64,000 nt of DNA from Chloroflexota bacterium (GTDB lineage Bacteria > Chloroflexota > Anaerolineae > UBA4142), in the NCBI GenBank assembly GCA_016208315.1, contig JACQYF010000176.1, positions 1 through 64,000 of the forward strand, read 5' to 3'. This document shows positions 1 through 64,000 of the stretch, one piece after another; positions within the stretch are counted from its first letter, which is position 1, and every line of letters starts with the position of its first letter. Below the pieces are notes generated by a model. That model was not told where the DNA came from and did not search any database. It worked only from the letters and a program-made list of their open reading frames with translations. The translations under genes were made by a program, and so were the position numbers.

Positions 1-2310
1 ATCGTCGCCGTCTCCGCTGTGTACGTCCTCGATCGCGGTGAATGTCGAGCTGCGACCGTTCTTGGGATCGTAGCGATTGGGCGCGCCGCTGCTCAGGAGC
101 CAGTCGCTCGCGCGATTCAAGCCCCTCAGCATGTCGCGGAACGGACTGCCGGTGAAATTGCCGATGTTGTCGAATACGCCGGCGATACCCGCAACCAGAC
201 CCATGAACCCGACTTGGCTGCCTATATCGCTCAGGACGATGTTTTGTCCTGTCGCAGATTGCCTCAAGTCGAGCGAGTTGACCCCGGCTTGCCCATCCAC
301 AATCCCGTGCAGCACCGCCGCGCCGATAAAGACGAACGCGTCGTCGCCCGCGCCGCCGCTCACATTGATGGCCGGCTCGCCGCGGATTTCAAAGACGTCG
401 TTGCCCGCGCCCGCTTGCGCCAACTCGATCCCGGAGAACGTGAATGTCATTCCGCCGACCGTTAGCTGCGACGCGCTTCCAATCTGCCAAACGCTGTCCG
501 GCAAATTCTCGGTGCGGAGCGTATCCGCGAACGGGCTGCCGACCAGGTTGCTAATGTTCTTGAAAGCGATGCCGGTGTTTGCGACCGAGCCGTCGAAACC
601 GGACGCGCCCACCGCGTTCAGTGTAACGTCAATGCCGCTGGCGTAGCCGCTAAAGTCGAGTGTGTTGCTCCCGCTGCCGCCGTCAATCACGCCGTTGAGT
701 GATGCGCTGCCCAAAAAGACAAAGCGGTCGTCGCCCGCGCCGCCGTCAATCAACAAGTCGAGCGGCGTCGCAAAGACGCTGCCGCGCGAATTGTCAATCG
801 TCAGAACGTCGTTCCCCGCGCCGCCGGAGATGAGCACGTTGCCCGTGACATCCGCGCCGCGCAACTCAATCGCATCGTCGCCATCGCCGCCGTCCACGTC
901 CAGATTCACGACCTGGTTGGCATCCAGCTTTAGCTCGTCGTCCTTGGCCGTCCCGACGATCTTGACGTCGCGCGAATCGTCCACTTCGATGCGATTGTCG
1001 GTAGTGACATTTGCGATGGCGACGTTCTCGCTGCGCGTGACGGCGATCGCGGGACTGCTCGGCGCGTTGCTGACGGTCGAATTCTGCACGGTGACGTTGC
1101 GCGACTCGGCGACCTTGATGCCCGCGTTCGTCGTCACGTTGTTGAGCGTTACGGTTTCGCTCTTGGCAACGCTTACGCCAGGATTGCCGTTCGAGTTCGT
1201 TACTGTCGCGTTGTTGACCGTCACCTGCTTCGAATCCGCGACTTGGACTCCGTTCGTCACCGTCGCGTTCTGAATCGTGACCGTGTCGCTCTTGGCGACA
1301 CTCACGTTGTTGGCCGCAACATTGTTCACGGCGACGTTGCGCGAGTTGTCTACCTCGATCTTGCTGGTGACCTTGAGCTGATTCAACTTGACGTCGGTCG
1401 AGTTCGCAATCGTGACGTTGCCGTTAATGGTCGAGCCCGCGCCGTCCGCGCTTCCTTGCAGCGTCAGCGAATTGAGCGACTTGACCGAGACGTTCTCGCT
1501 GAACGTCCCGCCCAGGACATAGATCGTGCGGTCGGTCGCGGGGATCTGCGCGACGTGCGCGAAGATATAATCAATCGCGGACTGGATGGGCGCGACGCTT
1601 TGCACGCAGTTGGCTTGCCCCACGCAATTCGTCAAAAAGCGCGTCGTCGTGCCGCCGGAGGTGATGTAGGGGTCAAGTTGGTTAGTTTGATAGTTTGATA
1701 GTGCGAGCGCCGGTGCTGGCGTCACCGAAGCCGTAGCGGGAGCGGAAGAAGCGGTAGTCGTGGAGACGACAGTGGCGGCTTGCACGGCGGCGACTTGGAC
1801 CGCCGTTGTCGTGGTCGCTAAAGCAGTTGCTTGAGGAACCGCGGTCGCGGCTTTGGTTGCCGTCGCGGACGGAGACGCGCTCGCGGTCGCGGTCGCGGCG
1901 GGAGTTGCTTGACTTGCCGCAGCAGTCGTGGGAACTGGAGTCGAAGATGCCGAAACGGCTGTCGCGGGTTGCGTGGCAGACGCCGTTGCCGCGGGCGCTG
2001 GCGCGGTCGGCGTAGTTGCCGAAGCCGTTGCCGCCGGGGTTGCGCTCGAAGGCGCTGGCGTGGTAGGGGCGGGGTCACCCCGCCCTGGGCTGGGAGCCGC
2101 GATGTTCGACGCAGGCGCTTGAGTTGGACTGGACGAAGGGTTCGTGGTCGTGCTAGAGGTGGCGGGAGTGGCCGAGGATGCAGACGTGGTCGCTACCGGC
2201 GTGGAAGTGGGGCCGTCTGCCGCAACGGGCAGAGCCGTCGCCAAACTCCAAATGGCGACGGCGACGGCAACCACGATTACGTGCGCCGATCTGCGAAGTA
2301 GGTGAGCCAC
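1..2310 (-). CDS. Secreted beta-helix / RTX-like repeat protein (3' end outside window)
   Basis: One uninterrupted frame of 770 codons runs from a GTG at 2310 to the window edge, with an in-frame TAA five codons upstream of the GTG. There is no early ATG, so ATG-based gene finding would miss it; plus-strand frames here are shadows. N-terminal residues VAHLLRRSAHVIVVAVAVAI followed by a short LPVAADG stretch look like a signal peptide. About 160 residues rich in Ala, Thr, Pro and Ser follow as a low-complexity linker. From roughly residue 250 come repeated short strands (VTVNNATVTN, VTLNNVTTN, VTVQNSTVSN), typical of a right-handed parallel beta-helix, then Gly/Asp-rich segments (GGAGNDVLTI, GGAGDDRFVF) like RTX calcium-binding repeats. 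Probably a cell-surface or secreted carbohydrate-binding or lyase-like protein; no catalytic motif identified. A copy of the GTAGGGGCGGGG palindrome is read in frame at 2063-2086. Confidence 0.75.
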   Translation of the reverse strand, partial: MAHLLRRSAHVIVVAVAVAIWSLATALPVAADGPTSTPVATTSASSATPATSSTTTNPSSSPTQAPASNIAAPSPGRGDPAPTTPAPSSATPAATASATTPTAPAPAATASATQPATAVSASSTPVPTTAAASQATPAATATASASPSATATKAATAVPQATALATTTTAVQVAAVQAATVVSTTTASSAPATASVTPAPALALSNYQTNQLDPYITSGGTTTRFLTNCVGQANCVQSVAPIQSAIDYIFAHVAQIPATDRTIYVLGGTFSENVSVKSLNSLTLQGSADGAGSTINGNVTIANSTDVKLNQLKVTSKIEVDNSRNVAVNNVAANNVSVAKSDTVTIQNATVTNGVQVADSKQVTVNNATVTNSNGNPGVSVAKSETVTLNNVTTNAGIKVAESRNVTVQNSTVSNAPSSPAIAVTRSENVAIANVTTDNRIEVDDSRDVKIVGTAKDDELKLDANQVVNLDVDGGDGDDAIELRGADVTGNVLISGGAGNDVLTIDNSRGSVFATPLDLLIDGGAGDDRFVFLGSASLNGVIDGGSGSNTLDFSGYASGIDVTLNAVGASGFDGSVANTGIAFKNISNLVGSPFADTLRTENLPDSVWQIGSASQLTVGGMTFTFSGIELAQAGAGNDVFEIRGEPAINVSGGAGDDAFVFIGAAVLHGIVDGQAGVNSLDLRQSATGQNIVLSDIGSQVGFMGLVAGIAGVFDNIGNFTGSPFRDMLRGLNRASDWLLSSGAPNRYDPKNGRSSTFTAIEDVHSGDGDD

Positions 2311-2343
2311 TCTGCCTGTCTTTTACAACGTTGAATCGAGAAC

Positions 2344-2383
2344 AAAAGACTGCCCGCGCGCAAAAAAAATGCGGCGGGCAGTC
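2344..2383 (-). terminator. Rho-independent terminator after the luxR-type gene
   Basis: Perfect 10-bp stem GACTGCCCGC / GCGGGCAGTC (arms 2374-2383 and 2348-2357) with a 16-base loop, followed on the minus strand by TTTTGTTCT. It lies 75 bases past the stop of the LuxR-type gene and just upstream of the secreted-protein gene, so it would end the aquaporin operon transcript. Confidence 0.7.
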
Positions 2384-2458
2384 ATCACCCAGTACCAGAG
2401 TACCACGAAAGGCGGCACAAGTCAACCTTTTAGGGTATAGGAAAAGTACAGTCTTGCG

Positions 2459-2800
2459 CTACTCGGACGCGTCGTCCGAGATCAAACCGGCCCGCCGGGC
2501 CAGCGCGATGGCCTCGCGGCGATGCTTCAGGCGCAGGCGACTCGTAATCTCGCCAACGTGGAACTTGACCGTCCGCTCGGTCACGAACAGCGCCCGGGCG
2601 ACCTGCTTGTAGCTCAGGCCCTGGGCAACCAGTTGCAGAACCTCCACCTGGCGCGGCGTTAATTCCCGGAGTCGCTCTTCGGGCGTTGGCGAGCGACCGG
2701 GAGGATCGTCGGACTCGAGCATCTCCCGTTCCTTCTGATTGAAGTGGCTATCGCCGTGGATCAGAATACCACAAAGATTTACCCCTATTGCCGTTTGCAT
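2459..2800 (-). CDS. Stand-alone LuxR-type HTH transcription factor
   Basis: A 113-residue protein consisting almost only of a NarL/LuxR DNA-binding domain (LTPRQVEVLQLVAQGLSYKQ, then ALFVTERTVKFHVGEITSRL, about residues 45-108). There is no receiver domain in this protein; usual NarL-family regulators are about 210 residues with a receiver in front. The ATG at 2800 overlaps the aqpZ stop by one base (TGATG), which suggests coupled translation. A second possible start at 2722 has a good AGAAGG site and would give 87 residues, still containing the HTH. It closes a three-gene unit with aqpZ and a degenerate receiver gene, and may be the output half of a split response regulator. Confidence 0.85.
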   Translation of the reverse strand: MQTAIGVNLCGILIHGDSHFNQKEREMLESDDPPGRSPTPEERLRELTPRQVEVLQLVAQGLSYKQVARALFVTERTVKFHVGEITSRLRLKHRREAIALARRAGLISDDASE

Positions 2801-3525
2801 CAGTGCGCCGGCTGCGCGCCCGGTTCAGGCGCGCGCACGCCCTCGGGTTCGGCGAGGAAGCGATAGATGACGGCGCCCAATACCGCACCGATAATCGGCG
2901 CAACCCAGAAGAGCCACAACTGGGCAATTGCCCAATCGCCCACAAACAAGGCCACACCGGTGCTGCGAGCTGGATTCACTGACGTGTTCGTGACCGGAAT
3001 ACTGATCAGGTGAATCAGGGTCAGCCCCAAGCCGATGGCAATCGGGGCCAAGCCTTGCGGCGCTCGCTGGTCCGTCGCGCCCATGATGATGATCAAGAAC
3101 ATCATCGTCATTACGATTTCCGTGACAAGCGCGGCGAGCAAGGAATATCCGCCGGGCGAATGCGCGTCGTAGCCATTCGCGGCGAAACCGGCAGAGACGT
3201 TGAACCCGACTTTGCCGCTGGCGATGACGAAGAGCACGCCGCCCGCTACCGCTGCGCCGATCACTTGGGCGATGATGTACGGCAAGAGCTTGTTTGCCGG
3301 AAAACGCCCGCCGGCCCATAGCCCGATGGACACCGCCGGGTTGAGGTGACAGCCGGAAATGTGGCCGATGGCGTACGCCATAGTCAAGACGGTGAGGCCA
3401 AATGCCAGGGCGACACCGAGTAGCCCAATTCCGACGTTCGGAAATGCGGCGGCGAGAACCGCAGCGCCGCAGCCCCCGAGAACCAGCCAGAATGTACCGA
3501 CGAATTCCGCGACATACGCTTTCAT
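2800..3525 (-). CDS. aqpZ: Aquaporin Z-type water channel
   Basis: A 241-residue major intrinsic protein, the normal length for AqpZ. Six hydrophobic segments are visible and both NPA boxes are intact ([12 protein letters not shown] near residue 60, [15 protein letters not shown] near residue 185). The Arg after the second NPA fits the selectivity filter of water channels. Expected role: osmotic water flux across the inner membrane. Its start overlaps the upstream receiver-like gene by 4 bases (ATGA) and its stop overlaps the LuxR-type gene by 1 base, so the three are very likely one coupled translation unit. Assignment to AqpZ rather than a glycerol facilitator is from length and overall resemblance. 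Confidence 0.93.
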
Positions 3526-3908
3526 TTTGGCTGCTCCTTGAGAGAAATGGTAGGCATTTCGAACAACATCTCGGATCTGAAACCGTCCACCGACACTGCG
3601 TCCGCGCCCGCGATACGCGCCAGCTGTTGTTGGTCACGATCACGCACCAACGCGACGAAACGGACTTGCGGATTTTGCGCTTTGAGTTGACACAATCCGG
3701 CGAGAATAGTATCGCCACCTTCGCCGACGTTCAACACCATCAACGCGGGCGCGCGCGCGGCGACCATTTCCAAACCCGCCGCGAGGTCATCGGCTTGCCC
3801 CACGAGCGCGATTCGGTTATCCGCGCGCAACAAGACACTGAGGGCATCTCGCAGACGCCCCGGCGGCGCGATGATGACGACTGGGATGGGGCCGGTGGGT
3901 GGTAACAC
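3522..3908 (-). CDS. Degenerate response-regulator receiver-like protein
   Basis: A 128-residue protein with the alternating beta/alpha pattern of a receiver domain ([20 protein letters not shown], then [13 protein letters not shown], then VRFVALVRD). The usual acidic pair after strand 1 reads Ala-Pro, the phospho-acceptor Asp after strand 3 reads Asn (MVLNV), and the conserved Lys is not evident, so phosphorylation is unlikely. There is no DNA-binding domain; one is encoded separately at 2459-2800 on the far side of aqpZ. Start is GTG at 3908. The stop overlaps the aqpZ ATG (ATGA). Function unknown; a ligand- or protein-binding pseudo-receiver partnering the LuxR-type protein is an inference from the gene order. 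Confidence 0.7.
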
Positions 3909-3918
3909 CTACCAGTAT

Positions 3919-3948
3919 CCCATAAGCGCCTTCCGCGCGCAATGACAA
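3919..3948 (-). promoter_or_regulatory. Possible sigma-70-like promoter of the receiver-aqpZ-luxR unit
   Basis: On the minus strand TTGTCA (3943-3948) is followed after 18 bases by TATGGG (3919-3924), just upstream of the GTG start at 3908. The -10 match is imperfect, and this leader would be very short, so this is only a candidate. Confidence 0.25.
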
Positions 3949-3969
3949 AAACAGGGTGTTCGATAGCAT

Positions 3970-3995
3970 AAAAAATGACCACCCGTAGGTGGTCA
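3970..3995 (-). terminator. Hairpin terminator after the NarL-type regulator
   Basis: Perfect inverted repeat TGACCACC / GGTGGTCA with loop CGTA (3976-3995). On the minus strand it is followed by six T residues. It lies downstream of the regulator gene at 4113-4772. An A/T run on the other side means it could work in both directions, but only minus-strand genes lie here. Confidence 0.6.
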
Positions 3996-3999
3996 AAAA

Positions 4000-4110
4000 T
4001 GACCAGGCCTCACCTCTCCTCTCACCCCCTCGGTCCCCCACTCCCCTCTCCTATTCTAAAGTTCAAGAATAGGAGAGGGGAGAGGGGGAAGGGGGAGTGG
4101 GGTGAGGTCA
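4000..4110. repeat. Pyrimidine-rich imperfect palindrome (about 110 bp)
   Basis: The core is a perfect 15-bp inverted repeat, CCCCTCTCCTATTCT at 4043-4057 and AGAATAGGAGAGGGG at 4066-4080, with an 8-base loop. Weaker pairing (CTCACC / GGTGAGG, TGACC / GGTCA) extends it to about 110 bp. No gene is visible inside; it fills the gap between the hairpin at 3976 and the regulator stop at 4113. Confidence 0.7.
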
Positions 4111-4112
4111 GT

Positions 4113-4772
4113 TTAACGCGCCATGCCCTCGCGGATCGCGTACAGCGCGGCTTGCGTGCGGCTGGCGAGGTGCAGTTTGCTCAGGATGTTGCTGACGTAC
4201 TTGGCAACCGTGCGCTCGTCCACGCCTAACGCGTCCGCGATGGCGCGATTGCCCAGCCCGCGCGCGATGAGTTGCAGCGTCTCGGTCTCGCGCGGCGTCA
4301 GCGTGGTCATCGGCGCTCGCGCCTCTCCGGGCGCGCGCAGTTCGCGCATCATCTTCATCGCAATCGTCGGGTGCAAAAACGCGCGTCCGCACGCCACGTC
4401 GCGGATCGCCGCAACCAGTTGGGCGCGCGGCGTGTCCTTGAGCAAATAGCCCAACGCGCCGCCCTTGATCGCCGCAAAGACGCGTTCGTCGTCAGCGAAA
4501 CTCGTCAGCACGAGGATGCGCGCGTCCGCGTTCGCCTGCTTTATTTCGCGAAGCGCGGCTAGCCCGTCTTTGTTGGGCATCGAGAGATCCAACAGGATCA
4601 CGTCGGGCTGCTGTTCTTGCGCCAGAGCGACGGCTTGCGCGCCGTCCGACGCTTGCGCGACGATCGTCATGTCGGCTTGCGCGGAGATGATCGCCGTCAA
4701 GCCCTCGCGCACCACTTCGTGATCATCGGCGATGAGGATGCGAATCCTTGCAGGACTTGCAGTCTGGTCCAT
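4113..4772 (-). CDS. NarL/FixJ-family response regulator
   Basis: A 219-residue protein with a receiver domain (IRILIADDHEVVREGL at the N-terminus, phospho-acceptor in DVILLDLSMPNKDG, Lys in ALGYLLKD) and a C-terminal LuxR-type HTH (LTPRETETLQLIARGLGNRA, then ALGVDERTVAKYVSNIL). All receiver residues expected for phosphorylation are present. It lies 132 bases downstream of the sensor kinase gene at 4905-7796, in the same direction, and is its obvious partner. Targets are not evident from the sequence; the adjacent rhamnose/xylose operon is a possibility only by proximity. Confidence 0.92.
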   Translation of the reverse strand: MDQTASPARIRILIADDHEVVREGLTAIISAQADMTIVAQASDGAQAVALAQEQQPDVILLDLSMPNKDGLAALREIKQANADARILVLTSFADDERVFAAIKGGALGYLLKDTPRAQLVAAIRDVACGRAFLHPTIAMKMMRELRAPGEARAPMTTLTPRETETLQLIARGLGNRAIADALGVDERTVAKYVSNILSKLHLASRTQAALYAIREGMAR

Positions 4773-4799
4773 GTGTCTTGCCTCACTCCCCAGGAACTT

Positions 4800-4918
4800 G
4801 CGCTTGTTCGTAGTGAGCGACGTAGCGGAGCGGAGTCGCGTTCATTGCCGTCCAGAACAACACTCCGCGAACTACGCTCCGTGTCTTACTACGAACTTTG
4901 CTTACTACGAACTTTGCT
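4800..4918. repeat. Repeat-rich spacer between kinase and regulator genes
   Basis: The stretch holds GTAGTGAGCGACGTAGCGGA and related inverted segments, plus a direct repeat of TTACTACGAACTTTGC. It reaches into the last codons of the sensor kinase, so that the kinase C-terminus (RSEEQSS) and stop are read from repeat sequence. No gene seen in it. Confidence 0.55.
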
Positions 4919-7796
4919 CCTCGCTACGCACCGCCACGCGCACCGTCGTTCCCGCGCCGGGCGCAGAAATGATCTGCAGCTGTCCGCCGATCTCTGCGGC
5001 GAGTTCGCGCATACTGCTCAATCCCACCCCGCCGGGATGCATTGTTTCAGCATCAAAGCCGCAGCCATCATCCACCACTTCCAAGATGACCCGATCGCCT
5101 TCCCGCCGCAGATTGATCATGACCGATTCGGCCCGCGCGTGGCGAAGCGCGTTGTTCAACGCCTCTTGCGCGATGCGGTACAGCGCGCTCGTCAGAGCCG
5201 CGGGCAAGTGGATCGTTTCGTCTGCGAGCAATTGTGCGCGCACGTCCGAGCGGCCTTCCACCGCGGCGAGTCGCAAGCGCAGCGCGCCGACCAGTCCTTC
5301 TTGCTGCAACATATCGGGACGCAATTGGTGAATGAACAAGCGCATCTCGCGCACCGCTTGCCGCGCGGTTTCGCCAATCCGCGCAAAGATCGGACTGGTC
5401 TGCGTTAGCTTGCCGGCTTCGAGCTGGGCTTGGGCCCCCTCCGCCAAGGTCACGACGCCGTACAACGATTGCGTGACCGAATCGTGCAGATCGCGCGCGA
5501 GCCGCTGCCGTTCTTCCAACAGCGCGGACTGTTGCGCCACCTGGCGCAAGCGGTGACTCTGCACGGCAACGCCGATCTGATCCGAAATCGTCGCCAGCAG
5601 AGCGATTTCTTCCAGTTGAAATCCTTGCCCAACCTCGCGCAGCAATTCCACCGCGCCCAGAAAGTGTTCTCCGCCTTGTAGCGGCGCCAGCATCAACGCG
5701 CGTGCGCCCAACGCGCGCATCGCCGCCGGGACACGCGAGTCCGTGGATAGATCGGCGACCAGCACCGGCTGGCGTTGCTCGCGCAGCGTCGCGAACAAGC
5801 CATCGGTCGAGGGCGCCAGCTCGCGATCCAGCGGCAGACCGGGCGGGAAACCGCGATGGGCGACGATGCGCAAGCGCGTCGGTTCGGCGGCGTCTTGCTT
5901 TTCGACCATAAGCAGGATCGCGCCGACCGGACATTCCAGGGCCTTCATCGTCCGAGCCAACGATTCGTTCAGCAGGGATTCGAGATTCGAGGCACGCCCC
6001 GCAATCGCCGCGACGTCGTAGAGCGCGGACAGGTCGCGCGTGCGGTCCGTCACGCGCGCTTCCAGCGACGCGGCGAGAGCGCGCAAATCGCTTGCGGCTT
6101 GTTCGCGTCGCGCTTGCTCCGCGCGCAGCGAGGTGACCATCGTGTTGAACGACTCGGTGAGAAAGCCAATTTCATCACGGGAGCGCATCGGAACTTGCAC
6201 CGCACGATTGCCTGCATTGACTTGTTGCAGCCCTTGCAAGAGGGCATTGAGCGGTTGGACGAGACTGCGGTGCAGCAGCCACGGAAAGCCCGCGGTGACC
6301 AGCAGAGCGATGAGAATGAGATACGCGAGCGGCGCGAGCAGTTGGTGCAGATAGCGCCGAAAACCCATGTAGTAATCTTGCACCAGTCCCGCGGAATCCG
6401 CGCGCAGAGGAACGTCGCTAAAGCTCACCTGTTGCGGCGGATGGGCCGAATCGCCCGGCACCGCGCCGACGAACCACACACTCTCATAGGGGTCTTCGTC
6501 GGGAGAGTGGATCAGGTTCTCCGGCAAACCGTCGTACGTGATCTCGAAGACGCCGCTCTTATCCAAGACGACCTGGAACGTGAAAGCCACCGACGGCTGA
6601 AAATAACTCGGCGCTTGAAACCACGTAATCGTCAGTTGCTCGCCGTACTCTTTGGCGAAGACGCCGGCCCCGGGTGAAAGAAAAGTTGCCAGGGCGAAGA
6701 TCGCCGGCGTCGTTCCATAGCCATATTGCACATCGCGCTGCGCGAGCGCTTGGCCCATCGTCACCGCGCCGAGGTTCGTCACGTAAACCGTCCGGCTCGC
6801 CCGCCCAAAGTAGAGAAAATCAAAATCCACGGGCACGCTGTTTATTTCGACCCGGGTGGGCATTGCGACCTCGCGCCCCAAGTCGCGATCAAATCGAAAC
6901 GGCGCGCGGGTCACGTCATACCCGCCGGCGTTATTCGGCGTAAAGCGCAGGGTTTGGCGATCCGCGAGGGGTTGGCGATATTGCGCGGCATAGACCGGCG
7001 TGATCACCCAGCCGACCGCGCCCAGGACGGTCAAGAGCGTCGTCAGCAGGACGCCGGCCAACTTGACCATGAAGGAAGTCGTCTCTGGCAGCGCGCCGAT
7101 ATAGACCGCGGCGAAGAAAAACAGCGCCAGCAAGATTCCCACGGACATGCTCAGTTGATAGATGGACGTGGGCAGTATGACCATCGCGCGGTAGAGGTTG
7201 ACCAGACCGAGCAGGAGGGTGACCACAAAGACCAGCGCAAACCCGCGCGCGGCTTGCGCGGCTTGGCCGTGCGGCTGCCACAATTTCCGAATCCAATTCA
7301 CGCGCCGGTCGTCGGCATAGATGGCTTGGCGGACGAAGACGACCGGGACCCACAAGAAACCGGCCGCCAGCGCGTTATCGAGGTCTCCAGCGCGATAATA
7401 GACGTGACCGCCATTCAACTCGACGAAACGAAAAATCGCAAACTGGGCTTCCCAGAGGGTATAGAGAATGGAGAGACCGAGGACGATACGCGCCGACCAT
7501 TTCTCGCGCGGGTCGAGGCGCCGAAAGTGGTAAGCGAATTGCAGCAGAAAGATGAGGATGACGCCGACCACGGTGTTTAGCAGATAGACCGCGGGCAGGC
7601 GCTGAGTGGGAGGCAGCGCGACGTCATAAAAGAGCAAGAGGACGAAAACGGTGGTCGCAGCGAAGAACGCGGCGAGCAGAGTGGTCTGCGTCCGCTGGGT
7701 GGCGCGCGGCAAGCGGCGAGCCAGGTACAGCGTGATCGCGGCGGCGAGAATGAATTGGGTCAGATAGCCAATCGCCGCGGGCGTGAGATAGAGCAT
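4905..7796 (-). CDS. Membrane sensor histidine kinase, NarX/LiaS-type, with HAMP and GAF domains
   Basis: A 963-residue kinase. About seven hydrophobic segments occupy residues 1-275, followed by a roughly 200-residue, probably extracytoplasmic, beta-rich region, another membrane segment near 480-505, a HAMP domain (RSRDEIGFLTESFNTMV), a GAF domain (about 600-745), and a HisKA_3 dimerization/phospho-acceptor helix (RQRLARDLHDSVTQSLYG). The C-terminal ATPase domain has an N-box (ALYRIAQEALNNALRHA) and a G-box (VVDDGCGFD, GGVGLSSMRE). A strong AAGGAGG ribosome site precedes the ATG and a good promoter lies at 7869-7897. The regulator at 4113-4772 follows. The signal is unknown; the large extracytoplasmic region suggests an external ligand. 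Confidence 0.9.
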   Translation of the reverse strand: MLYLTPAAIGYLTQFILAAAITLYLARRLPRATQRTQTTLLAAFFAATTVFVLLLFYDVALPPTQRLPAVYLLNTVVGVILIFLLQFAYHFRRLDPREKWSARIVLGLSILYTLWEAQFAIFRFVELNGGHVYYRAGDLDNALAAGFLWVPVVFVRQAIYADDRRVNWIRKLWQPHGQAAQAARGFALVFVVTLLLGLVNLYRAMVILPTSIYQLSMSVGILLALFFFAAVYIGALPETTSFMVKLAGVLLTTLLTVLGAVGWVITPVYAAQYRQPLADRQTLRFTPNNAGGYDVTRAPFRFDRDLGREVAMPTRVEINSVPVDFDFLYFGRASRTVYVTNLGAVTMGQALAQRDVQYGYGTTPAIFALATFLSPGAGVFAKEYGEQLTITWFQAPSYFQPSVAFTFQVVLDKSGVFEITYDGLPENLIHSPDEDPYESVWFVGAVPGDSAHPPQQVSFSDVPLRADSAGLVQDYYMGFRRYLHQLLAPLAYLILIALLVTAGFPWLLHRSLVQPLNALLQGLQQVNAGNRAVQVPMRSRDEIGFLTESFNTMVTSLRAEQARREQAASDLRALAASLEARVTDRTRDLSALYDVAAIAGRASNLESLLNESLARTMKALECPVGAILLMVEKQDAAEPTRLRIVAHRGFPPGLPLDRELAPSTDGLFATLREQRQPVLVADLSTDSRVPAAMRALGARALMLAPLQGGEHFLGAVELLREVGQGFQLEEIALLATISDQIGVAVQSHRLRQVAQQSALLEERQRLARDLHDSVTQSLYGVVTLAEGAQAQLEAGKLTQTSPIFARIGETARQAVREMRLFIHQLRPDMLQQEGLVGALRLRLAAVEGRSDVRAQLLADETIHLPAALTSALYRIAQEALNNALRHARAESVMINLRREGDRVILEVVDDGCGFDAETMHPGGVGLSSMRELAAEIGGQLQIISAPGAGTTVRVAVRSEEQSS

Positions 7797-7868
7797 CGAC
7801 GCCTCCTTGTGACGCAGAGGGGGTCGGGGAGAAATTATCCAGTCATTTGACTAGGGCGATACGGCTCC

Positions 7869-7897
7869 ATTATATCGCGGATGGCTAAACGCGGCAA
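7869..7897 (-). promoter_or_regulatory. Sigma-70-type promoter of the sensor kinase operon
   Basis: Minus strand TTGCCG (7892-7897), 17-base spacer, TATAAT (7869-7874), about 75 bases upstream of the kinase ATG at 7796. The rest of the 174-base gap down to the rhaA stop at 7971 holds only a weak AGCCCG/CGGGCT hairpin and no gene. Confidence 0.65.
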
Positions 7898-7970
7898 AAT
7901 TCCCTAGCGGCCCAAGTCGCAGCCCGGATATCTAGCACGTCGGGCTTAAATAGCGCAGCATGACAAAGGT

Positions 7971-9245
7971 TTACCGTTTCGCCAATTCACGGTCCTCGTA
8001 CGCTTTGATCTCATTCATCAACGCCATTCCGACGGGAACGCCTTGCCGCAAGCAATAATAGTCCCACACCGCGCCGAACGGCAGGCCCTTGAGTTCTTCC
8101 AAGAGCGCGAGGCGTGCCGTGTAATCCCCCGTCACTTCCAGCAGACGCAACTGATCGCTTGGCTCGAGCAGCGCAAGCAAGAGGGCGCGCAGGGCGTTGC
8201 GCGCGCCGATCACCCACGCCGCAATGCGATTGATGCTCGCATCGAAATAGTCCAAGCCGATGTGGACGCGATCCAAATATCCGCCGCGCACCAGTTCTTG
8301 CGCGATGGCTTGCAGGTCATCGGAAAAAGTGACGACGTGATCGCTGTCCCAACGCACGCCGCGACTAAGGTGCAGCAGCGCCTCGTTCACAAACATCAGC
8401 ACCGCCGACAACTTGTCCGCGATCGTTTCGGTCGGATGAAAGTGTCCGGAATCGAGCGTGAGCAGCACGCGATTCGTAATCGCATAGCCCAAATAGAACT
8501 CGTGCGAACCGACGACGTAACTTTCCGAGCCAAGCCCAAACAACTTGCCCTCGACCGCGTCGAGATTGAACGCGGGGTCTATCTTCTCGGCCAGAATCGT
8601 ATCGAGCGAATTTCTTAACAACTCGCGCGGCGTCCGCCGATTGGCGGGCGTATCTTTGAGTCCATCGGGAATCCAGATGTTGGTGATGCACGTCGTCCCC
8701 AGGGCGCGCCCAAACGCTTCGCCGATTTTGCGGCACGCGATGCAATGTTCGATCCAGAAATTGCGAATGTCCTTGTTGTAACTCGCCAGCGTAAACCCGC
8801 TGGCCGCATTCGGATGCGAGAACAGCGAGGGATTGAAATCGAGACCGTGATGATTGGCTTTCGCCCATTCGCTCCACGCGGCAAAATGTTCGGGGCGCAG
8901 TGCGTTGCGCTCGACGCGCGCGCCGTTCGTCTCGGCGTACAGCGCGTGCAAATTCAAGCGATGCTGACCGGGGATGAGGCGATACGCTTGATCCAAATCG
9001 CCGCGCAGTTCGCCGGCGTTGCGCGCTTTGCCCGGATAATTGCCCGTCGCCGCAATGCCGCCGCTCAACGCTTCGCCCCTGTTTTCAAAACCGCTCACAT
9101 CATCGCCTTGCCAGCAATGCAGACTCAATGCAATGGACGCAAGCGCCGCGATGGCGCGGTCCGTGGCAACACCCAATCCGGCGTAACGCTCTTGGGCGAG
9201 CGCGTAGGCGTCTTGAATTTGCTTTTCGCTTGGCGAGTGATTCAC
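7971..9245 (-). CDS. rhaA: L-rhamnose isomerase
   Basis: A 424-residue protein, close to the roughly 419 residues of the E. coli enzyme, that converts L-rhamnose to L-rhamnulose in the cytoplasm. The family's metal- and substrate-binding stretch is present (GSHEFYLGYAITNRVLL, then LDSGHFHPTETIADKLSAVL, with the Asp and His ligands), as is WQGDDVSGFE near the N-terminus and NIWIPDGLKDTPANR in the middle. It is the last gene of a minus-strand catabolic operon and follows rhaM by 46 bases. No rhamnulokinase or rhamnulose-1-phosphate aldolase is seen in the window. Confidence 0.95.
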   Translation of the reverse strand: MNHSPSEKQIQDAYALAQERYAGLGVATDRAIAALASIALSLHCWQGDDVSGFENRGEALSGGIAATGNYPGKARNAGELRGDLDQAYRLIPGQHRLNLHALYAETNGARVERNALRPEHFAAWSEWAKANHHGLDFNPSLFSHPNAASGFTLASYNKDIRNFWIEHCIACRKIGEAFGRALGTTCITNIWIPDGLKDTPANRRTPRELLRNSLDTILAEKIDPAFNLDAVEGKLFGLGSESYVVGSHEFYLGYAITNRVLLTLDSGHFHPTETIADKLSAVLMFVNEALLHLSRGVRWDSDHVVTFSDDLQAIAQELVRGGYLDRVHIGLDYFDASINRIAAWVIGARNALRALLLALLEPSDQLRLLEVTGDYTARLALLEELKGLPFGAVWDYYCLRQGVPVGMALMNEIKAYEDRELAKR

Positions 9246-9291
9246 TAGTCCTCCGATAATCGTTCGTACGCTTCATCCGACCATCGCGGTT

Positions 9292-9615
9292 CTAATCGAG
9301 ATGAAAGACCTCTTGCAGTTCGATCATGCTTTCGTCCGCGTGCGCGCCGCCGAGGTTTTCAAAATACGGCGCCATGAACTCTTGCCATTTGGCGTTGATT
9401 TCTTCGCTTGCCATTCCCGCCAAAGCCGCTTGAAAACTATCGGGCGTTTCGAAATAGCCAAACAGCAAACCATCGTCGCGTATGAAGAGCGAATAGTTGT
9501 GCCAGCCGGCGCGGCGCAACGCCGCGAGCATTTCGGGCCATACATTTTTGTGGCGCGCTTTGTACTCTTCGATTGTGTCCTGGCGCACTTGAAGCAAGAA
9601 TCCAACTCGGCGCAT
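9292..9615 (-). CDS. rhaM: L-rhamnose mutarotase
   Basis: A 107-residue member of the RhaM family (E. coli protein about 104 residues) that interconverts alpha and beta L-rhamnopyranose to feed the isomerase. The family signature is clear: MRRVGFLLQVR at the N-terminus, YKARHKNVWPEMLAALRRAG, YSLFI, and a C-terminal EVFHLD. The ATG at 9615 is preferred over the upstream GTG at 9630 because GGAGG lies six bases before it. It precedes rhaA. Confidence 0.93.
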   Translation of the reverse strand: MRRVGFLLQVRQDTIEEYKARHKNVWPEMLAALRRAGWHNYSLFIRDDGLLFGYFETPDSFQAALAGMASEEINAKWQEFMAPYFENLGGAHADESMIELQEVFHLD

Positions 9616-9637
9616 CAACATCCTCCGCACATGTAGG

Positions 9638-9687
9638 GCAAGTTGCTAACTTGCCTGGAGATGCAAGTTGCTAACTTGCCTGGAGAT
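9638..9687. repeat. Two tandem 25-bp repeats with internal palindrome
   Basis: Identical 25-bp units at 9638-9662 and 9663-9687 each contain the palindrome CAAGTTGCTAACTTG. The second unit overlaps the 3' end of the GH105 gene and provides its last codons and TAG stop. Confidence 0.9.
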
Positions 9688-10750
9688 ATTCGACGATTAG
9701 CATGAGCGTCAGCCCCTGACCGTACAACGTCGGGTAACGCGACAGTTCGTTGTAATCCTCAATCGCATTCATGATCGGCGTTCCGCCCGATACGCCGGCG
9801 ACTGCGCCGGTCGCATCTATCTTGTGCAGGATACCTTCCAACGCTTTTTCGACGACGGGCATGTACGCCGCCTCGATGATCCTTTGATGGATTGACTTTA
9901 AGATGCCGCACGCGATCCCTGCGCTGCCCGATGTTTCCTGATAAAAGCTGGGGCGATCCATCACCGTGTGCCACAAGCCGTTGCCGGCCTGAAATTTTTG
10001 CAGACCGGCGACGAGGCGGCGATAGCGTTGCGTAATTTCAGCGGGGATTGGAATCAGCTCGGCGATCTCGCCCAGGATGAGGGGCGCGCCAAGCGTGATC
10101 CACGCGTTCCCGCGCGTCCAGCGCGCGCCCGATTTGTGATTCTGGTCCGCGCAAAAATAACCGTGGAACAGAACGCCCGTCGCTGGGTCTTGCAAGTACT
10201 GGAGATGAAGCGACAATTGCTGCGCCGCTTCTTGCGCGAGAATTTTATCGCCGGTCAGCTTGCCCAAGCGCGCCAAGAACAGCACGACCATAAAAACCGT
10301 GTCGGCCCACATTTGTTCGGCGAGATCGCCGCCGTGCTGGAAGGCGCCCGTTTGCGTGCGAATCGAATTCCGCCTGATCCAAGCGCCGTACTCGACCGCG
10401 GTATCGAGATAATACTGCTCACCCGTGCGGCGATACATCGCCGGAAAAATCGAAAACGGCGTCATCTTGTTGACGTGCTGAAATTTGACCGCCTTGTGCT
10501 TGTTGCGCTGAATCCAATCACTCAAATAATCGAGAATGTCTTGCCGTTGGCAAAAATCATAGTACGCCGAAATCGCATTGACGCCGACCCCAGGATTCCA
10601 ATCCCAATTGTCAATGTTCATCCCCCACGATACGGGGTCTACATCGAATTTGTTCAGCAACTCGGAGGGACCCGCATGTTGGGCGATCATGTACCGGTAA
10701 AGCCGTTCCGCCGTTTCAAGCAAACTCGATTTGTTTTGTGAGATGCTCAT
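9671..10750 (-). CDS. GH105-type unsaturated uronyl hydrolase
   Basis: A 359-residue (alpha/alpha)6-barrel protein of glycoside hydrolase family 105/88, which removes 4,5-unsaturated galacturonyl or glucuronyl residues left by polysaccharide lyases. The catalytic-Asp segment is seen as LAEQMWADTVFMVVLFLARL, as in the YteR family, with later SGARWTRGNAW and QETSGSAG typical of the fold. The ATG at 10750 is chosen because GAGAGG precedes it by seven bases; a GTG at 10777 overlapping the xylB stop would add nine residues. With rhamnose genes downstream, rhamnogalacturonan disaccharides are the likely substrate. Its C-terminus comes from a palindromic repeat. Confidence 0.88.
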   Translation of the reverse strand: MSISQNKSSLLETAERLYRYMIAQHAGPSELLNKFDVDPVSWGMNIDNWDWNPGVGVNAISAYYDFCQRQDILDYLSDWIQRNKHKAVKFQHVNKMTPFSIFPAMYRRTGEQYYLDTAVEYGAWIRRNSIRTQTGAFQHGGDLAEQMWADTVFMVVLFLARLGKLTGDKILAQEAAQQLSLHLQYLQDPATGVLFHGYFCADQNHKSGARWTRGNAWITLGAPLILGEIAELIPIPAEITQRYRRLVAGLQKFQAGNGLWHTVMDRPSFYQETSGSAGIACGILKSIHQRIIEAAYMPVVEKALEGILHKIDATGAVAGVSGGTPIMNAIEDYNELSRYPTLYGQGLTLMLIVEYLQAS

Positions 10751-10768
10751 ACGTTGCCTCTCGCCTTT

Positions 10769-10801
10769 AGACTTCACAAGTCTTGGAGACTTCGGAAGTC
10801 T
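10769..10801. repeat. Palindromic AGACTTC repeat at the xylB 3' end
   Basis: Two neighbouring palindromes, GACTTCACAAGTC-like and GACTTCGGAAGTC, separated by TTGGA. They encode the last residues (FRSLQDL) and the TGA stop of xylulokinase. Confidence 0.7.
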
Positions 10802-12330
10802 GCGACCACGCGCGCCAAAGCGTCAAACTCGGCTATGAGCGCAGGATACAGCGCGCGATAGCGCGGATAATATTCCGCATAGATTGATCTGGCATCGCTC
10901 GGCTGGTCACGGCTCGTCGTTTGGATGACCGCATCGCACGCCGATTCGACGTCGCGATAAACGCCCGCCCCAACTCCCGCGAGCAGCGCCGCGCCATACG
11001 CCGCGCCTTCGGTAACATTCACCGTGACGATTTCCGCATCGAAGACATCGGCGAGAATCTGCCGCCACAGTGCGCTGCGCGCCCCACCGCCAGAGGCGCG
11101 AACCTGGGTGGGCGTGATGCCGAGCGCGCGCATCAATTCGAGCGAATCGCGCAAGCCATAGCTCACGCCCTCAAGCACGGCGCGCGTGAGGTGCGCCTTG
11201 GTGTGGCGCACGGTCAAGCCGACGAATGCGCCGCGCGCATTCGGATCGGGATAGGGTGTGCGTTCGCCGGTGAGGTACGGCAAAAAGAGCAAGCCCTCGC
11301 AACCGGCCGGCGCGGTGCCCGCCGCGCGCGTCAACACATCGTAGGCGTCTTGATTCGTTTCTGCGGCAATCGCCTTTTCGTGCGCGCCGAGCGCATCACG
11401 ATACCAGCGGAAACTGCCCGCCGCCGAAAGCATCACGCCCATCAAGTGCCACTTGCCTGGCGCCGCGTGACAAAATGCGTGCAAGCGTCCTTGCGGTTCG
11501 ATGCGATACTCGTCGCTCTGCGCGAACACCACCCCCGACGTGCCGAGCGTTGCCGACACAATTCCTGAACGCACGATGCCCGTCCCGATCGCGCCCGCCG
11601 CTTGATCGCCGCCTCCGCCAACCACCGGCGTTCCTTCGATCAACCCCGTCGCGCGCGCGGCATCGGCGGAAATCTTGGCGCTGACGACGGGCGACTCGGT
11701 CACTTCTGGCATCCACGCCCGCGGAATGTCGAGCGCGCGCAACATCTCCTCCGACCACGCGCGCTGGCCGACGTCGAATAACGACGTGCCAGACGAATCC
11801 GAAACATCGCTAAAGAATTCGCCCGTCAGTTTGTAGCGCGCGTAATCCTTGGGCAAGAGAATCTTTGCGACGCGGCGATAGACCTCGGGTTCGTTTTCGC
11901 GCACCCATAATATTTTGGGCGCGGTGAATCCGGTCAACACGGGATTGCCCGTCAATTGCAAGACCCGTTCCGCGCCGAGGCGCGCGGTGATTTCGTCGCA
12001 TTGCTTTTGCGTGCGCTGATCGTTCCACAAGATGCACGGACGTAATGGCTCGCCGTGCGCGTCGAGCAGCGTCGCGCCGTGCATTTGTCCCGTCAGTCCG
12101 ATGGCGGCAATGTCTTTGGGATTGATGCGCGATTTTTCCAACACGCCGCGAATGCTATGCGTGGTTCCGTCCCAAAAGAGCGATGCGGCTTGCTCGCTCC
12201 ACAACGGGTGCGGCGTTTCAAAAGGATATTCGGTTGCCACGACGGCGACCACCGCGCCGCGCTCGTCAATCAACAACGCCTTGGTCGCCGTGGTCGAAAC
12301 GTCAATGCCTAAGAGAAAACTTGACATCAT
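10774..12330 (-). CDS. xylB: Xylulokinase (FGGY family)
   Basis: About 518 residues, typical of FGGY kinases. It phosphorylates D-xylulose to xylulose-5-phosphate. Visible motifs: N-terminal phosphate-binding LLGIDVSTTATKALLID, IGLTGQMHGATLLD, ILWNDQRT, VVGGGGDQAAGAIGTG, LPYLTGERTPYPDP and the C-terminal ASGGGARSALWRQILADV. The start at 12330 overlaps the GH3 stop by one base (TAATG), which rules out the longer upstream frame. It sits between GH3 and GH105 genes and near xylA, so xylose is the likely substrate; FGGY kinases can be promiscuous, and no separate rhamnulokinase is present in the window. Confidence 0.93.
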   Translation of the reverse strand: MMSSFLLGIDVSTTATKALLIDERGAVVAVVATEYPFETPHPLWSEQAASLFWDGTTHSIRGVLEKSRINPKDIAAIGLTGQMHGATLLDAHGEPLRPCILWNDQRTQKQCDEITARLGAERVLQLTGNPVLTGFTAPKILWVRENEPEVYRRVAKILLPKDYARYKLTGEFFSDVSDSSGTSLFDVGQRAWSEEMLRALDIPRAWMPEVTESPVVSAKISADAARATGLIEGTPVVGGGGDQAAGAIGTGIVRSGIVSATLGTSGVVFAQSDEYRIEPQGRLHAFCHAAPGKWHLMGVMLSAAGSFRWYRDALGAHEKAIAAETNQDAYDVLTRAAGTAPAGCEGLLFLPYLTGERTPYPDPNARGAFVGLTVRHTKAHLTRAVLEGVSYGLRDSLELMRALGITPTQVRASGGGARSALWRQILADVFDAEIVTVNVTEGAAYGAALLAGVGAGVYRDVESACDAVIQTTSRDQPSDARSIYAEYYPRYRALYPALIAEFDALARVVADFRSLQDL

Positions 12331-14675
12331 TATTGAACCCGCGTCGCGCAACCAAAGATCCGCCGCGCGACCATCCGTTTCGGTCCTGAAATCACGAACG
12401 AACCGTTCAACCGAATGTCGTGCGATGAACTGCCGATCATCACCTGAATCGTCCCCGGTTCGACGACGAGCTGCATCGCTTCATCGTGAAAGGCGAGCAG
12501 GTCAAGCGGCAATTCAAAGACGATGGCGCGTGTTTCGCCCGGCGCAAGACCCACGCGCTGGAATCCTTTCAGCTCTTTGACGGGACGCGGCGCCGATGCG
12601 ACCTCATCGCGAATGTACAACTGCATCACCTCGTCGCCCGCGCGCTGGCCCACGTTCTTGATGTCCGCGCTGATGGTGACGCACGCATCTGCCGCATCGA
12701 TTTTCAAATTCGAATACTCGAACTTGGTGCAGCTCAAGCCGTGACCGAACGGAAAGAGCGGCGTCACCGGCAGTTCGACGTAATCGGTGTGCCAGGTGGA
12801 TCGCCCGCCCGATGGCTTGTGATTGTAAAACGTCGGAATCTGTCCGACGGCACGGGCCCAAGTCATTGTCAGTTTGCCGCCAGGATTCACATCGCCAAAC
12901 AAAACATTGGCGACCGCGGCGCCCCCTTCTTCGCCGGGGAGCCACGCTTCGACAACCGCTGGAATATGCTCTGCGATCCACGGAATCGCCAGCGGGCGAC
13001 CGTTCACGAGCACGACGACAGTGGGCTTGCCTAGCGCCGCAATCGCTTGTACCAATTCCTGCTGCGCGCCCGGCAACCCCAGCTCGGCGCGGTCGCGCGA
13101 TTCACCGCTCGTGCAATTGAGCGATAGACCCGACTTGTCGCCGACGACGAGAACGACCACCTCGGCTTGCTGCGCCGCTTGGACCGCTTGGTCGAATCCG
13201 GATTTATCGGCGTCGTTGACCGCGCACCCTGGCGCAAAGAGCACGCGCGTGTCAGGCGAAACCTTTTCGCGAATCGCATCGAGAATCGTATGAATTTGGA
13301 CTGTGCCAGGAACGATACCGTTGGATTGCGGATCGCATTTGAGCCGCGTCGCCAGTTCGGGATGTCCTTCCAACAGCGTCTCGACGTGCGCGGGATGCGT
13401 ATAGTCGCCGAGCAAATGGCGCGCTTGATTCGCGTTCGGTCCGATGACGGCGATGCTTTTGATCGTTTTGGCGAGCGGCAACACATCGCCGTCGTTCTTT
13501 AACAGCACGATGCTTTGCTCGGCGATGCGGCGCGCGAGTTGACGCTGCGCGGGTGTCTCGTACACGGCCATCACGCGCTCGACGGCGACATACGGATTTT
13601 CAAATAGACCCAATTCGAACTTTTTCCGCAAGATGCGTTCGACCGACGTATTGAGCAACTCTTCGTGCACTAATCCCGATTTCACGGCTTGCCTCAGCGG
13701 CGCGCCGTTGCATTTCGTTTCCGGCAATTCGACATCAATGCCCGCGTTCAACGCGAGATGCGCCGCGTGCGCTTCGTCGGCGGCGACGTGATGAAAATCG
13801 TACAGCATCGAAATCGCGCGATAGTCCGAGACGACCGGACCATCGAAGCCAATTTCGCCGCGCAAGAGATCGGTCAGAATCGCGCGCGACGACGCGACGA
13901 CGACGCCGTCGAGTTCCGAGTACGCGTTCATCATTGAAGCCAGATGCGCTTCTTGAACTACGGCTTGGAACGGCATCAGAATCACGTCGCGCAGTTCACG
14001 CGGACCGATGTGGACGGGCGTGCAATTCATCCCCGCTTCGGAAATCCCATGACCGAGAAAATGTTTGCCCGTTGCCATCACACCGTCGCGCAAACTGTCA
14101 CCTTGCAAGCCGCGGACATAGGCGATGCCCATTTGCGAGGCGAGCAACGGGTCTTCGCCAAATGTTTCTTCGACGCGACCCCAGCGTGGATCGCGCGCCA
14201 CGTCCAACACGGGCGCAAGTCCTTGATGCGCTCCCACCGCGCGCATTTGGGCGCGAATCACGTTCGTCATTTGCTCCGCGAGTTCGGGCATCCACGTGCT
14301 CGCCAGTCCGATGATTTGCGGAAAGCACGTCGCGCCGAGCGCCATATAGCCGCCGCAGCATTCTTCGTGGACGATGGCGGGAATGCCGAGGCGCGTCTGA
14401 TGGACGAGATACGCTTGAATCGCATTCGCCATTTTCGCGCTCTCGACCGGGGCAAGCGTGCTGCCGCCGCCCACGCGCGTAATTTGTCCGATGCCTTGTC
14501 CCATCCACGCCGCGGCGTGCGGTTCCGACAAACCGTGCTCGTCCTGCAATTGATATACCCAGCACGAACCCAGCTGCGCGATTTTTTCGTCGAGGGTCAT
14601 CCGCGCCATCAAATCATGAACGCGCTCGGCGATGGTATGGGATAGGTCTTTGTAAATTGGAAGGGTGTCGTTCAT
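12330..14675 (-). CDS. GH3 beta-xylosidase / beta-glucosidase
   Basis: A 781-residue glycoside hydrolase family 3 enzyme without a signal peptide, so probably cytoplasmic and acting on imported oligosaccharides. Seen in order: N-terminal TIM barrel ([32 protein letters not shown]-type segment, TGKHFLGHG), nucleophile region ([17 protein letters not shown]), then the beta-sandwich ([40 protein letters not shown]) and a C-terminal FnIII-like domain ([18 protein letters not shown]). It overlaps xylA upstream by 4 bases and xylB downstream by 1. Company with xylA/xylB favours beta-xylosidase. Confidence 0.92.
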
Positions 14676-15841
14676 CGCACACCCATCAACAAATCGAACA
14701 CCAGCTGATCGAGTCGTTCGTAATGCATACCACGACTGCCCAACGTGATGCGGTCGAACGTGTGCGCTTTCAGCGCAGTGGCTTTTTCGCTCGAGTACGG
14801 ACCGAAGAATTGTGCCATCGCCGAATCGCCGGCATGGATTTCTTTCAGCAGGGCTTGAATTCCCGCATCGGCGTTATAGCGCGCCGCTTTGTCTTTCAAG
14901 ATGAGATACGTGCGCATACAACCGCGCGCAAAGTCCTTAACGCCTTCCGCGTCCTCGGTGCGATAAGCGTGCGCGTCGAAATGACGCGAGCCAGCATAGC
15001 CGACGTCTTCCAAGAATTTCACCAGGAAAAAACTCTGCTTCATGTTGTGCGAGCCAAATCGGAAATCCTGATCGTAGCGGCAGAAATTTTGATCGTTCAA
15101 ATCAATGTGGAACAATTTGCCCGCATCCCACGCTTGCGCGACGGCGTGCATGAAATTGAGTCCCGCCATTTGCTCGTGCGCCATTTCGGGATTGACGCCG
15201 ACCATGTCGGGATGATCGAGCGTGGCGATAAAGCCCAGCATCGCGCCCGTCGTCGGCAGATAAATGTCGCCGCGCGGCTCGTTCGGTTTCGCTTCGAGCG
15301 CGAATTTCAAATCGTAGCGCTGGTCACGGACATACTCGCACAGAAAGTTGATCGCCTCGCGAAACCGCTTGCCGGCATCGAGCGGATTCTTCGCCGCATC
15401 GCTTTCGCTGCCTTCGCGTCCGCCCCAAAAGACGTACACCCTTGCGCCGAGTTCCACGCCCAGATCAATGGCGCGCATCGTCTTGTGTAACGCATACGCG
15501 CGCACCGCGGCGTCGTTCGCGGTGAACGCGCCATCCTTGAACACCGGATCGCTAAACAAGTTCGTCGTCGCCATCGGCACGACGATCCCATTTTCCTGCA
15601 ATGCCTTTTTGAATTCGGCGACGATACGGTCGCGCTCGGCTGCGGTAGCATCAATAGGCACCAGATCGTTGTCGTGCAAATTCACGCCGTACGCGCCAAT
15701 TTCGGCAAGCAGATGCACGATTTCCACCGGAGACAGTTTGCGGCGCACGGGTTGTCCAAACGCATCGCCGCCAGGATTGCCGACGGTCCATAGACCAAAA
15801 GTGAAACGATGTTCGGGTTGGGGTTGAAATGAATCAGGCAT
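14672..15841 (-). CDS. xylA: Xylose isomerase, short (class I) type
   Basis: A 389-residue TIM-barrel isomerase, the length of the actinobacterial class I form rather than the roughly 440-residue class II form. It converts D-xylose to D-xylulose with two divalent metals. Motifs: [15 protein letters not shown], the catalytic His in [24 protein letters not shown], metal ligands in [34 protein letters not shown] and [19 protein letters not shown]. The gene overlaps the GH3 start by 4 bases, indicating coupled translation. With xylB it gives the classical isomerase route. Confidence 0.95.
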
Positions 15842-15861
15842 TTTGTTTGTTCCTAACTTTG

Positions 15862-17022
15862 CTACTTTTGATCGCTTGCTGCGCCGACAATGATTCCTTC
15901 ATCGGCGAAATTCTCGATGCTCTTGGTTTTTTGATGAAAGCGCGGCGCGTTCGCAAGGATACCTTCCGCTGCATAAAACGGATTGCTCGCCGTTAACGGT
16001 AATTTCACTTTGACATCATACGTCCCCGCATAGTAAATGGCCGTAATCAGTTCGAGGGTTCGTCTTCCGGCGTGACCGTCAACGAGCAATTCTGCGCTGC
16101 CTGCTAGCGCGGCGAGCACATTGGCGATTTGTCCGGTGTGTCCTTCGTATGCCAATGCGGGTAATTCATCGTGCAGCGATTGGATTTCCGTTTCCAAGAG
16201 CGGATTGGGTTCAGGGAACCCGTTTTCTCTTTGTGCCGATGCGATCACCTTCCACGGCGCGGCGATGGTCGCGCGTTCGCCTTGAATCACAAATTGCTGC
16301 GGCTCGCCGTGATGCGCAAGCGACGCGTTGATCTGACCAATGCCACCGTTGGCATAGCGGAGTATCGCGGTCGAAAAATCCTCGACCTCGGAATTGGCGT
16401 GCGCGATATTGGCGATGACCGCTTGCAGTTCGACCGGCATGCCGACGATCCATTGAAACAGGTCAACCTGGTGAACGGCATGATTGAGCGTACACCCACC
16501 GCCCTCTTTTTCCCATGTCCCGCGCCACCAGAGATCGTAATAATTCTGACCGCGCCACCAGAAAGAATCAACTTGGGCGTGAACAATCGTGCCGATGACA
16601 TTGCGCTCCACGATTTTTTTCAATTTCCAATTCGGCGTCTTGAACCGATTTTGCGCGACCACCGAAAGCAGTTTGCCGCGCGCTTGCGCAGCTTGTAGCA
16701 TCTGGTCGCATTCTTGCAGCGAGGTCGCCATCGGTTTTTCGACCAGCACATGCTTGCCCGCGTTGAGCAGATTGATGGCGATCTCGGCGTGAACGTACGG
16801 CGGCGTGCAGACCGAAGCCAGATCAAAGTTACCGTCGTTCAATAACGCGCGATGGTCATCGTAGACCTTGACCTCCAAGCCACATTTTTCCGCCTTACGG
16901 ACTGCTTTCTCTGGATAAATATCGCACAGCGCGACGATGCGACATTGCTCCGGGAATTGAAGATAGCCCCAAATGTGACTGTCCGAAATTCCGCCCGTTC
17001 CAATAATGGCAATGCGAATCAT
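15862..17022 (-). CDS. Gfo/Idh/MocA-family oxidoreductase
   Basis: A 386-residue NAD(P)-dependent sugar or inositol dehydrogenase-like protein. N-terminal Rossmann motif [15 protein letters not shown], the family's [11 protein letters not shown] segment with the catalytic Lys in EKP, then [20 protein letters not shown] carrying the usual His of the active site. The C-terminal alpha/beta domain has a typical length. The exact sugar is not deducible; in this operon, oxidation of xylose, rhamnose or a uronate-derived sugar is plausible. It lies 20 bases upstream of xylA and 46 bases downstream of a second, more divergent family member. Confidence 0.9.
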
Positions 17023-17034
17023 GAGTCTAGTCCT

Positions 17035-17073
17035 TTTAGATTTCCGAAGTTTCCCAAACTTCGGAAATCTAAA
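17035..17073. repeat. Perfect 18-bp inverted repeat, TTTCCGAAGTTT family
   Basis: Arms at 17035-17052 and 17056-17073 with loop CCC; each arm contains ATTTCCGAAGTTT or its complement. It overlaps the end of the second oxidoreductase and provides its TAG stop. The same core recurs in frame inside the 862-residue protein at 30733-30763. Confidence 0.9.
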
Positions 17074-18094
17074 CTCGCAAGTATCCCAACCGCTGCGCGT
17101 TCGCTTCCGCTTGCAGCGCGAGTTGCGACGCGAGAAAGCAATGCGCTTGCGGCATCGCCGTTTCGGTGCGATTCATAATATCGGCGATGAGTTGCCGACC
17201 GTAAGGCAAATCGTGCTGACTGCAATCGAGGTAGCGAATTTCTTGTTGATCTATCAGAAAGAGATGATCGCCGCCGGGGCGGCCCGCAAGGTCAATGTAC
17301 TTGCGGAGTTCGATGTAACCGTCCGTGCCGATTATCGTCAGGCGACCGTCGCCCCAGATGCCCAATCCTTGCGGCGTGAACCAATCGACGCGAACATAGC
17401 CGACGCCGTTGTCGCTCCGCAGCATCATATCGCCGAAATCTTCCAGCTCTGGAAATTGGGGGTGGTGGAAATTTGCGACCTGGGAAGCGACCACCTCGGC
17501 TTGCGACGAGCCGGTGAAGAATAGGAATTGGTCAACTTGATGCGACGCAATGTCTGTGAGGATGCCGCCATACTTGTCGCGTTGATAAAACCAATCGGGA
17601 CGCACGGGAGGATTGATGCGATGCGGACCCAAGCCCACCGTCTGCACGACTTTGCCGATGGCGCCGGCTTGAATCAACTCGCCTGCTTGCACGGCAGCGC
17701 GCACTTCGAGGCGCTCGCTGAAACAAATCGAGTAGATGCGTTGGGTTTCGGCTTGGACGCGGCGCGCCTCGGCAAGTTGTTCGAGCGTCGTAAAGCCGCG
17801 TTTGTCGCTCATGAAATCTTTGCCGTGTTTCATCACTATTATTCCCAGCGGCGCACGTTCGCACGGAATCGCGGAGGTGATGATGAGCTGAATCGTTTCA
17901 TCTTCCAAGATTTCTTTTGCGCTGCCAACCAAGCCGGCTTGCGGAAATGCGCTCGCAAACTCTGCGATCAGGTCGGGTTCGGTCGCATAGAACGAAACGA
18001 ATTCTGCGCCCGCCCGCAAAAGCAAGCGCGCCTGACCATAGATGTGATTGTGATTGATGCCAATCGCCGAAAAACGAACGGTGGGTTGACTCAT
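17069..18094 (-). CDS. Divergent Gfo/Idh/MocA-family oxidoreductase
   Basis: A 341-residue protein with the two-domain layout of the family (N-terminal Rossmann-like segment VRFSAIGINHNHIYGQARLL, dimerization/catalytic half with YGGILTDIASHQVDQFLFFT). The normal EKP tripeptide is replaced by SDKRG in MKHGKDFMSDKRGF, and the nucleotide-binding Gly motif reads IGINHNH, so the cofactor site is unusual. The His in SHQVDQF is retained. Three bases separate it from the upstream orphan gene. It may be an enzyme with altered chemistry (for example a lyase or dehydratase of 3-keto sugars, as known for some relatives) rather than a simple dehydrogenase; this is inference. Confidence 0.8.
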   Translation of the reverse strand: MSQPTVRFSAIGINHNHIYGQARLLLRAGAEFVSFYATEPDLIAEFASAFPQAGLVGSAKEILEDETIQLIITSAIPCERAPLGIIVMKHGKDFMSDKRGFTTLEQLAEARRVQAETQRIYSICFSERLEVRAAVQAGELIQAGAIGKVVQTVGLGPHRINPPVRPDWFYQRDKYGGILTDIASHQVDQFLFFTGSSQAEVVASQVANFHHPQFPELEDFGDMMLRSDNGVGYVRVDWFTPQGLGIWGDGRLTIIGTDGYIELRKYIDLAGRPGGDHLFLIDQQEIRYLDCSQHDLPYGRQLIADIMNRTETAMPQAHCFLASQLALQAEANAQRLGYLRV

Positions 18095-18097
18095 ACG

Positions 18098-19564
18098 TTA
18101 CTCCGTTTTCAAGGTTAGCGCGCAATTGATCGCTTGACCATCGGCAACGATATAACGAACCTCAAAGAATTTTTCACGCGGTCGGACTTGGAACTCAGCC
18201 GCATCCGTTTCGACGCGCGCCGATAGATTCGGCAAGCGCCAAACGTTTCGCTCGATACTCGCGCCGGGCGCGTGAACGAGAAACGCAATCTCGCTCGTCG
18301 TCGAAATCTCCAAGCGATTTTTGCCGGCGCGCGCATCCACGGGTTCAAGATAGAACGCGCGCACCCAGCCGATGTGGTCCGCATCAATGCGCCAGTGAAT
18401 CGTCGCCGGGTGCAGTTGATTGGACGGCGGCGGCGTGCGGCTGGTAAATTCTGCGCCGATCATGCGGTCCTCGCCCAGCCACGCGGTTGCCACGCGCCGC
18501 GGCGCATCGGCAACGACGCGCTCGATCTGCCGCTCGCCGCGAAAGGCGCGAAAGTGCGCCAACGCATCCTCTGGGATTTGCGCGCCGATAAAGGCGATCG
18601 GCGGGACAAACCCAATATCGTGTTCATGCTCAAAGGGCTGATCGGTGTCCGGAAAGGGCGCAATCGCCTTATCGGTGGCGAGACGCAGCCAAATTCCAAT
18701 CACCGAAACGTAATCGAGCATGTTCATGCCGTAACTGCGGTCATACGGTCCCGCGAGGTTGCGCAAACCGGCGTGATAGAATTGCGCCACATCGCGCCAG
18801 AGGATCGTTTCCATTTCGCCGCCGAGTTGCGCCAACACGGGCGAGAGCGCAGGATACGAGCGCCACAACGCGAGCGCGTACAAGTCCACGCCATAATACG
18901 TCGGCGAGTTGTATTCGGCAAATCCGCCGTGTTGCTGGAAGAGGCGATAGACCTCGCGCGCCATCCGTTCGCCTTCTTCAAACCACAATGGCTCGTAAAA
19001 GCGTTTGCCCGCAAAGCACAGCATGAACGCGTGCATCAGCGCAATGTTCGTGTACGCGGCGCTCAAGCCGCGCGCCAGCGCGCCATCTACCGCGCGGCGA
19101 ATCGCCGCATCCATTCTTTGAATCAACACTGGCGACAGTTGCTCAGGATATTCGAGCAGAACGAGCGCAAGCGCCGTGACGATAAACTCGCGCCAGTTGG
19201 GGTCATAGTCGCGCCAGATAACCGCATCGTGGGGCGGATACGGTTCTTCCGGCGCGCGAAAGAACGTACCGTGAAAGACGCGCGTGGGCGCATCGAATTG
19301 ATAATCGAGCACCGCGTCGAGGACGCGAACGGCGCGCGCCGCATCGCCAGGCCCATTCCGCATCAACAAGCCAAAGCCGTACCACACACTGCCGCGAATC
19401 GAGTGATGCGGCGTCGTCAATTTCGCATCGCCCGCATTCCACAATAGCCGCGCTTGCTCGTCCCACAAATTACTCGCCCAACGCATGGACGCCGTAAACA
19501 AATCGCGCGCGTTCGCGTCTAGCCCATCCAATGGTCTCGTCCCTCGGCGGCGTACTTTTGACAC
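18098..19564 (-). CDS. Orphan toroid-like protein, first gene of the catabolic operon
   Basis: A 488-residue protein, not confidently assigned. It is helix-rich over residues 20-330, with a central motif HGGFAEYNSPTYYGVDLYAL, then a beta-rich C-terminal part (TIHWRIDADHIGWVRAFYLE). That layout, (alpha/alpha) barrel followed by beta-sandwich, is what heparinase/alginate-lyase-type enzymes show, but no catalytic residues could be fixed. No signal peptide. Start is GTG at 19564 with AAAAGG eight bases upstream. The plus-strand operon encodes a larger protein (30539-33127) with a similar GGF-E-S-Y-D-L-AL motif. Probably a cytoplasmic glycan-processing enzyme. Confidence 0.65.
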   Translation of the reverse strand: MSKVRRRGTRPLDGLDANARDLFTASMRWASNLWDEQARLLWNAGDAKLTTPHHSIRGSVWYGFGLLMRNGPGDAARAVRVLDAVLDYQFDAPTRVFHGTFFRAPEEPYPPHDAVIWRDYDPNWREFIVTALALVLLEYPEQLSPVLIQRMDAAIRRAVDGALARGLSAAYTNIALMHAFMLCFAGKRFYEPLWFEEGERMAREVYRLFQQHGGFAEYNSPTYYGVDLYALALWRSYPALSPVLAQLGGEMETILWRDVAQFYHAGLRNLAGPYDRSYGMNMLDYVSVIGIWLRLATDKAIAPFPDTDQPFEHEHDIGFVPPIAFIGAQIPEDALAHFRAFRGERQIERVVADAPRRVATAWLGEDRMIGAEFTSRTPPPSNQLHPATIHWRIDADHIGWVRAFYLEPVDARAGKNRLEISTTSEIAFLVHAPGASIERNVWRLPNLSARVETDAAEFQVRPREKFFEVRYIVADGQAINCALTLKTE

Positions 19565-19589
19565 GCCGTACCTTTTGACCTATACTTGA

Positions 19590-19656
19590 AATAGTCTAGT
19601 CCAGTTTTCCGTGCGCGTCCTCTGTTTTTGGGACATTCATTCGAGATTTTGGAACA
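19590..19656 (-). promoter_or_regulatory. Operator and putative promoter of the minus-strand catabolic operon
   Basis: On the minus strand a 39-bp element (19618-19656) contains TGTTCCAAAA and, 21 bases further on, TGTCCCAAAA, then ACAGAGGA. It matches the element at 23297-23335 at about 31 of 39 positions. Downstream lies a plausible -10 (TAGACTAT, about 19590-19597), putting the start site just before the GTG at 19564. Direct repeats 21 bp apart next to a poor -35 are typical of AraC-type activator sites. The regulator gene starts at 19681 in the opposite direction. Confidence 0.6.
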
Positions 19657-19680
19657 GATTGTCCTTACGTTGGTTATTCC

Positions 19681-22600
19681 ATGACAGACTCTCCTCCTCG
19701 CCGCCGCATTACGATTGGCGTTATTCTGGATAACCTGTCCGGTGAATCGCGCTCCAGTCTGTGGCCCGGCATCGCCGATACCATTCAAGCCCAGGGCGGC
19801 AACCTGGTTTGCTTTACCGGCGGCTATTTGCTCGACCCGCACGATTTCACCCAGCGCGGAAATATCGTCTACGAGATGATTGACAAGGACCAGCTGGACG
19901 GTCTGATCATTTGGACGTCGTCCTTGTCCAGCTATGTCGGGCACGCCAGCATCGAAAGATTCTGCGCGCGGTATCGTCCGCTGCCGATGGTGAGCATCGG
20001 CGGCATCCTCGACAACATCCCCAGCATTATCCTCGATAGCTATCAGGGTATGCGCGACGCGATACTTCATCTCGTCACCGTCCATCGGCGTCGGCGCATT
20101 GCGTTCATTCGCGGTCCGGAGGGACATCGCGATGCGGAAGAGCGGTATCGCGCCTATTGCGATGTGCTGCAAGAGCAGGGCTTTGCTTTTGCGCCGGAGC
20201 TGGTTTCCCCGCCGTTCAAATGGTTCGAGCCCGGCGGCACCCTCATGATCGAGACGCTGCTCGCCGGGCAGCGCATCGCCTTCGATGCCGTCGTCGGCGT
20301 GAACGATAACGTCGCCGTCGAGGCCATCGAAGCGCTGCACGCGCGCGGCCTGCGCGTTCCCGAAGACGTTTCGATTGCCGGCTTTAACAATTCGCCGCTC
20401 AGCCGCGTCGTTACACCTCTGTTGACCACCGTCCCCTGGCGCATGTACGAACGCGGACGCCAAGCCGCCCAATTGATCCTCGCGATGTTGGCCGGCGAAC
20501 CGGTCCCCGCGCAAGTGCTCCTGCCGACGCGCTTGATCGTGCGTCAATCGTGCGGCTGCCAAGACCCCACCGTGACGCAGGCCAAAGTCGAATCGCCTGC
20601 CGCATTGTCCGTCGCCACGATAAACCGCGCCCAGAGTTTGGCGGCGCTCGAGCAAGCCATCGAAGAAAAGGAACGTCCGCCCGAGGCCTGCGCCGAATTC
20701 TTGGATTCGTTTCTGAACGACTTGCAGGAGCAGGCCGCCAACGCCTTTTTGCCGACGCTCGAAAAGATCTTGCGCCAAGTCAGCACAATCGGCGGCGATA
20801 TTTCGGCGTGGCAAGAGGCGATTTCGACTTTGCGGCATCTACTGCTGCCCACACTCTTGCACGATCAACCCACGCTGCTGCGCGCCGAAGACTTGATGCA
20901 TCAAGCGCGCGTGATGATCGGTGAACGGTCGCGGCGGCTGTGCGCGTACAAGGAATGGCAGGCGCGCCAAGAGACCCTGCACTTGCGCCGCATCAATCAC
21001 GGAATGACGAACACGACGAATATCCCCGCGTTGATGAATATTTTGGCGGAAGAATTACCCCCGCTGGGCATTGCGCGTTGTCACCTCGCGTTGTATCAAG
21101 ACCCCACTCAGCCGACCGAAACCTGTCGAGTGGTCATGGCGTTTGACGAGAACGGTCGAATTGAGTTGCCAGCGGAAGGGCAATCCATTCCATCGCGATC
21201 CTTTGCGATGGGCCGCGATCTGCCGAGCGAAGCGCCGTATCACATCTTGGTCATGCCGCTGTATTTCCAAGATGAACCCCTGGGTCTCATTCGATTTAGC
21301 CAACAGCCCATCGGCGACATCTACGAGTTGCTGCAAAACGAGATCAGCACGGCGCTCAAAGGCATTTTGCTGGCGGAACAAAACGCGCGGCTGTATCAGC
21401 AAGCCGTGGAAGCCGAACGTCAAGCGCAAATCGGCAGACAACTGGCCGAGCAAGCCGACGATCTCAAGAGCAGTTTCCTTTCTATGGTGAGCCACGAGTT
21501 ACTGACGCCGCTGGTGTTACTGGTCGGCTTGAGCGAAATGCTGCTGCGTAAACGCACCGGCGATCAACTCGCCTTGCCCGAATCTTTTCGTTCCGATCTC
21601 ACGCGCATCCATCTCAGCGCGCAACAGCTTGGCAATCTCATCCGCGATGTGTTGGATTTGGCGCGTAGCCAGATGGGGCAATTGCATTTGGCGAAAAAGC
21701 CGCTGGACCTGCGCGAGACGGTCAAGACCGTGGCCCTGGTCGGCGCGGACATCGCGCGCGACAAAGGATTGGATTGGCAATTGGTGATTCCCGAACAGTT
21801 GCCGATGGTGGACGGCGATTCGTCGCGCCTGCAGCAAGTAATTTTGAATTTGATCACCAACGCGGTCAAGTTCACGAGCCAGGGCTATGTCAGACTGGCG
21901 GTCGAATCGCACGATCAAACTGTCACCGTCAGCGTGAGCGATACCGGACTGGGTGTGCCGCAGCCAGAGCAAGAGGCGATCTTCGACGAATTCCGACAAT
22001 CGGAGCGGACCGTCGCGCGTGGCTATGGCGGGCTGGGCATCGGGCTAGCCATCTGCCGACAACTCGTGGAACTGCACGGCGGCCAAATCGGTATCCGTGC
22101 GTCCGGCGAAGAAAACGCCGGCTCGACGTTTTATTTCACGCTGCCCGTGCTGAGTGAGCAACCCTCGGACCCGTCCAGCCCCAAGCCCTGTTCGGACGTC
22201 GTGTTGGTGTTAAGCGAGCGCGCGAATCAGTGCGCGCGTTTGCATGAATTTTTGACGCGCGAAGGATTCCACGTCCAAGCGCTCGGCATCGCCGAAACGC
22301 CCGAGTGGTTCGCGCAGGTGTTGGCTATCGCGCCGGGCGCAATTGTGTTGGATGTTCAATCTACGTTGGCGCATGGATGGCAGGTGATCGAGCGGCTCAA
22401 AGACAATCCGTTCACGCATGCGATCCCCGTATTGTTCTATTCGCTCCCCACCGCGGACCTCGGCGCCATGGTGACCGTTGACTATCTGACCAAGCCGCTG
22501 GACGCCACGACGCTGATCCAAACGCTGCAACGCTTCGGTCTGGAGCATGACGCGAGCGATTCGAGAAAAACCATCCTGGTCGTAGACGACGACCCGGCGA

Positions 22601-23274
22601 TTCTGGAAATGCACTCGCGCATCGTTCAAGATTTTCTGCCCGATTGTCGCGTGCTTCAAGCGGCAAACGGACGCGCGGCGTTAGAGCGCATGGCGCGCGA
22701 AACGCCGTCGCTCGTGCTGCTCGATCTAAGGATGCCGGAACTGGACGGCATGGGTGTGCTGGCGGCAATGCAAGAAAGTGTCAAGTCGCGGGGCGTGCCG
22801 GTCATCGTGCTGACCGCGCAAACCCTGACCCACAACGAGCTAGCGCATCTGAATCAGAGTGTTGCCGCGGTTCTGCAAAAAGGTCTGTTCACGACCGAAG
22901 AAACCCTTGCCCACATCCAACAGAGCTTGGCGCGCAACAAACGCTTGGGCAGTGAAGCGCGCCGAATCGTTGCCAAGATAGTCGCCTTTATCCACGAGCG
23001 CTATGCGGAGCCGATCTCGCGCGAAGAGATGGCGTCCCATGTCGGCATCAGCGCGCGCCATTTGACGCGCTGTTTCCACCAAGAGATGGGAATCTCCCCG
23101 ATCACCTATCTCAACCGCTATCGCGTCAAAAAAGCCAAACAACTTTTGGAAGCGGGCGAGCGGAATATTACAGAGATCGCCGCGGCGGTTGGATTTTCAA
23201 GCAGCAATTATTTCACCGACGCCTTTCGACGCGAAATCGGAATGTCCCCCCGCGACTATCGCCGCGGACGCTAA
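19681..23274 (+). CDS. One-piece hybrid regulator: LacI-like sensor, histidine kinase, two receivers, AraC output
   Basis: A 1197-residue protein without signal peptide or membrane segments, so cytoplasmic. Domains: a LacI-type periplasmic-binding-like sugar sensor (residues 1-300, RRRITIGVILDNLSGES to SIAGFNNSPLSRV) lacking the LacI HTH; a linker and GAF-like region (about 430-570); a histidine kinase with His near residue 605 (SMVSHELLTPLVLL) and N-box LNLITNAVKF near 720; a receiver with Asp near 891 (IVLDVQS) but no acidic pair; a complete receiver with Asp near 1015 (LLDLRMPELDG); and an AraC-type double HTH (1093-1197, ending in GMSPRDYRRGR). It likely senses an imported sugar and activates the two flanking operons, whose starts share a 39-bp element. 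Such hybrids are known from Bacteroidota and Chloroflexota. Confidence 0.93.
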   Translation: MTDSPPRRRITIGVILDNLSGESRSSLWPGIADTIQAQGGNLVCFTGGYLLDPHDFTQRGNIVYEMIDKDQLDGLIIWTSSLSSYVGHASIERFCARYRPLPMVSIGGILDNIPSIILDSYQGMRDAILHLVTVHRRRRIAFIRGPEGHRDAEERYRAYCDVLQEQGFAFAPELVSPPFKWFEPGGTLMIETLLAGQRIAFDAVVGVNDNVAVEAIEALHARGLRVPEDVSIAGFNNSPLSRVVTPLLTTVPWRMYERGRQAAQLILAMLAGEPVPAQVLLPTRLIVRQSCGCQDPTVTQAKVESPAALSVATINRAQSLAALEQAIEEKERPPEACAEFLDSFLNDLQEQAANAFLPTLEKILRQVSTIGGDISAWQEAISTLRHLLLPTLLHDQPTLLRAEDLMHQARVMIGERSRRLCAYKEWQARQETLHLRRINHGMTNTTNIPALMNILAEELPPLGIARCHLALYQDPTQPTETCRVVMAFDENGRIELPAEGQSIPSRSFAMGRDLPSEAPYHILVMPLYFQDEPLGLIRFSQQPIGDIYELLQNEISTALKGILLAEQNARLYQQAVEAERQAQIGRQLAEQADDLKSSFLSMVSHELLTPLVLLVGLSEMLLRKRTGDQLALPESFRSDLTRIHLSAQQLGNLIRDVLDLARSQMGQLHLAKKPLDLRETVKTVALVGADIARDKGLDWQLVIPEQLPMVDGDSSRLQQVILNLITNAVKFTSQGYVRLAVESHDQTVTVSVSDTGLGVPQPEQEAIFDEFRQSERTVARGYGGLGIGLAICRQLVELHGGQIGIRASGEENAGSTFYFTLPVLSEQPSDPSSPKPCSDVVLVLSERANQCARLHEFLTREGFHVQALGIAETPEWFAQVLAIAPGAIVLDVQSTLAHGWQVIERLKDNPFTHAIPVLFYSLPTADLGAMVTVDYLTKPLDATTLIQTLQRFGLEHDASDSRKTILVVDDDPAILEMHSRIVQDFLPDCRVLQAANGRAALERMARETPSLVLLDLRMPELDGMGVLAAMQESVKSRGVPVIVLTAQTLTHNELAHLNQSVAAVLQKGLFTTEETLAHIQQSLARNKRLGSEARRIVAKIVAFIHERYAEPISREEMASHVGISARHLTRCFHQEMGISPITYLNRYRVKKAKQLLEAGERNITEIAAAVGFSSSNYFTDAFRREIGMSPRDYRRGR

Positions 23275-23296
23275 ATACCCTTCCCCCGCGCTATTT

Positions 23297-23360
23297 TGTT
23301 CCAAAATCCTCGACAGATGTCCTAAAAACAGAGGACGCCGCCCCCAATCCGGTATAGAAT
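23297..23360 (+). promoter_or_regulatory. Operator and promoter of the plus-strand transport/catabolic operon
   Basis: A 39-bp element (23297-23335) has TGTTCCAAAA at 23297 and TGTCCTAAAA at 23318, exactly 21 bases apart, then ACAGAGGA. A likely -10, TATAGAAT, is at 23353-23360, which places the -35 position inside the AGAGGA part; that hexamer is far from consensus, as expected for an activator-dependent promoter. The same element in inverted orientation precedes the catabolic operon at 19618-19656. Confidence 0.65.
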
Positions 23361-23409
23361 TTTATGGGAGTTATTTGCCGCGTTGAATTTCTCCGATGGG
23401 ATTAATTCC

Positions 23410-24909
23410 ATGCCTCAAACGATCATGATCGGCGCCAAGGATCCAAACATCGCTTATCTCCTGCAACGCTACGCCGAAGAGAGCGGATTTCAGACCCTGC
23501 ACGCCTCTTCGGGCAAAGAGGTGCTTGACCAGGCGCGGCGGCTGCAACCGCAGCTCATTATCTTGGATATCGAACACGGCAGCCAAGCCGAGTGTCAGGT
23601 GGCGCGCCAATTGAAGACCAGTTCAACCACCCGTCACATCCCCATCGTGATCTACTCTTACCTCGACGAACTCCCCGATGCGTTGCGGGTAGACGTGGAT
23701 GGATGGTGGCTCAAATCCGTGATGTATGCCGACTTTGTGGAAATCGTCAAGCGCATTGGCTTGAATCCGGCGGCCCGCGCGTCCAGTCCACGCGGCGCAG
23801 GCAACCATCGAACCACCACGGCGCGCCACATTCGAGAAGGAGTCCCGGTGATCGGAAATACTCAAACGGACAAAACCCTGCTCCAAGTCAACGGCCTCAA
23901 AATGCACTTTGCCATCAAGCGCGGTTTTCTCGCATCGCGCACCGTGGGCTATGTCAAAGCAGTTGACGACGTGAGTTTTTTCATCCGCGAAGGCGAAACG
24001 CTGGGGCTGGTCGGCGAAAGCGGTTGCGGCAAGACCACCACGGGGCGCCTGGTCTTGCGCGCCTATAATCCGACCGCGGGCGACGTGTGGTTTAGGGATC
24101 GCAAACTGGGACGCGTCAACATTCCAACCCTGGATAAATCCCAACTCGCGCAATTGCGCCAGAACATGCAGTTGATCTTTCAAGACCCCTACTCGTCGCT
24201 CAATCCCCGCATGACCTTGTTGGAGATTGTGGGCGAACCGCTGTACGTCAACAAGGTCGCGCAGGGCAGCGCGCTCAAGGACCGCGTCGCGGAACTTTTG
24301 CGCGTGGTCGGATTGCGCCCCGAATATATGAGCCGTTATCCGCACGCCTTTAGCGGCGGTCAGCGTCAGCGCATAGGCGTGGCGCGCGCCCTCGCGCTCA
24401 ATCCGCAACTGATCGTCTGCGATGAGCCGGTTTCCGCGCTCGACGTTTCCGTGCAAGCGCAAATCCTCAATCTCCTTCAAGAACTGCAAGAGAAATTCGG
24501 ACTCACCTATTTATTTATCTCGCACGACCTCAGCGTCGTCGAACACATCAGCAACCGCGTCGCCGTGATGTACGTAGGCAAGCTCGTGGAACACGCTCCG
24601 ACGGACGAGCTATTCATCAACCCCAAGCACCCCTATACCGAAGCATTGCTCTCGGCGGTTCCGAAACCCGACCCGCGCGTTCGTACCGAACCGATTGTGA
24701 TGCCCGGCGAAGTCGCCGACCCGGCTCACCCGCCGAGCGGCTGCTATTTCCACCCGCGCTGCCGCTATCGAGTAGAGCAATGTGAGCAGGAGGAACCGAC
24801 CCTGAAACAAATCGCTCCAGATCACTTTGTCAGTTGTCATCGCGCGCACGAACTGCAACTGACCGGAGTCGTAGGGAGTGAGGACGCAAAGGAGGTGGAC
24901 ATCGGATAA
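23410..24909 (+). CDS. Receiver domain fused to an OppF/DppF-type ABC transporter ATPase
   Basis: A 499-residue protein. Residues 1-120 form a receiver-like domain ([34 protein letters not shown] with the acceptor Asp, and Lys in [12 protein letters not shown]). From about residue 150 it is a complete oligopeptide-type ATPase: Walker [20 protein letters not shown]-loop [14 protein letters not shown], signature [15 protein letters not shown], Walker [15 protein letters not shown]-loop [10 protein letters not shown], and the C-terminal Cys-rich [15 protein letters not shown]. Inside the gene, GAGAAGGAG and a GTG at 23848 in the same frame could start a free 353-residue ATPase of normal length. 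ATG 23410 is preferred to an upstream TTG. First gene of the importer operon. Confidence 0.88.
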
Positions 24910-24978
24910 GACGCAATCTATTCGCCGATTGGTACGTACAAGATCGTCAACTGCACGTGAATCCAATGGAGGAATCGT

Positions 24979-27078
24979 ATGAAGCAGCACCGAAGCATCT
25001 CCCGTCGTGAGTTCTTACGGCTGTCTGCGGTAACCGCAGTCGGAACCATCGTCGCGGCCTGCGCGCCGGCGCCCACTCCAATTCCGCCCACCGCGGTCCC
25101 GCCGACCTCCGCGCCGCTCCCGACAGCCGTTCCCCCAACGTCGGCGCCCGCGGCCACGACCGCGCCCTCGGCCGTGCCGCCAACTGCCATCCCAGCCGCC
25201 AAGTACAAAGAAGCCCCGGCGCTCGCCGAGTTGGTCAAAGCCGGCAAGTTGCCCGCCGTGGATGCGCGCCTACCCAAAAACCCGATGGTCATGGTCGGGT
25301 ACGAAGGCGTCGGCAAGTACGGCGGAACATGGCGCCGCGCGTTCCAAGGTGTCTCCGATACCTGGGGTCCCACCAAGGTCGTTGACCGCGCCTGGGGATG
25401 GTTCGACAAGAACCTGAACCTGATTCCCCGCCAGCTTGAATCGTGGAGCGTCAGTCCAGACGGCAAAGTGTGGACGATCAAGATGCGCCAGGGTCTCAAG
25501 TGGTCCGATGGCAAGGCAGAATACACCACCGACGACATTGCCTTCTGGTGGAAGAACGAGCTCCAAAACAAAAAACTCACCCCGGGCGTCCAAACGATTT
25601 GGACCGACCCAGACAAGACCTACTGCAAGTTTGAGGCGGTAGACAAGTACACCGCGACCTTCACCTATGGCAAGCCCAAGCCGATGTTCATTTACAATAT
25701 GACCCGCGGCGGCACCGGCGGCGGCGCAACCATCGCACCTCTTCCCGTCTCACCCAGCCACTATATGAAAGAGTTCCACGAAGATACAACGTCGAACAAG
25801 GATGCCCTGGCGGCGGACGTCAAAAAGCGCGGGTTCACAGACTGGCAAACGTACTATATGCAGTTCGCCAGGCAATGGAATATGAATCCCGACCGACCCA
25901 CCCTCGGCGCGTGGCTTGCGAAGGGTACCCTCCAAGACGAAGTGCTTGTCATGGAGCGAAATCCGTATTTCTTCGGTGTGGATAGTCAAGGCAATCAACT
26001 TCCCTACATTGACAAGGTCACTCACCGCCTGTTTCAATCGTCCGCGCCCGACGTGTTCACCCTCCGTATCACCAATGGCGAGATTGACATGCAATATCGC
26101 CACACGCAGATCAACAACCTGCCGGTCTACAAGGCCAGCGAGGCAAAGGGTGATTACAAGGTGGTACTGGGCGCGCTGGCCAGTCACGTCGCGATCGCCT
26201 GCAACCTAACCACGAAGAACAAACCGCTCGCCGAGTTCTTCAATCAGCGCGATGCGCGTATCGCCATGTCGCTGGCGGTCAACCGCGACAACATGAACCA
26301 GTTGGTCTACAACGGGCTGCTCACGCCGCGCCAGTACAGCCCCACTAAGGCATCGCCGCAGTTCTATGACAAACTCTCTAACGCCTACATCAAATACGAC
26401 CCGGACACGGCGAACAAGATGTTGGACGCGCTCGGTTACACCAAGAAAGACGCAAACGGCATTCGCTTGTACCGCGATGGCAGCGGTCCGATCAGTTTCG
26501 CCGTTGAAAGCACCAGCGCCACCGGCACAACGGATGCCGATGCGATCAACTTGATGAGCAAAGACCTGTTAAAGATCGGCGTCCAAGCCACCTACAAGTT
26601 TGTCGAACGGTCGCTCTACACCCAGCACTATACCGCCAACGACATCGAAGCCGGCTGGTTTGGGGCTGACCGCGCGCTGTTGCCAATCGTGCCGGAAGCG
26701 ATCATCTTCCGAGGCGTACAGCCGGACCGACCGTGGTGTCCGGGCTGGTGGTACTACTACACCGAGCCAAAAAACGTCAACGCGGTCAAGCCGCCGGATG
26801 GGCACTGGATCTACAATATCTGGAAGATCTGGGATGAAGAAGTCATCACCCAGCCGGATCCCGCCAAGCAAACAGCGGCTTTCAAGAAAATCCTCGACAT
26901 CTGGGCGACCGAACTGCCCATGATCACCTTCCTCGGCGAGCTGCCTGCGCCGACCATCGTCAAGAACGGCTTTAAGGGCTATCTCCCCGGAATGCCGAAC
27001 GACGATACGGTCGGCGACGAGCAATTCGCACAGGGCGAGACGTACTTCTGGGACGACCCCAGCAAGCACAGTAGTTAG
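24979..27078 (+). CDS. ABC transporter solute-binding lipoprotein, family 5
   Basis: A 699-residue extracytoplasmic binding protein of the peptide/nickel/oligosaccharide type (SBP_bac_5). The N-terminus has a twin-Arg sequence (SRREFLRLSAVTAVG) and a lipobox ending in VAAC, then a Thr/Pro/Ala-rich linker (PPTAVPPTSAP repeats) before the mature domain. Family hallmarks: YGGTWRRAFQGVSDTWGPT, LESWSVSPDGKVWTIKMRQG, LKWSDGKAEYTTDDI. In thermophilic and anaerobic bacteria close relatives bind xylo-, manno- or pectic oligosaccharides rather than peptides, which suits this operon. Length exceeds the usual 500-600 residues. Confidence 0.92.
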   Translation: MKQHRSISRREFLRLSAVTAVGTIVAACAPAPTPIPPTAVPPTSAPLPTAVPPTSAPAATTAPSAVPPTAIPAAKYKEAPALAELVKAGKLPAVDARLPKNPMVMVGYEGVGKYGGTWRRAFQGVSDTWGPTKVVDRAWGWFDKNLNLIPRQLESWSVSPDGKVWTIKMRQGLKWSDGKAEYTTDDIAFWWKNELQNKKLTPGVQTIWTDPDKTYCKFEAVDKYTATFTYGKPKPMFIYNMTRGGTGGGATIAPLPVSPSHYMKEFHEDTTSNKDALAADVKKRGFTDWQTYYMQFARQWNMNPDRPTLGAWLAKGTLQDEVLVMERNPYFFGVDSQGNQLPYIDKVTHRLFQSSAPDVFTLRITNGEIDMQYRHTQINNLPVYKASEAKGDYKVVLGALASHVAIACNLTTKNKPLAEFFNQRDARIAMSLAVNRDNMNQLVYNGLLTPRQYSPTKASPQFYDKLSNAYIKYDPDTANKMLDALGYTKKDANGIRLYRDGSGPISFAVESTSATGTTDADAINLMSKDLLKIGVQATYKFVERSLYTQHYTANDIEAGWFGADRALLPIVPEAIIFRGVQPDRPWCPGWWYYYTEPKNVNAVKPPDGHWIYNIWKIWDEEVITQPDPAKQTAAFKKILDIWATELPMITFLGELPAPTIVKNGFKGYLPGMPNDDTVGDEQFAQGETYFWDDPSKHSS

Positions 27079-27081
27079 TCT

Positions 27082-27172
27082 CTGTCATTTCGACGAACGT
27101 TCTTTGTGAGGAGAAATCCCTTTTCGACACGGCAAGAGATTTCTCCGGCAAAGACCGCCATCGAAATGACAG
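27082..27172. repeat. GTCATTTCGA inverted-repeat element, copy 1
   Basis: About 90 bp bounded by CTGTCATTTCGACGA and TCGAAATGACAG, with an internal GAGAAATC / GATTTCTC pair. A related element sits at 62611-62702. No gene within; it occupies the gap between the binding protein and the first permease. Confidence 0.8.
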
Positions 27173-27177
27173 CTTGA

Positions 27178-27204
27178 GTAGGGGCGGGGTGACCCCGCCC
27201 CTAC
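27178..27204. repeat. 27-bp perfect palindrome, GTAGGGGCGGGG family
   Basis: Thirteen-base arms (GTAGGGGCGGGGT and its complement) around one base. Other full or partial copies are at 2063-2086, 55205-55228 and 58321-58341. Confidence 0.9.
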
Positions 27205-27226
27205 AGACGAGTCTCGGAGGCAGTGT

Positions 27227-28213
27227 ATGCTCAGTTACATCATCCGGCGTCTCTTTTTTATGGTTCCCACCTTGTTCCTGATATCGGTGGTTTCGTTTAT
27301 CGCGCTGCAACTGCCGCCCGGCGATTACTTGACCTCGTACGCGGCCCAGTTGAGTTCACAGGGCGAGTCGGTTGACCAAGAAGCGATCGAATCCTTGCGC
27401 GAACGCTATGGTTTGGGCGAGCCGGTCTATGCGCAATACGGCAAATGGGTCTATGGCATCCTGACGCGCGGCGACTGGGGTCAGTCCCTGGAGTGGCAAA
27501 AGCCGGTGGGTCAATTGATCTGGGAACGCTTGGGGCTTACGCTAGCGCTCGCCGTTTTTTCGTTGCTCATCAGTTGGTTGATCGCCATTCCAATTGGGGT
27601 GTACACGGCCACCCACCAGTACTCGATTCTAGATTATCTCATGTCTACGTTTAGTTTTCTCGGCGTAGGCGTGCCGGCATTTTTGTGGGCGCTGATGATC
27701 ATGTATTTCGCCCAAGCCGTGTTCGGATTGAACGTGGGCGGCTTGTTTTCTGAAAAGTTTATAACCGCGCCCTGGTCGTGGGACAAGGTGGTGGATATGT
27801 TCCAGCACCTCTGGATTCCGGCGTTGATCGTCGCGCTGGTGCATACCGCCGCCGAACTGCGAACCACGCGCGCCAACCTGCTCGACGAATTGAACAAGCC
27901 CTATGTTGAACTCGCGCGCGCCAAAGGACTCTCGGAAGGCAGATTGATTTGGAAGTACCCCGTGCGCGTCGCCTTGAACCCATTTTTCAGCACCGTCGGC
28001 TGGTCGTTGGCAAATCGCATCTCGGATATTACCCTCATGTCGGTCGTACTCAGTCTGGAGACGACAGGCCCCATGCAGTTGCGCGCACTCACATCGCAAG
28101 ATATGTACCTGGCAGGCAGCTTCTTGGTTTTGTTGAGCGTACTCGTCGTCGTCGGCACATTGGTCTCGGATGTCATGCTGGCGTGGGCGGATCCCCGCAT
28201 TCGACTGGAGTGA
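27227..28213 (+). CDS. ABC transporter permease, DppB/OppB type
   Basis: A 328-residue inner-membrane permease with about six membrane segments. N-terminal MLSYIIRRLFFMVPTLFLIS, ERYGLGEPVYAQYGKWVYGI, and the ATPase-coupling loop in ELNKPYVELARAKGLSEGRL are standard for the family. GGAGG lies upstream of the ATG. It forms the channel with the DppC-type permease that begins 6 bases after its stop. Confidence 0.93.
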   Translation: MLSYIIRRLFFMVPTLFLISVVSFIALQLPPGDYLTSYAAQLSSQGESVDQEAIESLRERYGLGEPVYAQYGKWVYGILTRGDWGQSLEWQKPVGQLIWERLGLTLALAVFSLLISWLIAIPIGVYTATHQYSILDYLMSTFSFLGVGVPAFLWALMIMYFAQAVFGLNVGGLFSEKFITAPWSWDKVVDMFQHLWIPALIVALVHTAAELRTTRANLLDELNKPYVELARAKGLSEGRLIWKYPVRVALNPFFSTVGWSLANRISDITLMSVVLSLETTGPMQLRALTSQDMYLAGSFLVLLSVLVVVGTLVSDVMLAWADPRIRLE

Positions 28214-28219
28214 ACGGCT

Positions 28220-29377
28220 ATGACTGTTCTTGATCAGACAAAGACAGAAATCGCCCTCGAAGAGGAAGAGCTTCAAAAAGCCGGCGAAAAGGTCTATGTG
28301 GCCCCGCCGTGGAAACTGATGTGGTGGCGATTCCGCAAACACCGGATGGCTCTCGTCTGCGCCGGGGTCTTGACCGTCTTGTATTTTGTCGCCCTCTTTG
28401 CCGAGTTCGTCGCGCCTTACGATCCCGATAATTCGCTCATCCAGTTCAAGCAAGTCCCGCCCACTGCGATTCACATCCGCGACGCGGCCGGAGAATTTCA
28501 TTTCCCGTTTGTCTATCAACACCGCCGCAAGATGGATCCGCAGACGCTTCAAATTACGGTGACCGAAGATACGACCATTCGCTATCCCGTCGAGTTTTTT
28601 GTGCGTGGGTTCAAGTACAAGCTCTTTGGGATGTGGGAAACGGACGTTCACTTGTTTGGCGTGCCCGCGGGCAAAGAGCAACAAGGGGTCTTTTTGATTG
28701 GCACGGACCGTTTGGGACGCGATATGTTCTCGCGGGTAACTTATGGCGCGCGTCTCTCGCTCTCGATGGGTATGGTGAGCGTGTTCCTCAGTCTCGCGTT
28801 GGGCGTGGTGTTGGGCGGCATCTCCGGCTATTTCGGCGGCAAAGCGGATATTTTCATACAGCGCGTCATCGAGTTTATTCGTACGATTCCCACCATTCCG
28901 CTGTACATGACGCTGAGTGCGGCGCTGCCGGTCAACTGGCCCGTCGAGTGGGTGTACTTTGGCATCACCATGATTCTGGCGTTGGTCGGCTGGACGTATC
29001 TGGCGCGCGTCGTGCGCGGGCGCTTCCTCGCCATGCGCGAAGAGGATTTCGTCCTCGCCGCGCGTCTGAATGGCTCGAGTGAAATGCGCATCATTTTGCG
29101 CCACATGCTGCCTTCGTTTCTCTCCTATGTTATCGCGGCGCTGACGTTGAATATTCCCAACATGATCCTGGCTGAAACGGGCTTGAGTTTCATCGGCTTG
29201 GGCTTGCGCCCACCGGCGATCAGTTGGGGCGTCTTGCTGCAAGAGGCGACGAACGTCAGCTCGTTGATGCTGGCACCGTGGGTGCTCGCGCCCGGTTTTG
29301 CCGTGGTCATCTCCGTGCTGGCGTTCAACTTTTTTGGGGATGGTCTGCGCGACGCGGCGGATCCTTACGCGCGATAA
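28220..29377 (+). CDS. ABC transporter permease, DppC/OppC type
   Basis: A 385-residue inner-membrane permease. After a cytoplasmic N-terminus (RFRKHRMALVCAGVLTVLYF begins the first helix) there is an unusually long region of about 120 residues before GTDRLGRDMFSRVTYGARLSL, which is the conserved core. The EAA-like coupling loop is in FVLAARLNGSSEMRIILRHM. Ends with FFGDGLRDAADP as usual. Pairs with the upstream permease. Confidence 0.93.
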   Translation: MTVLDQTKTEIALEEEELQKAGEKVYVAPPWKLMWWRFRKHRMALVCAGVLTVLYFVALFAEFVAPYDPDNSLIQFKQVPPTAIHIRDAAGEFHFPFVYQHRRKMDPQTLQITVTEDTTIRYPVEFFVRGFKYKLFGMWETDVHLFGVPAGKEQQGVFLIGTDRLGRDMFSRVTYGARLSLSMGMVSVFLSLALGVVLGGISGYFGGKADIFIQRVIEFIRTIPTIPLYMTLSAALPVNWPVEWVYFGITMILALVGWTYLARVVRGRFLAMREEDFVLAARLNGSSEMRIILRHMLPSFLSYVIAALTLNIPNMILAETGLSFIGLGLRPPAISWGVLLQEATNVSSLMLAPWVLAPGFAVVISVLAFNFFGDGLRDAADPYAR

Positions 29378-29394
29378 AGAATGAAAGGCGACCG

Positions 29395-30429
29395 ATGACA
29401 TTGGAAAACAATGCGCTGATCGAAGTAAAAAACTTGAAGACGTACTTCTTCCTGGACGAGGGAACGGTGCGGGCGGTGGATGGCGTTGACATTGAGATCA
29501 AACGCGGTCAAACGCTGGGCATCGTCGGCGAGAGCGGCTGCGGCAAGAGTGTGACCGCGCGTTCGATCTTGCGCATCGTGCCAAAACCCGGCCGGATCGT
29601 CGAAGGTGAGATCAAATTGCACCGGCTGGTTGAACAGCGCCATGGCTCGACGGTAACCGATGTGATCGAGCTGACCGACCTGGATCCGATGGGCCGCGTG
29701 ATGCGCGGCCTGCGCGGTTGTGAGATGGCGCTCGTGCCGCAAGAACCCATGGCGTCACTCAGCCCGGTACACACGATTGGCGATCAGATCGGGGAAGCGA
29801 TCACCTTGCACCAAAAACTCAGTAAGCAAGCGGCGCGCGAACAAGTGATTGAAATGCTTAACCTCGTCGGATTTCCCAAACCGTCACAGCGAGTCGACGC
29901 TTATCCCTATCAACTTTCGGGCGGGCTGCGCCAACGCGCGGTCATCGCCATGGCGCTGTCGTGCCATCCCAGTTTGCTCATCGCCGACGAACCCACCACC
30001 GCGCTCGACGTGACCACCGAGGCGCAGATATTAAAGTTGATGCGTTCGCTGCAGCAAGAACTCGGCATGGCGATCATGTACATCACGCACAATCTCGGCG
30101 TGGTCGCGCAAATGACCGAACGGGTCATCGTCATGTACATGGGCAAGGTCGTCGAAGAAGCGCCCGTGGATGCGATATTCCACAATCCCCTGCACCCCTA
30201 CACGGCCGCGCTCTTGCGTTCGATTCCGCGACTGGGTCTCAAATCGCGCGAACACAAGCGGCTTGAATCCATTCGCGGCGCCGTGCCCGATCCTTACTCC
30301 ATTCCCAAAGGGTGTCCTTTCCATCCACGTTGCAGCCGCAAAATTCGTGGCGTGTGCGATCAAGAAGAACCGCCCAATGTTCAAGTCGAGCCAGGGCACA
30401 AGGTTCGATGTGTGCTGTATAAGCGGTAA
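29395..30429 (+). CDS. ABC transporter ATPase, OppD/DppD type
   Basis: A 344-residue ATPase of normal length. Walker [20 protein letters not shown]-loop [15 protein letters not shown], signature [15 protein letters not shown], Walker [15 protein letters not shown]-loop THNLGVVAQ, and C-terminal [17 protein letters not shown]. The ATG at 29395 follows AAAGG by a normal distance; the longer open frame upstream overlaps the permease gene and is rejected. It completes a five-component importer whose other ATPase carries a receiver domain. Confidence 0.93.
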
Positions 30430-30450
30430 AAGATTCCACGGGAAACAAAA

Positions 30451-30510
30451 GGAAATGAAGGAACTGAGGGTACTCGGGCGCGTCAAATTTCCCTCAGTTC
30501 CTTCATTTCC
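30451..30510. repeat. Perfect 20-bp inverted repeat
   Basis: Left arm 30451-30470 (GGAAATGAAGGAACTGAGGG) and its exact complement at 30491-30510 with a 20-base loop, between the OppD-type ATPase and the next gene. It could attenuate transcription after the transporter genes, though no T-run follows. Confidence 0.85.
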
Positions 30511-30538
30511 CTCATTCTTGACGATTCGGAGAGAAAAC

Positions 30539-33127
30539 ATGGTTGGGTACTACGCTCGTTACGAACTTGAAAACGGTTTCATTCACAACTGGATTGTCGC
30601 TGGACCACAGACGATACCCGTACTCGATTTGGAAAAATTTCGCGGCGACGATTGGAAATTGCAGATTGCGCGTCATTACTACGAAAAGGATTCCGGCGTA
30701 ACACAAGCACCGGTGGAAAACCAACCCTTCCAGATTTCCGAAGTTTCGGAAACTTCGGAAATCTTGTGGGACTATAATCGCTGTGACGACGACCATTTTG
30801 TAGACCGCACGGCGTTCTATCACACCTGCCACTATCTGAAAAGTTGGGCATACAGCCGCGTCGTGGTTCCGGCGGCGCAAGCGGTACAGTGTGTCCTCAC
30901 GACCAACGGCCCCGCCGATGTTTGGATCAACGGCGAACACGTTCATCGGCAAGAACATTTCCACCATCAAATACCGCACAGCGTCTCTTTTCAAGCCAGG
31001 TTGAAAGAAGGACACAACGAGATTCTCGTGCGCTTTGAAGAGGTCGCCGCGCGCGAATGCCCGTACGCCATGGCTTTGCAACTTGTCGGCGTGGCGAAGG
31101 AATCGTTTGTCTTTATTCCCACTTTGCACGAAGGCGTCGCCCGTCGGCAGACCGTCGAAACGGCAATCCAGGCGGCCTATTTGGATCGCGACGTGTTCGT
31201 GCGGGACGACGAGATCACCGTGCATTGGCCTTCCGATTTGGCGCAATCGGTAGACTTGACCGTGCGTCTGCAAAAGTTGCCCGCGTGGATTCATTCCGAA
31301 GGGCGTCCGACCGTTTCGGCGGGGTTCAAGCTGCCGATGAGCGCTCCGTTCCAATTGCCCGATGGTCGCTACGAGATTCTCTTGATCCCTACCTTGCGCG
31401 AGTACTATGAAGGCAATCTGCGCCTCGAACGCAAGATCGCCTTGACGTCCACGAAAAACGAGTACTCACAAGCGCCGTACGGAACGATCGACGAACGACG
31501 CGCGGAAGCGCTGACGGATGCGGCGCAGCGCGAGACGAATGTCTTTTCCGAAATCGCCAAGATGGCGTTGGGTCATTGGGCAGACGTAAAAAGCGATGTC
31601 ATCCTGCAAACGATTGATGGCATCAACCAACGCGCGGATTGCAGCGATTTTTACCTGGTCGGTTTGTTGGGTATGATCCATCGCTACGGCGGCGATCCGC
31701 AGTTTCCCGAATCGCTTAAGCAACCCCTCGAAGAATGCGTCCTCAACTTTAAATATTGGGCGGACGAGCCGGGCGCAGACTCGATGTGGTTCTGGTCGGA
31801 GAATCACCAGATCTTATTTCATGCGTGCGAGATTCTCGCCGGTCAACTTTATCCTGATCGCATCTTTACGAATGCCGGGCAGACCGGACAGTGGCATCGT
31901 GAAAAAGGCGAGCGGCTTGCGCTGTCGTGGCTGCAAAAACGCGGGGCGGGCGGATTCAGCGAATGGGACTCGAATTGTTATTTCGAAGAAGACCTACTGG
32001 CGCTCTCGCACTTGGCAGACCTCGCCGAAAGCCAATCGGTTTATGATTTGTCTACCGTGATCATGGACAAGCTGTTTTTGACGATGGCGATTAATTCGTT
32101 CAAGGGCGCATTTGGTTCGACGCACGGCCGGACGTATACTCCACACATCAAAGGCGCGCGCGGCGAAGCAACCTCCGGCGCGAGTCGTCTGATGTGGGGC
32201 ATGGGCGCGTTCAACGACAAGATTCTGGCGACGGTTAGTTTGGCGTGCATGTCGAATTACGAATTTCCAAAACTCATCGGCGATGTAGCCGCTGACCTGC
32301 CTGAGGAAATGTGGAACCACGAGCGACACGCGGGCAAGTTGGAAGCATGGTGTGATAGAATGGATGGCGCGTGGGAAGTGAATAAGGTGACGTACAAGAC
32401 GCCGGACTACTTGCTTTGTTCAGCACAAGACTATCACCCCGGCGAAAGCGGCGTCCAGCAACACGTTTGGCAAGCGACGATGGGACCCGATGCGGTTGTC
32501 TTTGTTACACACCCGTCGGTGCTCAGCGAAGAGAATTCGCATCGCCCGGGTTTTTGGCATGGCAATGTCGTTCTACCGCGCGTCGCCCAGTGGAAGGATG
32601 TGCTCATCGCCGTTCACAAAATCCCAAAGGACGATTGGCTCGGTTTCACGCACGCCTATTTTCCAGTGTGGGCATTCGACGAGTACACCCTGAGCGACAG
32701 TCGAAGGGTGAGCGACGGTTGGGCATTTGCGCGCAAAGGCGATGGCTATCTCGCGATCACGGCGGCGCGCGGATTGGAATTCATCCAGCGCGGCGACAAT
32801 GCGTTCCGCGAGTTGCGCTCATACGGTCTCGAAAATATCTGGCTCTGCCAAATGGGTCGCGCCTCGCTCGACGGCGACTTCAAATCCTTCCAAGAAAAAA
32901 TTCTCGCGCTCGACGTGAGTTACGACGGACTGTCCGTGCGTTGCGCGACCCTGCGCGGCGAGACATTGGAATTTGGCTGGCAAGGCGATTTCAAACGCAA
33001 CGGTCAATCCGAACCGCTGTCCGGCTTCAAGCACTATGACAATCCGTATTGTGTCGCCGATTTGAATTCAGCGCAGTTGGAAATCCATTTCGGCGATCAA
33101 GCCATGCGGCTGAATTTTGCGGCATGA
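30539..33127 (+). CDS. Large orphan protein, putative glycan-active enzyme
   Basis: An 862-residue protein not confidently assigned. The first 400 residues are beta-rich with segments like an all-beta carbohydrate-binding domain (TNGPADVWINGEHVHRQEHF). Residues 430-680 are helical and contain WFWSENHQILFHACEILAGQ and GGFSEWDSNCYFEEDLLAL, reminiscent of (alpha/alpha) barrel lyases and hydrolases; a C-terminal beta-sandwich follows. No signal peptide. The ATG at 30539 is preceded by GGAGAG; the longer frame runs back through the ATPase gene and is rejected. A palindrome is read in frame at 30733-30763 (ISEVSETSE) and a CCCTGAGCG-type repeat at 32688-32708 (TLSDSRRVSDG). The stop overlaps the radical SAM ATG by 4 bases. 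Confidence 0.7.
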   Translation: MVGYYARYELENGFIHNWIVAGPQTIPVLDLEKFRGDDWKLQIARHYYEKDSGVTQAPVENQPFQISEVSETSEILWDYNRCDDDHFVDRTAFYHTCHYLKSWAYSRVVVPAAQAVQCVLTTNGPADVWINGEHVHRQEHFHHQIPHSVSFQARLKEGHNEILVRFEEVAARECPYAMALQLVGVAKESFVFIPTLHEGVARRQTVETAIQAAYLDRDVFVRDDEITVHWPSDLAQSVDLTVRLQKLPAWIHSEGRPTVSAGFKLPMSAPFQLPDGRYEILLIPTLREYYEGNLRLERKIALTSTKNEYSQAPYGTIDERRAEALTDAAQRETNVFSEIAKMALGHWADVKSDVILQTIDGINQRADCSDFYLVGLLGMIHRYGGDPQFPESLKQPLEECVLNFKYWADEPGADSMWFWSENHQILFHACEILAGQLYPDRIFTNAGQTGQWHREKGERLALSWLQKRGAGGFSEWDSNCYFEEDLLALSHLADLAESQSVYDLSTVIMDKLFLTMAINSFKGAFGSTHGRTYTPHIKGARGEATSGASRLMWGMGAFNDKILATVSLACMSNYEFPKLIGDVAADLPEEMWNHERHAGKLEAWCDRMDGAWEVNKVTYKTPDYLLCSAQDYHPGESGVQQHVWQATMGPDAVVFVTHPSVLSEENSHRPGFWHGNVVLPRVAQWKDVLIAVHKIPKDDWLGFTHAYFPVWAFDEYTLSDSRRVSDGWAFARKGDGYLAITAARGLEFIQRGDNAFRELRSYGLENIWLCQMGRASLDGDFKSFQEKILALDVSYDGLSVRCATLRGETLEFGWQGDFKRNGQSEPLSGFKHYDNPYCVADLNSAQLEIHFGDQAMRLNFAA
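30733..30763. repeat. TTTCCGAAGTTT-family palindrome inside a gene
   Basis: A 31-bp near-perfect palindrome, arms GATTTCCGAAGTTTC and complement, translated in frame. Its core matches the intergenic copy at 17035-17073. Confidence 0.85.
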
Positions 33128-34866
33128 AGCTATACTTGGTCTTTCCCCCACCCTGGACACCGGCAATGCCATACTTGGCGTTGCCGGTGTTGACTGGTTT
33201 TCTCCGCTCGCACGGCATCGAGGTGATTCAGCGCGATCTCAATCTTGAAACATACGACACGGTTTTGAGTCGCGCAAATCTCGAGCAGGCGTTGAACCGT
33301 CTCCATGCCGAATTTCCGCAGGGACGCCATCGTACGCTCCCCGAAAAAATCGAGTGGGCATTTGCCGAGGGACCTCATCTCGCGGCGCAAATCAACACGG
33401 CGAAAGATGTTTTTCGCAGCCCCGCGTTCTACGAAGGGGAAAAGAGTCTGGCAGCGTTTTCCGTCATCATGCAGTCGCTCGAACTCGCGTCGCTGCCGTT
33501 CCATCCAGCCCAGCTAGACTTTTTGTATTACACCTCCACGTCGCGGGGCGATTCCAGCCGCGACCTGTTGCAGGGCGTGCGCGATGCAAAGCATAATCTA
33601 TTCCTCGATCTTTTCAAACGCGGCATCCTCGCCGACATTGTGCGGGACAAACCAGACATCGTCGGCATTTCGATTCCGACGGAAGGGCAAATGCTCGCGG
33701 CGATGACGCTGGCCTATCTCGTCAAGCAAACCGGATTGAATTGCCACATCACCATCGGTGGACCGCACGTCTCGATGCTGCGCGAGCAGATTCCGCACGC
33801 GCCGCGGCTGTTCGACCTCATAGACAGCGCGGTGATCTTTGACGGCGAAGAGCCGCTCTTGCAAATGGCTAAAGCCCTCGAAAGCAACCGCGATCTCTCC
33901 CACATTCCCAATTTGATCTATCGCGATGCCGAGCAGATTTGCGCCACGGAGCCGACTTCTCCCACACTCCCATACTCCCACACTCCCGCGCCCGATTTCG
34001 ATGGGCTGCCGCTCGAGCGCTATTTCGTGCCCGAACTCGTTTTGCCACTCGTCAGCGCGCATGGGTGCTATCACGGTCTCTGCGCCTTTTGCAACGTCGG
34101 CTACGGCGCGGGCAAGGGCTTTGCGCCAATGCAAGTTGAACAGTTGATCGAGCAGATAACGACGCTGCAAAACAAATACGGTGTGCGCTACATCTTTTTC
34201 ACCGACGAAGCCATGCCGCCGCGCACGATGCGTCTCCTCTCGACCCGGCTCGCCGAAATCGGTTCGCCAATCAATTGGTGTACGTGTGCGCGCTTTGAAA
34301 AAGTGATTACGTCGGAGTTGCTGCAAACGATGGCGCGCGGCGGCTGTCGCATGGTGTTCTACGGTTTGGAGACCGCCTCGGAACGCATGGTCAAGTTGAT
34401 CGTCAAAGGTACGGAGGGTCAAACGGTGAGCCGTATTTTGAAAGAAGGAACGGCGGCAGGAATTTGGAATCACACCTTTCTCTTCTTTGGCTTTCCTACC
34501 GAAACGATTGACGACGCGCAAGATACCGTCAACTTTCTCTACGCGCATCAAGATTCGATTCATTCGGCGGGGGTGGGCACATTCGTTTTGGAGCGCTACT
34601 CGCCGGTGCATCTCGATCCAACCCGTTACGGCGTGACCCGCATCATCGCCAAGCCCGAACGCGACCTGGCAATCTATTTCGACTACGAACTCGAGTCGGG
34701 CATGGACGAAAGCATGGCGAAGACCGTCCTCGGCCATTTTGTAAATGCGCTGCCGGACAAACGTTTTGGTCAGTACTATACGCACGACGTCCATCGCTTT
34801 CTCTTCGCCAGCCACTTGCACGCGCAAGGCAAACCTTACCCAGTTTGGCTGACAAGTGGAGGATAG
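33124..34866 (+). CDS. B12-binding radical SAM protein
   Basis: A 580-residue protein. The N-terminal region (to about 290) is a cobalamin-binding-like domain (MKLYLVFPPPWTPAMPYLAL, later DIVGISIPTEGQ and HITIGGPHVSML). The radical SAM core starts at SAHGCYHGLCAFCNVGYGAG with a C-x4-C-x2-C spacing, one residue longer than the classical first gap but known in B12-radical SAM enzymes. ERYSPVHLDP and a C-terminal tail follow. The substrate cannot be told from sequence; class members do methylations or rearrangements. ATG at 33124 overlaps the upstream stop (ATGA), so it is coupled to the orphan glycan gene. A CTCCCACACTCC repeat is translated in frame at 33959-33987 (TSPTLPYSHTP). Confidence 0.85.
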   Translation: MKLYLVFPPPWTPAMPYLALPVLTGFLRSHGIEVIQRDLNLETYDTVLSRANLEQALNRLHAEFPQGRHRTLPEKIEWAFAEGPHLAAQINTAKDVFRSPAFYEGEKSLAAFSVIMQSLELASLPFHPAQLDFLYYTSTSRGDSSRDLLQGVRDAKHNLFLDLFKRGILADIVRDKPDIVGISIPTEGQMLAAMTLAYLVKQTGLNCHITIGGPHVSMLREQIPHAPRLFDLIDSAVIFDGEEPLLQMAKALESNRDLSHIPNLIYRDAEQICATEPTSPTLPYSHTPAPDFDGLPLERYFVPELVLPLVSAHGCYHGLCAFCNVGYGAGKGFAPMQVEQLIEQITTLQNKYGVRYIFFTDEAMPPRTMRLLSTRLAEIGSPINWCTCARFEKVITSELLQTMARGGCRMVFYGLETASERMVKLIVKGTEGQTVSRILKEGTAAGIWNHTFLFFGFPTETIDDAQDTVNFLYAHQDSIHSAGVGTFVLERYSPVHLDPTRYGVTRIIAKPERDLAIYFDYELESGMDESMAKTVLGHFVNALPDKRFGQYYTHDVHRFLFASHLHAQGKPYPVWLTSGG

Positions 34867-34871
34867 ACACT

Positions 34872-35072
34872 ATGGGCACGCGAATTGATATGGTTGGAAC
34901 TATTGATTTGCCCACATCGGCGGATCTCGACCGCGAGTTTGAGCGGATTGCGAAAGCCGGGGCGCGCGTAATTTATGCGCCGCGCGATGAGCCGTGGGGC
35001 ATGCGTTCCTCGATGATTGCCAACCCGGAAGGCAACATGATCGAGATTGGTTCGTGGAATCGAAAAGGCTAA
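34872..35072 (+). pseudogene. Truncated VOC (glyoxalase/bleomycin-resistance) family remnant
   Basis: Sixty-six residues matching only the C-terminal half of a VOC module (LDREFERIAKAGARVIYAPR, then NPEGNMIEIGSW with the metal-ligand Glu). A complete protein has about 120 residues and two beta-alpha-beta-beta-beta units. A single unit could dimerize, but a degraded gene is more likely. It lies 5 bases past the radical SAM stop and 9 bases before the acetyltransferase. Confidence 0.6.
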
Positions 35073-35081
35073 TAGACAGCG

Positions 35082-36023
35082 ATGACACTTGAAATAGGGC
35101 AATTCAGCAAGTCACATCTTGAAGCTGCGGCACGTTTGGTCAGTCTGCGCTATGAGCGATTACGTGAACAGACACCACTTTTGCCAAAACGGTACGCCGA
35201 AATCGAAACGTTATCATCGCTCCTGAATAATCTCATCGAATCTGGGCGTGGTGTGGTTGCGCTCGAGAACGGCAAGCTAATGGGTTTTCTTGCGGCGTGG
35301 CAACTAGTTTCTTTCCGAGGCAAACGAAGCGTTTTTTCTCCCGAATGGGCTAACGCGGTAAGCGAGCCAAATGGTCGCCGCGTTTACGAGACGATGTATT
35401 CTTGTCTTGCGGCGGACTGGCGAGCCGATGGCTACAACTCGCACTTGATTAGTTTGTTCGCGAACAGACATTATGATCTTGAATGTTGGCAATGGCTCGG
35501 CTTCGGTCCGATTGCCGCCGATGCAATCCGTGGTCTGAACTCGATCCAAGGCAGCCACTGCCAAGTAGAAATTAAGCAGGCGAGTCTGCGCGACATCGAA
35601 GCAGTGATGGCATTGGACGATGCGCTGCGTCGTCATATCGCCAGTTCGCCTATTTTTCTCACCAACGACAAACGACCCGAACGCATCTATTACGAAGATT
35701 GGTTGCAGAATCCACAAAAGGCGATTTGGTTGGGGTGTCTCGGTGACGCTCCAATCGCTTTTTTGAGAATCGGTCCTGCCAATACCGATGCTTGCACGAT
35801 CATCTACGCTGACAAGACGGCCAGCATCACCGGAGCATTTACGCAAGTTGATGTGCGAGGAGCAGGAATTGCAACGGCTTTACTCAATCATGCGCTGGAG
35901 TGGGCGCGCGCTCAAGGCTATGAACGGTGCGCGGTAGATTTCGAACCGATGAATTATTGGGCGAGACGTTTTTGGTTGAGATATTTCGAGCCAGTCTGCT
36001 ATACATTCATTCGACACGTTTAG
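35082..36023 (+). CDS. GNAT-family N-acetyltransferase
   Basis: A 313-residue protein with two GNAT-like halves. The C-terminal half keeps the acetyl-CoA-binding pattern (FTQVDVRGAGIATALLNHAL, then EWARAQGYERCAVDFEPMN, WARRFWLRYFEPVCYTFIRH). The N-terminal half (residues 1-150) is more divergent. Substrate unknown. The nearby HAD phosphatase starts 11 bases later. This small group looks less GC-rich than the flanking glycan genes and is not obviously tied to sugar use. Confidence 0.8.
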   Translation: MTLEIGQFSKSHLEAAARLVSLRYERLREQTPLLPKRYAEIETLSSLLNNLIESGRGVVALENGKLMGFLAAWQLVSFRGKRSVFSPEWANAVSEPNGRRVYETMYSCLAADWRADGYNSHLISLFANRHYDLECWQWLGFGPIAADAIRGLNSIQGSHCQVEIKQASLRDIEAVMALDDALRRHIASSPIFLTNDKRPERIYYEDWLQNPQKAIWLGCLGDAPIAFLRIGPANTDACTIIYADKTASITGAFTQVDVRGAGIATALLNHALEWARAQGYERCAVDFEPMNYWARRFWLRYFEPVCYTFIRHV

Positions 36024-36033
36024 GAGCGTTCGG

Positions 36034-36720
36034 GTGGACAAATGCCCTGACAACTTCATGCGAGAAGTTAATCTGTTTCGAAATGTTATCTGGGATGTGG
36101 ATGGCACGCTATTCGATACCTACCCTGCTATTGCAAAAGCGTTCAAGGCCGGGCTGAATGATCTTGGCAAAGATGCTCCGTTGATTTGGATCGAGCGTTT
36201 AGCTAAACAATCCCTCGGTCACTGTGTCTCGACCCTGGCAGACCAATTTCAATTGAGCGCGCCAGACATCGAACAGGCTTTTGGCGAGCATTACGATTCC
36301 ACGATGCCCGAGGCACTGCCTCCATTTCCCGGCGTCATTGCCATCTGCAAATACATCTGCTCGATCGGCGGAAAAAATTTGATTGTTACGCATCGAGGTC
36401 GAGCGGGTACGGCAGAATTGCTTACCGCAAACGACATGGCTCTGTACTTTGCAGATTGTCTTGCGCGCGATGATGGTTATCCCAAAAAACCGCATCCCGG
36501 CGCATTTGATGCCATAATCAAAACGCACAACCTACGGCGTGAAGAAACTATGACGGTCGGAGACCGCGATATCGATATGTTGGCGGGACGCGCTGCCGGA
36601 GTATGCACCTGTCTCTTTGGATCGGAATCCGATGGGGTAGTTGCCGATCTGGTCATCGCTAGTTTTGCTGAATTGTTTCACCATCTTGCAGGCATCGAGA
36701 ATGTCGCACACTCCATTTGA
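36034..36720 (+). CDS. HAD-family phosphatase, phosphoglycolate-phosphatase-like
   Basis: A 228-residue HAD hydrolase. Motif [17 protein letters not shown] with the nucleophile Asp, motif II in [11 protein letters not shown] (Thr), Lys in [12 protein letters not shown], motif [22 protein letters not shown] helical cap lies between motifs I and II. Start is GTG at 36034 with TAGGAG seven bases before it; ATG at 36058 is an alternative. The last 20 bases overlap the start of the dehydratase gene. Confidence 0.85.
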
Positions 36721-38662
36721 TTCCTCCGATCCCAATCTATACGATGTTACCACACACGCGCCCGGTCCTGCCGGACGATTGCCCTTGCAAGCCGATTGGC
36801 TGCGCGACACGGCGAGCGGCAACGTGTTCGGCTGGACACAAGACGCGGCGATGGGTTGGTCGCCGGAGCAGTTGGGACGCAGCGAGTTCTTGATTCTCAG
36901 CACGCAAGGCGGCATTCGCGCACACGATGGCACGCCCATCGCGCTGGGTTATCACACGGGACATTGGGAAGTTGGACTCCTGGCGCAAGCTGCCGCTGAA
37001 GAACTCACTCGACTCGGCGCAATTCCGTTCGCAGGATTCGTCAGCGATCCGTGCGATGGTCGAACGCAAGGCACGCCAGGAATGATGGACAGTCTCGCTT
37101 ATCGCAACGATGCCGCCATCGTCTTGCGTCGTCTCATTCGATCACTGCCGACGCGCCGCGGCGTGCTCGGCATCGCCACATGCGACAAAGGTTTGCCTGC
37201 GATGATGATGGCGCTCGCTGGACAAACATCGTTGCCGTGCGTTATCGTTCCCGGTGGCGTCACATTGTTGCCCAATGAGGGCGAAGACGCTGGCAAAGTG
37301 CAATCGCTCGGCGCGCGATTCGCTCACGGATTGATCACGCTCGCAGAAGCAAGCGAACTCGGATGTCGCGCGTGCGCGTCGCCCGGCGGCGGCTGTCAAT
37401 TCCTCGGCACGGCGGCGACGAGTCAAGTTGTTGCCGAAGCATTGGGGCTGGCGGTTATGCATTCCGCGCTCGCGCCGTCGGGTCAACCGATCTGGCTCGA
37501 TCTGGCGCGACGTTCGGCGCGTGCGCTAGTCGAATTGGAAGCGCAACGCATCACGACGCGCGATATTCTCACCGAGGATTCGATCCACAATGCGATGGTG
37601 ATACACGCGGCATTTGGCGGCAGCACGAATTTGCTGCTGCACATCCCCGCGATTGCGCACGCCGCGCATCTGCCGCGCCCAACCATCGCCGATTGGACAC
37701 GCATCAATCGGCAAACGCCACGCCTCGTGGATGTTTTGCCAAATGGTCCAACGGGATATGCCACCGTCCAGGTCTTTCTTGCGGGCGGCGTACCCGAAGT
37801 CATGCTGCATCTCCGCGACTTGGGATCGCTGCGCTTGAATGCCCGCACGGTGAATGGCGGCACGCTTGGCGAATCGCTCGACGCGTGGGCGCAGAGCGAG
37901 CGTCGGGAAAAATTGCGTGCCCGCCTCAAATCACTCGATTACGTTGACCCCGACGACGTGATTATGAATCCCGCCACGGCGCGCGAGCGTGGATTGACGA
38001 GCACGATCACGTTTTTGACCGGCAATCTTGCGCCGCAAGGCGCAGTCATCAAAAGCACGGCAATCGCCCCGAGTGTCGTAGATGCCGACGGCGTTTATCG
38101 AAAAGTCGGGCCTGCGCGCGTGTTCACATCAGAGCGCGATGCTATCGCCGCCGTCAAAGGAACGAGCAATCGTCCGATCAAACCGGGCGACATTATCGTT
38201 CTTATTGGCTGCGGTCCGATGGGAACGGGCATGGAAGAAACGTATCAACTGACCTCGGCGCTGCGCTATTTGCCCGAAGGCAAACACATCGCGTTGATTA
38301 CCGATGCGCGATTCAGCGGCGTAAGCACGGGCGCGTGCATCGGTCACGTCGGCCCCGAAGCGCTTGCGGGTGGTCCACTCGGTCGCGTGCGCGATGGCGA
38401 CATGATTCAAATCATCGTGGATCGCGTCAACTTCATCGGGCACATTGATTTGGTCGGTGGCGATGAGGTGCTGGCAACCCGATCACCGCATCCCGATTTG
38501 CGACCCAATCCCGACTTGCCGGACGACACGCGCTTGTGGGCGGCGCTCCAAAACGTCGGCGGCGGAACCTGGGGCGGCTGCGTCTATGACGTGGACGAAA
38601 TCATCAAAAGATTATTGGACGCGGATAAACCATGCCCTGAGCGGAGTCGAAGGGGCGGATGA
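36701..38662 (+). CDS. IlvD/Edd-family sugar-acid dehydratase (YjhG/YagF-like, probable D-xylonate dehydratase)
   Basis: A 653-residue protein, matching the roughly 655 residues of E. coli YjhG/YagF, which dehydrate D-xylonate to 2-dehydro-3-deoxy-D-pentonate. Fe-S cysteines are in [32 protein letters not shown] and [12 protein letters not shown]; the family Lys/Ser segment is [23 protein letters not shown] 36701 is chosen by homology ([16 protein letters not shown]); the longer frame runs into the phosphatase gene. The C-terminal [10 protein letters not shown] is encoded by a CCCTGAGCGG repeat. The FAH-family gene that follows would act next. Confidence 0.88.
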
Positions 38663-38710
38663 ACGCTGATACTTTAATTATCCGCGTTTGTCCGCGTCAA
38701 TCCGCGTCCC
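38635..38710. repeat. CCCTGAGCGG repeat and TCCGCGT repeats
   Basis: CCCTGAGCGGAGTCGAAGGG (38635-38654) forms the end of the dehydratase gene; a close copy lies at 32688-32708. Directly after are three TCCGCGT units (38677-38710) filling the gap to the next gene. Confidence 0.75.
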
Positions 38711-38731
38711 AATTTTCCCAAGCGACATGAC

Positions 38732-39562
38732 ATGCTACTAACACGCCATCAAACGAACTCCGGCGCCCGCTGGGCAGCAGATAGCTTTTTTCTGCCGCCA
38801 AGCGTCACGTTGAGCACGCTCCTCGAATTGCGCCGCGAGGTGATGATGCAGTTGTTAGCGACGTTGCCGCGCGATGAATCCGCCGACGGCGAATTGCTCG
38901 CGCCGATTGATGCGATGCAAGAGGTCTGGGCAGCAGGCGTTACGTACGTGCGGAGCCGCGATGCGCGTCGCGCGGAATCACAGGTTGCCGATGTGTATGA
39001 TCGCGTCTACGCTGCCGCGCGTCCCGAACTATTTTTCAAAGCGGCGGGCTGGCGCGTCGTCAGAACGGGAATGCCCATTCGCATTCGCGCCGATAGTCGC
39101 TGGAATGTGCCAGAACCGGAGATGGTGATCGTCATCAATCGGCATCGCGAAATCGTCGGCTATTGCGCAGGCAATGATGTTTCGTCGCGCGACATTGAGG
39201 GCGAGAATCCGCTCTATCTGCCGCAGGCAAAAGTCTACAACGGTTCGTGCGCGTTGGGACATGGCATTGTGTTATGCGATGCAAGCGAAATAGGCAACGT
39301 GCCGATTCGATTGAGCATCGAGCGCAGCGGCGCAACCATCTTTGCGGGCGAGGCAACCACGGCAATGATGAAACGCACGCTTTCCGAGTTGGCAGAATAC
39401 CTCACGCGCGAACTAGATTTTCCGCACGGCGTTTTTCTGATGACTGGAACGTGCGTTGTGCCCGGCGACCATTTCACGTCGCAGGTGGATGATGTGGTGA
39501 GGATTCAGGTGGGTGAGTTGGCGATTGAGAATCGAGTAGCAAGGACTGGTCAGCATGGATGA
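38732..39562 (+). CDS. FAH-family 2-keto-3-deoxy-sugar-acid dehydratase (KdaD-like)
   Basis: A 276-residue fumarylacetoacetase-family protein. Metal ligands and the family core are visible in [20 protein letters not shown], then [30 protein letters not shown] and [12 protein letters not shown]. Directly downstream of a xylonate-dehydratase-like gene, the likely reaction is conversion of 2-keto-3-deoxy-pentonate to 2,5-dioxopentanoate, as in the Weimberg pathway. The next dehydrogenase of that route is not in the window. Overlaps the following methyltransferase by 8 bases. Confidence 0.85.
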
Positions 39563-40337
39563 AATCGCGCGATACAATATCGCACGTTGGCAAGCACTCA
39601 CACAAGCTAATGCGCTTTTCACCCGACCCTTTTTGCATTTGGATGTGGCCTCAGCTCGTGCGCGGATTGACCCTGACGGATGGCTGTGTGAGCTTTCAGG
39701 AAAAACCGTTCTATGTCTAGCAGGTGGGGGCGGGCAACAATCAGCTTGCTTTGCCTTGTTAGGCGCGGCGGTCACAGTCGTTGATTTATCTGAAGAGCAA
39801 TTGCAAAAGGATCGTCAAGCGGCAGCGCAGTATCAATTCAACATTCAGACGCACCAAGGCGATATGCGCGATTTGTCATTCCTCGATGCTGATGCGTTCG
39901 ACATCGTTTGGCAACCGTACTCGATCAACTTTGTGCCTGATGCTCGTCAGGTGTTCGGTCAAGTCGCGCGCGTCCTGCGGCGCGATGGCGTTTATCGTTT
40001 CAATTGCGCGAATCCATTTGTTGTCGGACTGACTGAGCGAGATTGGAATGGCGAAGGCTATACGCTGAAACAACCCTATCTTGAAGGGGTTGAAATAACT
40101 TATCCAGACTCGGCGTGGGTCTACCAGTCAGGCGAAACGATTCCCAACCCGCACGAATATCGGCATACCTTGAGCACGTTGATCAATGGTTTGGTCGAAC
40201 AGGGTTTTGTGATCCGACACGTCTCGGATTCGACCGACTTCACGTCTGACCCGAATGCAACGCCTGGAACTTGGGAACATTTTACATCCATCGCTCCGCC
40301 TTGGCTGACTATTTGGGCGACCTATCGCCCGGAATGA
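39555..40337 (+). CDS. SAM-dependent class I methyltransferase
   Basis: A 260-residue methyltransferase. SAM-binding motif I reads [20 protein letters not shown], with the acidic end of strand 2 in [20 protein letters not shown] and [19 protein letters not shown]. Relatives occur widely without known substrates. It overlaps the FAH gene and precedes the GH67 gene by 10 bases, so it belongs to the operon; a link to methylated uronates released by GH67 would be speculation. Confidence 0.85.
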
Positions 40338-40347
40338 TTTGACGCGT

Positions 40348-42432
40348 ATGCAAGCAAGAAACGAATCCGGCTACGAACTCTGGTTGCGCTATCGCCCCCT
40401 AGATGACGCCGAGCGATTGGCGCAGTATCGCGCAGCGATCAACTCTGTCGTCGTGCTTGGCACAAGCGCAACCGCTGCCATCATCAAGAATGAACTCGTC
40501 CGCGCAATGCCCGCGTTGCTCGATGTTGATGTGCCGTTTGTGGACAACCCAATTGGCAACACCTTGATTGTCGGTACAGTTGACGAACTCAAAACAATTG
40601 GCGTGTCCATTTCGCCGGATGATTCTCGCAATATAGGCGATGAAGGTTGTGTCATTGCCAGCGCTGAAGGAGCAAAACAATCTCTAATCTCTAATCTCCA
40701 ATCCCTACGGGACGCTCCGCAGTCTCCAATCTCCAATCTCCAATGTCTCATCACCGCCAACGCCGCGCCTGCCGTATTGACCGGCGTGTTTCATCTCTTG
40801 CGATTACTTCAAACGCATCAGGATATTCGCGCGCTTGATATTGTGAGCGTGCCCAAGATTCGCCATCGCATTCTCGCGCACTGGGACAATCTCGACGGCA
40901 CGATTGAACGCGGCTATGCCGGTCGCTCGTTGTGGAACTGGGATGAATTGCCCGCCAAGATCGCTGCGCGCTATCACGATTATGCGCGCGCGTGCGCGTC
41001 TATCGGCATCAACGGCGCGTGCTTGACGAATGTCAACGCAAGCATCAAAGGACTCACCGCCGAATATCTGGAGAAAACCGCTGCGCTCGCCGATGGGTTT
41101 CGTCCGTATGGTGTGCGTGTCTTTCTATCGCCACAATTCACCGCGCCGGTTCGTATCGGCGGATTGAGCACGAGCGATCCGCGCGACCCAAACGTTGCGG
41201 CGTGGTGGAAAGATAAAGTGGACGAGATTTACCGGCTGATTCCCGATTTTGGCGGATTTCAGGTCAAGGCAAATTCCGAGGGACAGCCGGGACCGCAAGA
41301 CAATGGCGCGAATCACGACGACGGCGCGAACATGCTCGCCGATGCGCTCGCGCCGCATGGCGGCTTTCTGCTCTGGCGCGCGTTCGTTTACGATACGAAC
41401 ATTGACGCTGACCGCGCGAATTGCGCGAACAAGGAATTTGTTCCGCTCGACGGCAAGTTTCGATCCAACGTGCTCGTCCAAGCGAAAAACGGTCCCATTG
41501 ACTTTCAACCGCGCGAGCCATTCCATCCCCTCTTCGGCGCGATGCCGCGCACGCCGCTCGCGCTCGAATTGCAAATCACGCAAGAATATCTCGGCCAATC
41601 CAAACACTTGGTTTATCTCGGCGGAATGTGGAAAGAGGTCTTGGACTCGGACACGTACGCGCAAGGCGTTGGCTCGACCGTCGCCAAGATCGTTAGCGCG
41701 CCAATGAACTCGTGCATCGTCGGCGTGGCGAACACTGGCACGGACCGCAATTGGTGCGGGCATCATTTCTCGCAGGCGAACTGGTACGCGTTTGGACGGC
41801 TGGCGTGGGATTACGAATTGAGCGCGGAGGCAATCGCCGACGAATGGATTCGGATGACATGGTCGAATGAATCGCGGGTGGTGGACATGCTCAAACCGAT
41901 GATGTTGGGTTCGTGGGAAGCGTGCGTCAATTACATGATGCCGCTCGGCTTGCATCACTTGATGAAAGAACATCATCACTATGGACCTGACCCAGGGTTC
42001 AACGGCGCGCCGCGCCCGGATTGGAACAACGTCTACTATCATCGCGCCGATATGAATGGAATCGGTTTTGATCGCACGCATACGGGCAGCATTAACGTCG
42101 GCATGTATCACCGCCCATTGTGCGAGGAGTTCGACAACATCGCCACGTGTCCCGAAAAATTCCTGCTGTGGTTCCATCACGTTCCGTGGCACCATCGCCT
42201 CTATTCGGGCAGAACGCTGTGGCAGGAATTGCAGCACCGGTACGACGAAGGCATTACGTTTGTCGAAGAAATGCAAAACGCTTGGCAGCGGCTGCAATCG
42301 AAAATAGACGGCGAGCGATTCGAGCATGTTCGTCAACGCCTGACGCATCAACTCGAAAACGCGCGCGAATGGCGCGACGTGTGCATCGAATATTTTGGAC
42401 AGTTTCAAAATTCAGCCACGGAATCACACTGA
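40348..42432 (+). CDS. aguA: GH67 alpha-glucuronidase
   Basis: About 694 residues, typical for GH67. It removes (4-O-methyl-)glucuronic acid from the non-reducing end of xylo-oligosaccharides. The catalytic regions are clear: GGFQVKANSEGQPGPQDNG with the acid Glu, and VQAKNGPIDFQPREPFHPLF with the Asp/Glu pair of the inverting mechanism; also HFSQANWYAFGRLAWD. No signal peptide, so cytoplasmic like most GH67 enzymes. A low-complexity insertion near residues 112-133 (LISNLQSL, SPISNLQC) comes from an AATCTCCAATCTCC repeat absorbed in frame. ATG 40348 is preferred over TTG 40339. Confidence 0.95.
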   Translation: MQARNESGYELWLRYRPLDDAERLAQYRAAINSVVVLGTSATAAIIKNELVRAMPALLDVDVPFVDNPIGNTLIVGTVDELKTIGVSISPDDSRNIGDEGCVIASAEGAKQSLISNLQSLRDAPQSPISNLQCLITANAAPAVLTGVFHLLRLLQTHQDIRALDIVSVPKIRHRILAHWDNLDGTIERGYAGRSLWNWDELPAKIAARYHDYARACASIGINGACLTNVNASIKGLTAEYLEKTAALADGFRPYGVRVFLSPQFTAPVRIGGLSTSDPRDPNVAAWWKDKVDEIYRLIPDFGGFQVKANSEGQPGPQDNGANHDDGANMLADALAPHGGFLLWRAFVYDTNIDADRANCANKEFVPLDGKFRSNVLVQAKNGPIDFQPREPFHPLFGAMPRTPLALELQITQEYLGQSKHLVYLGGMWKEVLDSDTYAQGVGSTVAKIVSAPMNSCIVGVANTGTDRNWCGHHFSQANWYAFGRLAWDYELSAEAIADEWIRMTWSNESRVVDMLKPMMLGSWEACVNYMMPLGLHHLMKEHHHYGPDPGFNGAPRPDWNNVYYHRADMNGIGFDRTHTGSINVGMYHRPLCEEFDNIATCPEKFLLWFHHVPWHHRLYSGRTLWQELQHRYDEGITFVEEMQNAWQRLQSKIDGERFEHVRQRLTHQLENAREWRDVCIEYFGQFQNSATESH
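40681..40746. repeat. AATCTCC repeat translated inside the GH67 gene
   Basis: Multiple copies of AATCTC(C/T) around a central ACGGGACGCTCCG segment, 66 bp, multiple of three, in the same frame as GH67. Confidence 0.8.
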
Positions 42433-42504
42433 AACACGCAGAATTTTGAATTTCTACGTGACGCAAAGCGTGTGGCAAAGGCAATTTGTATTTAGGAGCT
42501 TGAC

Positions 42505-43695
42505 ATGACGGGCAAAACATGGAAATCGGAAATTCGTGAGTTCAAGGATGTAAAGACGGGGCGGACGATCAAACAATTGACGACGACCGGCAACAACGTC
42601 CATTTGTATTTCACCGAAAACTCGTTCGACGCAACGCGCAACGAAATCATTTTTCGCTCCGATCGCGCCTCGGGGCGAGATTGCGCGCCGCATGAGAATC
42701 CGTTTTACGATTTGTTTCGGATGAATCTCGATTCCGGCGAAATCGTGCAATTGACCGATGAGTCGGCGTCAAGCGTAGGCATTGAAAACGGATCGATACA
42801 TAGCGTCACCAAGACGCCCGACAGCCGCATCGTCGTTTATCGCACGGGCAATCACATCAAGAAACTGGACACCGTGACCGGCGAGAATTGCATTCTCTAC
42901 ACCGAGACCGGCAATTACAATTTGGGATCGCCGTCGATCGCGCCGAATCGCCGTTACCTTGCGTTTTCGCGCAACGAGAATGTTCACGTCGCCGATGGTC
43001 CCAACTACACCGGGTTCAAGGATCGTTTTTATCTAGTCAAGGATGGTCGCATCACGCTGGCGTATCTCGATGGCTCGGGTTGGTTCGACGTGTTCAAAGA
43101 TACGCACCAGGTTGGTCATTTCCAGTTTTGTCCGGTGGACAGCACCATCGGTTCGTATTGCCACGAGGGACCGTGGAACTTGGTGACGCAACGGATGTGG
43201 CTGTTGGATTTTGTCGCGCGCGAGGCGCGCCCTTGTTTTCGTCAAAACGAACAAGACTCAATTGGGCACGAGTTCTGGACGCGCGATGGCTATCTCTTTT
43301 TCGATAATCGCGGTCCTGGACACGACGGCACAATTACGTCCGACCGCACGCAAGCCGTTGCGACGAATGTGCAAGTCAATCAAAACGCGCTGATTCCGTT
43401 CGTCGGACTCGCCGACCGTTGGGGCAACATCGTCCAGCGCATTGACATGCCGTTCTACTGCAATCATTATCACGCCAACCCGGACAACACCGTGCTTGTC
43501 GGCGATGACGTGGACGACTTGGTGTTGATTGACATTGCAGGAAAAGCGGCGAAAGTACAAGTGCTGTGCCATCACAAAACATCGTGGCACACGCAGAGCG
43601 CGCATTGTCACCCAACGTGGAGTTGGGATGGCAAGAAAATATTGTACGCCTCAGATTTCGGTGGGCGCGTCAATCTTTATCTTGTCGAATCATAA
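42505..43695 (+). CDS. Oligogalacturonate-lyase-like beta-propeller (PL22), first copy
   Basis: A 396-residue seven-bladed-propeller-type protein resembling oligogalacturonate lyase, which cleaves short oligogalacturonates in the cytoplasm to unsaturated keto-uronates. The hallmark GSYCHEGPWNLVTQRMWLLD and the metal-binding pattern Q-x2-H-x-H (in TQSAHCHPTWSWDG) are present, with a further His in CNHYHANPDN. The known enzyme uses Gln and His ligands in just this spacing. Only remote overall likeness to the second copy at 45282. Role: pectin arm of the operon. Confidence 0.8.
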   Translation: MTGKTWKSEIREFKDVKTGRTIKQLTTTGNNVHLYFTENSFDATRNEIIFRSDRASGRDCAPHENPFYDLFRMNLDSGEIVQLTDESASSVGIENGSIHSVTKTPDSRIVVYRTGNHIKKLDTVTGENCILYTETGNYNLGSPSIAPNRRYLAFSRNENVHVADGPNYTGFKDRFYLVKDGRITLAYLDGSGWFDVFKDTHQVGHFQFCPVDSTIGSYCHEGPWNLVTQRMWLLDFVAREARPCFRQNEQDSIGHEFWTRDGYLFFDNRGPGHDGTITSDRTQAVATNVQVNQNALIPFVGLADRWGNIVQRIDMPFYCNHYHANPDNTVLVGDDVDDLVLIDIAGKAAKVQVLCHHKTSWHTQSAHCHPTWSWDGKKILYASDFGGRVNLYLVES

Positions 43696-43702
43696 AATTT
43701 GA

Positions 43703-43790
43703 AAATTAGACGTTGGACGTTGGATGTTAGAATCTACGCCGCGTCGATGACCGTTTCCCACATCCAACATCTAACTTCCAACTTCTAACG
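43703..43790. repeat. GACGTTGGACGTTGG imperfect inverted repeat
   Basis: Tandem GACGTTGGA-type units on one side and TCCAACATCTAACTTCCAAC on the other pair imperfectly around a GC-rich centre. Fills the gap after the first PL22 gene; no gene inside. Confidence 0.75.
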
Positions 43791-43796
43791 GCAACT

Positions 43797-43904
43797 ATGA
43801 CACAACACTATCAACACCTCGGCGTTTTTAGCGATTGGGTGGACCCGGCGAAGCACCGGAAGCGTATGGATGGTGATGGTTTACGAAACGAGGAGCAACC
43901 ATGA
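43797..43904 (+). CDS. Small 35-residue open frame coupled to the aldo/keto reductase
   Basis: Begins MTQHYQHLGVFSDW and ends in RNEEQP; its stop overlaps the ATG of the aldo/keto reductase (ATGA). No domain is recognised. It carries GAGGAG in its last codons, which serves as the ribosome site of the next gene, so it may be a leader peptide or the remnant of a lost gene. Its start lacks a strong ribosome site. Confidence 0.35.
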   Translation: MTQHYQHLGVFSDWVDPAKHRKRMDGDGLRNEEQP

Positions 43905-44866
43905 AGCGATCATTAGGTTCAAGTGGGATTGAGGTCGGCGCGTTGGGCATGGGATGCTGGGCGATTGGCGGACCTTGGCGCATGCAAGAGAACCAAGCCG
44001 GATGGGGAGTTGTGGACGATGCGGAATCGCTTCGCGCGATTCATGCCGCGCTCGAACACGGCATCACATTTTTCGACACGGCGGCAAACTATGGCTGCGG
44101 ACACAGTGAACGCGTCCTGGGTCGCGCGCTCGCCGACCGGCGCGATGGAGCCGTTGTCGCCACCAAGTTCGGCTATGCCGTGGACGAGCAAGCCAAGCGG
44201 GTCGAACCCTACGACGATGATGCGGTCCTGGATCATCTGCGCCAAGATTGCGAGAAAAGTCTGCGGCGACTGGGCCTGGATTGCATTGATCTCTACCAAT
44301 TCCACGTCAACGGCTATTCGCCCGCCAAAGCCGGCAGAGTACGCGACGCACTGGAAGAATTGGTGAAGGAAGGCAACATTCGCTTTTACGGTTGGAGCAC
44401 CGACAACGCGGAAGGCGCGCGCGTCTTCGCCGAAGGAAAACACTGCGTCGCGATCCAACACGATCTCAACGTGATCCGCGACGCGCCGCAAGTGCTGGCG
44501 GTGTGCGCTGAGTTTGGACTCGCCAGCTTGAATCGCACTCCGCTCGCGCGCGGCGCGATCACCGGCAAATACGCCGCCGACGCGAAATTTCAGCCCGACG
44601 ATCTCCGTTCCCGTCCAATCTTTCAAGAACAGTGGCTGACTCCAACCCTTGAAAAACTGGATGCGCTGCGCCAAATTCTGACGAGCCGCGGACGCACGCT
44701 GGCGCAAGGCGCGCTCGCGTGGATTTGGGCGCGCAGCACGCGGACGATTCCAATTCCCGGTATCCGCACCGGCGCGCAGACAATCGAAAACGCCGGGGCC
44801 ATGCAGTTCGGCGCGTTGAACGACGATCAAATGAAAGAGATCGAACAACTGATGGGGCGAGCATGA
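43901..44866 (+). CDS. Aldo/keto reductase
   Basis: A 321-residue NADPH-dependent oxidoreductase. Catalytic Asp and Tyr in FFDTAANYGCGHSERVLG, Lys in VVATKFGY, His in YQFHVNGYSP; C-terminal cofactor segment IPIPGIRTGAQTIENAGAM. Substrate unknown; relatives reduce sugar aldehydes, glucose or uronates. GAGGAG precedes the ATG. Overlaps the cupin gene by 4 bases, indicating coupled expression. Confidence 0.92.
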   Translation: MKRSLGSSGIEVGALGMGCWAIGGPWRMQENQAGWGVVDDAESLRAIHAALEHGITFFDTAANYGCGHSERVLGRALADRRDGAVVATKFGYAVDEQAKRVEPYDDDAVLDHLRQDCEKSLRRLGLDCIDLYQFHVNGYSPAKAGRVRDALEELVKEGNIRFYGWSTDNAEGARVFAEGKHCVAIQHDLNVIRDAPQVLAVCAEFGLASLNRTPLARGAITGKYAADAKFQPDDLRSRPIFQEQWLTPTLEKLDALRQILTSRGRTLAQGALAWIWARSTRTIPIPGIRTGAQTIENAGAMQFGALNDDQMKEIEQLMGRA

Positions 44867-45222
44867 TCGTACGTAACTTTTTGGATGCGCCCAGCCAGGC
44901 GCAGTCAATTCACGGCGGCAAAGGACAGGGGAAGAACGCGCGCGTGTTCGACAAGGCGGATTTCGATACGCCGCTCAAGTTCATCAACTATGTGGAACTG
45001 GAATCGGGCGCGACGATTGGCGCGCATCGGCATGGCGACAATGAGGAAGTCTATCTCGTCTTGTCTGGCAACGGGGTGATGATCGTCAACGACGAACGCC
45101 AAGCGGTCAAGACCGGCGACATCATCTTGAACAAGCCGGGCTGGGAACACGGGCTGGAGAACACGGGCGACGAGCCGCTCAGGCTGTTTGTGTTTGAGGT
45201 GGATCGAATTCGTAATTCGTAA
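44863..45222 (+). CDS. Small cupin-domain protein
   Basis: A 119-residue single cupin. Motif 1 is GAHRHGDNEEVYLVLSGNG with two His and a Glu, motif 2 is KPGWEHGLENTGDEPLRLFV with a His, so a metal site is intact. Such proteins in sugar operons act as isomerases of keto-uronates or as sugar sensors. ATG 44863 overlaps the preceding stop; the longer open frame is a shadow over the reductase gene. The last residues (IRNS) come from a GTAATTC repeat. Confidence 0.85.
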   Translation: MIVRNFLDAPSQAQSIHGGKGQGKNARVFDKADFDTPLKFINYVELESGATIGAHRHGDNEEVYLVLSGNGVMIVNDERQAVKTGDIILNKPGWEHGLENTGDEPLRLFVFEVDRIRNS

Positions 45223-45275
45223 TTCGTAATTCCAAATTACCAATCACCAATTACCAATTACCAATTGCCGAGAGG
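45207..45275. repeat. CGTAATT / CCAATTA tandem repeats
   Basis: Three CGTAATT units followed by several ACCAATTA units, mutually complementary in part. They overlap the cupin stop and run to just before the ribosome site of the next gene. Confidence 0.8.
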
Positions 45276-45281
45276 TGGACA

Positions 45282-46433
45282 ATGAATGCAGGAAGAACAT
45301 GGCACTCGGAATTGAGCGACACGCATGACCCGATGACCGGTGCGCGCGTGCGGCAATTGACCAATTATCTTGGACACAGCAATCACTTTTATTTCACGTA
45401 CCCCTGTTGGTATGACGACGGACGCAAGCTCGTCATCGCATCCGACCGCGAGAATCGCACCAACTTTTTCGGCGTGGATTTGGCGAGCGGCGAGATCACA
45501 CAACTCACCGATCTCGATCCGGCGGCGGGGCAAGTGGACGCGCAATCAACGACCAAGAATCCGCGCCGCGCAGAAATTTACTTTTTGCAGGGCAAGACCT
45601 TGTGCGCGCTCGATTTGAAATCGCTTGCGTTGCGCCCGCTGTTTGTCGTTCCGAGCGGCTATACGGCGGAAGCATCGAACGCGACCGCCGATGGCAAATA
45701 TCTCGTCACCGGTTATTGTCAGGACTTGTCTAGCCGATTCAACGTAGATCTGGGACACGGTTACGTCGGCTTTCGCGAAATCTGGGAGGCGCAGCCGCAT
45801 TGTGCGATCGTTCGCATCTCGCTCGAAAGCGGCGCAGTTGAGCAAGTCTTTGAAGACCACTGTTGGCTCGGTCATTTGAACACCTCGACCACTCTGCCGC
45901 ACATCATGACGTTCTGCCACGAAGGTCCGTGGGACAAGGTGGACAACCGCATCTGGGGTTTGAATCTGCAAACGCGCGAGACATGGAAGATTCGTCCAAC
46001 TGCGCCCGGCGAAATGGTCGGACACGAGTACTGGATGGACGACGGCGAGCACATCGGTTATCACGGTTACGTGGCAAAGGGAACCATCTATGGTTCGATT
46101 CGTTACGACAACACCGATCAAGTCGAAGCGCCGTTCGAGTTTCACTCGTGGCACTTCCACAGCTTCCGACTCGATTACGTGGTCGGCGATGGCGACGCGC
46201 AGAATCCGTATTTGCTGTTATGGCGCATGAAGGATGGCAAGTTCGAAGGACCCAAGGCGCTCGTGTGGCATCGCGGTTCGTTCCACATTCAGCGCGTGCA
46301 TGTTCATCCCTGCTTTAGCGCCGACGGAAAACAAATCGTGTTTACGGCCGATCCGCAAGGGTACGGGCAAGTGTTCATCGTGGACATCCCGGATTGGGAT
46401 GCACTACCCGACCGCAACTCTCTTGAAAAGTGA
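45282..46433 (+). CDS. Oligogalacturonate-lyase-like beta-propeller (PL22), second copy
   Basis: A 383-residue protein, closer in pattern to classical oligogalacturonate lyase than the first copy: GARVRQLTNYLGHSNHFYFT at the N-terminus, CWLGHLNTSTTLPH, TFCHEGPWDKVDNRIWGLN, and the metal-binding Q-x2-H-x-H in IQRVHVHPCFSADGKQIVFT. An extra His pair lies in HSWHFHSF. No signal peptide. GAGAGG precedes the ATG. Expected to cleave imported digalacturonate or oligogalacturonates; product uronates would need KduI/KduD-like steps, possibly supplied by the cupin and the reductase next door. Confidence 0.85.
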   Translation: MNAGRTWHSELSDTHDPMTGARVRQLTNYLGHSNHFYFTYPCWYDDGRKLVIASDRENRTNFFGVDLASGEITQLTDLDPAAGQVDAQSTTKNPRRAEIYFLQGKTLCALDLKSLALRPLFVVPSGYTAEASNATADGKYLVTGYCQDLSSRFNVDLGHGYVGFREIWEAQPHCAIVRISLESGAVEQVFEDHCWLGHLNTSTTLPHIMTFCHEGPWDKVDNRIWGLNLQTRETWKIRPTAPGEMVGHEYWMDDGEHIGYHGYVAKGTIYGSIRYDNTDQVEAPFEFHSWHFHSFRLDYVVGDGDAQNPYLLLWRMKDGKFEGPKALVWHRGSFHIQRVHVHPCFSADGKQIVFTADPQGYGQVFIVDIPDWDALPDRNSLEK

Positions 46434-46534
46434 CGAGTGACGGGTGACAAGTGACAAGAGAAGTAAAACGTGAAACGTAAAACGTGAAACGTAATACTTC
46501 GCCTGTCACCCGTCACTCGTCACCCGTCACAATC
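46430..46534. repeat. GTGACGGGTGAC / AAACGTGAAACGT repeat block
   Basis: GTGAC(GA/GG/AA)(G)TGAC units, then four AAACGT(G/A)A units, then the complement of the first block, making a large imperfect palindrome. Fills the gap before the GH4 gene. Confidence 0.8.
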
Positions 46535-46547
46535 CAAAGGAGCAAGA

Positions 46548-47933
46548 ATGTCAAAATCACTCAAGATTAGTGTCATCGGCGCAGGCAGCGCGCAATTCTC
46601 GTTGGGCATCGTCAAGGATCTGTGTTTAACCAAGGGTCTCGACGGCAGTCACGTGACCTTTATGGACCTCGACGAAGGTCGCTTGGACATGATCTACAAG
46701 CTGGCTTTTCGCTACGCCCAGCAACTCGGCTCGGCGTTGACGTTCGACAAGACGCTGGACCGCCAAGCCGCGCTCGACGGTTCGGATTTCGTTCTCAACG
46801 CCGTTTACGTCCTGGGGCACGTCGTCGAAGCGAACATGCGCGAGCTGGCAGCGGACAAGTACGGTTACTATCACACGGGCGGACAGTTTGGCGCATATCA
46901 TCAGCTTCGATTCATGCTCGATCTCGCGCAGGACATGGAAAAGATTTGCCCCGCTGCGTGGTTGATTCAATCGGGCAATCCGGTGTTCGACGGATGCACG
47001 TTGATGACGCGCGAGACCAGCATCAAAGTGTGCGGGCTATGTCATGGGCACTATCATTACCGCGAAATCGCGCAGACGATCGGCATTGATCCCGACCGCG
47101 TGACTTGGCAAGCGCCCGGCTTGAATCACAACATCTGGCTCACGCATTTCATTTACGAAGGCAAAGATGCTTATCCCTTGATTGACGAATGGATCGCAAC
47201 CCAAGGCGAAGAATACTGGCGCACGCACGTTGCCCAAATTACGCACGACGCGCAAATGTCGCGCGGCGCGGCGCATCAGTATCATCTGTACGGCTTGTTC
47301 CCGATTGGCGACACCGTGCGGCGCGGCGGCTGGTGGTATCACACCGACATCGCCGCCAAGAAACGTTGGTACGGTGAACCCTGGGGCGGACCGGATACCC
47401 ACTTGGCGCGACCGTACTTTGTAAAAACGCTAACCGCGCGCGTTGCGGAAATGACCCGCTGGGCAAACGACCCAAACACTGACATGGTCAAGGCAATCGG
47501 CACGCAAAAGACCCGCGAGCAAATCGTGCCCATCATTGATGGACTGGTCAACAACACCGAAGGTTACTTTCAGGTCAACGTGCCCAATCACGGCGCGCTC
47601 GCCGGTCTGCCGGACGATCTAGTCGTCGAAGTCCCGGCGATTGTAAACCAAAAAGGCATTCAACCGGTGCGCGTTGGCAGTCTGCCGCCCAAGATCATGC
47701 TCGAACAAATCCTGCCCGACTGGTTAGAGACCGAGCGCGAACTGCACGCGTTCAAAACCGGCGACCGTTCGATGTTGCTCTACGGCGTCTTGAATCACCA
47801 CCAAACGAAATCTTACGATCAAGCGGTGGCGATTCTCGACGAGTTGATGGACCTCGACGAGGTGAAAGAAACCGAGGACTGGGCGAAGATGAAACGCATC
47901 GGCGATTACTACAAGTATCCGCGCAAGTTGTAG
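46548..47933 (+). CDS. GH4 glycosidase of the CHGx type, probable alpha-galacturonidase
   Basis: A 461-residue NAD- and Mn-dependent glycosidase. N-terminal dinucleotide fold LKISVIGAGSAQFSLGIVKD, substrate Asn in SGNPVFDGCTLM, and the subgroup-defining metal motif Cys-His-Gly-His in KVCGLCHGHYHY. Family GH4 enzymes divide by this tetrad; the CHGx subgroup contains the Bacillus LplD alpha-galacturonidase, while other tetrads mark glucosidases, galactosidases or phospho-glycosidases. With two PL22 proteins upstream this suits pectin breakdown. AAAGGAG precedes the ATG. Last gene of the plus-strand operon. Confidence 0.88.
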   Translation: MSKSLKISVIGAGSAQFSLGIVKDLCLTKGLDGSHVTFMDLDEGRLDMIYKLAFRYAQQLGSALTFDKTLDRQAALDGSDFVLNAVYVLGHVVEANMRELAADKYGYYHTGGQFGAYHQLRFMLDLAQDMEKICPAAWLIQSGNPVFDGCTLMTRETSIKVCGLCHGHYHYREIAQTIGIDPDRVTWQAPGLNHNIWLTHFIYEGKDAYPLIDEWIATQGEEYWRTHVAQITHDAQMSRGAAHQYHLYGLFPIGDTVRRGGWWYHTDIAAKKRWYGEPWGGPDTHLARPYFVKTLTARVAEMTRWANDPNTDMVKAIGTQKTREQIVPIIDGLVNNTEGYFQVNVPNHGALAGLPDDLVVEVPAIVNQKGIQPVRVGSLPPKIMLEQILPDWLETERELHAFKTGDRSMLLYGVLNHHQTKSYDQAVAILDELMDLDEVKETEDWAKMKRIGDYYKYPRKL

Positions 47934-48000
47934 GCAAGTGACCGGCCAAAACCAGACGGGGACACAAACGGCATGACCAACATGCCTTTACGAAAAGTAC

Positions 48001-48043
48001 ACGCCCCTGTAGGACAAATTGACAATTTGTCCTACAGGGGCGT
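48001..48043. terminator. 20-bp stem palindrome between convergent operons
   Basis: Arms at 48001-48020 and 48024-48043 (ACGCCCCTGTAGGACAAATT and complement), loop of 3 bases. It lies between the plus-strand GH4 gene (ends 47933) and the minus-strand methyltransferase (ends 48072), where a bidirectional terminator is expected; T-runs are short, so it may simply be another palindromic repeat. A smaller GGCATG/CATGCC hairpin is just before it. Confidence 0.55.
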
Positions 48044-48071
48044 TTGGCATACTGTCCCGCGCGTTCGGCGA

Positions 48072-49397
48072 TCAATGGTACGCGCCGTATTCCCTGGCCG
48101 CGTCCGCCATCGCCCGGACATTTTCCGGTTTGGCGTGGTCGAAGAATGCGCCATTCGACAGGATATAGCCGCCGTCTTTGCCGCAAACGTCAATGAGTCT
48201 CTTGACCTCGTCCTTGATTTGTGCGGGCGTGGCTAGCTTCAACATCGCGGATTGCACGTTGCCCAACATACAGAGCGTGTCGCCGACGATTTCCTTGGCG
48301 CGCGCCATGTCCGTCTTGTCGAACATCCAGACTGTCGTCCCTTTGGGAAGGTCCTTGATCACTTCCAATCTCGAGTTGTAGCCGCCTTCGGCCGCCGGGA
48401 ATGGAACGACTCCTTCCTCGATCAATCCCAGGAGCACCTTTCTAAGGGAAGGCCAGTAGAACTTTTTGTACTGTTCGTCCGACAGGAACCCGTCCGCGCC
48501 TTTGTGCAGCGGAATGAAGATGATGGGTTTGCCGGTCATTTGCGCCGCGCCGACGCCCATCTTGATCATGAGCGGCGTGATGGCGTCCAGAGCTTCGAGG
48601 AGTTTCTCCGGCCGACGGTACATATCCATCATGATTCCTTTGGTGCCGCGGAGCGTATCGCCGATGGTGTCGAATGGCGCTTTTGTGAACCCGCCGAGCA
48701 TTTGCGGAAATCCCATCCCCGCCATCTCGCCCTCGAGCGCGCCGACCGTGCCGGCCCATTTCAGCGCTTCGGCCCCTGCCTCAAACAGTTTCTGGTAGGC
48801 GGCTTGAACGGGCGGCAAACCGAAAGGTATGAAATTGAACGCGACCCCATACATTTCCAGAATGCCGGTGAGCTGCGGAAGCATTTGGAAGGGTTCCATC
48901 GCCCCGAACACGCGCGGCAAGTAGGTGTTGCTAAAGAAATACGATGGGTCGTCAATCAGCGCGTCGTATTCGTCCGCCTTCATGTATTCGCCTTCGCGAC
49001 ATTGGTAGACCTGTTCGGGCGCGACGCCGTGCCCGGGCCAGGCGTACAACTTGTAATCCATGATCTCGTAGAATTTCCCCGGGCCCGGCGCGGTCGAGCC
49101 GATGTGTACGTCCGGCTGGAAATCCACAATGAATTTCCGAAACGCCTTGGCGCATTTGTCATAGTCGTACATCACGTCCTCGACCGTCATTCCGGCATAG
49201 TAAACGGGGAAAAAGCCGGGTAGCAGACCGAGGGGAACTCGATCCGGCGCTTTTTTCATCTCGATGGCGTCTTTGATTCGAGTCACGCTCGCCTGGTATG
49301 CCGCTTCGGCCTCGGGACTAGCGAATTGGACGCCCGGCGGGGAGAGCCACTTTTGAAATAGCGCTTGGCGTTTTTGATCTGGCGTTAGCTTGGGCAT
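48072..49397 (-). CDS. URO-D-family corrinoid methyltransferase
   Basis: A 441-residue protein of the uroporphyrinogen decarboxylase superfamily, longer than true HemE (about 350). The superfamily includes methyltransferases that move methyl groups to or from corrinoid proteins. Seen: VPLGLLPGFFPVYYAGMTVE, HKGADGFLSDEQYKKFYWPS and the late barrel segment LCMLGNVQSAMLKLATPAQI, NGAFFDHAKPENVRAM. It sits 18 bases after the corrinoid protein gene and has a strong AGGAGGAGG site. In a cluster for hydroxycinnamates, the likely substrate is a methoxylated aromatic such as vanillate, giving a catechol and methyl-corrinoid. A role with another methyl donor remains possible. Confidence 0.85.
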   Translation of the reverse strand: MPKLTPDQKRQALFQKWLSPPGVQFASPEAEAAYQASVTRIKDAIEMKKAPDRVPLGLLPGFFPVYYAGMTVEDVMYDYDKCAKAFRKFIVDFQPDVHIGSTAPGPGKFYEIMDYKLYAWPGHGVAPEQVYQCREGEYMKADEYDALIDDPSYFFSNTYLPRVFGAMEPFQMLPQLTGILEMYGVAFNFIPFGLPPVQAAYQKLFEAGAEALKWAGTVGALEGEMAGMGFPQMLGGFTKAPFDTIGDTLRGTKGIMMDMYRRPEKLLEALDAITPLMIKMGVGAAQMTGKPIIFIPLHKGADGFLSDEQYKKFYWPSLRKVLLGLIEEGVVPFPAAEGGYNSRLEVIKDLPKGTTVWMFDKTDMARAKEIVGDTLCMLGNVQSAMLKLATPAQIKDEVKRLIDVCGKDGGYILSNGAFFDHAKPENVRAMADAAREYGAYH

Positions 49398-49415
49398 TTT
49401 AGTTACCTCCTCCTT

Positions 49416-50045
49416 TTACGCGCCGATCCACTGTTTGGCGAGCGAGACGCCGGCGACTGCGTTGTTGCCAAAGCCATCCGCGCCCGCAAACCCACAGACG
49501 TCCTGGGTGACTTGGCCGCCACCAACCATGATTTTGACCTTGTCTCGCATTCCGGCGGCTTGAATCGCCTCGACCGTCTCCTTCATCGAGTCGAATGCCA
49601 GAGTGAGAAACCCGCTCAAGGCGACCACCTGCGGTTGAAACTCTTTGATCGCCTCGACAAACCTGCTCGCCGGCACGTCCACGCCCAAGTCCTGCACTTG
49701 AAAGCCATTCACGTCCAGCATAAAGGTCACAATGTCCTTGCCGATGTCGTGAATGTCTCCGTGGACCGTGCCGATGAGGACGCGGCCAAGCTTGGCTTGC
49801 GTCGTCGTCTCCGCCATGCTGGGCTTGACCAGCGCCGACAATTGCCGCATAATCTCGCCGGCGAAGATCAGTTCCGGAATGAACGCCGCGCCCGTTTCAA
49901 AGCGCTTGCCGACGACCGCCATTGCCTCGCGACAGTCGTCGAGAATCACCAGCGGGTCAACGCCGTTGTCTAGCATCTCTTGCGCCGACTGGAGCGCATC
50001 CTCTTCGCGCATGTCGGCAATTGCTTCCACCAGTTGCTTGGTCAT
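49416..50045 (-). CDS. Corrinoid (methyl-B12) carrier protein
   Basis: A 209-residue protein of the MtaC/MtvC/MttC type. A helical cap domain (residues 1-85, with EAMAVVGKRFETGAAFIPEL) precedes the B12-binding Rossmann domain, whose cobalt-ligand motif is GTVHGDIHDIGKD with His99. Next are VQDLGVDVPASRFVEAIKEF and VMVGGGQVTQDVCGFAGADG, the usual contacts. It accepts the methyl group from the URO-D-type protein encoded downstream. Neither a RamA-type reactivase nor the second methyltransferase (to tetrahydrofolate) is in the window. Confidence 0.93.
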   Translation of the reverse strand: MTKQLVEAIADMREEDALQSAQEMLDNGVDPLVILDDCREAMAVVGKRFETGAAFIPELIFAGEIMRQLSALVKPSMAETTTQAKLGRVLIGTVHGDIHDIGKDIVTFMLDVNGFQVQDLGVDVPASRFVEAIKEFQPQVVALSGFLTLAFDSMKETVEAIQAAGMRDKVKIMVGGGQVTQDVCGFAGADGFGNNAVAGVSLAKQWIGA

Positions 50046-50067
50046 GGCTTGCTCCTCCTTGATAGAA

Positions 50068-50727
50068 TCAAATCAACCCTTCCCGGATCGCGATGGCCAC
50101 CGCCTGGGCGCGATTGTGCGCGCCCAGTTTGACCGCGATCTCTTCGATCTTGCGCTTGACCGTTCGGTCGCTCCAATGAATCTCTTTGGCGATGTCCTCG
50201 CTGGTGGCCCCATTCGCGATCCGCGCGAGCACGTGGATTTCGTCCGGCGACAAGTTATGCTCGCGTGTGACTTGCGCTTTTGCGAGCATGTGAAGTTGCC
50301 GCAGCACTTGGTCCATCAACGAGGGCGAGAGCAGACGCTTGCCCTGATGCACGAGCCGGATGGTTTCGACGACGATGTCATCTGAGGAGTTTTTCAACAG
50401 GTACGCATAGCATCCCACTCGAAAAGCGCCCAGGATATATTCTTCGTTGTCATACGCCGTCAAGATGACGATTTTGACTTGGGGCGCGGCGCGCAGGATG
50501 CGGGACGCGACTTCAATGCCTCCCAGCCCGAACATCTGAATGTCCAGCAGGACCACATGCGGACCAAGGTCGGCGACCGCTTGCAGCGCGGCCGTTCCAT
50601 CTTCCGCATCTCCCACGACGGCAATATCGGGATACGAAGACAGCAGACTCTTCAACCCGCGTCTGACCATCGGATGATCGTCCACAATCAAGACGCGAAT
50701 CGGGGCGGGATTCGTACTCTCAACCAT
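50068..50727 (-). CDS. NarL-family response regulator of the aromatic cluster
   Basis: A 219-residue regulator: receiver with IRVLIVDDHPMVRRGL, acceptor Asp in HVVLLDIQMFGLGG, Lys in CYAYLLKNSSDD; C-terminal HTH LSPDEIHVLARIANGATSED, then WSDRTVKRKIEEIAVKLGA. The HTH is somewhat divergent from classical LuxR sequences. It overlaps the kinase gene at 50720 by 8 bases and precedes the corrinoid gene by 22, so it is embedded in the aromatic operon. Confidence 0.92.
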   Translation of the reverse strand: MVESTNPAPIRVLIVDDHPMVRRGLKSLLSSYPDIAVVGDAEDGTAALQAVADLGPHVVLLDIQMFGLGGIEVASRILRAAPQVKIVILTAYDNEEYILGAFRVGCYAYLLKNSSDDIVVETIRLVHQGKRLLSPSLMDQVLRQLHMLAKAQVTREHNLSPDEIHVLARIANGATSEDIAKEIHWSDRTVKRKIEEIAVKLGAHNRAQAVAIAIREGLI

Positions 50728-52822
50728 CCCTCAACTCCTCGCGTTGGTACAAATGCTCAACTTCTGCGCGCACGGGCAGGCGAAAGGTCAAGCGCGTGCC
50801 TTGCCCCGGCGAGGACCACACCTTCATGTCGCCGTTCAGACTCTTGACGCGTTCCCGCATGCCCAATAACCCCAAGCCCGTGCCCTGGCCGTTTTTTCGG
50901 CCCTGCTCATAGTCGAATCCCCGTCCATCGTCCTGCACGCTCACACACAGCGAGCCAGGCGCGAAATCCAACGTCACCGATGCCTCGCTGGCCTGCGCGT
51001 GCGACAGCACGTTGTGCAGACTTTCCTCCACGAGCCGAAACACCGTGATCTCGATGGCGGGCGGCAGACGATACAGCGCGCCCGTGGACTGGACGCGGCA
51101 GGTAATTCCAGAAAGTTCCTGAAAGGCCGCGGCGTGTTTCTGAAGCGCCGGCGCCAAGCCGACGGCGTCGAGCATCGGCGGCTGCAGGTCGTAGATCGCG
51201 CGGCGCAATTCGCGTTCCATTTCGTCGAGGATTTCCCGTAGGGCGTCCATCTTTTCTTGCGCGAGCGGCGGCAGCCCCGCGCCCGCGACGACGCGCGTCG
51301 CCTTGAGTTCAAAGCGCGCGGCGGTAATCAACTGGATGACGCCATCGTGCATATCCCGCGCGATGCGGGCGCGTTCCTCCTCCTGGAGTCGAATCGTCTT
51401 GTCCCACAGCGAGCGCAGCCGTTCCGCCTTGACCGCAATTTCATCTTTGGCGCGCGAGAGTTGTCCGGTTCGCTCGGCGACCTTCTGCTCCAACTCCTGA
51501 CTGAACTGCTTGATCTGCGTGTGCAGCTCGGCATTCTTGACGGCGATAGACGCGAGATCGGCGAATTGACTCAACAACCAGATGTCGTTGTCGTCAAAAG
51601 TCCGGCCATCGGGATCGTTCAAAATATCAATCCCGCCAATAATTTGGTTTTCCCACTTGAGCGGCACGCCGACAATGTGGGTTTCGGTGCCGCCCTCAAA
51701 CACGACGGCATGACCGGGCCAGTTAAAGTAATCGTTGATGATCATCGGATGACCGGTTTGGATCACCTGACCGATAACGCCTTCGCCCAACTGGAGGGTC
51801 ACGCCCGCCCAATTCCGGCCGAGGTTGTAGGAGGCAATCGTATGGATCAACGCGCGCTGGCGATCGTAGAGGTAAAGTTGACCCGCTTTGGCGTCTAAGA
51901 GCATCGCGCCCCGCCGCAGGAGCGCTTCCAGCAGGGCAGGCGTCTCCAGTCGCGCGATGATGTCGAGTGAGGTTTCGTGCAAGGCCACCATCGCTTCGTA
52001 GCGCTGCTTGGTTTCTTGAAACAGCCGGGCATTCTTGATGGCCATGCCCACTTGATTGCCGAGGATTTCCAACGCTGTAACGTCGCCCTGCTCAAACGCA
52101 TTCTGCCGATTGCTCTGCACGTCGAGGACGCCAATCACGCGTTCTCCGGCCCGCAAGGGGACCGCCAATTCGGATTGCGTCTCGGGCAGCAGTTCCACTT
52201 TGTAATAGCGCGGCTCCTGAGTGACGTCATTGCACGCGAGTGTCTGGCCCGTCGCCGCGACCCAACCCGTAATGCCCTCCTGCCCGATTTTGAGTCGCAC
52301 ACCTCGCGCTTTCATCATTTCCGCCGAGGGACTAGCCGCTTCTTTCAGCACGATCTCCCCGCTGTCTTCGTCCACCAAGAAAAGGTTGGCGTGAGAATAG
52401 CCGAACTTGAAGCGGATGAGCATCACCACTTCGGTCAGCAGGGCATTCAAATCGAACAACGCGGTCGTCCGCTGCCCGACCAGACTGGCCGTCTCCAAGT
52501 GCAGCGCATGACGGCGGGCTTGCGCGTGGAGCCGACTGTTTTCAATAGTGGTGACCCAATGGAGAATCAGCCAAAAGACGACCGGATACCCAACTCCCAA
52601 TACGAAAAAGGCGCGGAGAAAGGAAGGCGAGGACAGGGCTTGGGCCTGAATCCACACGTGCTCAAACAGGGCATATCCGATCCCGATCGCGGCGACCAAG
52701 AACGGAATTGCCCGGCGGAGGTAGATCACCCAATGACTCGACGGTGTCTGCTCATCGCGTCTCGCGCGCACGAGTGCCTCCCGTTCCCGCAATTTTCGCA
52801 AGGTACGAGCAATACTGCCCAT
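50720..52822 (-). CDS. GAF-domain sensor histidine kinase of the aromatic cluster
   Basis: A 700-residue kinase. Two membrane helices near residues 34-55 and 68-90 with almost no external loop; two GAF domains (about 115-262 and 275-425); a coiled coil; HisKA_3 with the His in RARIARDMHDGVIQLITAAR; and an ATPase domain (LVEESLHNVLSHAQASEASV, VQDDGRGFDYEQG, GTGLGLLGMRERV). Because there is no periplasmic domain, the signal is probably read by the GAF domains in the cytoplasm, for example an aromatic compound or a redox cue. The start at 52822 is supported by the N-terminal pattern. Confidence 0.92.
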   Translation of the reverse strand: MGSIARTLRKLREREALVRARRDEQTPSSHWVIYLRRAIPFLVAAIGIGYALFEHVWIQAQALSSPSFLRAFFVLGVGYPVVFWLILHWVTTIENSRLHAQARRHALHLETASLVGQRTTALFDLNALLTEVVMLIRFKFGYSHANLFLVDEDSGEIVLKEAASPSAEMMKARGVRLKIGQEGITGWVAATGQTLACNDVTQEPRYYKVELLPETQSELAVPLRAGERVIGVLDVQSNRQNAFEQGDVTALEILGNQVGMAIKNARLFQETKQRYEAMVALHETSLDIIARLETPALLEALLRRGAMLLDAKAGQLYLYDRQRALIHTIASYNLGRNWAGVTLQLGEGVIGQVIQTGHPMIINDYFNWPGHAVVFEGGTETHIVGVPLKWENQIIGGIDILNDPDGRTFDDNDIWLLSQFADLASIAVKNAELHTQIKQFSQELEQKVAERTGQLSRAKDEIAVKAERLRSLWDKTIRLQEEERARIARDMHDGVIQLITAARFELKATRVVAGAGLPPLAQEKMDALREILDEMERELRRAIYDLQPPMLDAVGLAPALQKHAAAFQELSGITCRVQSTGALYRLPPAIEITVFRLVEESLHNVLSHAQASEASVTLDFAPGSLCVSVQDDGRGFDYEQGRKNGQGTGLGLLGMRERVKSLNGDMKVWSSPGQGTRLTFRLPVRAEVEHLYQREELRDG

Positions 52823-52882
52823 TCGGTGACACTGGCATTATAACGGGTTCTGCTTTCCACACCTAATCAGGGGCTGGCGTAG

Positions 52883-52950
52883 ACAAGTATACAGGTACAC
52901 AGGTACACAGGTACACAGGTACTTGTTTACGTGTCTACCTGTATACTTGT
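52883..52950. repeat. ACAGGTACAC palindromic repeat, copy 1
   Basis: Tandem ACAGGTAC units between 15-bp inverted arms ACAAGTATACAGGTA (52883-52897) and its complement (52936-52950). The right arm encodes the last residues (TQVYR) and stop of the CoA ligase. A related block lies at 59972-60066. Confidence 0.9.
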
Positions 52951-54569
52951 GTAGCTGTTTCCCTAACTGCGCGATCGACTTGTTCCTTCAGCCGCGCCTT
53001 GAGAATCTTGCCCGTGGCCGTTTCCGGGAATTGCTCGACAAACCATACATAGTCGGGCACTTTATAGTCCGCTAACTTGCCCCGGCAGAAATCCTTAATC
53101 TCGGCTGCGGTCGGCCGCGTATTTGGCCGCGCCCGAATACACGCGCAGGTCTTTTCGCCCAGCACCGGATCCGCAACGGCTACGACTACCGCGTCCAGAA
53201 CGCCGGGGCAGGTACGCAGTAAATCTTCGATCTCGAGCGGATAGATGTTATATCCGCCGCGGATAATCATGTCCTTTTTTCTGCCGACGATCCGAATATA
53301 CCCCCGCTCGTCTCGACATCCCAAATCGCCCGTGTAAAACCAACCATCCGCGTCGAATGCCGCTGCCGTTGCTTCAGGTTGTTTGTAGTAACCTTTCATC
53401 ACGCCCGCGCTTTTGATGGCGATTTCACCCACCTGCCCATCGGGCACCGCGCGGCGATTATCGTCCACGAGTTTCAGCGCAACACCCGGCAGCGCACGTC
53501 CCACGGTTTCCGTCTGCGCGATGGCATCGTCCTCAAAGAGCGTGTTGGCTATTCCTCCCGAATGCTCGGTCATGCCGTAGCCGATCAGCGCATGAACACC
53601 CCTGGCGATGAGGCGGCGGATCAGTTCAGCCGGCACCCCTGCGCCGGCGACCAGTCCTGTGCGGAGCGACGAAATGTCATACTTGTCCGCGCTCGCGAGT
53701 TCGAGTGAATAGATGGTCGGCACGGCGTACTGCACGGTTACCTTTTCTCGCTCGATCAATTCCAGGATCGGCTCCGCCTTGAAAATATCGGCGAGGATCA
53801 CTTTGGCGTGATAATAAAACGCGCAGTTTAGGCAAAAAAAGCCGATGATGTGCGACGTAGGCACCAGGACCAGGAAAACGTCGGCGGAGGTTATCTGGAA
53901 TGGCTCGGAGGCAACCTGTGTCGTCCAAACGAAATTCGAGTGCGTAATCATCGCGCCCTTGGGCGCGCTGGTCGTCCCCGAGGTGTACATGAGTACGGCG
54001 ATGTCCGTCGCGGGGTCTATGTCGGCTTCGGGAATCGGGTTGCCGCGAGCGCGTGAAATCAGTTCGTCAAAATCAAGAGCATGGCCTGGCGGTATGGGGA
54101 TGCCGCCGTCAAGAGATAGGCCGTCAAGAGATCCACTGTCAGCAGATTCGTTCTTTCCTCCGACCGCGATCACGTGGCGCAACGCCGGCAAGTCGGGGCG
54201 CAACTTTTGAATGGTAGGCAAATAATCAAAGCCGTCGAACTCAACCGGCAGAATGATCGCGACCGACTCGGAATCGCGCAGGATATGCCGAGTCTCCATC
54301 TCGCGATAGCGCGGGTTGACCAGCACGACGACGGCCCCAAGACGTAAGATGGCAAAATAGGAAAAGACGAACTCGGGCCAGTTGGGCAAAGCGATTGCCA
54401 CCTTGTCGCCTTTGCGAACGCCGAGTGCGGCGAGTTGCTCTGTCAGCCGGTTGACCTGCTCGCCCAGTTCGCGATACGTATAACGACGAGTTCCAAAGAC
54501 GAGGGCTTGCCGATCGGGATTGGTTTCCAAATTGGCTGCCAAAATAGACTGGATGGTTGTGTATGTCAT
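52935..54569 (-). CDS. Acyl-CoA ligase, probable hydroxycinnamate (feruloyl)-CoA ligase
   Basis: A 544-residue AMP-forming ligase. Core motifs: VLMYTSGTTSAPKGAMITHS (phosphate loop), YGMTEHSGG, GWFYTGDLGCRDERGYIRIV, GRKKDMIIRGGYNIYP hinge, and the C-terminal catalytic Lys in ETATGKILKARL. Substrate is inferred: the hydratase-lyase two genes upstream in the operon needs hydroxycinnamoyl-CoA, so ferulate, coumarate or caffeate are the natural acids. A fatty-acid or benzoate ligase cannot be excluded from the sequence. It overlaps the C_GCAxxG_C_C gene by 4 bases. Confidence 0.9.
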   Translation of the reverse strand: MTYTTIQSILAANLETNPDRQALVFGTRRYTYRELGEQVNRLTEQLAALGVRKGDKVAIALPNWPEFVFSYFAILRLGAVVVLVNPRYREMETRHILRDSESVAIILPVEFDGFDYLPTIQKLRPDLPALRHVIAVGGKNESADSGSLDGLSLDGGIPIPPGHALDFDELISRARGNPIPEADIDPATDIAVLMYTSGTTSAPKGAMITHSNFVWTTQVASEPFQITSADVFLVLVPTSHIIGFFCLNCAFYYHAKVILADIFKAEPILELIEREKVTVQYAVPTIYSLELASADKYDISSLRTGLVAGAGVPAELIRRLIARGVHALIGYGMTEHSGGIANTLFEDDAIAQTETVGRALPGVALKLVDDNRRAVPDGQVGEIAIKSAGVMKGYYKQPEATAAAFDADGWFYTGDLGCRDERGYIRIVGRKKDMIIRGGYNIYPLEIEDLLRTCPGVLDAVVVAVADPVLGEKTCACIRARPNTRPTAAEIKDFCRGKLADYKVPDYVWFVEQFPETATGKILKARLKEQVDRAVRETATQVYR

Positions 54570-55192
54570 TTAGTTTCGATAATGATCTCGGCGGCCAGCC
54601 GAGCGCCGATCCCCGGAAGGAGACCGCACTTTTCAAAACCTTTGGCGCGCGCGAACTGCTCCATGTTCTCCGGGCTAGCGGCCGGATCCATGTAACGCCC
54701 AAAGACGACGTCTTGGTGTATCTTGGGGCAGACGACTGCGCCCACTTGCTCTTCAAAGCGGGGCATGAATTTCCGGGCCGCCACGATCGTCGCGCCAACC
54801 GCCTCATAATTCTGCAAGTCGTCACTGCCGAAGGCGAGTCCCAGGGCGATCAAGCTGCCGGTCACGCCCCCGCACATCCAGCCGGTCCCGCCGAAACCGG
54901 GAAACGGGGAGAGCGCTTGAACGATCTCCATATTGCCCAAGCCGAATTCTTCGAGCAGGGCGAGCGCGGTGCTCTTGGCGCAATTGCGCGCGAACCAGTT
55001 GTACTCTTCGGCGCGTCGCTGGACGCGGTCCAGGATTTGCGGCTTGTTCGCCAGGATTTCATCCCGCGTGAGTGTTTGCCTGGGAATCCCGCTGGCCGCC
55101 AGTTTCTTGTACCGAGCTTGAATCGCGTCGAGGTCCCAGTCTCTCTCCGCCAGTTCCTGCACTCTAGCCGCGAGCGCGGCACGGTCAGGCAT
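54566..55192 (-). CDS. C_GCAxxG_C_C-family putative redox protein
   Basis: A 208-residue protein whose C-terminal 145 residues fit the C_GCAxxG_C_C family: RNCAKSTALALLEEFGLGN, GFGGTGWMCGGVTGSLIALG and a later VCPKIH Cys. The family's first Gly-Cys pattern is altered to Asn-Cys-Ala. An extra 60-residue helical N-terminus (ALAARVQELAERDWDLDAIQ) precedes it. Members often sit beside aldehyde oxidoreductases and other anaerobic redox enzymes and may bind a metal or Fe-S centre; no activity is established. Coupled to the ligase gene by a 4-base overlap. Confidence 0.75.
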   Translation of the reverse strand: MPDRAALAARVQELAERDWDLDAIQARYKKLAASGIPRQTLTRDEILANKPQILDRVQRRAEEYNWFARNCAKSTALALLEEFGLGNMEIVQALSPFPGFGGTGWMCGGVTGSLIALGLAFGSDDLQNYEAVGATIVAARKFMPRFEEQVGAVVCPKIHQDVVFGRYMDPAASPENMEQFARAKGFEKCGLLPGIGARLAAEIIIETK

Positions 55193-55204
55193 GATTGCCT
55201 CCCT

Positions 55205-55228
55205 GTAGGGGCGGGGTCACCCCGCCCT
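55205..55228. repeat. GTAGGGGCGGGG-family palindrome, partial copy
   Basis: GTAGGGGCGGGGTCACCCCG and four further bases, matching the 27-bp palindrome at 27178-27204 except for the outer end. Lies in the 51-base gap before the hydratase-lyase stop. Confidence 0.85.
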
Positions 55229-55243
55229 CTCCCCGCCTGGTTC

Positions 55244-56107
55244 CTACGGAGCGTCTACATCCCATTTCTTGCGAGGTCTTTTGAACGTCCCTAAACCGGG
55301 CTTGAAGGTCTTGTCGTCAAGAAATTGCTTAAAGCCCTCTTCGCGCTCTTCTCCGGCGACGAACCAAAGCTGCTCCTGCTTGGAAATGAGATAGTCTTCC
55401 GCCAAGTCCCAGTCAAGCTGCTGCACTCGCTTGAAGGCATCTTTGGCCGCCTTGACTACGGCAGGACCTTTCTCCAAGAGGACATCGGCCAACTCGCGAA
55501 CGCGTTCACGTAACTGTTCTTTAGGGACCGCTTCATTGACCAGGCCCATCTCTGCGGCCTTGCGACCGTCGAACAACTTGCCGGTCATGATGTAGTAGAG
55601 CGCATCTCGGGTCCGGATCGTCTCCGCCAAGGCGCGGCTTACATTGCCAGCCGGGAGGATGCCCCAGTTTACCTCGGACAAGCCGAACTGGGCGTCCTCG
55701 GCGGCGATGGCAAGATCGCATGAAACCACCGGCAGGAATGCGCCGCCGATACACCAGCCGTTGACCATCGCAATCGTCGGTTTCTCAAAGTATCTCAGCC
55801 GGCGCCACTGCCATTCCCAGTTGAGTCGGCGCACTTTCACGTTCACAATGCGCGGCTGGTCCTTCATATCCCGAAAGTACTCTTTGATGTCCATACCCGC
55901 CGAGAAGGCCGTCCCTTCTCCGGTCAGAACCATCACGCCGCAACGATCATCGGCCTCGACTTCGTCGAGAATTTCCAGCATGCGGAGACTCAGCGCCGGA
56001 CTAAGCGCATTGCGCTTTTCCGGGCGATTCAGGGTGACCCACGCCACCCCCTTTTCGTATTCGAGCCGAACGAGGTTCTTGTCTACTTTCGTAAGATCAA
56101 ACGCCAT
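55244..56107 (-). CDS. ech: 4-Hydroxycinnamoyl-CoA hydratase-lyase (feruloyl-CoA to vanillin)
   Basis: A 287-residue crotonase-fold enzyme with segments characteristic of HCHL rather than generic enoyl-CoA hydratases: LNRPEKRNALSPALS, SAGMDIKEYFRDM, KPTIAMVNGWCIGGAF, FGLSEVNWGILPAG, YYIMTGKLFDGRKAAEMGLV and KQFLDDKTFKPGL. The residues known to matter in the Pseudomonas enzyme have counterparts here (Tyr77, Glu145, Tyr239). It hydrates feruloyl-, coumaroyl- or caffeoyl-CoA and cleaves the product to the aromatic aldehyde and acetyl-CoA. Comparison is from memory of the family, so substrate preference needs assay. Lies between the MoaD-like gene and the C_GCAxxG_C_C gene. Confidence 0.88.
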   Translation of the reverse strand: MAFDLTKVDKNLVRLEYEKGVAWVTLNRPEKRNALSPALSLRMLEILDEVEADDRCGVMVLTGEGTAFSAGMDIKEYFRDMKDQPRIVNVKVRRLNWEWQWRRLRYFEKPTIAMVNGWCIGGAFLPVVSCDLAIAAEDAQFGLSEVNWGILPAGNVSRALAETIRTRDALYYIMTGKLFDGRKAAEMGLVNEAVPKEQLRERVRELADVLLEKGPAVVKAAKDAFKRVQQLDWDLAEDYLISKQEQLWFVAGEEREEGFKQFLDDKTFKPGLGTFKRPRKKWDVDAP

Positions 56108-56127
56108 GATTTCATTCTCCTTGAAAA

Positions 56128-56415
56128 TTATCCGCCCGAGACAGGCGGGAGTATCAAGACCTCATCCCCGTCTTTCAGCGGTGTCTTTATGCCTTCAAGA
56201 TAGTGAATTGTCTGGCCGTTGACCATGATCTGCACATAAGGAAGAACGGCGCCGCTGTCAGGATCAAACAGGCGGGCGGAGAGGTTGTCTCCCCACCTTT
56301 CCGTAACGAAGGTCAGGAAATCCGCTACCGTCGTTCCCTGGGGAAGATCAATCTCGGTCCGGCTCTGGCCGACTATATCTTTGAGTCCCAGAATCGTGTG
56401 CAGCGTAATCTTCAT
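56128..56415 (-). CDS. MoaD/ThiS-like protein linked to the aldehyde oxidoreductase
   Basis: A 95-residue ubiquitin-like protein (MKITLHTILGLKDIVG, IDLPQGTTVADFLTFV, VQIMVNGQTIHYLEGIKTPL) ending in PPVSGG, the Gly-Gly tail needed for thiocarboxylate activation. Such paralogues of MoaD are commonly paired with tungsten aldehyde oxidoreductases, where they probably serve assembly of the metallopterin site. Starts 11 bases downstream of the AOR stop. Confidence 0.85.
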   Translation of the reverse strand: MKITLHTILGLKDIVGQSRTEIDLPQGTTVADFLTFVTERWGDNLSARLFDPDSGAVLPYVQIMVNGQTIHYLEGIKTPLKDGDEVLILPPVSGG

Positions 56416-56426
56416 TGCGTGGACGC

Positions 56427-58301
56427 CTACAATCTCAACGCAGCCGCAGCGTATGCTAGTCGTAGATCGGTGAGCTTTTCTCGGGTGGGTGTTCCTGTCT
56501 TGACATCCCAGCCGCGCAATGAGTAGTACTCGTCAAGCATCTTGTCCAGGTCTTGTCTACGGAGCACCTGTCCCTTGGAGCCGCCGGCCCTCAGGGGTTC
56601 TGTCATCAGTCTTTCGGGCAAGGTGTCATCCGCGCGCGTGAAACCTTCCCGGACATTAAAGGCCTTGGCGAGGTTGTTGACCCGTTCGCCCACTTGCAGT
56701 ACCTCTTCAGGGGTGAAGGACAGACCCGTCACCGCCTCCATGAGCGTTGCCGTGTTCTGACACGCCGTCGCGGGCACAGCCATATCGAGGAGGAAGGCGC
56801 ACATGGTAGCGCAATCCAGGGTCGCTGTCCGGACATCCTGGTTCCAGATGGTGAGCTTGCCCTTGTCCTCTAGGGCGAAGCGGTCCACCTGCCAGGGGAT
56901 CGGGACGCCAAAGACCTCCTGAAAAGCATAGCCCCTACAGTGATCGGCCCCGGTGTAAGAGGTGGCATATCCAAGACCGTGGGCTTTGAGCGCCCGCACG
57001 TCGTAGCCGGGAAGTTCAAGCCCCTTGACCTGCATGGCGTACTTTTCCGTACCTTTCCCAATTCTCCGCGCGGCCGCAAGCGTGCCGTCGGCAAGGACAT
57101 CCCCTAGACCGTCACGGAACGCGATCTTACGCAAGACCCTCAGCATGGCTTCCGCGTTGCCGAAAGACAAGTCAATGCCGTCAGTCTCCTTGAGCGTGAG
57201 GATGCCCTTCTCGAAGAGTTCCATGGCGAACGCAATGGTCACGCCTGCAGAAATGGTGTCGAGGCCCAATTCGTCAGCCAGCCGGTCGGCGGCGATGATG
57301 GGATCCACCTCGCCGATACCGACGACGCTTCCAAAGGAGTAAACCGTTTCAAAGTCGGGACCCTCCGTGAGGATGCCGGCGTACGGGCCTGTTTGGGCGA
57401 GCTTCAACTGACTGCAGCCGACGGGGCATTCGTGGCAGTGTTCCCGGCCCACCTTTCGGGTCGCTTGCGCGTCTCGGCCGATCCCTTCGACGGGAACGAA
57501 CTCGCCCGTTGCGGACCAGTTTTTTGCCGGAAGGACGCCCATGGCGCCGGTGAGGTCCGTGACCATGGGTGTGCCGTGATGAGAGAACTCGGGATAGAGA
57601 ACGGGGCTGTCCTTGAATGCCATGAGCAACGCGGTTCTGGCTGTCTTGTACTTGTCCTCGGAGCCGATAGCCACGGTATCGGTTCCTCGGATCGCAAGCG
57701 CCTTCAAGTTCTTGGATCCCATCACGGCGCCGAGGCCCTTGCGTCCGACGGCTCTGCGTTCGTTGATGATGCATGCCATCCGGCTCAGGTGCTCTCCGGC
57801 AGGACCAATGCAACACACGCGCACATTTTGGTCGCTTAATTCGTTCTTGATGATTTGCTGGCAATCGAAGGTCAGGGTCCCCCAGCAATGACTCGCGTCA
57901 CGGAACCGCACGTCCTTGCCCGTGATGGCAACGTAGGTTGGTTTGTCCGCCTTCCCTTCGACGATGATTGCATCCCACCCGGCATACTTTATCTCGGTGG
58001 GGAACTCGCCTCCTGACAAAGCCATACCGACAGCGCCGGTGAGAGGCGACTTGCCTGTCACTGCCATCCTGCTCGCGCAGGGAACGCCGGCGCCGGTGAA
58101 AGGCCCCGGCGCAAAGACGAGTATGTTGTCGGGTCCGAGGGGATCTATGCCTGGCTTGACCTCGTCGAAGAGGTGCTTGATGCCAAAACCCGCTCCGCCG
58201 ATGAAATCCCGCGCCATTTCCTCCGGCAATCGTTCTTCTCGTGATGTGCTGTTGCTGAGATTGATGCGGAGTACCTTACCCGCATACCCTCCGGAATACA
58301 T
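56427..58301 (-). CDS. aor: Aldehyde:ferredoxin oxidoreductase, tungsten type
   Basis: A 624-residue AOR-family enzyme, the family's normal length. It oxidises aldehydes to acids with ferredoxin as acceptor using a W (or Mo) bis-pterin and one [4Fe-4S] cluster. Seen: MYSGGYAGKVLRINLSNSTS, FIGGAGFGIKHLFDEV, SRMAVTGKSPLTGAVGMALS, VMGSKNLKALAIRG, and the cluster cysteines in REHCHECPVGCSQLKL plus a later Cys in LDCATMCAFLLD. In this operon vanillin or 4-hydroxybenzaldehyde from the hydratase-lyase is the obvious substrate. No FAD or ferredoxin subunit is encoded next to it, so it resembles the simple archaeal type rather than the multi-subunit Aromatoleum type. Confidence 0.92.
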   Translation of the reverse strand: MYSGGYAGKVLRINLSNSTSREERLPEEMARDFIGGAGFGIKHLFDEVKPGIDPLGPDNILVFAPGPFTGAGVPCASRMAVTGKSPLTGAVGMALSGGEFPTEIKYAGWDAIIVEGKADKPTYVAITGKDVRFRDASHCWGTLTFDCQQIIKNELSDQNVRVCCIGPAGEHLSRMACIINERRAVGRKGLGAVMGSKNLKALAIRGTDTVAIGSEDKYKTARTALLMAFKDSPVLYPEFSHHGTPMVTDLTGAMGVLPAKNWSATGEFVPVEGIGRDAQATRKVGREHCHECPVGCSQLKLAQTGPYAGILTEGPDFETVYSFGSVVGIGEVDPIIAADRLADELGLDTISAGVTIAFAMELFEKGILTLKETDGIDLSFGNAEAMLRVLRKIAFRDGLGDVLADGTLAAARRIGKGTEKYAMQVKGLELPGYDVRALKAHGLGYATSYTGADHCRGYAFQEVFGVPIPWQVDRFALEDKGKLTIWNQDVRTATLDCATMCAFLLDMAVPATACQNTATLMEAVTGLSFTPEEVLQVGERVNNLAKAFNVREGFTRADDTLPERLMTEPLRAGGSKGQVLRRQDLDKMLDEYYSLRGWDVKTGTPTREKLTDLRLAYAAAALRL

Positions 58302-58320
58302 GTCTGCCCTCCTTAATTGG

Positions 58321-58341
58321 GCAGGGTGACCCCGCCCCTAC
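58321..58341. repeat. GTAGGGGCGGGG-family palindrome, partial copy
   Basis: The right arm plus part of the left (GCAGGGTGACCCCGCCCCTA) of the palindrome found complete at 27178. It abuts the stop codon of the MoaF-like gene. Confidence 0.8.
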
Positions 58342-59129
58342 TAAATTGGCTGTGCGTCAAGCGGATAGAAGGCCATCGAGAGCTTGGTGATCAACGCGCC
58401 GGCGGGCGTATTGGCGATGGCGCCGTCTTCGCCGATGGCAAAGAACTTGCCGGTGGACCGCATCTGGTCCCAGTTGTAGAAGAACACGGTCGAGACCGGC
58501 AGGCCGAATTCGCGAAAGCAAAAAATGTACTGATTGTCGTCGAACTTGAACACCGTGGCGAGATCAACATCGCTTTCGCCCCGCAGCGGTCCGCGAATGC
58601 ACTGCCAGCAATAGCGCTGCGAACTCAGATAGATGTGCTCAAAGCATTGCGTGGGGCTATAAGAATATATCCCGCGTAAGCCGATCAGGTCGCGCGTCGG
58701 AGCGGGCTTGCGTCCAGTCGGCGGAATGGCCGGATTGCCGAGCACGCCCGGCGCGAACTCGTGGAGCGCGCGCGGCTCTTTGCCAACATCGCCTTCGCGC
58801 ATGATCGTGCGGACCGCTAGCACTTGACGCGTTTGGGTATTGACGATGAAGGTCTGCGACTCGCGCGGCTGGTGTAGAAAAGTCAGGTCAACGAAATACG
58901 TGTGCGCGGCCACCTCTACCACTTGACACCAGTCTGTGCCGCGCTCGCCGTCGCTTTGCCACACAACCTGGTTGCGGTCCGCGAACTCGAGAGCAAAGCA
59001 TCGCCCCGAATCGAGCGTGATCGTCATCTGTTGGTTCACCAGCGCAGTGGTCTGCGGCAGGCGATTCGCCGCCAATTCCGACGCATAGTCCTCGTACTTG
59101 TAATTCGTGCTGCCTTCTTCTTGAGGCAT
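58341..59129 (-). CDS. MoaF-like lipocalin-fold protein
   Basis: A 262-residue, mostly beta protein with two related halves. The pattern (LALEFADRN-type strand with VVWQSDGERGTDWCQVVEV, HTYFVDLTFLHQPRESQTFI, IYSYSPTQCFEHIYLSSQRY, CFREFGLPVSTVFFYNWDQM) resembles the MoaF family, first found beside monoamine oxidase genes and still without firm function. Calycin-fold proteins can bind small aromatics, so a binding or accessory role for phenolics is possible; this is inference. It lies between the AOR and SDR genes, one base after the SDR stop. Confidence 0.6.
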   Translation of the reverse strand: MPQEEGSTNYKYEDYASELAANRLPQTTALVNQQMTITLDSGRCFALEFADRNQVVWQSDGERGTDWCQVVEVAAHTYFVDLTFLHQPRESQTFIVNTQTRQVLAVRTIMREGDVGKEPRALHEFAPGVLGNPAIPPTGRKPAPTRDLIGLRGIYSYSPTQCFEHIYLSSQRYCWQCIRGPLRGESDVDLATVFKFDDNQYIFCFREFGLPVSTVFFYNWDQMRSTGKFFAIGEDGAIANTPAGALITKLSMAFYPLDAQPI

Positions 59130-59130
59130 G

Positions 59131-59952
59131 TCACACTCCCCACCGGACGCCGGCGTTGCTAACCGCAGCTCCGGCTACGTCAACAATTGCCGCGCCGCCA
59201 TCAAGCAGCAAAACAGACCCGGTCATAAAGGTCGAATCATCGCTGGCGAGGTAACTGCAAATGCCGGTGATCTCGTCAGGATTCGCCGTCCGCCTCAGGG
59301 GAACCATCGAAGCGATACACTTGAAGACGCCGTCCAGATCGGTGCCGAGTACGTCGGCAAGCGGGCTGAGCGATTTTTCTAGCATCGCCGTCCGCGTGCC
59401 TCCCGGACACACGACATTGCAGCGAATCTTGGATGGACCGAAATCCAGCGCGACCTGCTGCGTGAGCATGATGAGAGCCGCTTTGGACGTGCAGTAGGCG
59501 GGCATGCCCGGCAGGCAGCGCAAGCCGCCCAGTGAAGCAATGTTGATGATCGAACCGCCGCCCCCCTTTGTCATGTGCGGTATTGCCGCCTTCATCATGT
59601 ACATGGGACCGGTGACATTCGTTTCGAGGACGCTGTGCCAGAGCTCGGGATCAATGTCCACGACGGTCGTCCCGCCGGGATCAATCGCCGCGTTATTCAC
59701 CAGCACGTCGAGCTTGCCGCCGAAGGCGAGCGCGCCATCCACTATTCGCCGCACGTCCTCCAGTTTCGTTACATCTCCCGCGCACGCGGCCACGGTCCCC
59801 GCCGGCAGTGATCGCGCCACCTCGTCGAGCATCTGCTGGCGGCGACCGGTTATGCATATCTTCGCGCCATCGGTGACGAACCGCTTGGCAATCGCCGCGC
59901 CGATGCCCGTACCCGCGCCGGTAATGAGCGCCACCTTGCCGTCAAGTTTCAT
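59131..59952 (-). CDS. Short-chain dehydrogenase/reductase
   Basis: A 273-residue classical SDR. Cofactor motif VALITGAGTGIGAAIAKRF, NNAAIDPGG, catalytic Ser in IINIASLGG and Tyr/Lys in PAYCTSKAALIML; PGGTRTAML follows. ATG 59952 is chosen because GGGGA lies six bases before it and the family start (MKLDGKVALIT) fits. In the aromatic cluster it may act on an alcohol or ring-oxidation product, for example oxidising the 3-hydroxy-acyl-CoA in a non-cleaving side route; the substrate is not evident. Confidence 0.9.
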   Translation of the reverse strand: MKLDGKVALITGAGTGIGAAIAKRFVTDGAKICITGRRQQMLDEVARSLPAGTVAACAGDVTKLEDVRRIVDGALAFGGKLDVLVNNAAIDPGGTTVVDIDPELWHSVLETNVTGPMYMMKAAIPHMTKGGGGSIINIASLGGLRCLPGMPAYCTSKAALIMLTQQVALDFGPSKIRCNVVCPGGTRTAMLEKSLSPLADVLGTDLDGVFKCIASMVPLRRTANPDEITGICSYLASDDSTFMTGSVLLLDGGAAIVDVAGAAVSNAGVRWGV

Positions 59953-59971
59953 GTGGATTCCCCGGTGCATT

Positions 59972-60066
59972 CGTAAACACGTACACAAGTAAACAGGGAA
60001 ACAAGTAAACAAGTAGACAAGTGCCCTGTGTACCTGTGTACCTGGATACCTGTATACTTGTTTACG
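59972..60066. repeat. ACAAGTAAACA / ACAGGTACAC palindromic repeat, copy 2
   Basis: Units such as AAACAAGTAAACAAGTAGAC pair with TGTGTACCTGTGTACCTGG and GTATACTTGTTTAC across about 95 bp. It supplies the TAA stop of the alcohol dehydrogenase gene and resembles the block at 52883-52950. Confidence 0.85.
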
Positions 60067-61159
60067 GTCGCAAAATTGGTTTGATCACGCGCCCTTTTTC
60101 CATTTCTTCGACCGCGTGATTGATTTCGTCGAATGGGTAGAATTTGACGAGCCGGTCAAATGGGAATCGCCCCTGGCAGTACAGATCAACCAGTTTGGGG
60201 ATGAACAGGTCTGGAATCGAATCGCCTTCGATGATGCCTCGCACCGTCCGGCCGTTCATGATCTTGTCCATGTCGAGCGCGACCTCTGTGCCAGGCGCAA
60301 CGACCCCTAGCAGTCCGCAGACTCCCAGACGCGGCAGACAATCCACCGCTTGCCGCAGCACCCTGGGATTGCCGACACACTCTAGCACGAATTCCGCGCC
60401 GCCGCCGGTGATGTCCAGAATCTGCTGAACCGGGTCCGTTTCGCTTGCGTTCACGGTATGCGTTGCGCCCAACTCGCGTGCCGTCTTCAGCCGGTCGGGA
60501 TGCACGTCCACGGCGATGATGGTCGTGCAGCCGCACACGACCGCGCCGAGCAATGCGCTGAGGCCCACCGTGCCAACGCCAAAGATCGCGATGGACGAAC
60601 CGGGACGGGGATGCAGTGTGTTCATTACCGCGCCCGCGCCGGTTTGAACGCCGCACCCTAAAGGTCCAAGGATTTCGAGGGGGACATCATTTCGCACCTT
60701 GACGACATTGCGTTCATTCGCCAGCGCGTAATCGGCGAAGGACGACTGGGTGAAGAAATTGCCGTGGATGACCTGATCGCCCCGTCGCAAGGTCGTACTG
60801 CCGTCCGGCCGCGCGCCGTGGAAATTGTGGAGGAAGAGATTCACGCAATAGGAGGGCTTGCCCGCTTTGCACGGTGGACACGCCCCGCAGGAGTTGAAGG
60901 TCAATACAACGTGATCGCCCGGCTTGACCTTGGTTACCCGCGCGCCCACCCGTTCGACGACGCCGGCGCCTTCATGTCCAAACACACTGGGCGGCGGCGG
61001 GATCGGCATGTGCCCGTCCCGCGCGCCCAAATCGGTGTGGCAAATGCCCGCGCCGGCAATCCGCACCACCACCTCATCGTCATTCGGCTCACTCAGTTGC
61101 AGTCGCTCCAGACTAAACTTGCCTGATGTCTCAAAAATTACAGCGGCGTTGATTTCCAT
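60062..61159 (-). CDS. Zinc-dependent aryl-alcohol-type dehydrogenase
   Basis: A 365-residue MDR-family enzyme. Catalytic zinc ligands in AGAGICHTDLGARDGH and GHEGAGVVERVG; structural zinc Cys cluster in NSCGACPPCKAGKPSYCVNL; NAD-binding IAIFGVGTVGLSALLGAVVC with Asp in IIAVDVHPDR. The layout matches benzyl/aryl-alcohol dehydrogenases, and in the cluster it could interconvert vanillyl alcohol and vanillin. ATG 61159 has GGAGGAC just upstream; the longer frame overlaps livF and is rejected. Confidence 0.9.
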   Translation of the reverse strand: MEINAAVIFETSGKFSLERLQLSEPNDDEVVVRIAGAGICHTDLGARDGHMPIPPPPSVFGHEGAGVVERVGARVTKVKPGDHVVLTFNSCGACPPCKAGKPSYCVNLFLHNFHGARPDGSTTLRRGDQVIHGNFFTQSSFADYALANERNVVKVRNDVPLEILGPLGCGVQTGAGAVMNTLHPRPGSSIAIFGVGTVGLSALLGAVVCGCTTIIAVDVHPDRLKTARELGATHTVNASETDPVQQILDITGGGAEFVLECVGNPRVLRQAVDCLPRLGVCGLLGVVAPGTEVALDMDKIMNGRTVRGIIEGDSIPDLFIPKLVDLYCQGRFPFDRLVKFYPFDEINHAVEEMEKGRVIKPILRP

Positions 61160-61169
61160 TGCTGTCCTC

Positions 61170-61874
61170 CTACAACCCCATATACGCTTTCCGCACGTAA
61201 TCGCTTTGCAGTAGTTCGGCGCAATCCCCTTCGAGGCAGACGTGCCCGTTTTCGAGCACGTACGCGCGATCGGCGATCTCCAAGGAATGTTTGACGTTTT
61301 GCTCGATGAGCAAAATAGTAATTCCCTGGTCGCGCAGCCCGCGAATGATGCCAAAGATTTCTGCCACCAACAGCGGCGCGAGACCGTACGAGAGTTCGTC
61401 GAACATGCACAGCCGCGGTTTGGACATTAGGCCGCGACCGATCGCGAGCATTTGGCGCTCGCCGCCGCTCAACGTCCGCGCCAATTGCCTCTCCCGTTCC
61501 TTGAGCCGGGGAAAAAGGTCAAAGACTTGCTTGAGCGTTTGTTGCTTTTCTTTCCAAGCATGATGGGGATACGCGCCCATCTCCAAGTTCTCGCGCACCG
61601 ACATATCGGGAAAGAGCTTGCTTCCTTCGGGGACCTGAGAAATACCCAAATCCACAATGGCGTGCGCCGACAAACCATCTATCCGCTTGCCGAGGAACTC
61701 GACGCTGCCGGCCGCGGGACGCAGCACTCCGCAGACCGTATTCAGCAGGGTTGTTTTGCCGGCGCCGTTCGCGCCAACCAGCGCGACGATTTCGCCTTCC
61801 TCGATTCTGAGGCACACTTCCCACAGCGCCTGAATCTTGCCGTAACGAGTGTCTATCTGGTTAACCTGCAGCAT
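61170..61874 (-). CDS. livF: Branched-chain-type ABC transporter ATPase (LivF)
   Basis: A 234-residue ATPase. Walker A VALVGANGAGKTTLLNTVCG, Q-loop SQVPEGSKLFPDMSVRENLE, signature LSGGERQMLAIGRGLMSKPR, D in CMFDELSYGLAP, and H-loop replaced by EQN (LLIEQNVKHSL), which is normal for LivF. ATG 61874 overlaps the livG stop by 14 bases. With livG, livM and livH it makes a hydrophobic-amino-acid-type importer; such importers also carry hydroxycinnamates, as known for Rhodopseudomonas CouPSTW. Confidence 0.93.
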   Translation of the reverse strand: MLQVNQIDTRYGKIQALWEVCLRIEEGEIVALVGANGAGKTTLLNTVCGVLRPAAGSVEFLGKRIDGLSAHAIVDLGISQVPEGSKLFPDMSVRENLEMGAYPHHAWKEKQQTLKQVFDLFPRLKERERQLARTLSGGERQMLAIGRGLMSKPRLCMFDELSYGLAPLLVAEIFGIIRGLRDQGITILLIEQNVKHSLEIADRAYVLENGHVCLEGDCAELLQSDYVRKAYMGL

Positions 61875-62598
61875 AAGCCGATTCTCCCAAGTAGACCTCG
61901 ACGACGGTCTTGCTCGTGGCGATCTCTTGCGGCGTGCCTTCCGCAATCTTTTCGCCGTGATGGAGCACGATGATCCGGTCGCAGACATTCATAATGGCCT
62001 TCATCACATGCTCGATCATCAAGATCGTAATTCCCTTATCCCGAATCTGGGTCACCATCTCCATTGCCTGCGCAACCTCGGTGGGGTTCAACCCGGCCAT
62101 CAATTCGTCCAGCAACAGCAGTTCCGGCTGCGTGGCGAGTGCTCTGGCGACCTCCAGTCTTTTCTGATTCGCGAGCGTCAAATCCTTCGCGAGGGTCGCG
62201 CTCATCGCCGACAAACCGGTAAAATCCAATAGCTCCATGGCCTCCTGAGCGGCATCGGCCGACGATACGCTCCGTGACTTGCCAAACAGCGCGCCGAGCA
62301 ACACATTGTCGCGCGCCGACAGGGTCCCAAAGATGTGGACCGCTTGAAACGTTCTGGCCACGCCTCCGTGACAGATTTGGTGTGGTTTGACGCCGCTGAT
62401 TTTCTTGCCTTTGAATCTGATCTCACCCGAATCAGGAACCAGCGCGCCCGAAATCAGATTGAACAGCGTGGTTTTGCCGGCCCCATTCGGACCGATCAGA
62501 CCGACGACTTGGCCTTGGTCCACGTTAAAGTCTACACGGGACACCGCCGCCAAACCCCCAAAATTCTTGGTCACCCGCTCGCTTTCCAGAATTTGCAT
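61861..62598 (-). CDS. livG: Branched-chain-type ABC transporter ATPase (LivG)
   Basis: A 245-residue ATPase. Walker A VGLIGPNGAGKTTLFNLISG, Q-loop RTFQAVHIFGTLSARDNVLL, signature region KDLTLANQKRLEVARALATQ (the LSGGQ is degenerate here, a little more so than the usual LivG LPYGxQR form), Walker B ELLLLDELMAGLNPTE, H in MIEHVMKAIMNVCDRII. ATG 62598 is chosen from the family start; the open frame extends upstream into the repeat at 62611. Confidence 0.92.
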   Translation of the reverse strand: MQILESERVTKNFGGLAAVSRVDFNVDQGQVVGLIGPNGAGKTTLFNLISGALVPDSGEIRFKGKKISGVKPHQICHGGVARTFQAVHIFGTLSARDNVLLGALFGKSRSVSSADAAQEAMELLDFTGLSAMSATLAKDLTLANQKRLEVARALATQPELLLLDELMAGLNPTEVAQAMEMVTQIRDKGITILMIEHVMKAIMNVCDRIIVLHHGEKIAEGTPQEIATSKTVVEVYLGESAYAAG

Positions 62599-62610
62599 GT
62601 GCTTCACTTT

Positions 62611-62702
62611 GTCATTTCGACGACCGAGGTCGCCACCTCGGTGGGCGCAGCGAGAAATCTCTTGCCCGAAAAGCGAGATCTCGCGCCCCGCTCGCGATGA
62701 CA
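62611..62702. repeat. GTCATTTCGA element, copy 2
   Basis: About 92 bp bounded by GTCATTTCGACGACCGAGGT and GCGATGACA, with CGAGAAATCTCTTG inside, like the element at 27082-27172. It forms the last roughly 30 codons and the stop of livM. Confidence 0.8.
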
Positions 62703-63625
62703 CGCGGAGCAGTTACCCTTTGGATCAGCCCTACCAATCCATTGGGCAGGTACAAGATCGCAATCACCATGATCGCGCCGAACAAGAGCATATAGTAATA
62801 AGGGAACCGGGTGATCAAGATTTCTTCCAGGTAGCCGAAAATAATCGCGCCGACGATGGGGCCGTAAAATTGTCCCATGCCGCCAAAGATCGCCATCAAA
62901 ACGGGCATGAAAGACAAGAGGGGGTTGAAGGCGATGAACGGGTCAATGTACGTCCAGCGCGTCGCCATGATGGCCCCGGCCGCGCCGGTGAAAAACGCGC
63001 TGACGGCGAAGGTGATGACTTTGAGCGCGGTTACGTTGATGCCGATGTGCGCGGCCGCTTGCTCGTTATCGCCAATGCTTTGCAGGGCAAGTCCGAATTT
63101 TGAGCGTCGGATCAGGTAAGCGGTCAGGATCAGGACGGCAAGAATACTGACCATGACGTAATAAACCGTGACGTGATCCACCACGATAACGAACCTGCCG
63201 CGCGTGCCGGTAAAATGAATCTCCCACCACAAGAGCAAATTCTTGATGAGTTCGACCAGTCCAAACGTAAAGATCGCAAAGTAAATCCCCTTGAGGCGCA
63301 GCGTCAGCGCGCCGACGAGCAGCGCCAGACCGAAACTGGCCAGCCCGCCGATCACTACGACGAGCGGCAAGGGTAACATTTTTCCCAGTATGGCGGAGCT
63401 ATAAATGCCGACGCCGAAAAAGGCCGCGGGCGCGAGCGAGACGTAGCCGGTCGGACCCGAGAAGATGACCCAACTCATCGTCAGGACCACATACATAAAG
63501 ATCGCGGTCAGCAGGATGACCGTATAGATCGGAAAGTACGCGGGACCGGTCGCGAACAGGATCACGACAACTCCGAGAAACCCCAGTAGTAACCACGGCC
63601 TTGAAGCGACCCCGAGACGATTCAT
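62612..63625 (-). CDS. livM: Branched-chain-type ABC transporter permease (LivM)
   Basis: A 337-residue inner-membrane permease with eight or nine hydrophobic segments. Family landmarks: GPTGYVSLAPAAFFGVGIYS, ALTLRLKGIYFAIFTFGLVE, SKFGLALQSIGDNEQAAAHI (ATPase-coupling region), FGGMGQFYGPIVGAIIFGYL, LPNGLVGLI. The natural C-terminus would be near residue 305; the Arg-rich tail after it (SGARDLAFRARDFSLRPPRW) is translated from the GTCATTTCGA repeat. Confidence 0.93.
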   Translation of the reverse strand: MNRLGVASRPWLLLGFLGVVVILFATGPAYFPIYTVILLTAIFMYVVLTMSWVIFSGPTGYVSLAPAAFFGVGIYSSAILGKMLPLPLVVVIGGLASFGLALLVGALTLRLKGIYFAIFTFGLVELIKNLLLWWEIHFTGTRGRFVIVVDHVTVYYVMVSILAVLILTAYLIRRSKFGLALQSIGDNEQAAAHIGINVTALKVITFAVSAFFTGAAGAIMATRWTYIDPFIAFNPLLSFMPVLMAIFGGMGQFYGPIVGAIIFGYLEEILITRFPYYYMLLFGAIMVIAILYLPNGLVGLIQRVTAPRVIASGARDLAFRARDFSLRPPRWRPRSSK

Positions 63626-63628
63626 TTC

Positions 63629-64000
63629 CTACCTTCCCAAAATGCCGGTGGGCTTGACGAGGAGCAGGAGCATAAAGATCACATAGTAGGCCACCAGCGA
63701 CAATCCCGGTTCGATGTAACTGACAATGCTGCCGACAATGCCGAGTATGAATCCGCCAAGAAAACTGCCGGGGATACTGCCGAGTCCGCCGAGGACCACC
63801 ACGATAATGGCGATGATCGCATATTCGAGTCCCATCGTCGCATTGACCGGGTAGCTGATGCTAATCAGCACGCCGGCGATACTCGCCAATCCGGCGCCCA
63901 AACCGAAACACAACGCGAGCACCAACTGGGTGTTCACGCCCATCAGTCCCGCCGTCAAGCGATCCTGCGCCGCGGCGCGAATCCCCTTGCCCATACGGGT
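63629..64000 (-). CDS. livH: Branched-chain-type ABC transporter permease (LivH), 5' part outside window
   Basis: The C-terminal 123 residues of a LivH permease. The coupling segment TRMGKGIRAAAQDRLTAGLM, then GVNTQLVLALCFGLGAGLAS and FLGGFILGIVGSIVSYIEPG are typical. The frame continues past the window edge, so the ATG inside it (MGKGIRA) is not the start. Three bases separate its stop from the livM start. A substrate-binding protein was not seen and is probably further upstream. Confidence 0.93.
   Translation of the reverse strand, partial: TRMGKGIRAAAQDRLTAGLMGVNTQLVLALCFGLGAGLASIAGVLISISYPVNATMGLEYAIIAIIVVVLGGLGSIPGSFLGGFILGIVGSIVSYIEPGLSLVAYYVIFMLLLLVKPTGILGR

Follow-up and report, generated by a model that had tools for sequence, protein, structure and literature searches.

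In a 64,000-nucleotide stretch of Chloroflexota DNA (contig JACQYF010000176.1, hereafter the window), the gene of a hybrid regulator with an AraC-type output domain lies between two similar 39-bp elements, which raises the question whether these elements are the sites through which the enclosed regulator controls its neighbours. The two elements and their parts, all read from the sequence, are located as follows.

19618-19656, minus strand (read from 19656 to 19618): element A, TGTTCCAAAATCTCGAATGAATGTCCCAAAAACAGAGGA; candidate operator/promoter of the catabolic operon, at the same place in the related genomes G011, G007 and G002
19647-19656, minus strand: half-site R1 of element A, TGTTCCAAAA
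19626-19635, minus strand: half-site R2 of element A, TGTCCCAAAA
19618-19625, minus strand: 3' part of element A, ACAGAGGA
23297-23335, plus strand: element B, TGTTCCAAAATCCTCGACAGATGTCCTAAAAACAGAGGA; candidate operator/promoter of the transport operon, with counterparts in relatives
23297-23306, plus strand: half-site R1 of element B, TGTTCCAAAA
23318-23327, plus strand: half-site R2 of element B, TGTCCTAAAA
23328-23335, plus strand: 3' part of element B, ACAGAGGA

Direct comparison of elements A and B gives 31 identities out of 39, and the second-best 39-mer to element A on either strand of the window reaches 22 matches. In both elements TGTTCCAAAA and TGTCC(C/T)AAAA start exactly 21 bp apart. 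The corresponding pair pattern, TGTYCYAAAA-N11-TGTYCYAAAA with up to three mismatches, was matched twice in the window as compared to 0.01 times expected in shuffled sequences. When the whole 6.26-Mb genome was searched by the same pattern, elements A and B were the only matches free of mismatches; four further matches carried three mismatches each, the reversed-pattern control yielding three, and this search detected no further good copy of the element. It is to be noted that these window and genome counts are partly circular because the pattern was derived from elements A and B, and comparison with other genomes is therefore the independent test. The original prediction of matched 39-bp elements is confirmed in its coordinates, in its count of agreeing positions and in its 21-base repeat spacing, and the genome scan that it proposed gives the regulon the local appearance that had been claimed.

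The regulator gene, its output domain and the promoter assigned to it occupy the following positions.

19558-19586, plus strand: the regulator's own sigma-70 promoter, TTGACA-17-TATACT, 11 of 12 matches (promoter scan)
19681-23274, plus strand: hybrid regulator of 1197 amino acids (Pfam; orthologues)
22987-23271, plus strand: AraC-type DNA-binding domain, approximately residues 1103-1197 (HTH_18; PDB relatives)

Pfam recognises in the regulator a LacI-type Peripla_BP_3 sensor, HisKA and HATPase_c domains, a receiver (Response_reg) and the AraC-type HTH_18 output domain that had been predicted, the latter at residues 1117-1195 (E 6.7e-27, 94 bits, 79 of 80 positions). The PDB relatives of the DNA-binding domain include AraC, YesN, an HTCS protein, XylR, MarA and Rob, the closest solved relatives of the sensor are LacI/CcpA proteins, and XylR matches the regulator at both ends. 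Residues H605 and D1015 are invariant in the regulator orthologues. No transmembrane stretch was detected in the protein, the 19-residue Kyte-Doolittle maximum of 1.73 falling inside HisKA, and the sensor is predicted to be cytoplasmic. The segment around residues 835-950 has no Pfam match and resembles by eye a second, degenerate receiver (D at 'VLDVQ', K at 'LTKP'). The TTGACA and TATACT boxes of the regulator promoter are retained with a spacing of 17-18 bp in G011, G002 and G007; given the position of this promoter, element A lies inside the 5' untranslated region of the regulator.

Both elements are found, as originally proposed, at the heads of a catabolic and a transport operon.

7971-19564, minus strand: catabolic operon (Pfam, NCBIfam, synteny)
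23383-24909, plus strand: first gene of the transport operon, a weak receiver domain and an OppF-type ATPase in a single frame (Pfam)
24979-30429, plus strand: family-5 solute-binding protein, two permeases and an OppD-type ATPase (Pfam, synteny)

The catabolic operon encodes a 488-aa protein, two GFO/IDH oxidoreductases, XylA (xylose isomerase), a GH3 protein, XylB (xylulokinase), a GH88/105 protein, RhaM (L-rhamnose mutarotase) and RhaA (L-rhamnose isomerase). Judging from these enzymes, the substrate is probably an oligosaccharide containing rhamnose, xylose and an unsaturated uronic acid. The 488-aa first protein has no family match in Pfam or NCBIfam; its predicted structure is poor (pLDDT 48.5), and a fold search returned no significant hit, the weak matches including alpha/alpha carbohydrate-enzyme folds. 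On the transport side, the receiver and the OppF-type ATPase are separate reading frames in relatives.

The motif is indeed present upstream of orthologous operons, where the regulatory proposal requires it. The element accompanies regulator orthologues from other genera, proteins of 76%, 71%, 74%, 61% and 51% identity. G011 and G007 display both elements at corresponding positions, with the same operons on either side, and G002 has the catabolic-side site on a contig that ends inside the regulator gene. The regulator gene is closely followed on its 3' side by a counterpart of element B in G011, G007, G050, G037, G048, G239, G146, G303 and G204; G050, G037, G239 and G146 have the site on the transport side, and in G048 and G303 it stands ahead of the receiver gene. 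G050 and G037 have no adjacent catabolic operon and yielded the transport-side site alone.

A blind scan was conducted with the motif alone, without gene information, on 396 genomes of the class. Fifteen genomes were matched, 14 of them at a site adjoining the regulator or a homologue, and an Opp-type transporter then follows at most of these 14 loci; the reversed-pattern control gave no match in the 396 genomes. Nine of the 14 regulator-adjacent genomes had not been used in building the pattern. Since regulator homologues (E 1e-120 or better) occur in just 58 of the 396 genomes, the observed adjacency is not a base-rate effect. The remaining match, L097 in G324, was attributed to chance, having neither a regulator nearby nor a -10. 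When a weight matrix was applied at the regulator loci, the high-scoring sites fell mostly 2-450 nt past the 3' end of the regulator and further sites were added downstream of it (e.g. L111, L113 and L208), with no matches in the reversed control at these loci. By this matrix a site exists at all loci where the DNA-binding domain is at least 63% identical and at none where identity is 56% or lower. Several homologues with 53-62% identity in this domain have no recognisable site in their flanks, some of which are short. A more general search near all regulators for any 21-bp repeat followed by GAC and TANNNT gave 7 hits versus 0.25 in shuffles, mainly sites already known, and two of the 7 are probably due to chance.

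In the more distant homologues L124-L126 the repeat reads (G/T)TACA...GTAAATGAC instead; its copies are likewise spaced by 21 bp and lie close behind the regulator gene, and GAC at the -35 position and a TA-rich -10 follow with the spacing of the main clade. A constant geometry with changed letters is what would be expected of a regulator family whose specificity is diverging. These observations bear on whether the elements could be operators of some other regulator, of AraC type or not, whose gene lies elsewhere in the genome, the enclosed gene being merely a neighbour. Kinase and LacI-type sensor genes are numerous in the genome and adjacency proves nothing by itself, but such a foreign owner would have to account for a motif that sits next to this regulator or its homologues in nearly every matched genome, that tracks the similarity of this particular DNA-binding domain, and that in the diverged clade retains its layout while changing its letters. 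We regard this possibility as very improbable; the assignment of the elements to the enclosed regulator is supported by the sequence comparisons and is sharpened by the geometry of the -35 and -10 positions.

This geometry emerged from the alignment of 18 non-redundant sites, in which TGTYCYAAAA is followed 21 bp further by TGTCCNAAAA and then by ARGAC, the bases separating these conserved blocks being variable. A TANNNT -10 occurs at one fixed offset in all 18 sites, and offsets 37-39 hold G, A and C in 18, 17 and 15 of them, respectively. ARGAC occupies the position of the -35 hexamer, exactly 17 bp from the -10, and R2 ends 4 bp upstream of the -35 position. In the window this arrangement corresponds to two promoters.

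19593-19621, minus strand: catabolic promoter, -35 AGGACG (19616-19621), 17-bp spacer, -10 TAGACT (19593-19598)
23332-23360, plus strand: transport-operon promoter, -35 AGGACG (23332-23337), 17-bp spacer, -10 TAGAAT (23355-23360)

The start site of the catabolic promoter would lie near 19586. A consensus promoter scan found no unaided sigma-70 promoter at element B. The 39-mer thus comprises two half-sites and a degenerate -35, the 3' part ACAGAGGA being largely core promoter. The original prediction had placed a -10 after the repeats, which holds at every aligned site, and had treated ACAGAGGA as a separate box downstream of the operator, which does not: in the alignment its AGGAC portion coincides with the -35 position. 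The combination of ARGAC at -35, a fixed -10 and abutting half-sites argues that each element is an activator-type promoter, in which two AraC-type half-sites abut a degenerate -35. The degenerate -35 and the good -10 are themselves readings of the sequence that assume the sigma factor and the start sites.

Two near-identical copies so close together could also be functionless products of a local duplication. In the aligned sites, however, divergence affects the inner spacer and the 19 bases that precede the -10, whereas the repeats, ARGAC and the -10 remain fixed across genera, and both copies are retained in G011 and G007. This conservation pattern refutes the duplication scenario unless the alignments are misleading, and we consider it hardly credible.

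The same geometry weighs on the sense of the regulation. With a LacI-family sensor, and with element A in the 5' untranslated region of the regulator where binding could block transcription, the regulator might act in a LacI-like manner and repress both promoters without sugar. Nevertheless, the protein begins at the sensor fold and lacks the N-terminal LacI helix-turn-helix, its DNA-binding part is of AraC type, and the operator is a direct repeat, not the palindrome of LacI repressors. Furthermore, the repeats lie upstream of and abut the -35, an activator position, at promoters lacking a usable -35. Repression as the primary function is therefore very improbable in our estimation, albeit self-repression at element A is possible as a second effect.

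We consider it highly probable that the regulator encoded between the two 39-bp elements binds both of them through its AraC-type domain and that each serves as an activator-dependent promoter-operator; the element is very probably the site where this regulator turns on the neighbouring genes for sugar uptake and breakdown. From the sequence, conservation, geometry and association observed, we infer DNA binding, activation, a ligand and a direction of phosphorelay as follows. The LacI-type domain would sense a cytoplasmic sugar and control autophosphorylation of the kinase, and the phosphate would pass to the last receiver. Two DNA-binding domains would then occupy the 21-bp direct repeat in tandem, on the same face and two helical turns apart, and the bound regulator would recruit RNA polymerase to promoters without a proper -35. 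The outcome would be joint induction of the rhamnose/xylose/uronide catabolic operon and of the Opp-type oligosaccharide transporter. The regulator itself would be made from its own sigma-70 promoter. As element A follows closely downstream of the start of that transcript, its occupation may damp expression of the regulator; the arrangement suggests that a regulator bound at A would activate the catabolic promoter and at the same time curb its own expression.

Among the matches listed in the genome scan, all full-length members of the family belonged to Chloroflexota MAGs. It is an even call whether these proteins represent a phylum-wide Chloroflexota family of one-protein soluble sugar phosphorelays, running from LacI-type sensor to kinase, receivers and AraC domain, in which each member would read its own 21-bp direct repeat with fixed -35/-10 geometry just past its own gene, the operator code being readable from sequence alone. 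Very few transcription factors and operators of uncultured Chloroflexota have been mapped, and a motif that leads to its own regulator in 14 of the 15 matched genomes permits a direct assignment of regulator, operator and promoter. The motif also connects an orphan hybrid kinase family with a substrate class. Clades whose half-sites differ while the geometry stays constant offer a natural collection of variants for studying the code by which AraC-type domains recognise DNA.

Several known systems resemble this regulator in part. E. coli AraC binds two direct-repeat half-sites 21 bp apart at araI1-I2, the downstream one at -35. The present regulator likewise has the two-HTH domain of about 100 residues typical of AraC/XylS proteins, and its half-sites lie about two turns apart and abut the -35 in the aligned sites, in line with the AraC-family layout of two helical turns that had been proposed. 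In contrast, E. coli AraC has a cupin-type sensor, lacks a phosphorelay and loops DNA via a distant site, for which no equivalent was seen here. E. coli XylR activates xylose genes from direct repeats near -35. XylR (PDB 4fe4/4fe7) combines, like the regulator, a LacI-type ligand-binding domain and an AraC-type domain in one cytoplasmic protein; the overall architecture differs, since XylR joins sensor and DNA-binding domain without a phosphorelay whereas a kinase and a receiver stand between them in the regulator.

The hybrid two-component systems (HTCS) of Bacteroides, e.g. HTCS_Rgu, unite kinase, receiver and AraC-type domain in one chain, as the regulator does, and act on adjacent glycan operons through direct-repeat operators about 21 bp apart, this being the average distance of their motifs (PMC3878776). 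They are membrane-bound with a periplasmic sensor and have been described as unique to Bacteroidetes (PMC3878776), whereas the regulator shows neither membrane anchor nor periplasmic sensor, having no transmembrane stretch, a LacI-type sensor and an extra receiver-like stretch, and its locus, in the phylum Chloroflexota, encodes Opp-type ABC transport rather than SusCD. BT1754 (HTCS_Fru) of Bacteroides thetaiotaomicron is an HTCS with a COG1879 sugar-binding-protein sensor (PMC3878776), which is periplasmic where that of the regulator is predicted to be cytoplasmic. For L-rhamnose in Chloroflexota, the regulators found by a comparative study were confined to the DeoR and LacI families and to Chloroflexales (PMC3870299). 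Our literature search, with most subscription journals outside its scope, found neither a LacI-sensor AraC-output hybrid kinase nor a Chloroflexota AraC hybrid regulon. By analogy, the regulator would work like an HTCS with a XylR front end: the operator layout is already known from Bacteroides HTCS and is here extended to a second phylum, and what is new is the combination, in Chloroflexota, of a predicted cytoplasmic LacI-type sensor with a phosphorelay.

The transport operon opens with a single open frame (23383-24909, plus strand) in which Pfam searches detected a weak receiver domain, scoring 29.8 bits, under the cut-off, together with an OppF-type ATPase. Five related genomes (G007, G050, G037, G239 and G146) instead encode the receiver in a small gene of its own, which lies before oppF or overlaps it. 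In locus L067 of a further relative, G011, the receiver and OppF matches were found in different, overlapping frames (2625-3038 and 2975-4066), with a very short open frame in the region of the OppF start, which leaves the boundary of this gene ambiguous in G011. The receiver-OppF fusion at 23383-24909 could be genuine or could reflect an indel in this assembly. After the transport operon lies a gene for a B12-binding radical SAM protein (33121-34866, plus strand), which stays beside this operon in G011, G007, G050 and G239.

Two copies of TTTTGAC 17 bp apart (19556-19580, plus strand) span the -35 element and spacer of the regulator's own promoter, and TTTTGACC from this region is also present in G011. 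The pair may have arisen by chance or possibly constitutes a second binding site.

Immediately 3' of the regulators of a diverged clade, we observed a putative second operator type, (G/T)TACA-N16-GTAAATGAC, with a TA-rich -10, at three loci of the compared genomes:

L124, 11592, putative operator of the second type
L125, 6775, putative operator of the second type
L126, 3310, putative operator of the second type

No Pfam or NCBIfam match was obtained for a protein of 488 residues (18098-19564, minus strand) or for one of about 966 residues (30227-33127, plus strand). The predicted structure of the former, a poor model, is helical with a beta-rich C-terminus. Both proteins are conserved in relatives and are possibly new carbohydrate-active enzymes.

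Follow-up and report, generated by a model that had tools for sequence, protein, structure and literature searches.

A candidate operon for catabolism of guaiacyl-type phenylpropanoids combining HCHL, an aldehyde oxidoreductase and a corrinoid methyltransferase in an Anaerolineae bacterium

A run of minus-strand genes was analysed at the end of a 64 000-nucleotide window (the whole stretch of DNA studied, positions 1 to 64 000 of contig JACQYF010000176.1). As a catabolic unit it probably serves to break down guaiacyl-type phenylpropanoids, ferulate for example, by the full pathway proposed below. The run brings together a hydroxycinnamoyl-CoA hydratase/lyase (HCHL), an aldehyde oxidoreductase (AOR), a corrinoid protein (CP) and a methyltransferase (MT1). 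The individual steps are known separately; the novelty lies in their combination, built from known enzymes. An interpretation of this kind had been given in an earlier note on this DNA and was partly supported.

Gene organization

Sixteen genes of the run lie in the window, all on one strand, and are closed by a strong terminator-like hairpin (Table 1). All families named in the earlier note were found at their positions, but its gene list had left the MoaF-domain protein and the C_GCAxxG_C_C protein unnamed. Its count of 16 holds for the window; livH crosses the window's edge and the run begins with a substrate-binding protein gene just outside (~64615-65991), which makes 17 genes in all. With corrected starts, intergenic gaps are at most 112 bp and several genes overlap. 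The widest gaps separate the sensor kinase and CoA ligase genes (112 bp) and the ADH and SDR genes (109 bp), the others being ≤51 bp. Total counts of terminator- and promoter-like sites across the region were at chance level; the hairpin had by far the longest stem among the 19 sites listed. CP and MT1 are encoded by the last two genes, at the 3′ end of the run.

Table 1. Features of the minus-strand run and of its 3′ end
Feature	Coordinates	Strand	Evidence or remark
Terminator-like hairpin	48001-48043	-	20-pair stem, 3-nt loop, weak T tail; directly 3′ of last gene
MT1, URO-D-fold corrinoid-dependent methyltransferase, 441 aa, putative aryl-O-demethylase methyltransferase I	48072-49397	-	Pfam URO-D 81.9 bits
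CP, corrinoid protein	49416-50045	-	Pfam B12-binding_2 + B12-binding
NarL/LuxR-type response regulator	50068-50727	-	Response_reg + GerE
Sensor kinase GAF-GAF-HisKA_3	50720-52822	-	Pfam
CoA ligase, AMP-binding, putative hydroxycinnamate-CoA ligase	52935-54569	-	AMP-binding 314 bits
C_GCAxxG_C_C putative redox protein	54566-55192	-	PF09719 57.9 bits
HCHL, p-hydroxycinnamoyl-CoA hydratase/lyase	55244-56107	-	PRK09120 equivalog, residues, tree
MoaD/ThiS-like small protein, AOR partner	56128-56415	-	TIGR01687 63.6 vs cut-off 49.5
AOR, tungsten/molybdenum aldehyde oxidoreductase	56427-58301	-	Pfam AFOR_N + AFOR_C
MoaF-domain protein	58341-59129	-	MoaF_C 121.9 bits
SDR dehydrogenase	59131-59952	-	NCBIfam SDR models; start corrected from 60012
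Zn-type alcohol dehydrogenase (ADH)	60062-61159	-	Family match
LivF-type ATPase	61170-61874	-	Start corrected
LivG-type ATPase	61861-62598	-	Start corrected
LivM-type permease	62612-63625	-	Family match + relatives
LivH-type permease	63629-64000	-	Runs on to 64495 beyond window

No NAD-type aldehyde dehydrogenase was found in the run by domain and family annotation. No gene for methyltransferase II or a corrinoid activase lies inside it, so methyl transfer is not self-contained there. Acetyl-CoA synthase (ACS), three corrinoid activases and methyltransferase-II homologues are encoded elsewhere in the genome, and one CP-MT2-RACo cluster is located on C1. The earlier claim that all steps are encoded together was thus too strong: ligase, HCHL, AOR, CP and MT1 are in the run, whereas methyltransferase II, activase and ACS are not. 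Haem-copper oxidase (COX1) genes are present in the genome, and the organism is only putatively a strict anaerobe.

Side-chain cleavage and aldehyde oxidation

The hydratase scored 426 bits against a curated equivalog cut-off of 276 bits (NCBIfam PRK09120, residues 10-277). Equivalents of the catalytic Glu143 and Tyr75 and of Met70/Gly120 in the oxyanion hole (P. fluorescens numbering) are all kept. The HCHL branch was separated from other crotonases with 100/100 support, in a tree whose outgroups were few and long-branched and did not include a characterised fatty-acid hydratase. Judged on its sequence, the protein is by family a genuine HCHL, as had been proposed; an ordinary enoyl-CoA hydratase was ruled out by the equivalog score and the tree. 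Tyr239, which contacts the 4-hydroxyl, is replaced by Ile and Ser123 by Leu. Since annotated HCHLs vary at both positions (Y/V/A/F/M and S/T/A/G/V, respectively), these residues do not define an HCHL. The nearest HCHLs outside Chloroflexota are 65-66% identical and, in Rhizobium, share their locus with CoA ligase, ADH and coniferyl aldehyde dehydrogenase genes.

The pairing of an AOR with a MoaD-like partner was confirmed. The AOR matched AFOR_N (254.6 bits) and AFOR_C (424.2 bits) and was aligned over its full length with Pyrococcus AOR (1aor), the four cluster cysteines (CxxCxxxC...C) being kept; the partner scored above its family cut-off (Table 1). For the CoA ligase, the top PDB matches were 8weu and 8wev, the latter named feruloyl-CoA synthetase, with aryl-acid ligases next; it is a putative hydroxycinnamate-CoA ligase. 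Compared with solved structures, the binding protein of the importer gave no match to CouP (ferulate-binding) and only weak urea/Leu-type hits. The MoaF-domain protein occurs once among 400 genomes of the phylum, and a homologue of the SDR (78% identical) lies next to a MoaF gene in locus L020. In Rhizobiaceae, a MoaF gene follows an SDR gene near a Liv importer; that SDR is only 33% identical.

Corrinoid protein and methyltransferase

The best PDB sequence match of MT1 was CdmB (128 bits), with low identity concentrated in the C-terminal half, in a comparison covering CdmB alone among CdmB, MtvB, OdmB, VdmB and MtoB. The AlphaFold model (pLDDT 93) has a URO-D fold, and Foldseek (structure library to April 2026) returned only this fold, CdmB not being listed. 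Scores against the curated MtaA/CmuA/MtbA models were far under the cut-offs (37 vs 235 and 48 vs 244 bits); an MtaA/CmuA-type identity was ruled out. By these scores, its URO-D fold and its match to CdmB, MT1 is set apart from the methanol- and methylamine-type methyltransferases, a grouping that would have spoken against the earlier reading. For CP, the best PDB match was 4jgi (164 bits), and a TMA corrinoid protein scored 149 bits; by sequence, such matches do not discriminate its system. A URO-D-fold methyltransferase I adjoining a corrinoid protein is the layout of corrinoid aryl-O-demethylase systems. MT1 appears to be a distant branch of methyltransferase I and a putative aryl-O-demethylase component. 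No useful MT1 relative was found on plasmids.

Conservation of the linkage in relatives

The earlier note had suggested searching genomes for HCHL, AOR and a corrinoid methyltransferase together. They were found in one run in a genome from another family of the same class (G440), in the order CP-MT1-ADH-LivJHMGF-CaiB-CaiB-AOR-MoaD-HCHL-C_GCAxxG. Compared with the window, gene order is rearranged and CoA-transferases (CaiB) replace the CoA ligase; CaiB pairs also lie next to HCHL in G073 and G320. The AOR of G440 is 82% identical to that of the window and its C_GCAxxG homologue, directly after HCHL, 76%. In both genomes the MoaD-like gene sits between AOR and HCHL. Retention of this gene set in a single run by a second family, in spite of the rearrangement, supports functional coupling.

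Desulfobacterota, Spirochaetota and Dehalococcoidia have the CP-MT1 core but no HCHL with it. For the 23 further CP-MT1 loci of named genomes, no HCHL was found within the flanks examined, and HCHL is thus an add-on outside the core. Whether HCHL is present or not, CP-MT1 comes with the same importer and ADH. LivF homologues (62-74% identical) adjoin MT1 in relatives, and ADH homologues (75-77%) lie near MT1 in L012, L015, L020 and G440. Homologues of the C_GCAxxG protein also occur near MT1 in L015 and L024. CP-MT1 relatives adjoin PCMH/VAO-like flavoproteins in L015, L020 and L025, and 4-hydroxybenzoyl-CoA-reductase-like (4-HBCR-like) genes in L013. In L013, L018 and L027, methyltransferase II and a reductive activase lie beside CP-MT1.

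Proposed pathway and alternatives

In the proposed pathway, a lignin-derived phenol such as ferulate would be taken up by the Liv-type ABC importer and converted to hydroxycinnamoyl-CoA by the CoA ligase (by CoA-transferases in G440). HCHL would hydrate and cleave this ester to acetyl-CoA and an aromatic aldehyde, which the AOR with its MoaD-like partner would oxidize to the acid, possibly with ferredoxin as electron acceptor. The ring O-methyl group would be taken by MT1 and CP, then passed by the methyltransferase II and activase encoded elsewhere to tetrahydrofolate and the Wood-Ljungdahl branch. Substrate, step order, electron acceptor and destination of the methyl group are given as we infer them. 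Coniferyl alcohol or aldehyde are possibly also substrates, via ADH and AOR. Counted against the ferulate reading were the haloalkane activity of CdmB, the Ile at Tyr239, the missing CouP match, the position of methyltransferase II and activase outside the operon, the non-discriminating CP matches and the score of 0/23 loci with HCHL.

The order of steps may be reversed, with ferulate demethylated to caffeate (or its CoA ester) before HCHL converts caffeoyl-CoA to protocatechualdehyde, so that vanillin and vanillate are never formed. The sequence fixes neither order, the O-demethylases of acetogens act on intact phenylpropenoids, and the residue on the 4-hydroxyl side of HCHL is unlike that of the P. 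fluorescens enzyme; demethylation first is considered rather improbable. It is quite unlikely that the two parts of the operon serve separate substrates, p-coumarate for HCHL-AOR and, for CP-MT1, a methyl donor that is not aromatic (haloalkane, betaine or other). The nearest solved relative of MT1 is a haloalkane methyltransferase, and many genomes have CP-MT1 without HCHL, among them Frackibacter, which is not known as a degrader of aromatics. Against this division stand the linkage kept across two families despite rearrangement, the PCMH/VAO-like and 4-HBCR-like neighbours of CP-MT1 elsewhere and the constant company of importer and ADH.

A split into two units, liv-ADH-SDR-MoaF-AOR-HCHL-ligase and an independently expressed kinase-regulator-CP-MT1, is also unlikely. 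The break would fall in the 112-bp gap preceding the kinase gene (52823-52934), but this gap holds no minus-strand terminator-like or promoter-like site, and in G440 CP-MT1 is at the opposite end of the run, adjoining ADH on the same strand. Even two such units could serve one pathway.

Beyond the ferulate operon itself, a wider reading is held tentatively, at a little under even chances. CP-MT1, Liv importer, ADH and AOR may form a widely transferred guaiacyl core in uncultured anaerobes (Anaerolineae, Dehalococcoidia, Desulfobacterota, Spirochaetota), with a new methyltransferase I branch. Side-chain modules would be interchangeable, HCHL with ligase or CoA-transferases here and a PCMH/VAO-like flavoprotein pair elsewhere. 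In the HCHL version, side-chain cleavage would be united with aldehyde oxidation at low potential and with methyl-group transfer in the direction of the Wood-Ljungdahl pathway.

Comparison with known systems

Rhodopseudomonas palustris degrades p-coumarate anaerobically by a non-beta-oxidation route with CouAB and CouPSTU (PMC3610893). As in the window, genes for an aryl-CoA ligase and a hydratase-lyase lie together with those of a Liv-family ABC importer, and the run is likened to this system in hydroxycinnamate catabolism without oxygen. However, the CouAB system has no AOR, is regulated by the MarR-type CouR instead of a sensor-kinase/regulator pair, and imports through CouP, which the window's binding protein does not match. 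It is not known to include corrinoid O-demethylation. The rhizobial operon (R. johnstonii pRL12, RL_RS35425-35440; ligase-HCHL-ADH-coniferyl aldehyde dehydrogenase) proceeds likewise from CoA activation through side-chain cleavage to aldehyde oxidation, its HCHL and ADH being 66% and 53% identical to those of the window. It uses an NAD-type aldehyde dehydrogenase where the window has an AOR, and the region shown contains no corrinoid genes, in contrast to CP and MT1 here.

Corrinoid aryl-O-demethylases are represented by MtvABC (Moorella), Odm/Vdm (Acetobacterium, Desulfitobacterium) and MtoABCD (Methermicoccus, Archaeoglobus; PMC8359953). They share with the window a URO-D-family methyltransferase I and a corrinoid protein, and their methyltransferase II and activase are likewise separate proteins. 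In the window, by contrast, MT1 appears to be a distant branch, methyltransferase II and activase lie outside the operon, and the putative demethylation genes stand beside those for side-chain cleavage and for an AOR. In the chloromethane system CdmBCA of Acetobacterium dehalogenans, the substrates of CdmB are haloalkanes, not methoxyaromatics (PMC13222342). CdmB is the closest solved methyltransferase I by sequence and the three-component logic is the same, but no aromatic genes are reported with cdmBCA. A limited literature search found no work joining HCHL, AOR and corrinoid demethylation, which is no proof of absence.

Significance

Without oxygen, phenylpropenoids from lignin are mostly known to undergo either side-chain reduction with demethylation (acetogens) or CouAB-type cleavage (phototrophs). 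MT1 provides a defined, putatively new methyltransferase I branch that is available for substrate work, and HCHL, AOR, CP and MT1 make up a marker set for metagenome searches. If the proposed pathway is true, uncultured sediment bacteria would have one unit in which cleavage is joined with tungsten-type aldehyde oxidation and corrinoid demethylation, and lignin monomers would thereby be connected with the Wood-Ljungdahl pathway.

Organization of the run

The enzyme and regulator families named in the earlier note were all recovered with Pfam and NCBIfam, together with two further families, a C_GCAxxG_C_C redox protein and one with a MoaF domain. The liv genes were assigned from visual inspection and from matches in relatives. 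The first gene of the run, encoding a substrate-binding protein, lies one gene outside the window (1-64000 of a 90,434-base contig), so the run totals 17 genes. As read from the sequence, these lie in order on a single strand, with intergenic gaps of at most 112 bp within the window, and a hairpin lies at the end (Table). The putative convergent genes beyond it would suggest pectin use beside a ferulate-type operon.

Table. Coordinates of features in and around the run and in related loci
Feature	Location	Strand	Remarks
20-pair hairpin	window 48043-48001		end of run
Aldo-keto reductase-, oligogalacturonide lyase- and GH4-like genes	window 43901-47933	+	convergent; putative, by eye
PaaK-like ligase, then molybdopterin enzyme, ferredoxin-type Fe-S protein	L009 6353-10346 (contig 66352-70345)	opposite to run	just upstream of run
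837-aa AOR-family protein and HdrA/HdrB/HdrC-like cluster	L009 11989-14502 and L063 8836-18435 (contig 71988-90434)		same contig
Molybdopterin enzyme with Fe-S protein	C135:58326-63479		beside second CP-MT1 pair of the genome
HCHL region of relative G410	L112 (G410:C71) 146-17177		HCHL beside 2-hydroxyacyl-CoA-dehydratase-like pairs and CaiB transferases
CaiB-type pair of relative G440	L113 (G440:C164) 8832-11602		adjoins HCHL
SDR-MoaF-NTF2-like operons, Rhizobium and Agrobacterium plasmids	L114 7220-9197; L117 5165-7150		adjoin Liv-type importer

Cleavage and oxidation enzymes

The hydratase/lyase (HCHL) scored 426 bits with the curated model (cut-off 276), and the runner-up crotonase model gave 173 bits, under its own cut-off. 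The nearest solved structures were 6p5u and the HCHLs 6l3o and 2vsu. Met70, Tyr75, Gly120 and Glu143 are retained; Ser123 is replaced by Leu and Tyr239 by Ile, both sites being variable in other annotated HCHLs. In docking of Streptomyces Ech, the same Glu (Glu152) was given the catalytic role and Tyr248 that of contacting the phenolic hydroxyl (PMC10487757). The earlier note had held that a place among fatty-acid enoyl-CoA hydratases would refute its proposal. In a 21-row tree, which held no characterised fatty-acid hydratase, HCHLs were separated from ordinary crotonases at 100/100, and the protein fell on the HCHL branch with the copies of relatives G410 and G440. It is thus a member of the HCHL family. 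The closest HCHLs found outside the phylum were from Rhizobium (65-66%), where the neighbouring genes encode a coniferyl aldehyde dehydrogenase, a CoA ligase and an ADH with 53% identity to that of the window. The G410 HCHL is 91% identical to that of the window, and its surroundings look as if the enzyme were fed by aryl-lactates.

The AOR belongs to its family: it aligned end to end with Pyrococcus AOR, with CxxCxxxC and the distal Cys ligands retained. It is 82% identical to the G440 AOR and at most 41% to the six own-genome paralogues compared. No NAD-type aldehyde dehydrogenase was found in the run. The unusually long AOR-family protein and the Hdr-like proteins on the same contig form a possible low-potential electron route for AORs. 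The solved structures nearest to the CoA ligase include a feruloyl-CoA synthetase; with ligases for aryl and for fatty acids at similar scores, we can only infer the substrate of the ligase. MoaF may have a role in the catabolism of phenols; near the plasmid MoaF operons lie genes for GMC oxidoreductase or 4-hydroxyphenylacetate hydroxylase.

Corrinoid genes and genomic background

The top match of the corrinoid protein (CP), obtained without a clear margin, was 4jgi, a protein of a putative D. hafniense O-demethylase. The methyltransferase (MT1) is a URO-D-superfamily protein. MtaA and CmuA were considered, and scores were far under both cut-offs. Among PDB methyltransferases, only CdmB matched MT1 strongly at the sequence level; this chloromethane methyltransferase is inactive on methoxyaromatics, whereas the related MtoB, MtvB, OdmB and VdmB are active on them (PMC13222342). 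Since these proteins differ in substrate, that of MT1 is not readable from its family, and MT1 is a putative aryl-O-demethylase. Judged by the named relatives of MT1, the organism probably belongs to Chloroflexota (Anaerolineae).

The draft genome (6.26 Mb, 93% complete, 6.8% contamination) encodes methyltransferase-II homologues on contigs C9, C1 (one internal TGA in the match) and C190, activases on C190, C96 and C1, and acetyl-CoA synthase on C190. The molybdopterin enzyme upstream of the run (best solved match acetylene hydratase, 434 bits) is 57% identical to that beside the second CP-MT1 pair. Two loci gave best or near-best hits, yet under the cut-offs: C207 carries an operon that resembles 4-hydroxybenzoyl-CoA reductase (alpha 882 against a cut-off of 995, beta 286 against 405), and C14 a gene pair that resembles BcrBC (266 against 421, 208 against 487). 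The organism may therefore be able to reduce the ring. Haem-copper oxidase genes occur on C169, C55, C116 and C198, within the same draft as acetyl-CoA synthase. With several COX1 genes present, the organism may have a mixed lifestyle rather than a strictly anaerobic one; alternatively, the draft may be mixed or contaminated.

Linkage in relatives

Among 400 phylum genomes, HCHL was above cut-off in six and MT1 (E up to 1e-60) in four, the lists overlapping in the window's genome only. Close HCHLs were found in two of 99 nearer relatives. That of G410 lies at a contig end, where linkage is uninformative. In G440 (another family of the same class), one strand carries CP, MT1, ADH, LivJHMGF, two CaiB-type CoA-transferases (named by eye), AOR, MoaD, HCHL and C_GCAxxG. 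The gene set is retained, and order and CoA-activation genes differ; identities are 76-85% for HCHL, AOR and C_GCAxxG and 58-66% for CP and MT1. That the genes have stayed linked despite being rearranged speaks for a shared function. CaiB-type pairs replace the feruloyl-CoA ligase beside HCHL in G440 and in two further phylum genomes, G073 and G320 (L120, L121), which supports CoA activation by the pair in G440.

Named genomes (Anaerolineae, Dehalococcoidia, Deltaproteobacteria/Desulfobacterales, Spirochaetota and others) gave 23 CP-MT1 loci, many with short flanks, so that absences weigh less than presences. CP was next to MT1 in 18; the same Liv importer, or at least the binding protein that goes with it, was present in eight, methyltransferase II in eight, an AOR of some kind in six, activase in five and the ADH at 75-77% identity in three. 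HCHL, AOR, CP and MT1 co-occur in the G440 run; in these loci HCHL was found in 0/23, many flanks being short. From these neighbour counts, the core is CP-MT1 plus importer, often with ADH or AOR, and HCHL is a side-chain module added on.

In loci L015, L020 and L025, a CCG Fe-S protein is accompanied by two FAD proteins; for the larger L020 FAD protein, enzymes that oxidise 4-alkylphenols (PCMH, eugenol and vanillyl-alcohol oxidases) outscore glycolate/lactate enzymes. L013 encodes a three-subunit molybdenum enzyme that, by eye, looks like 4-hydroxybenzoyl-CoA reductase, including the Fe-S insertion of the beta subunit. The FAD proteins and the molybdenum enzyme point independently to para-hydroxylated aromatics. 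A DUF1638-methyltransferase II-CP-MT1 cluster recurs in Anaerolineae, with a divergent GntR regulator and a second corrinoid protein; parts occur also in Candidatus Frackibacter (loci L010, L012, L018, L019, L031, L123, L124).

Proposed function

Gene content, HCHL identity and conserved linkage are shown and partly support the ferulate pathway first proposed; the MT1 substrate, which of cleavage and demethylation comes first, electron transfer to ferredoxin and the C1 gain are parts that we infer. Among the papers searched, none combining HCHL, AOR and corrinoid demethylation was found. Ferulate-type cleavage with O-demethylation is the most economical and leading reading, in which the run would work like a CouAB-type cleavage pathway coupled to an O-demethylase.
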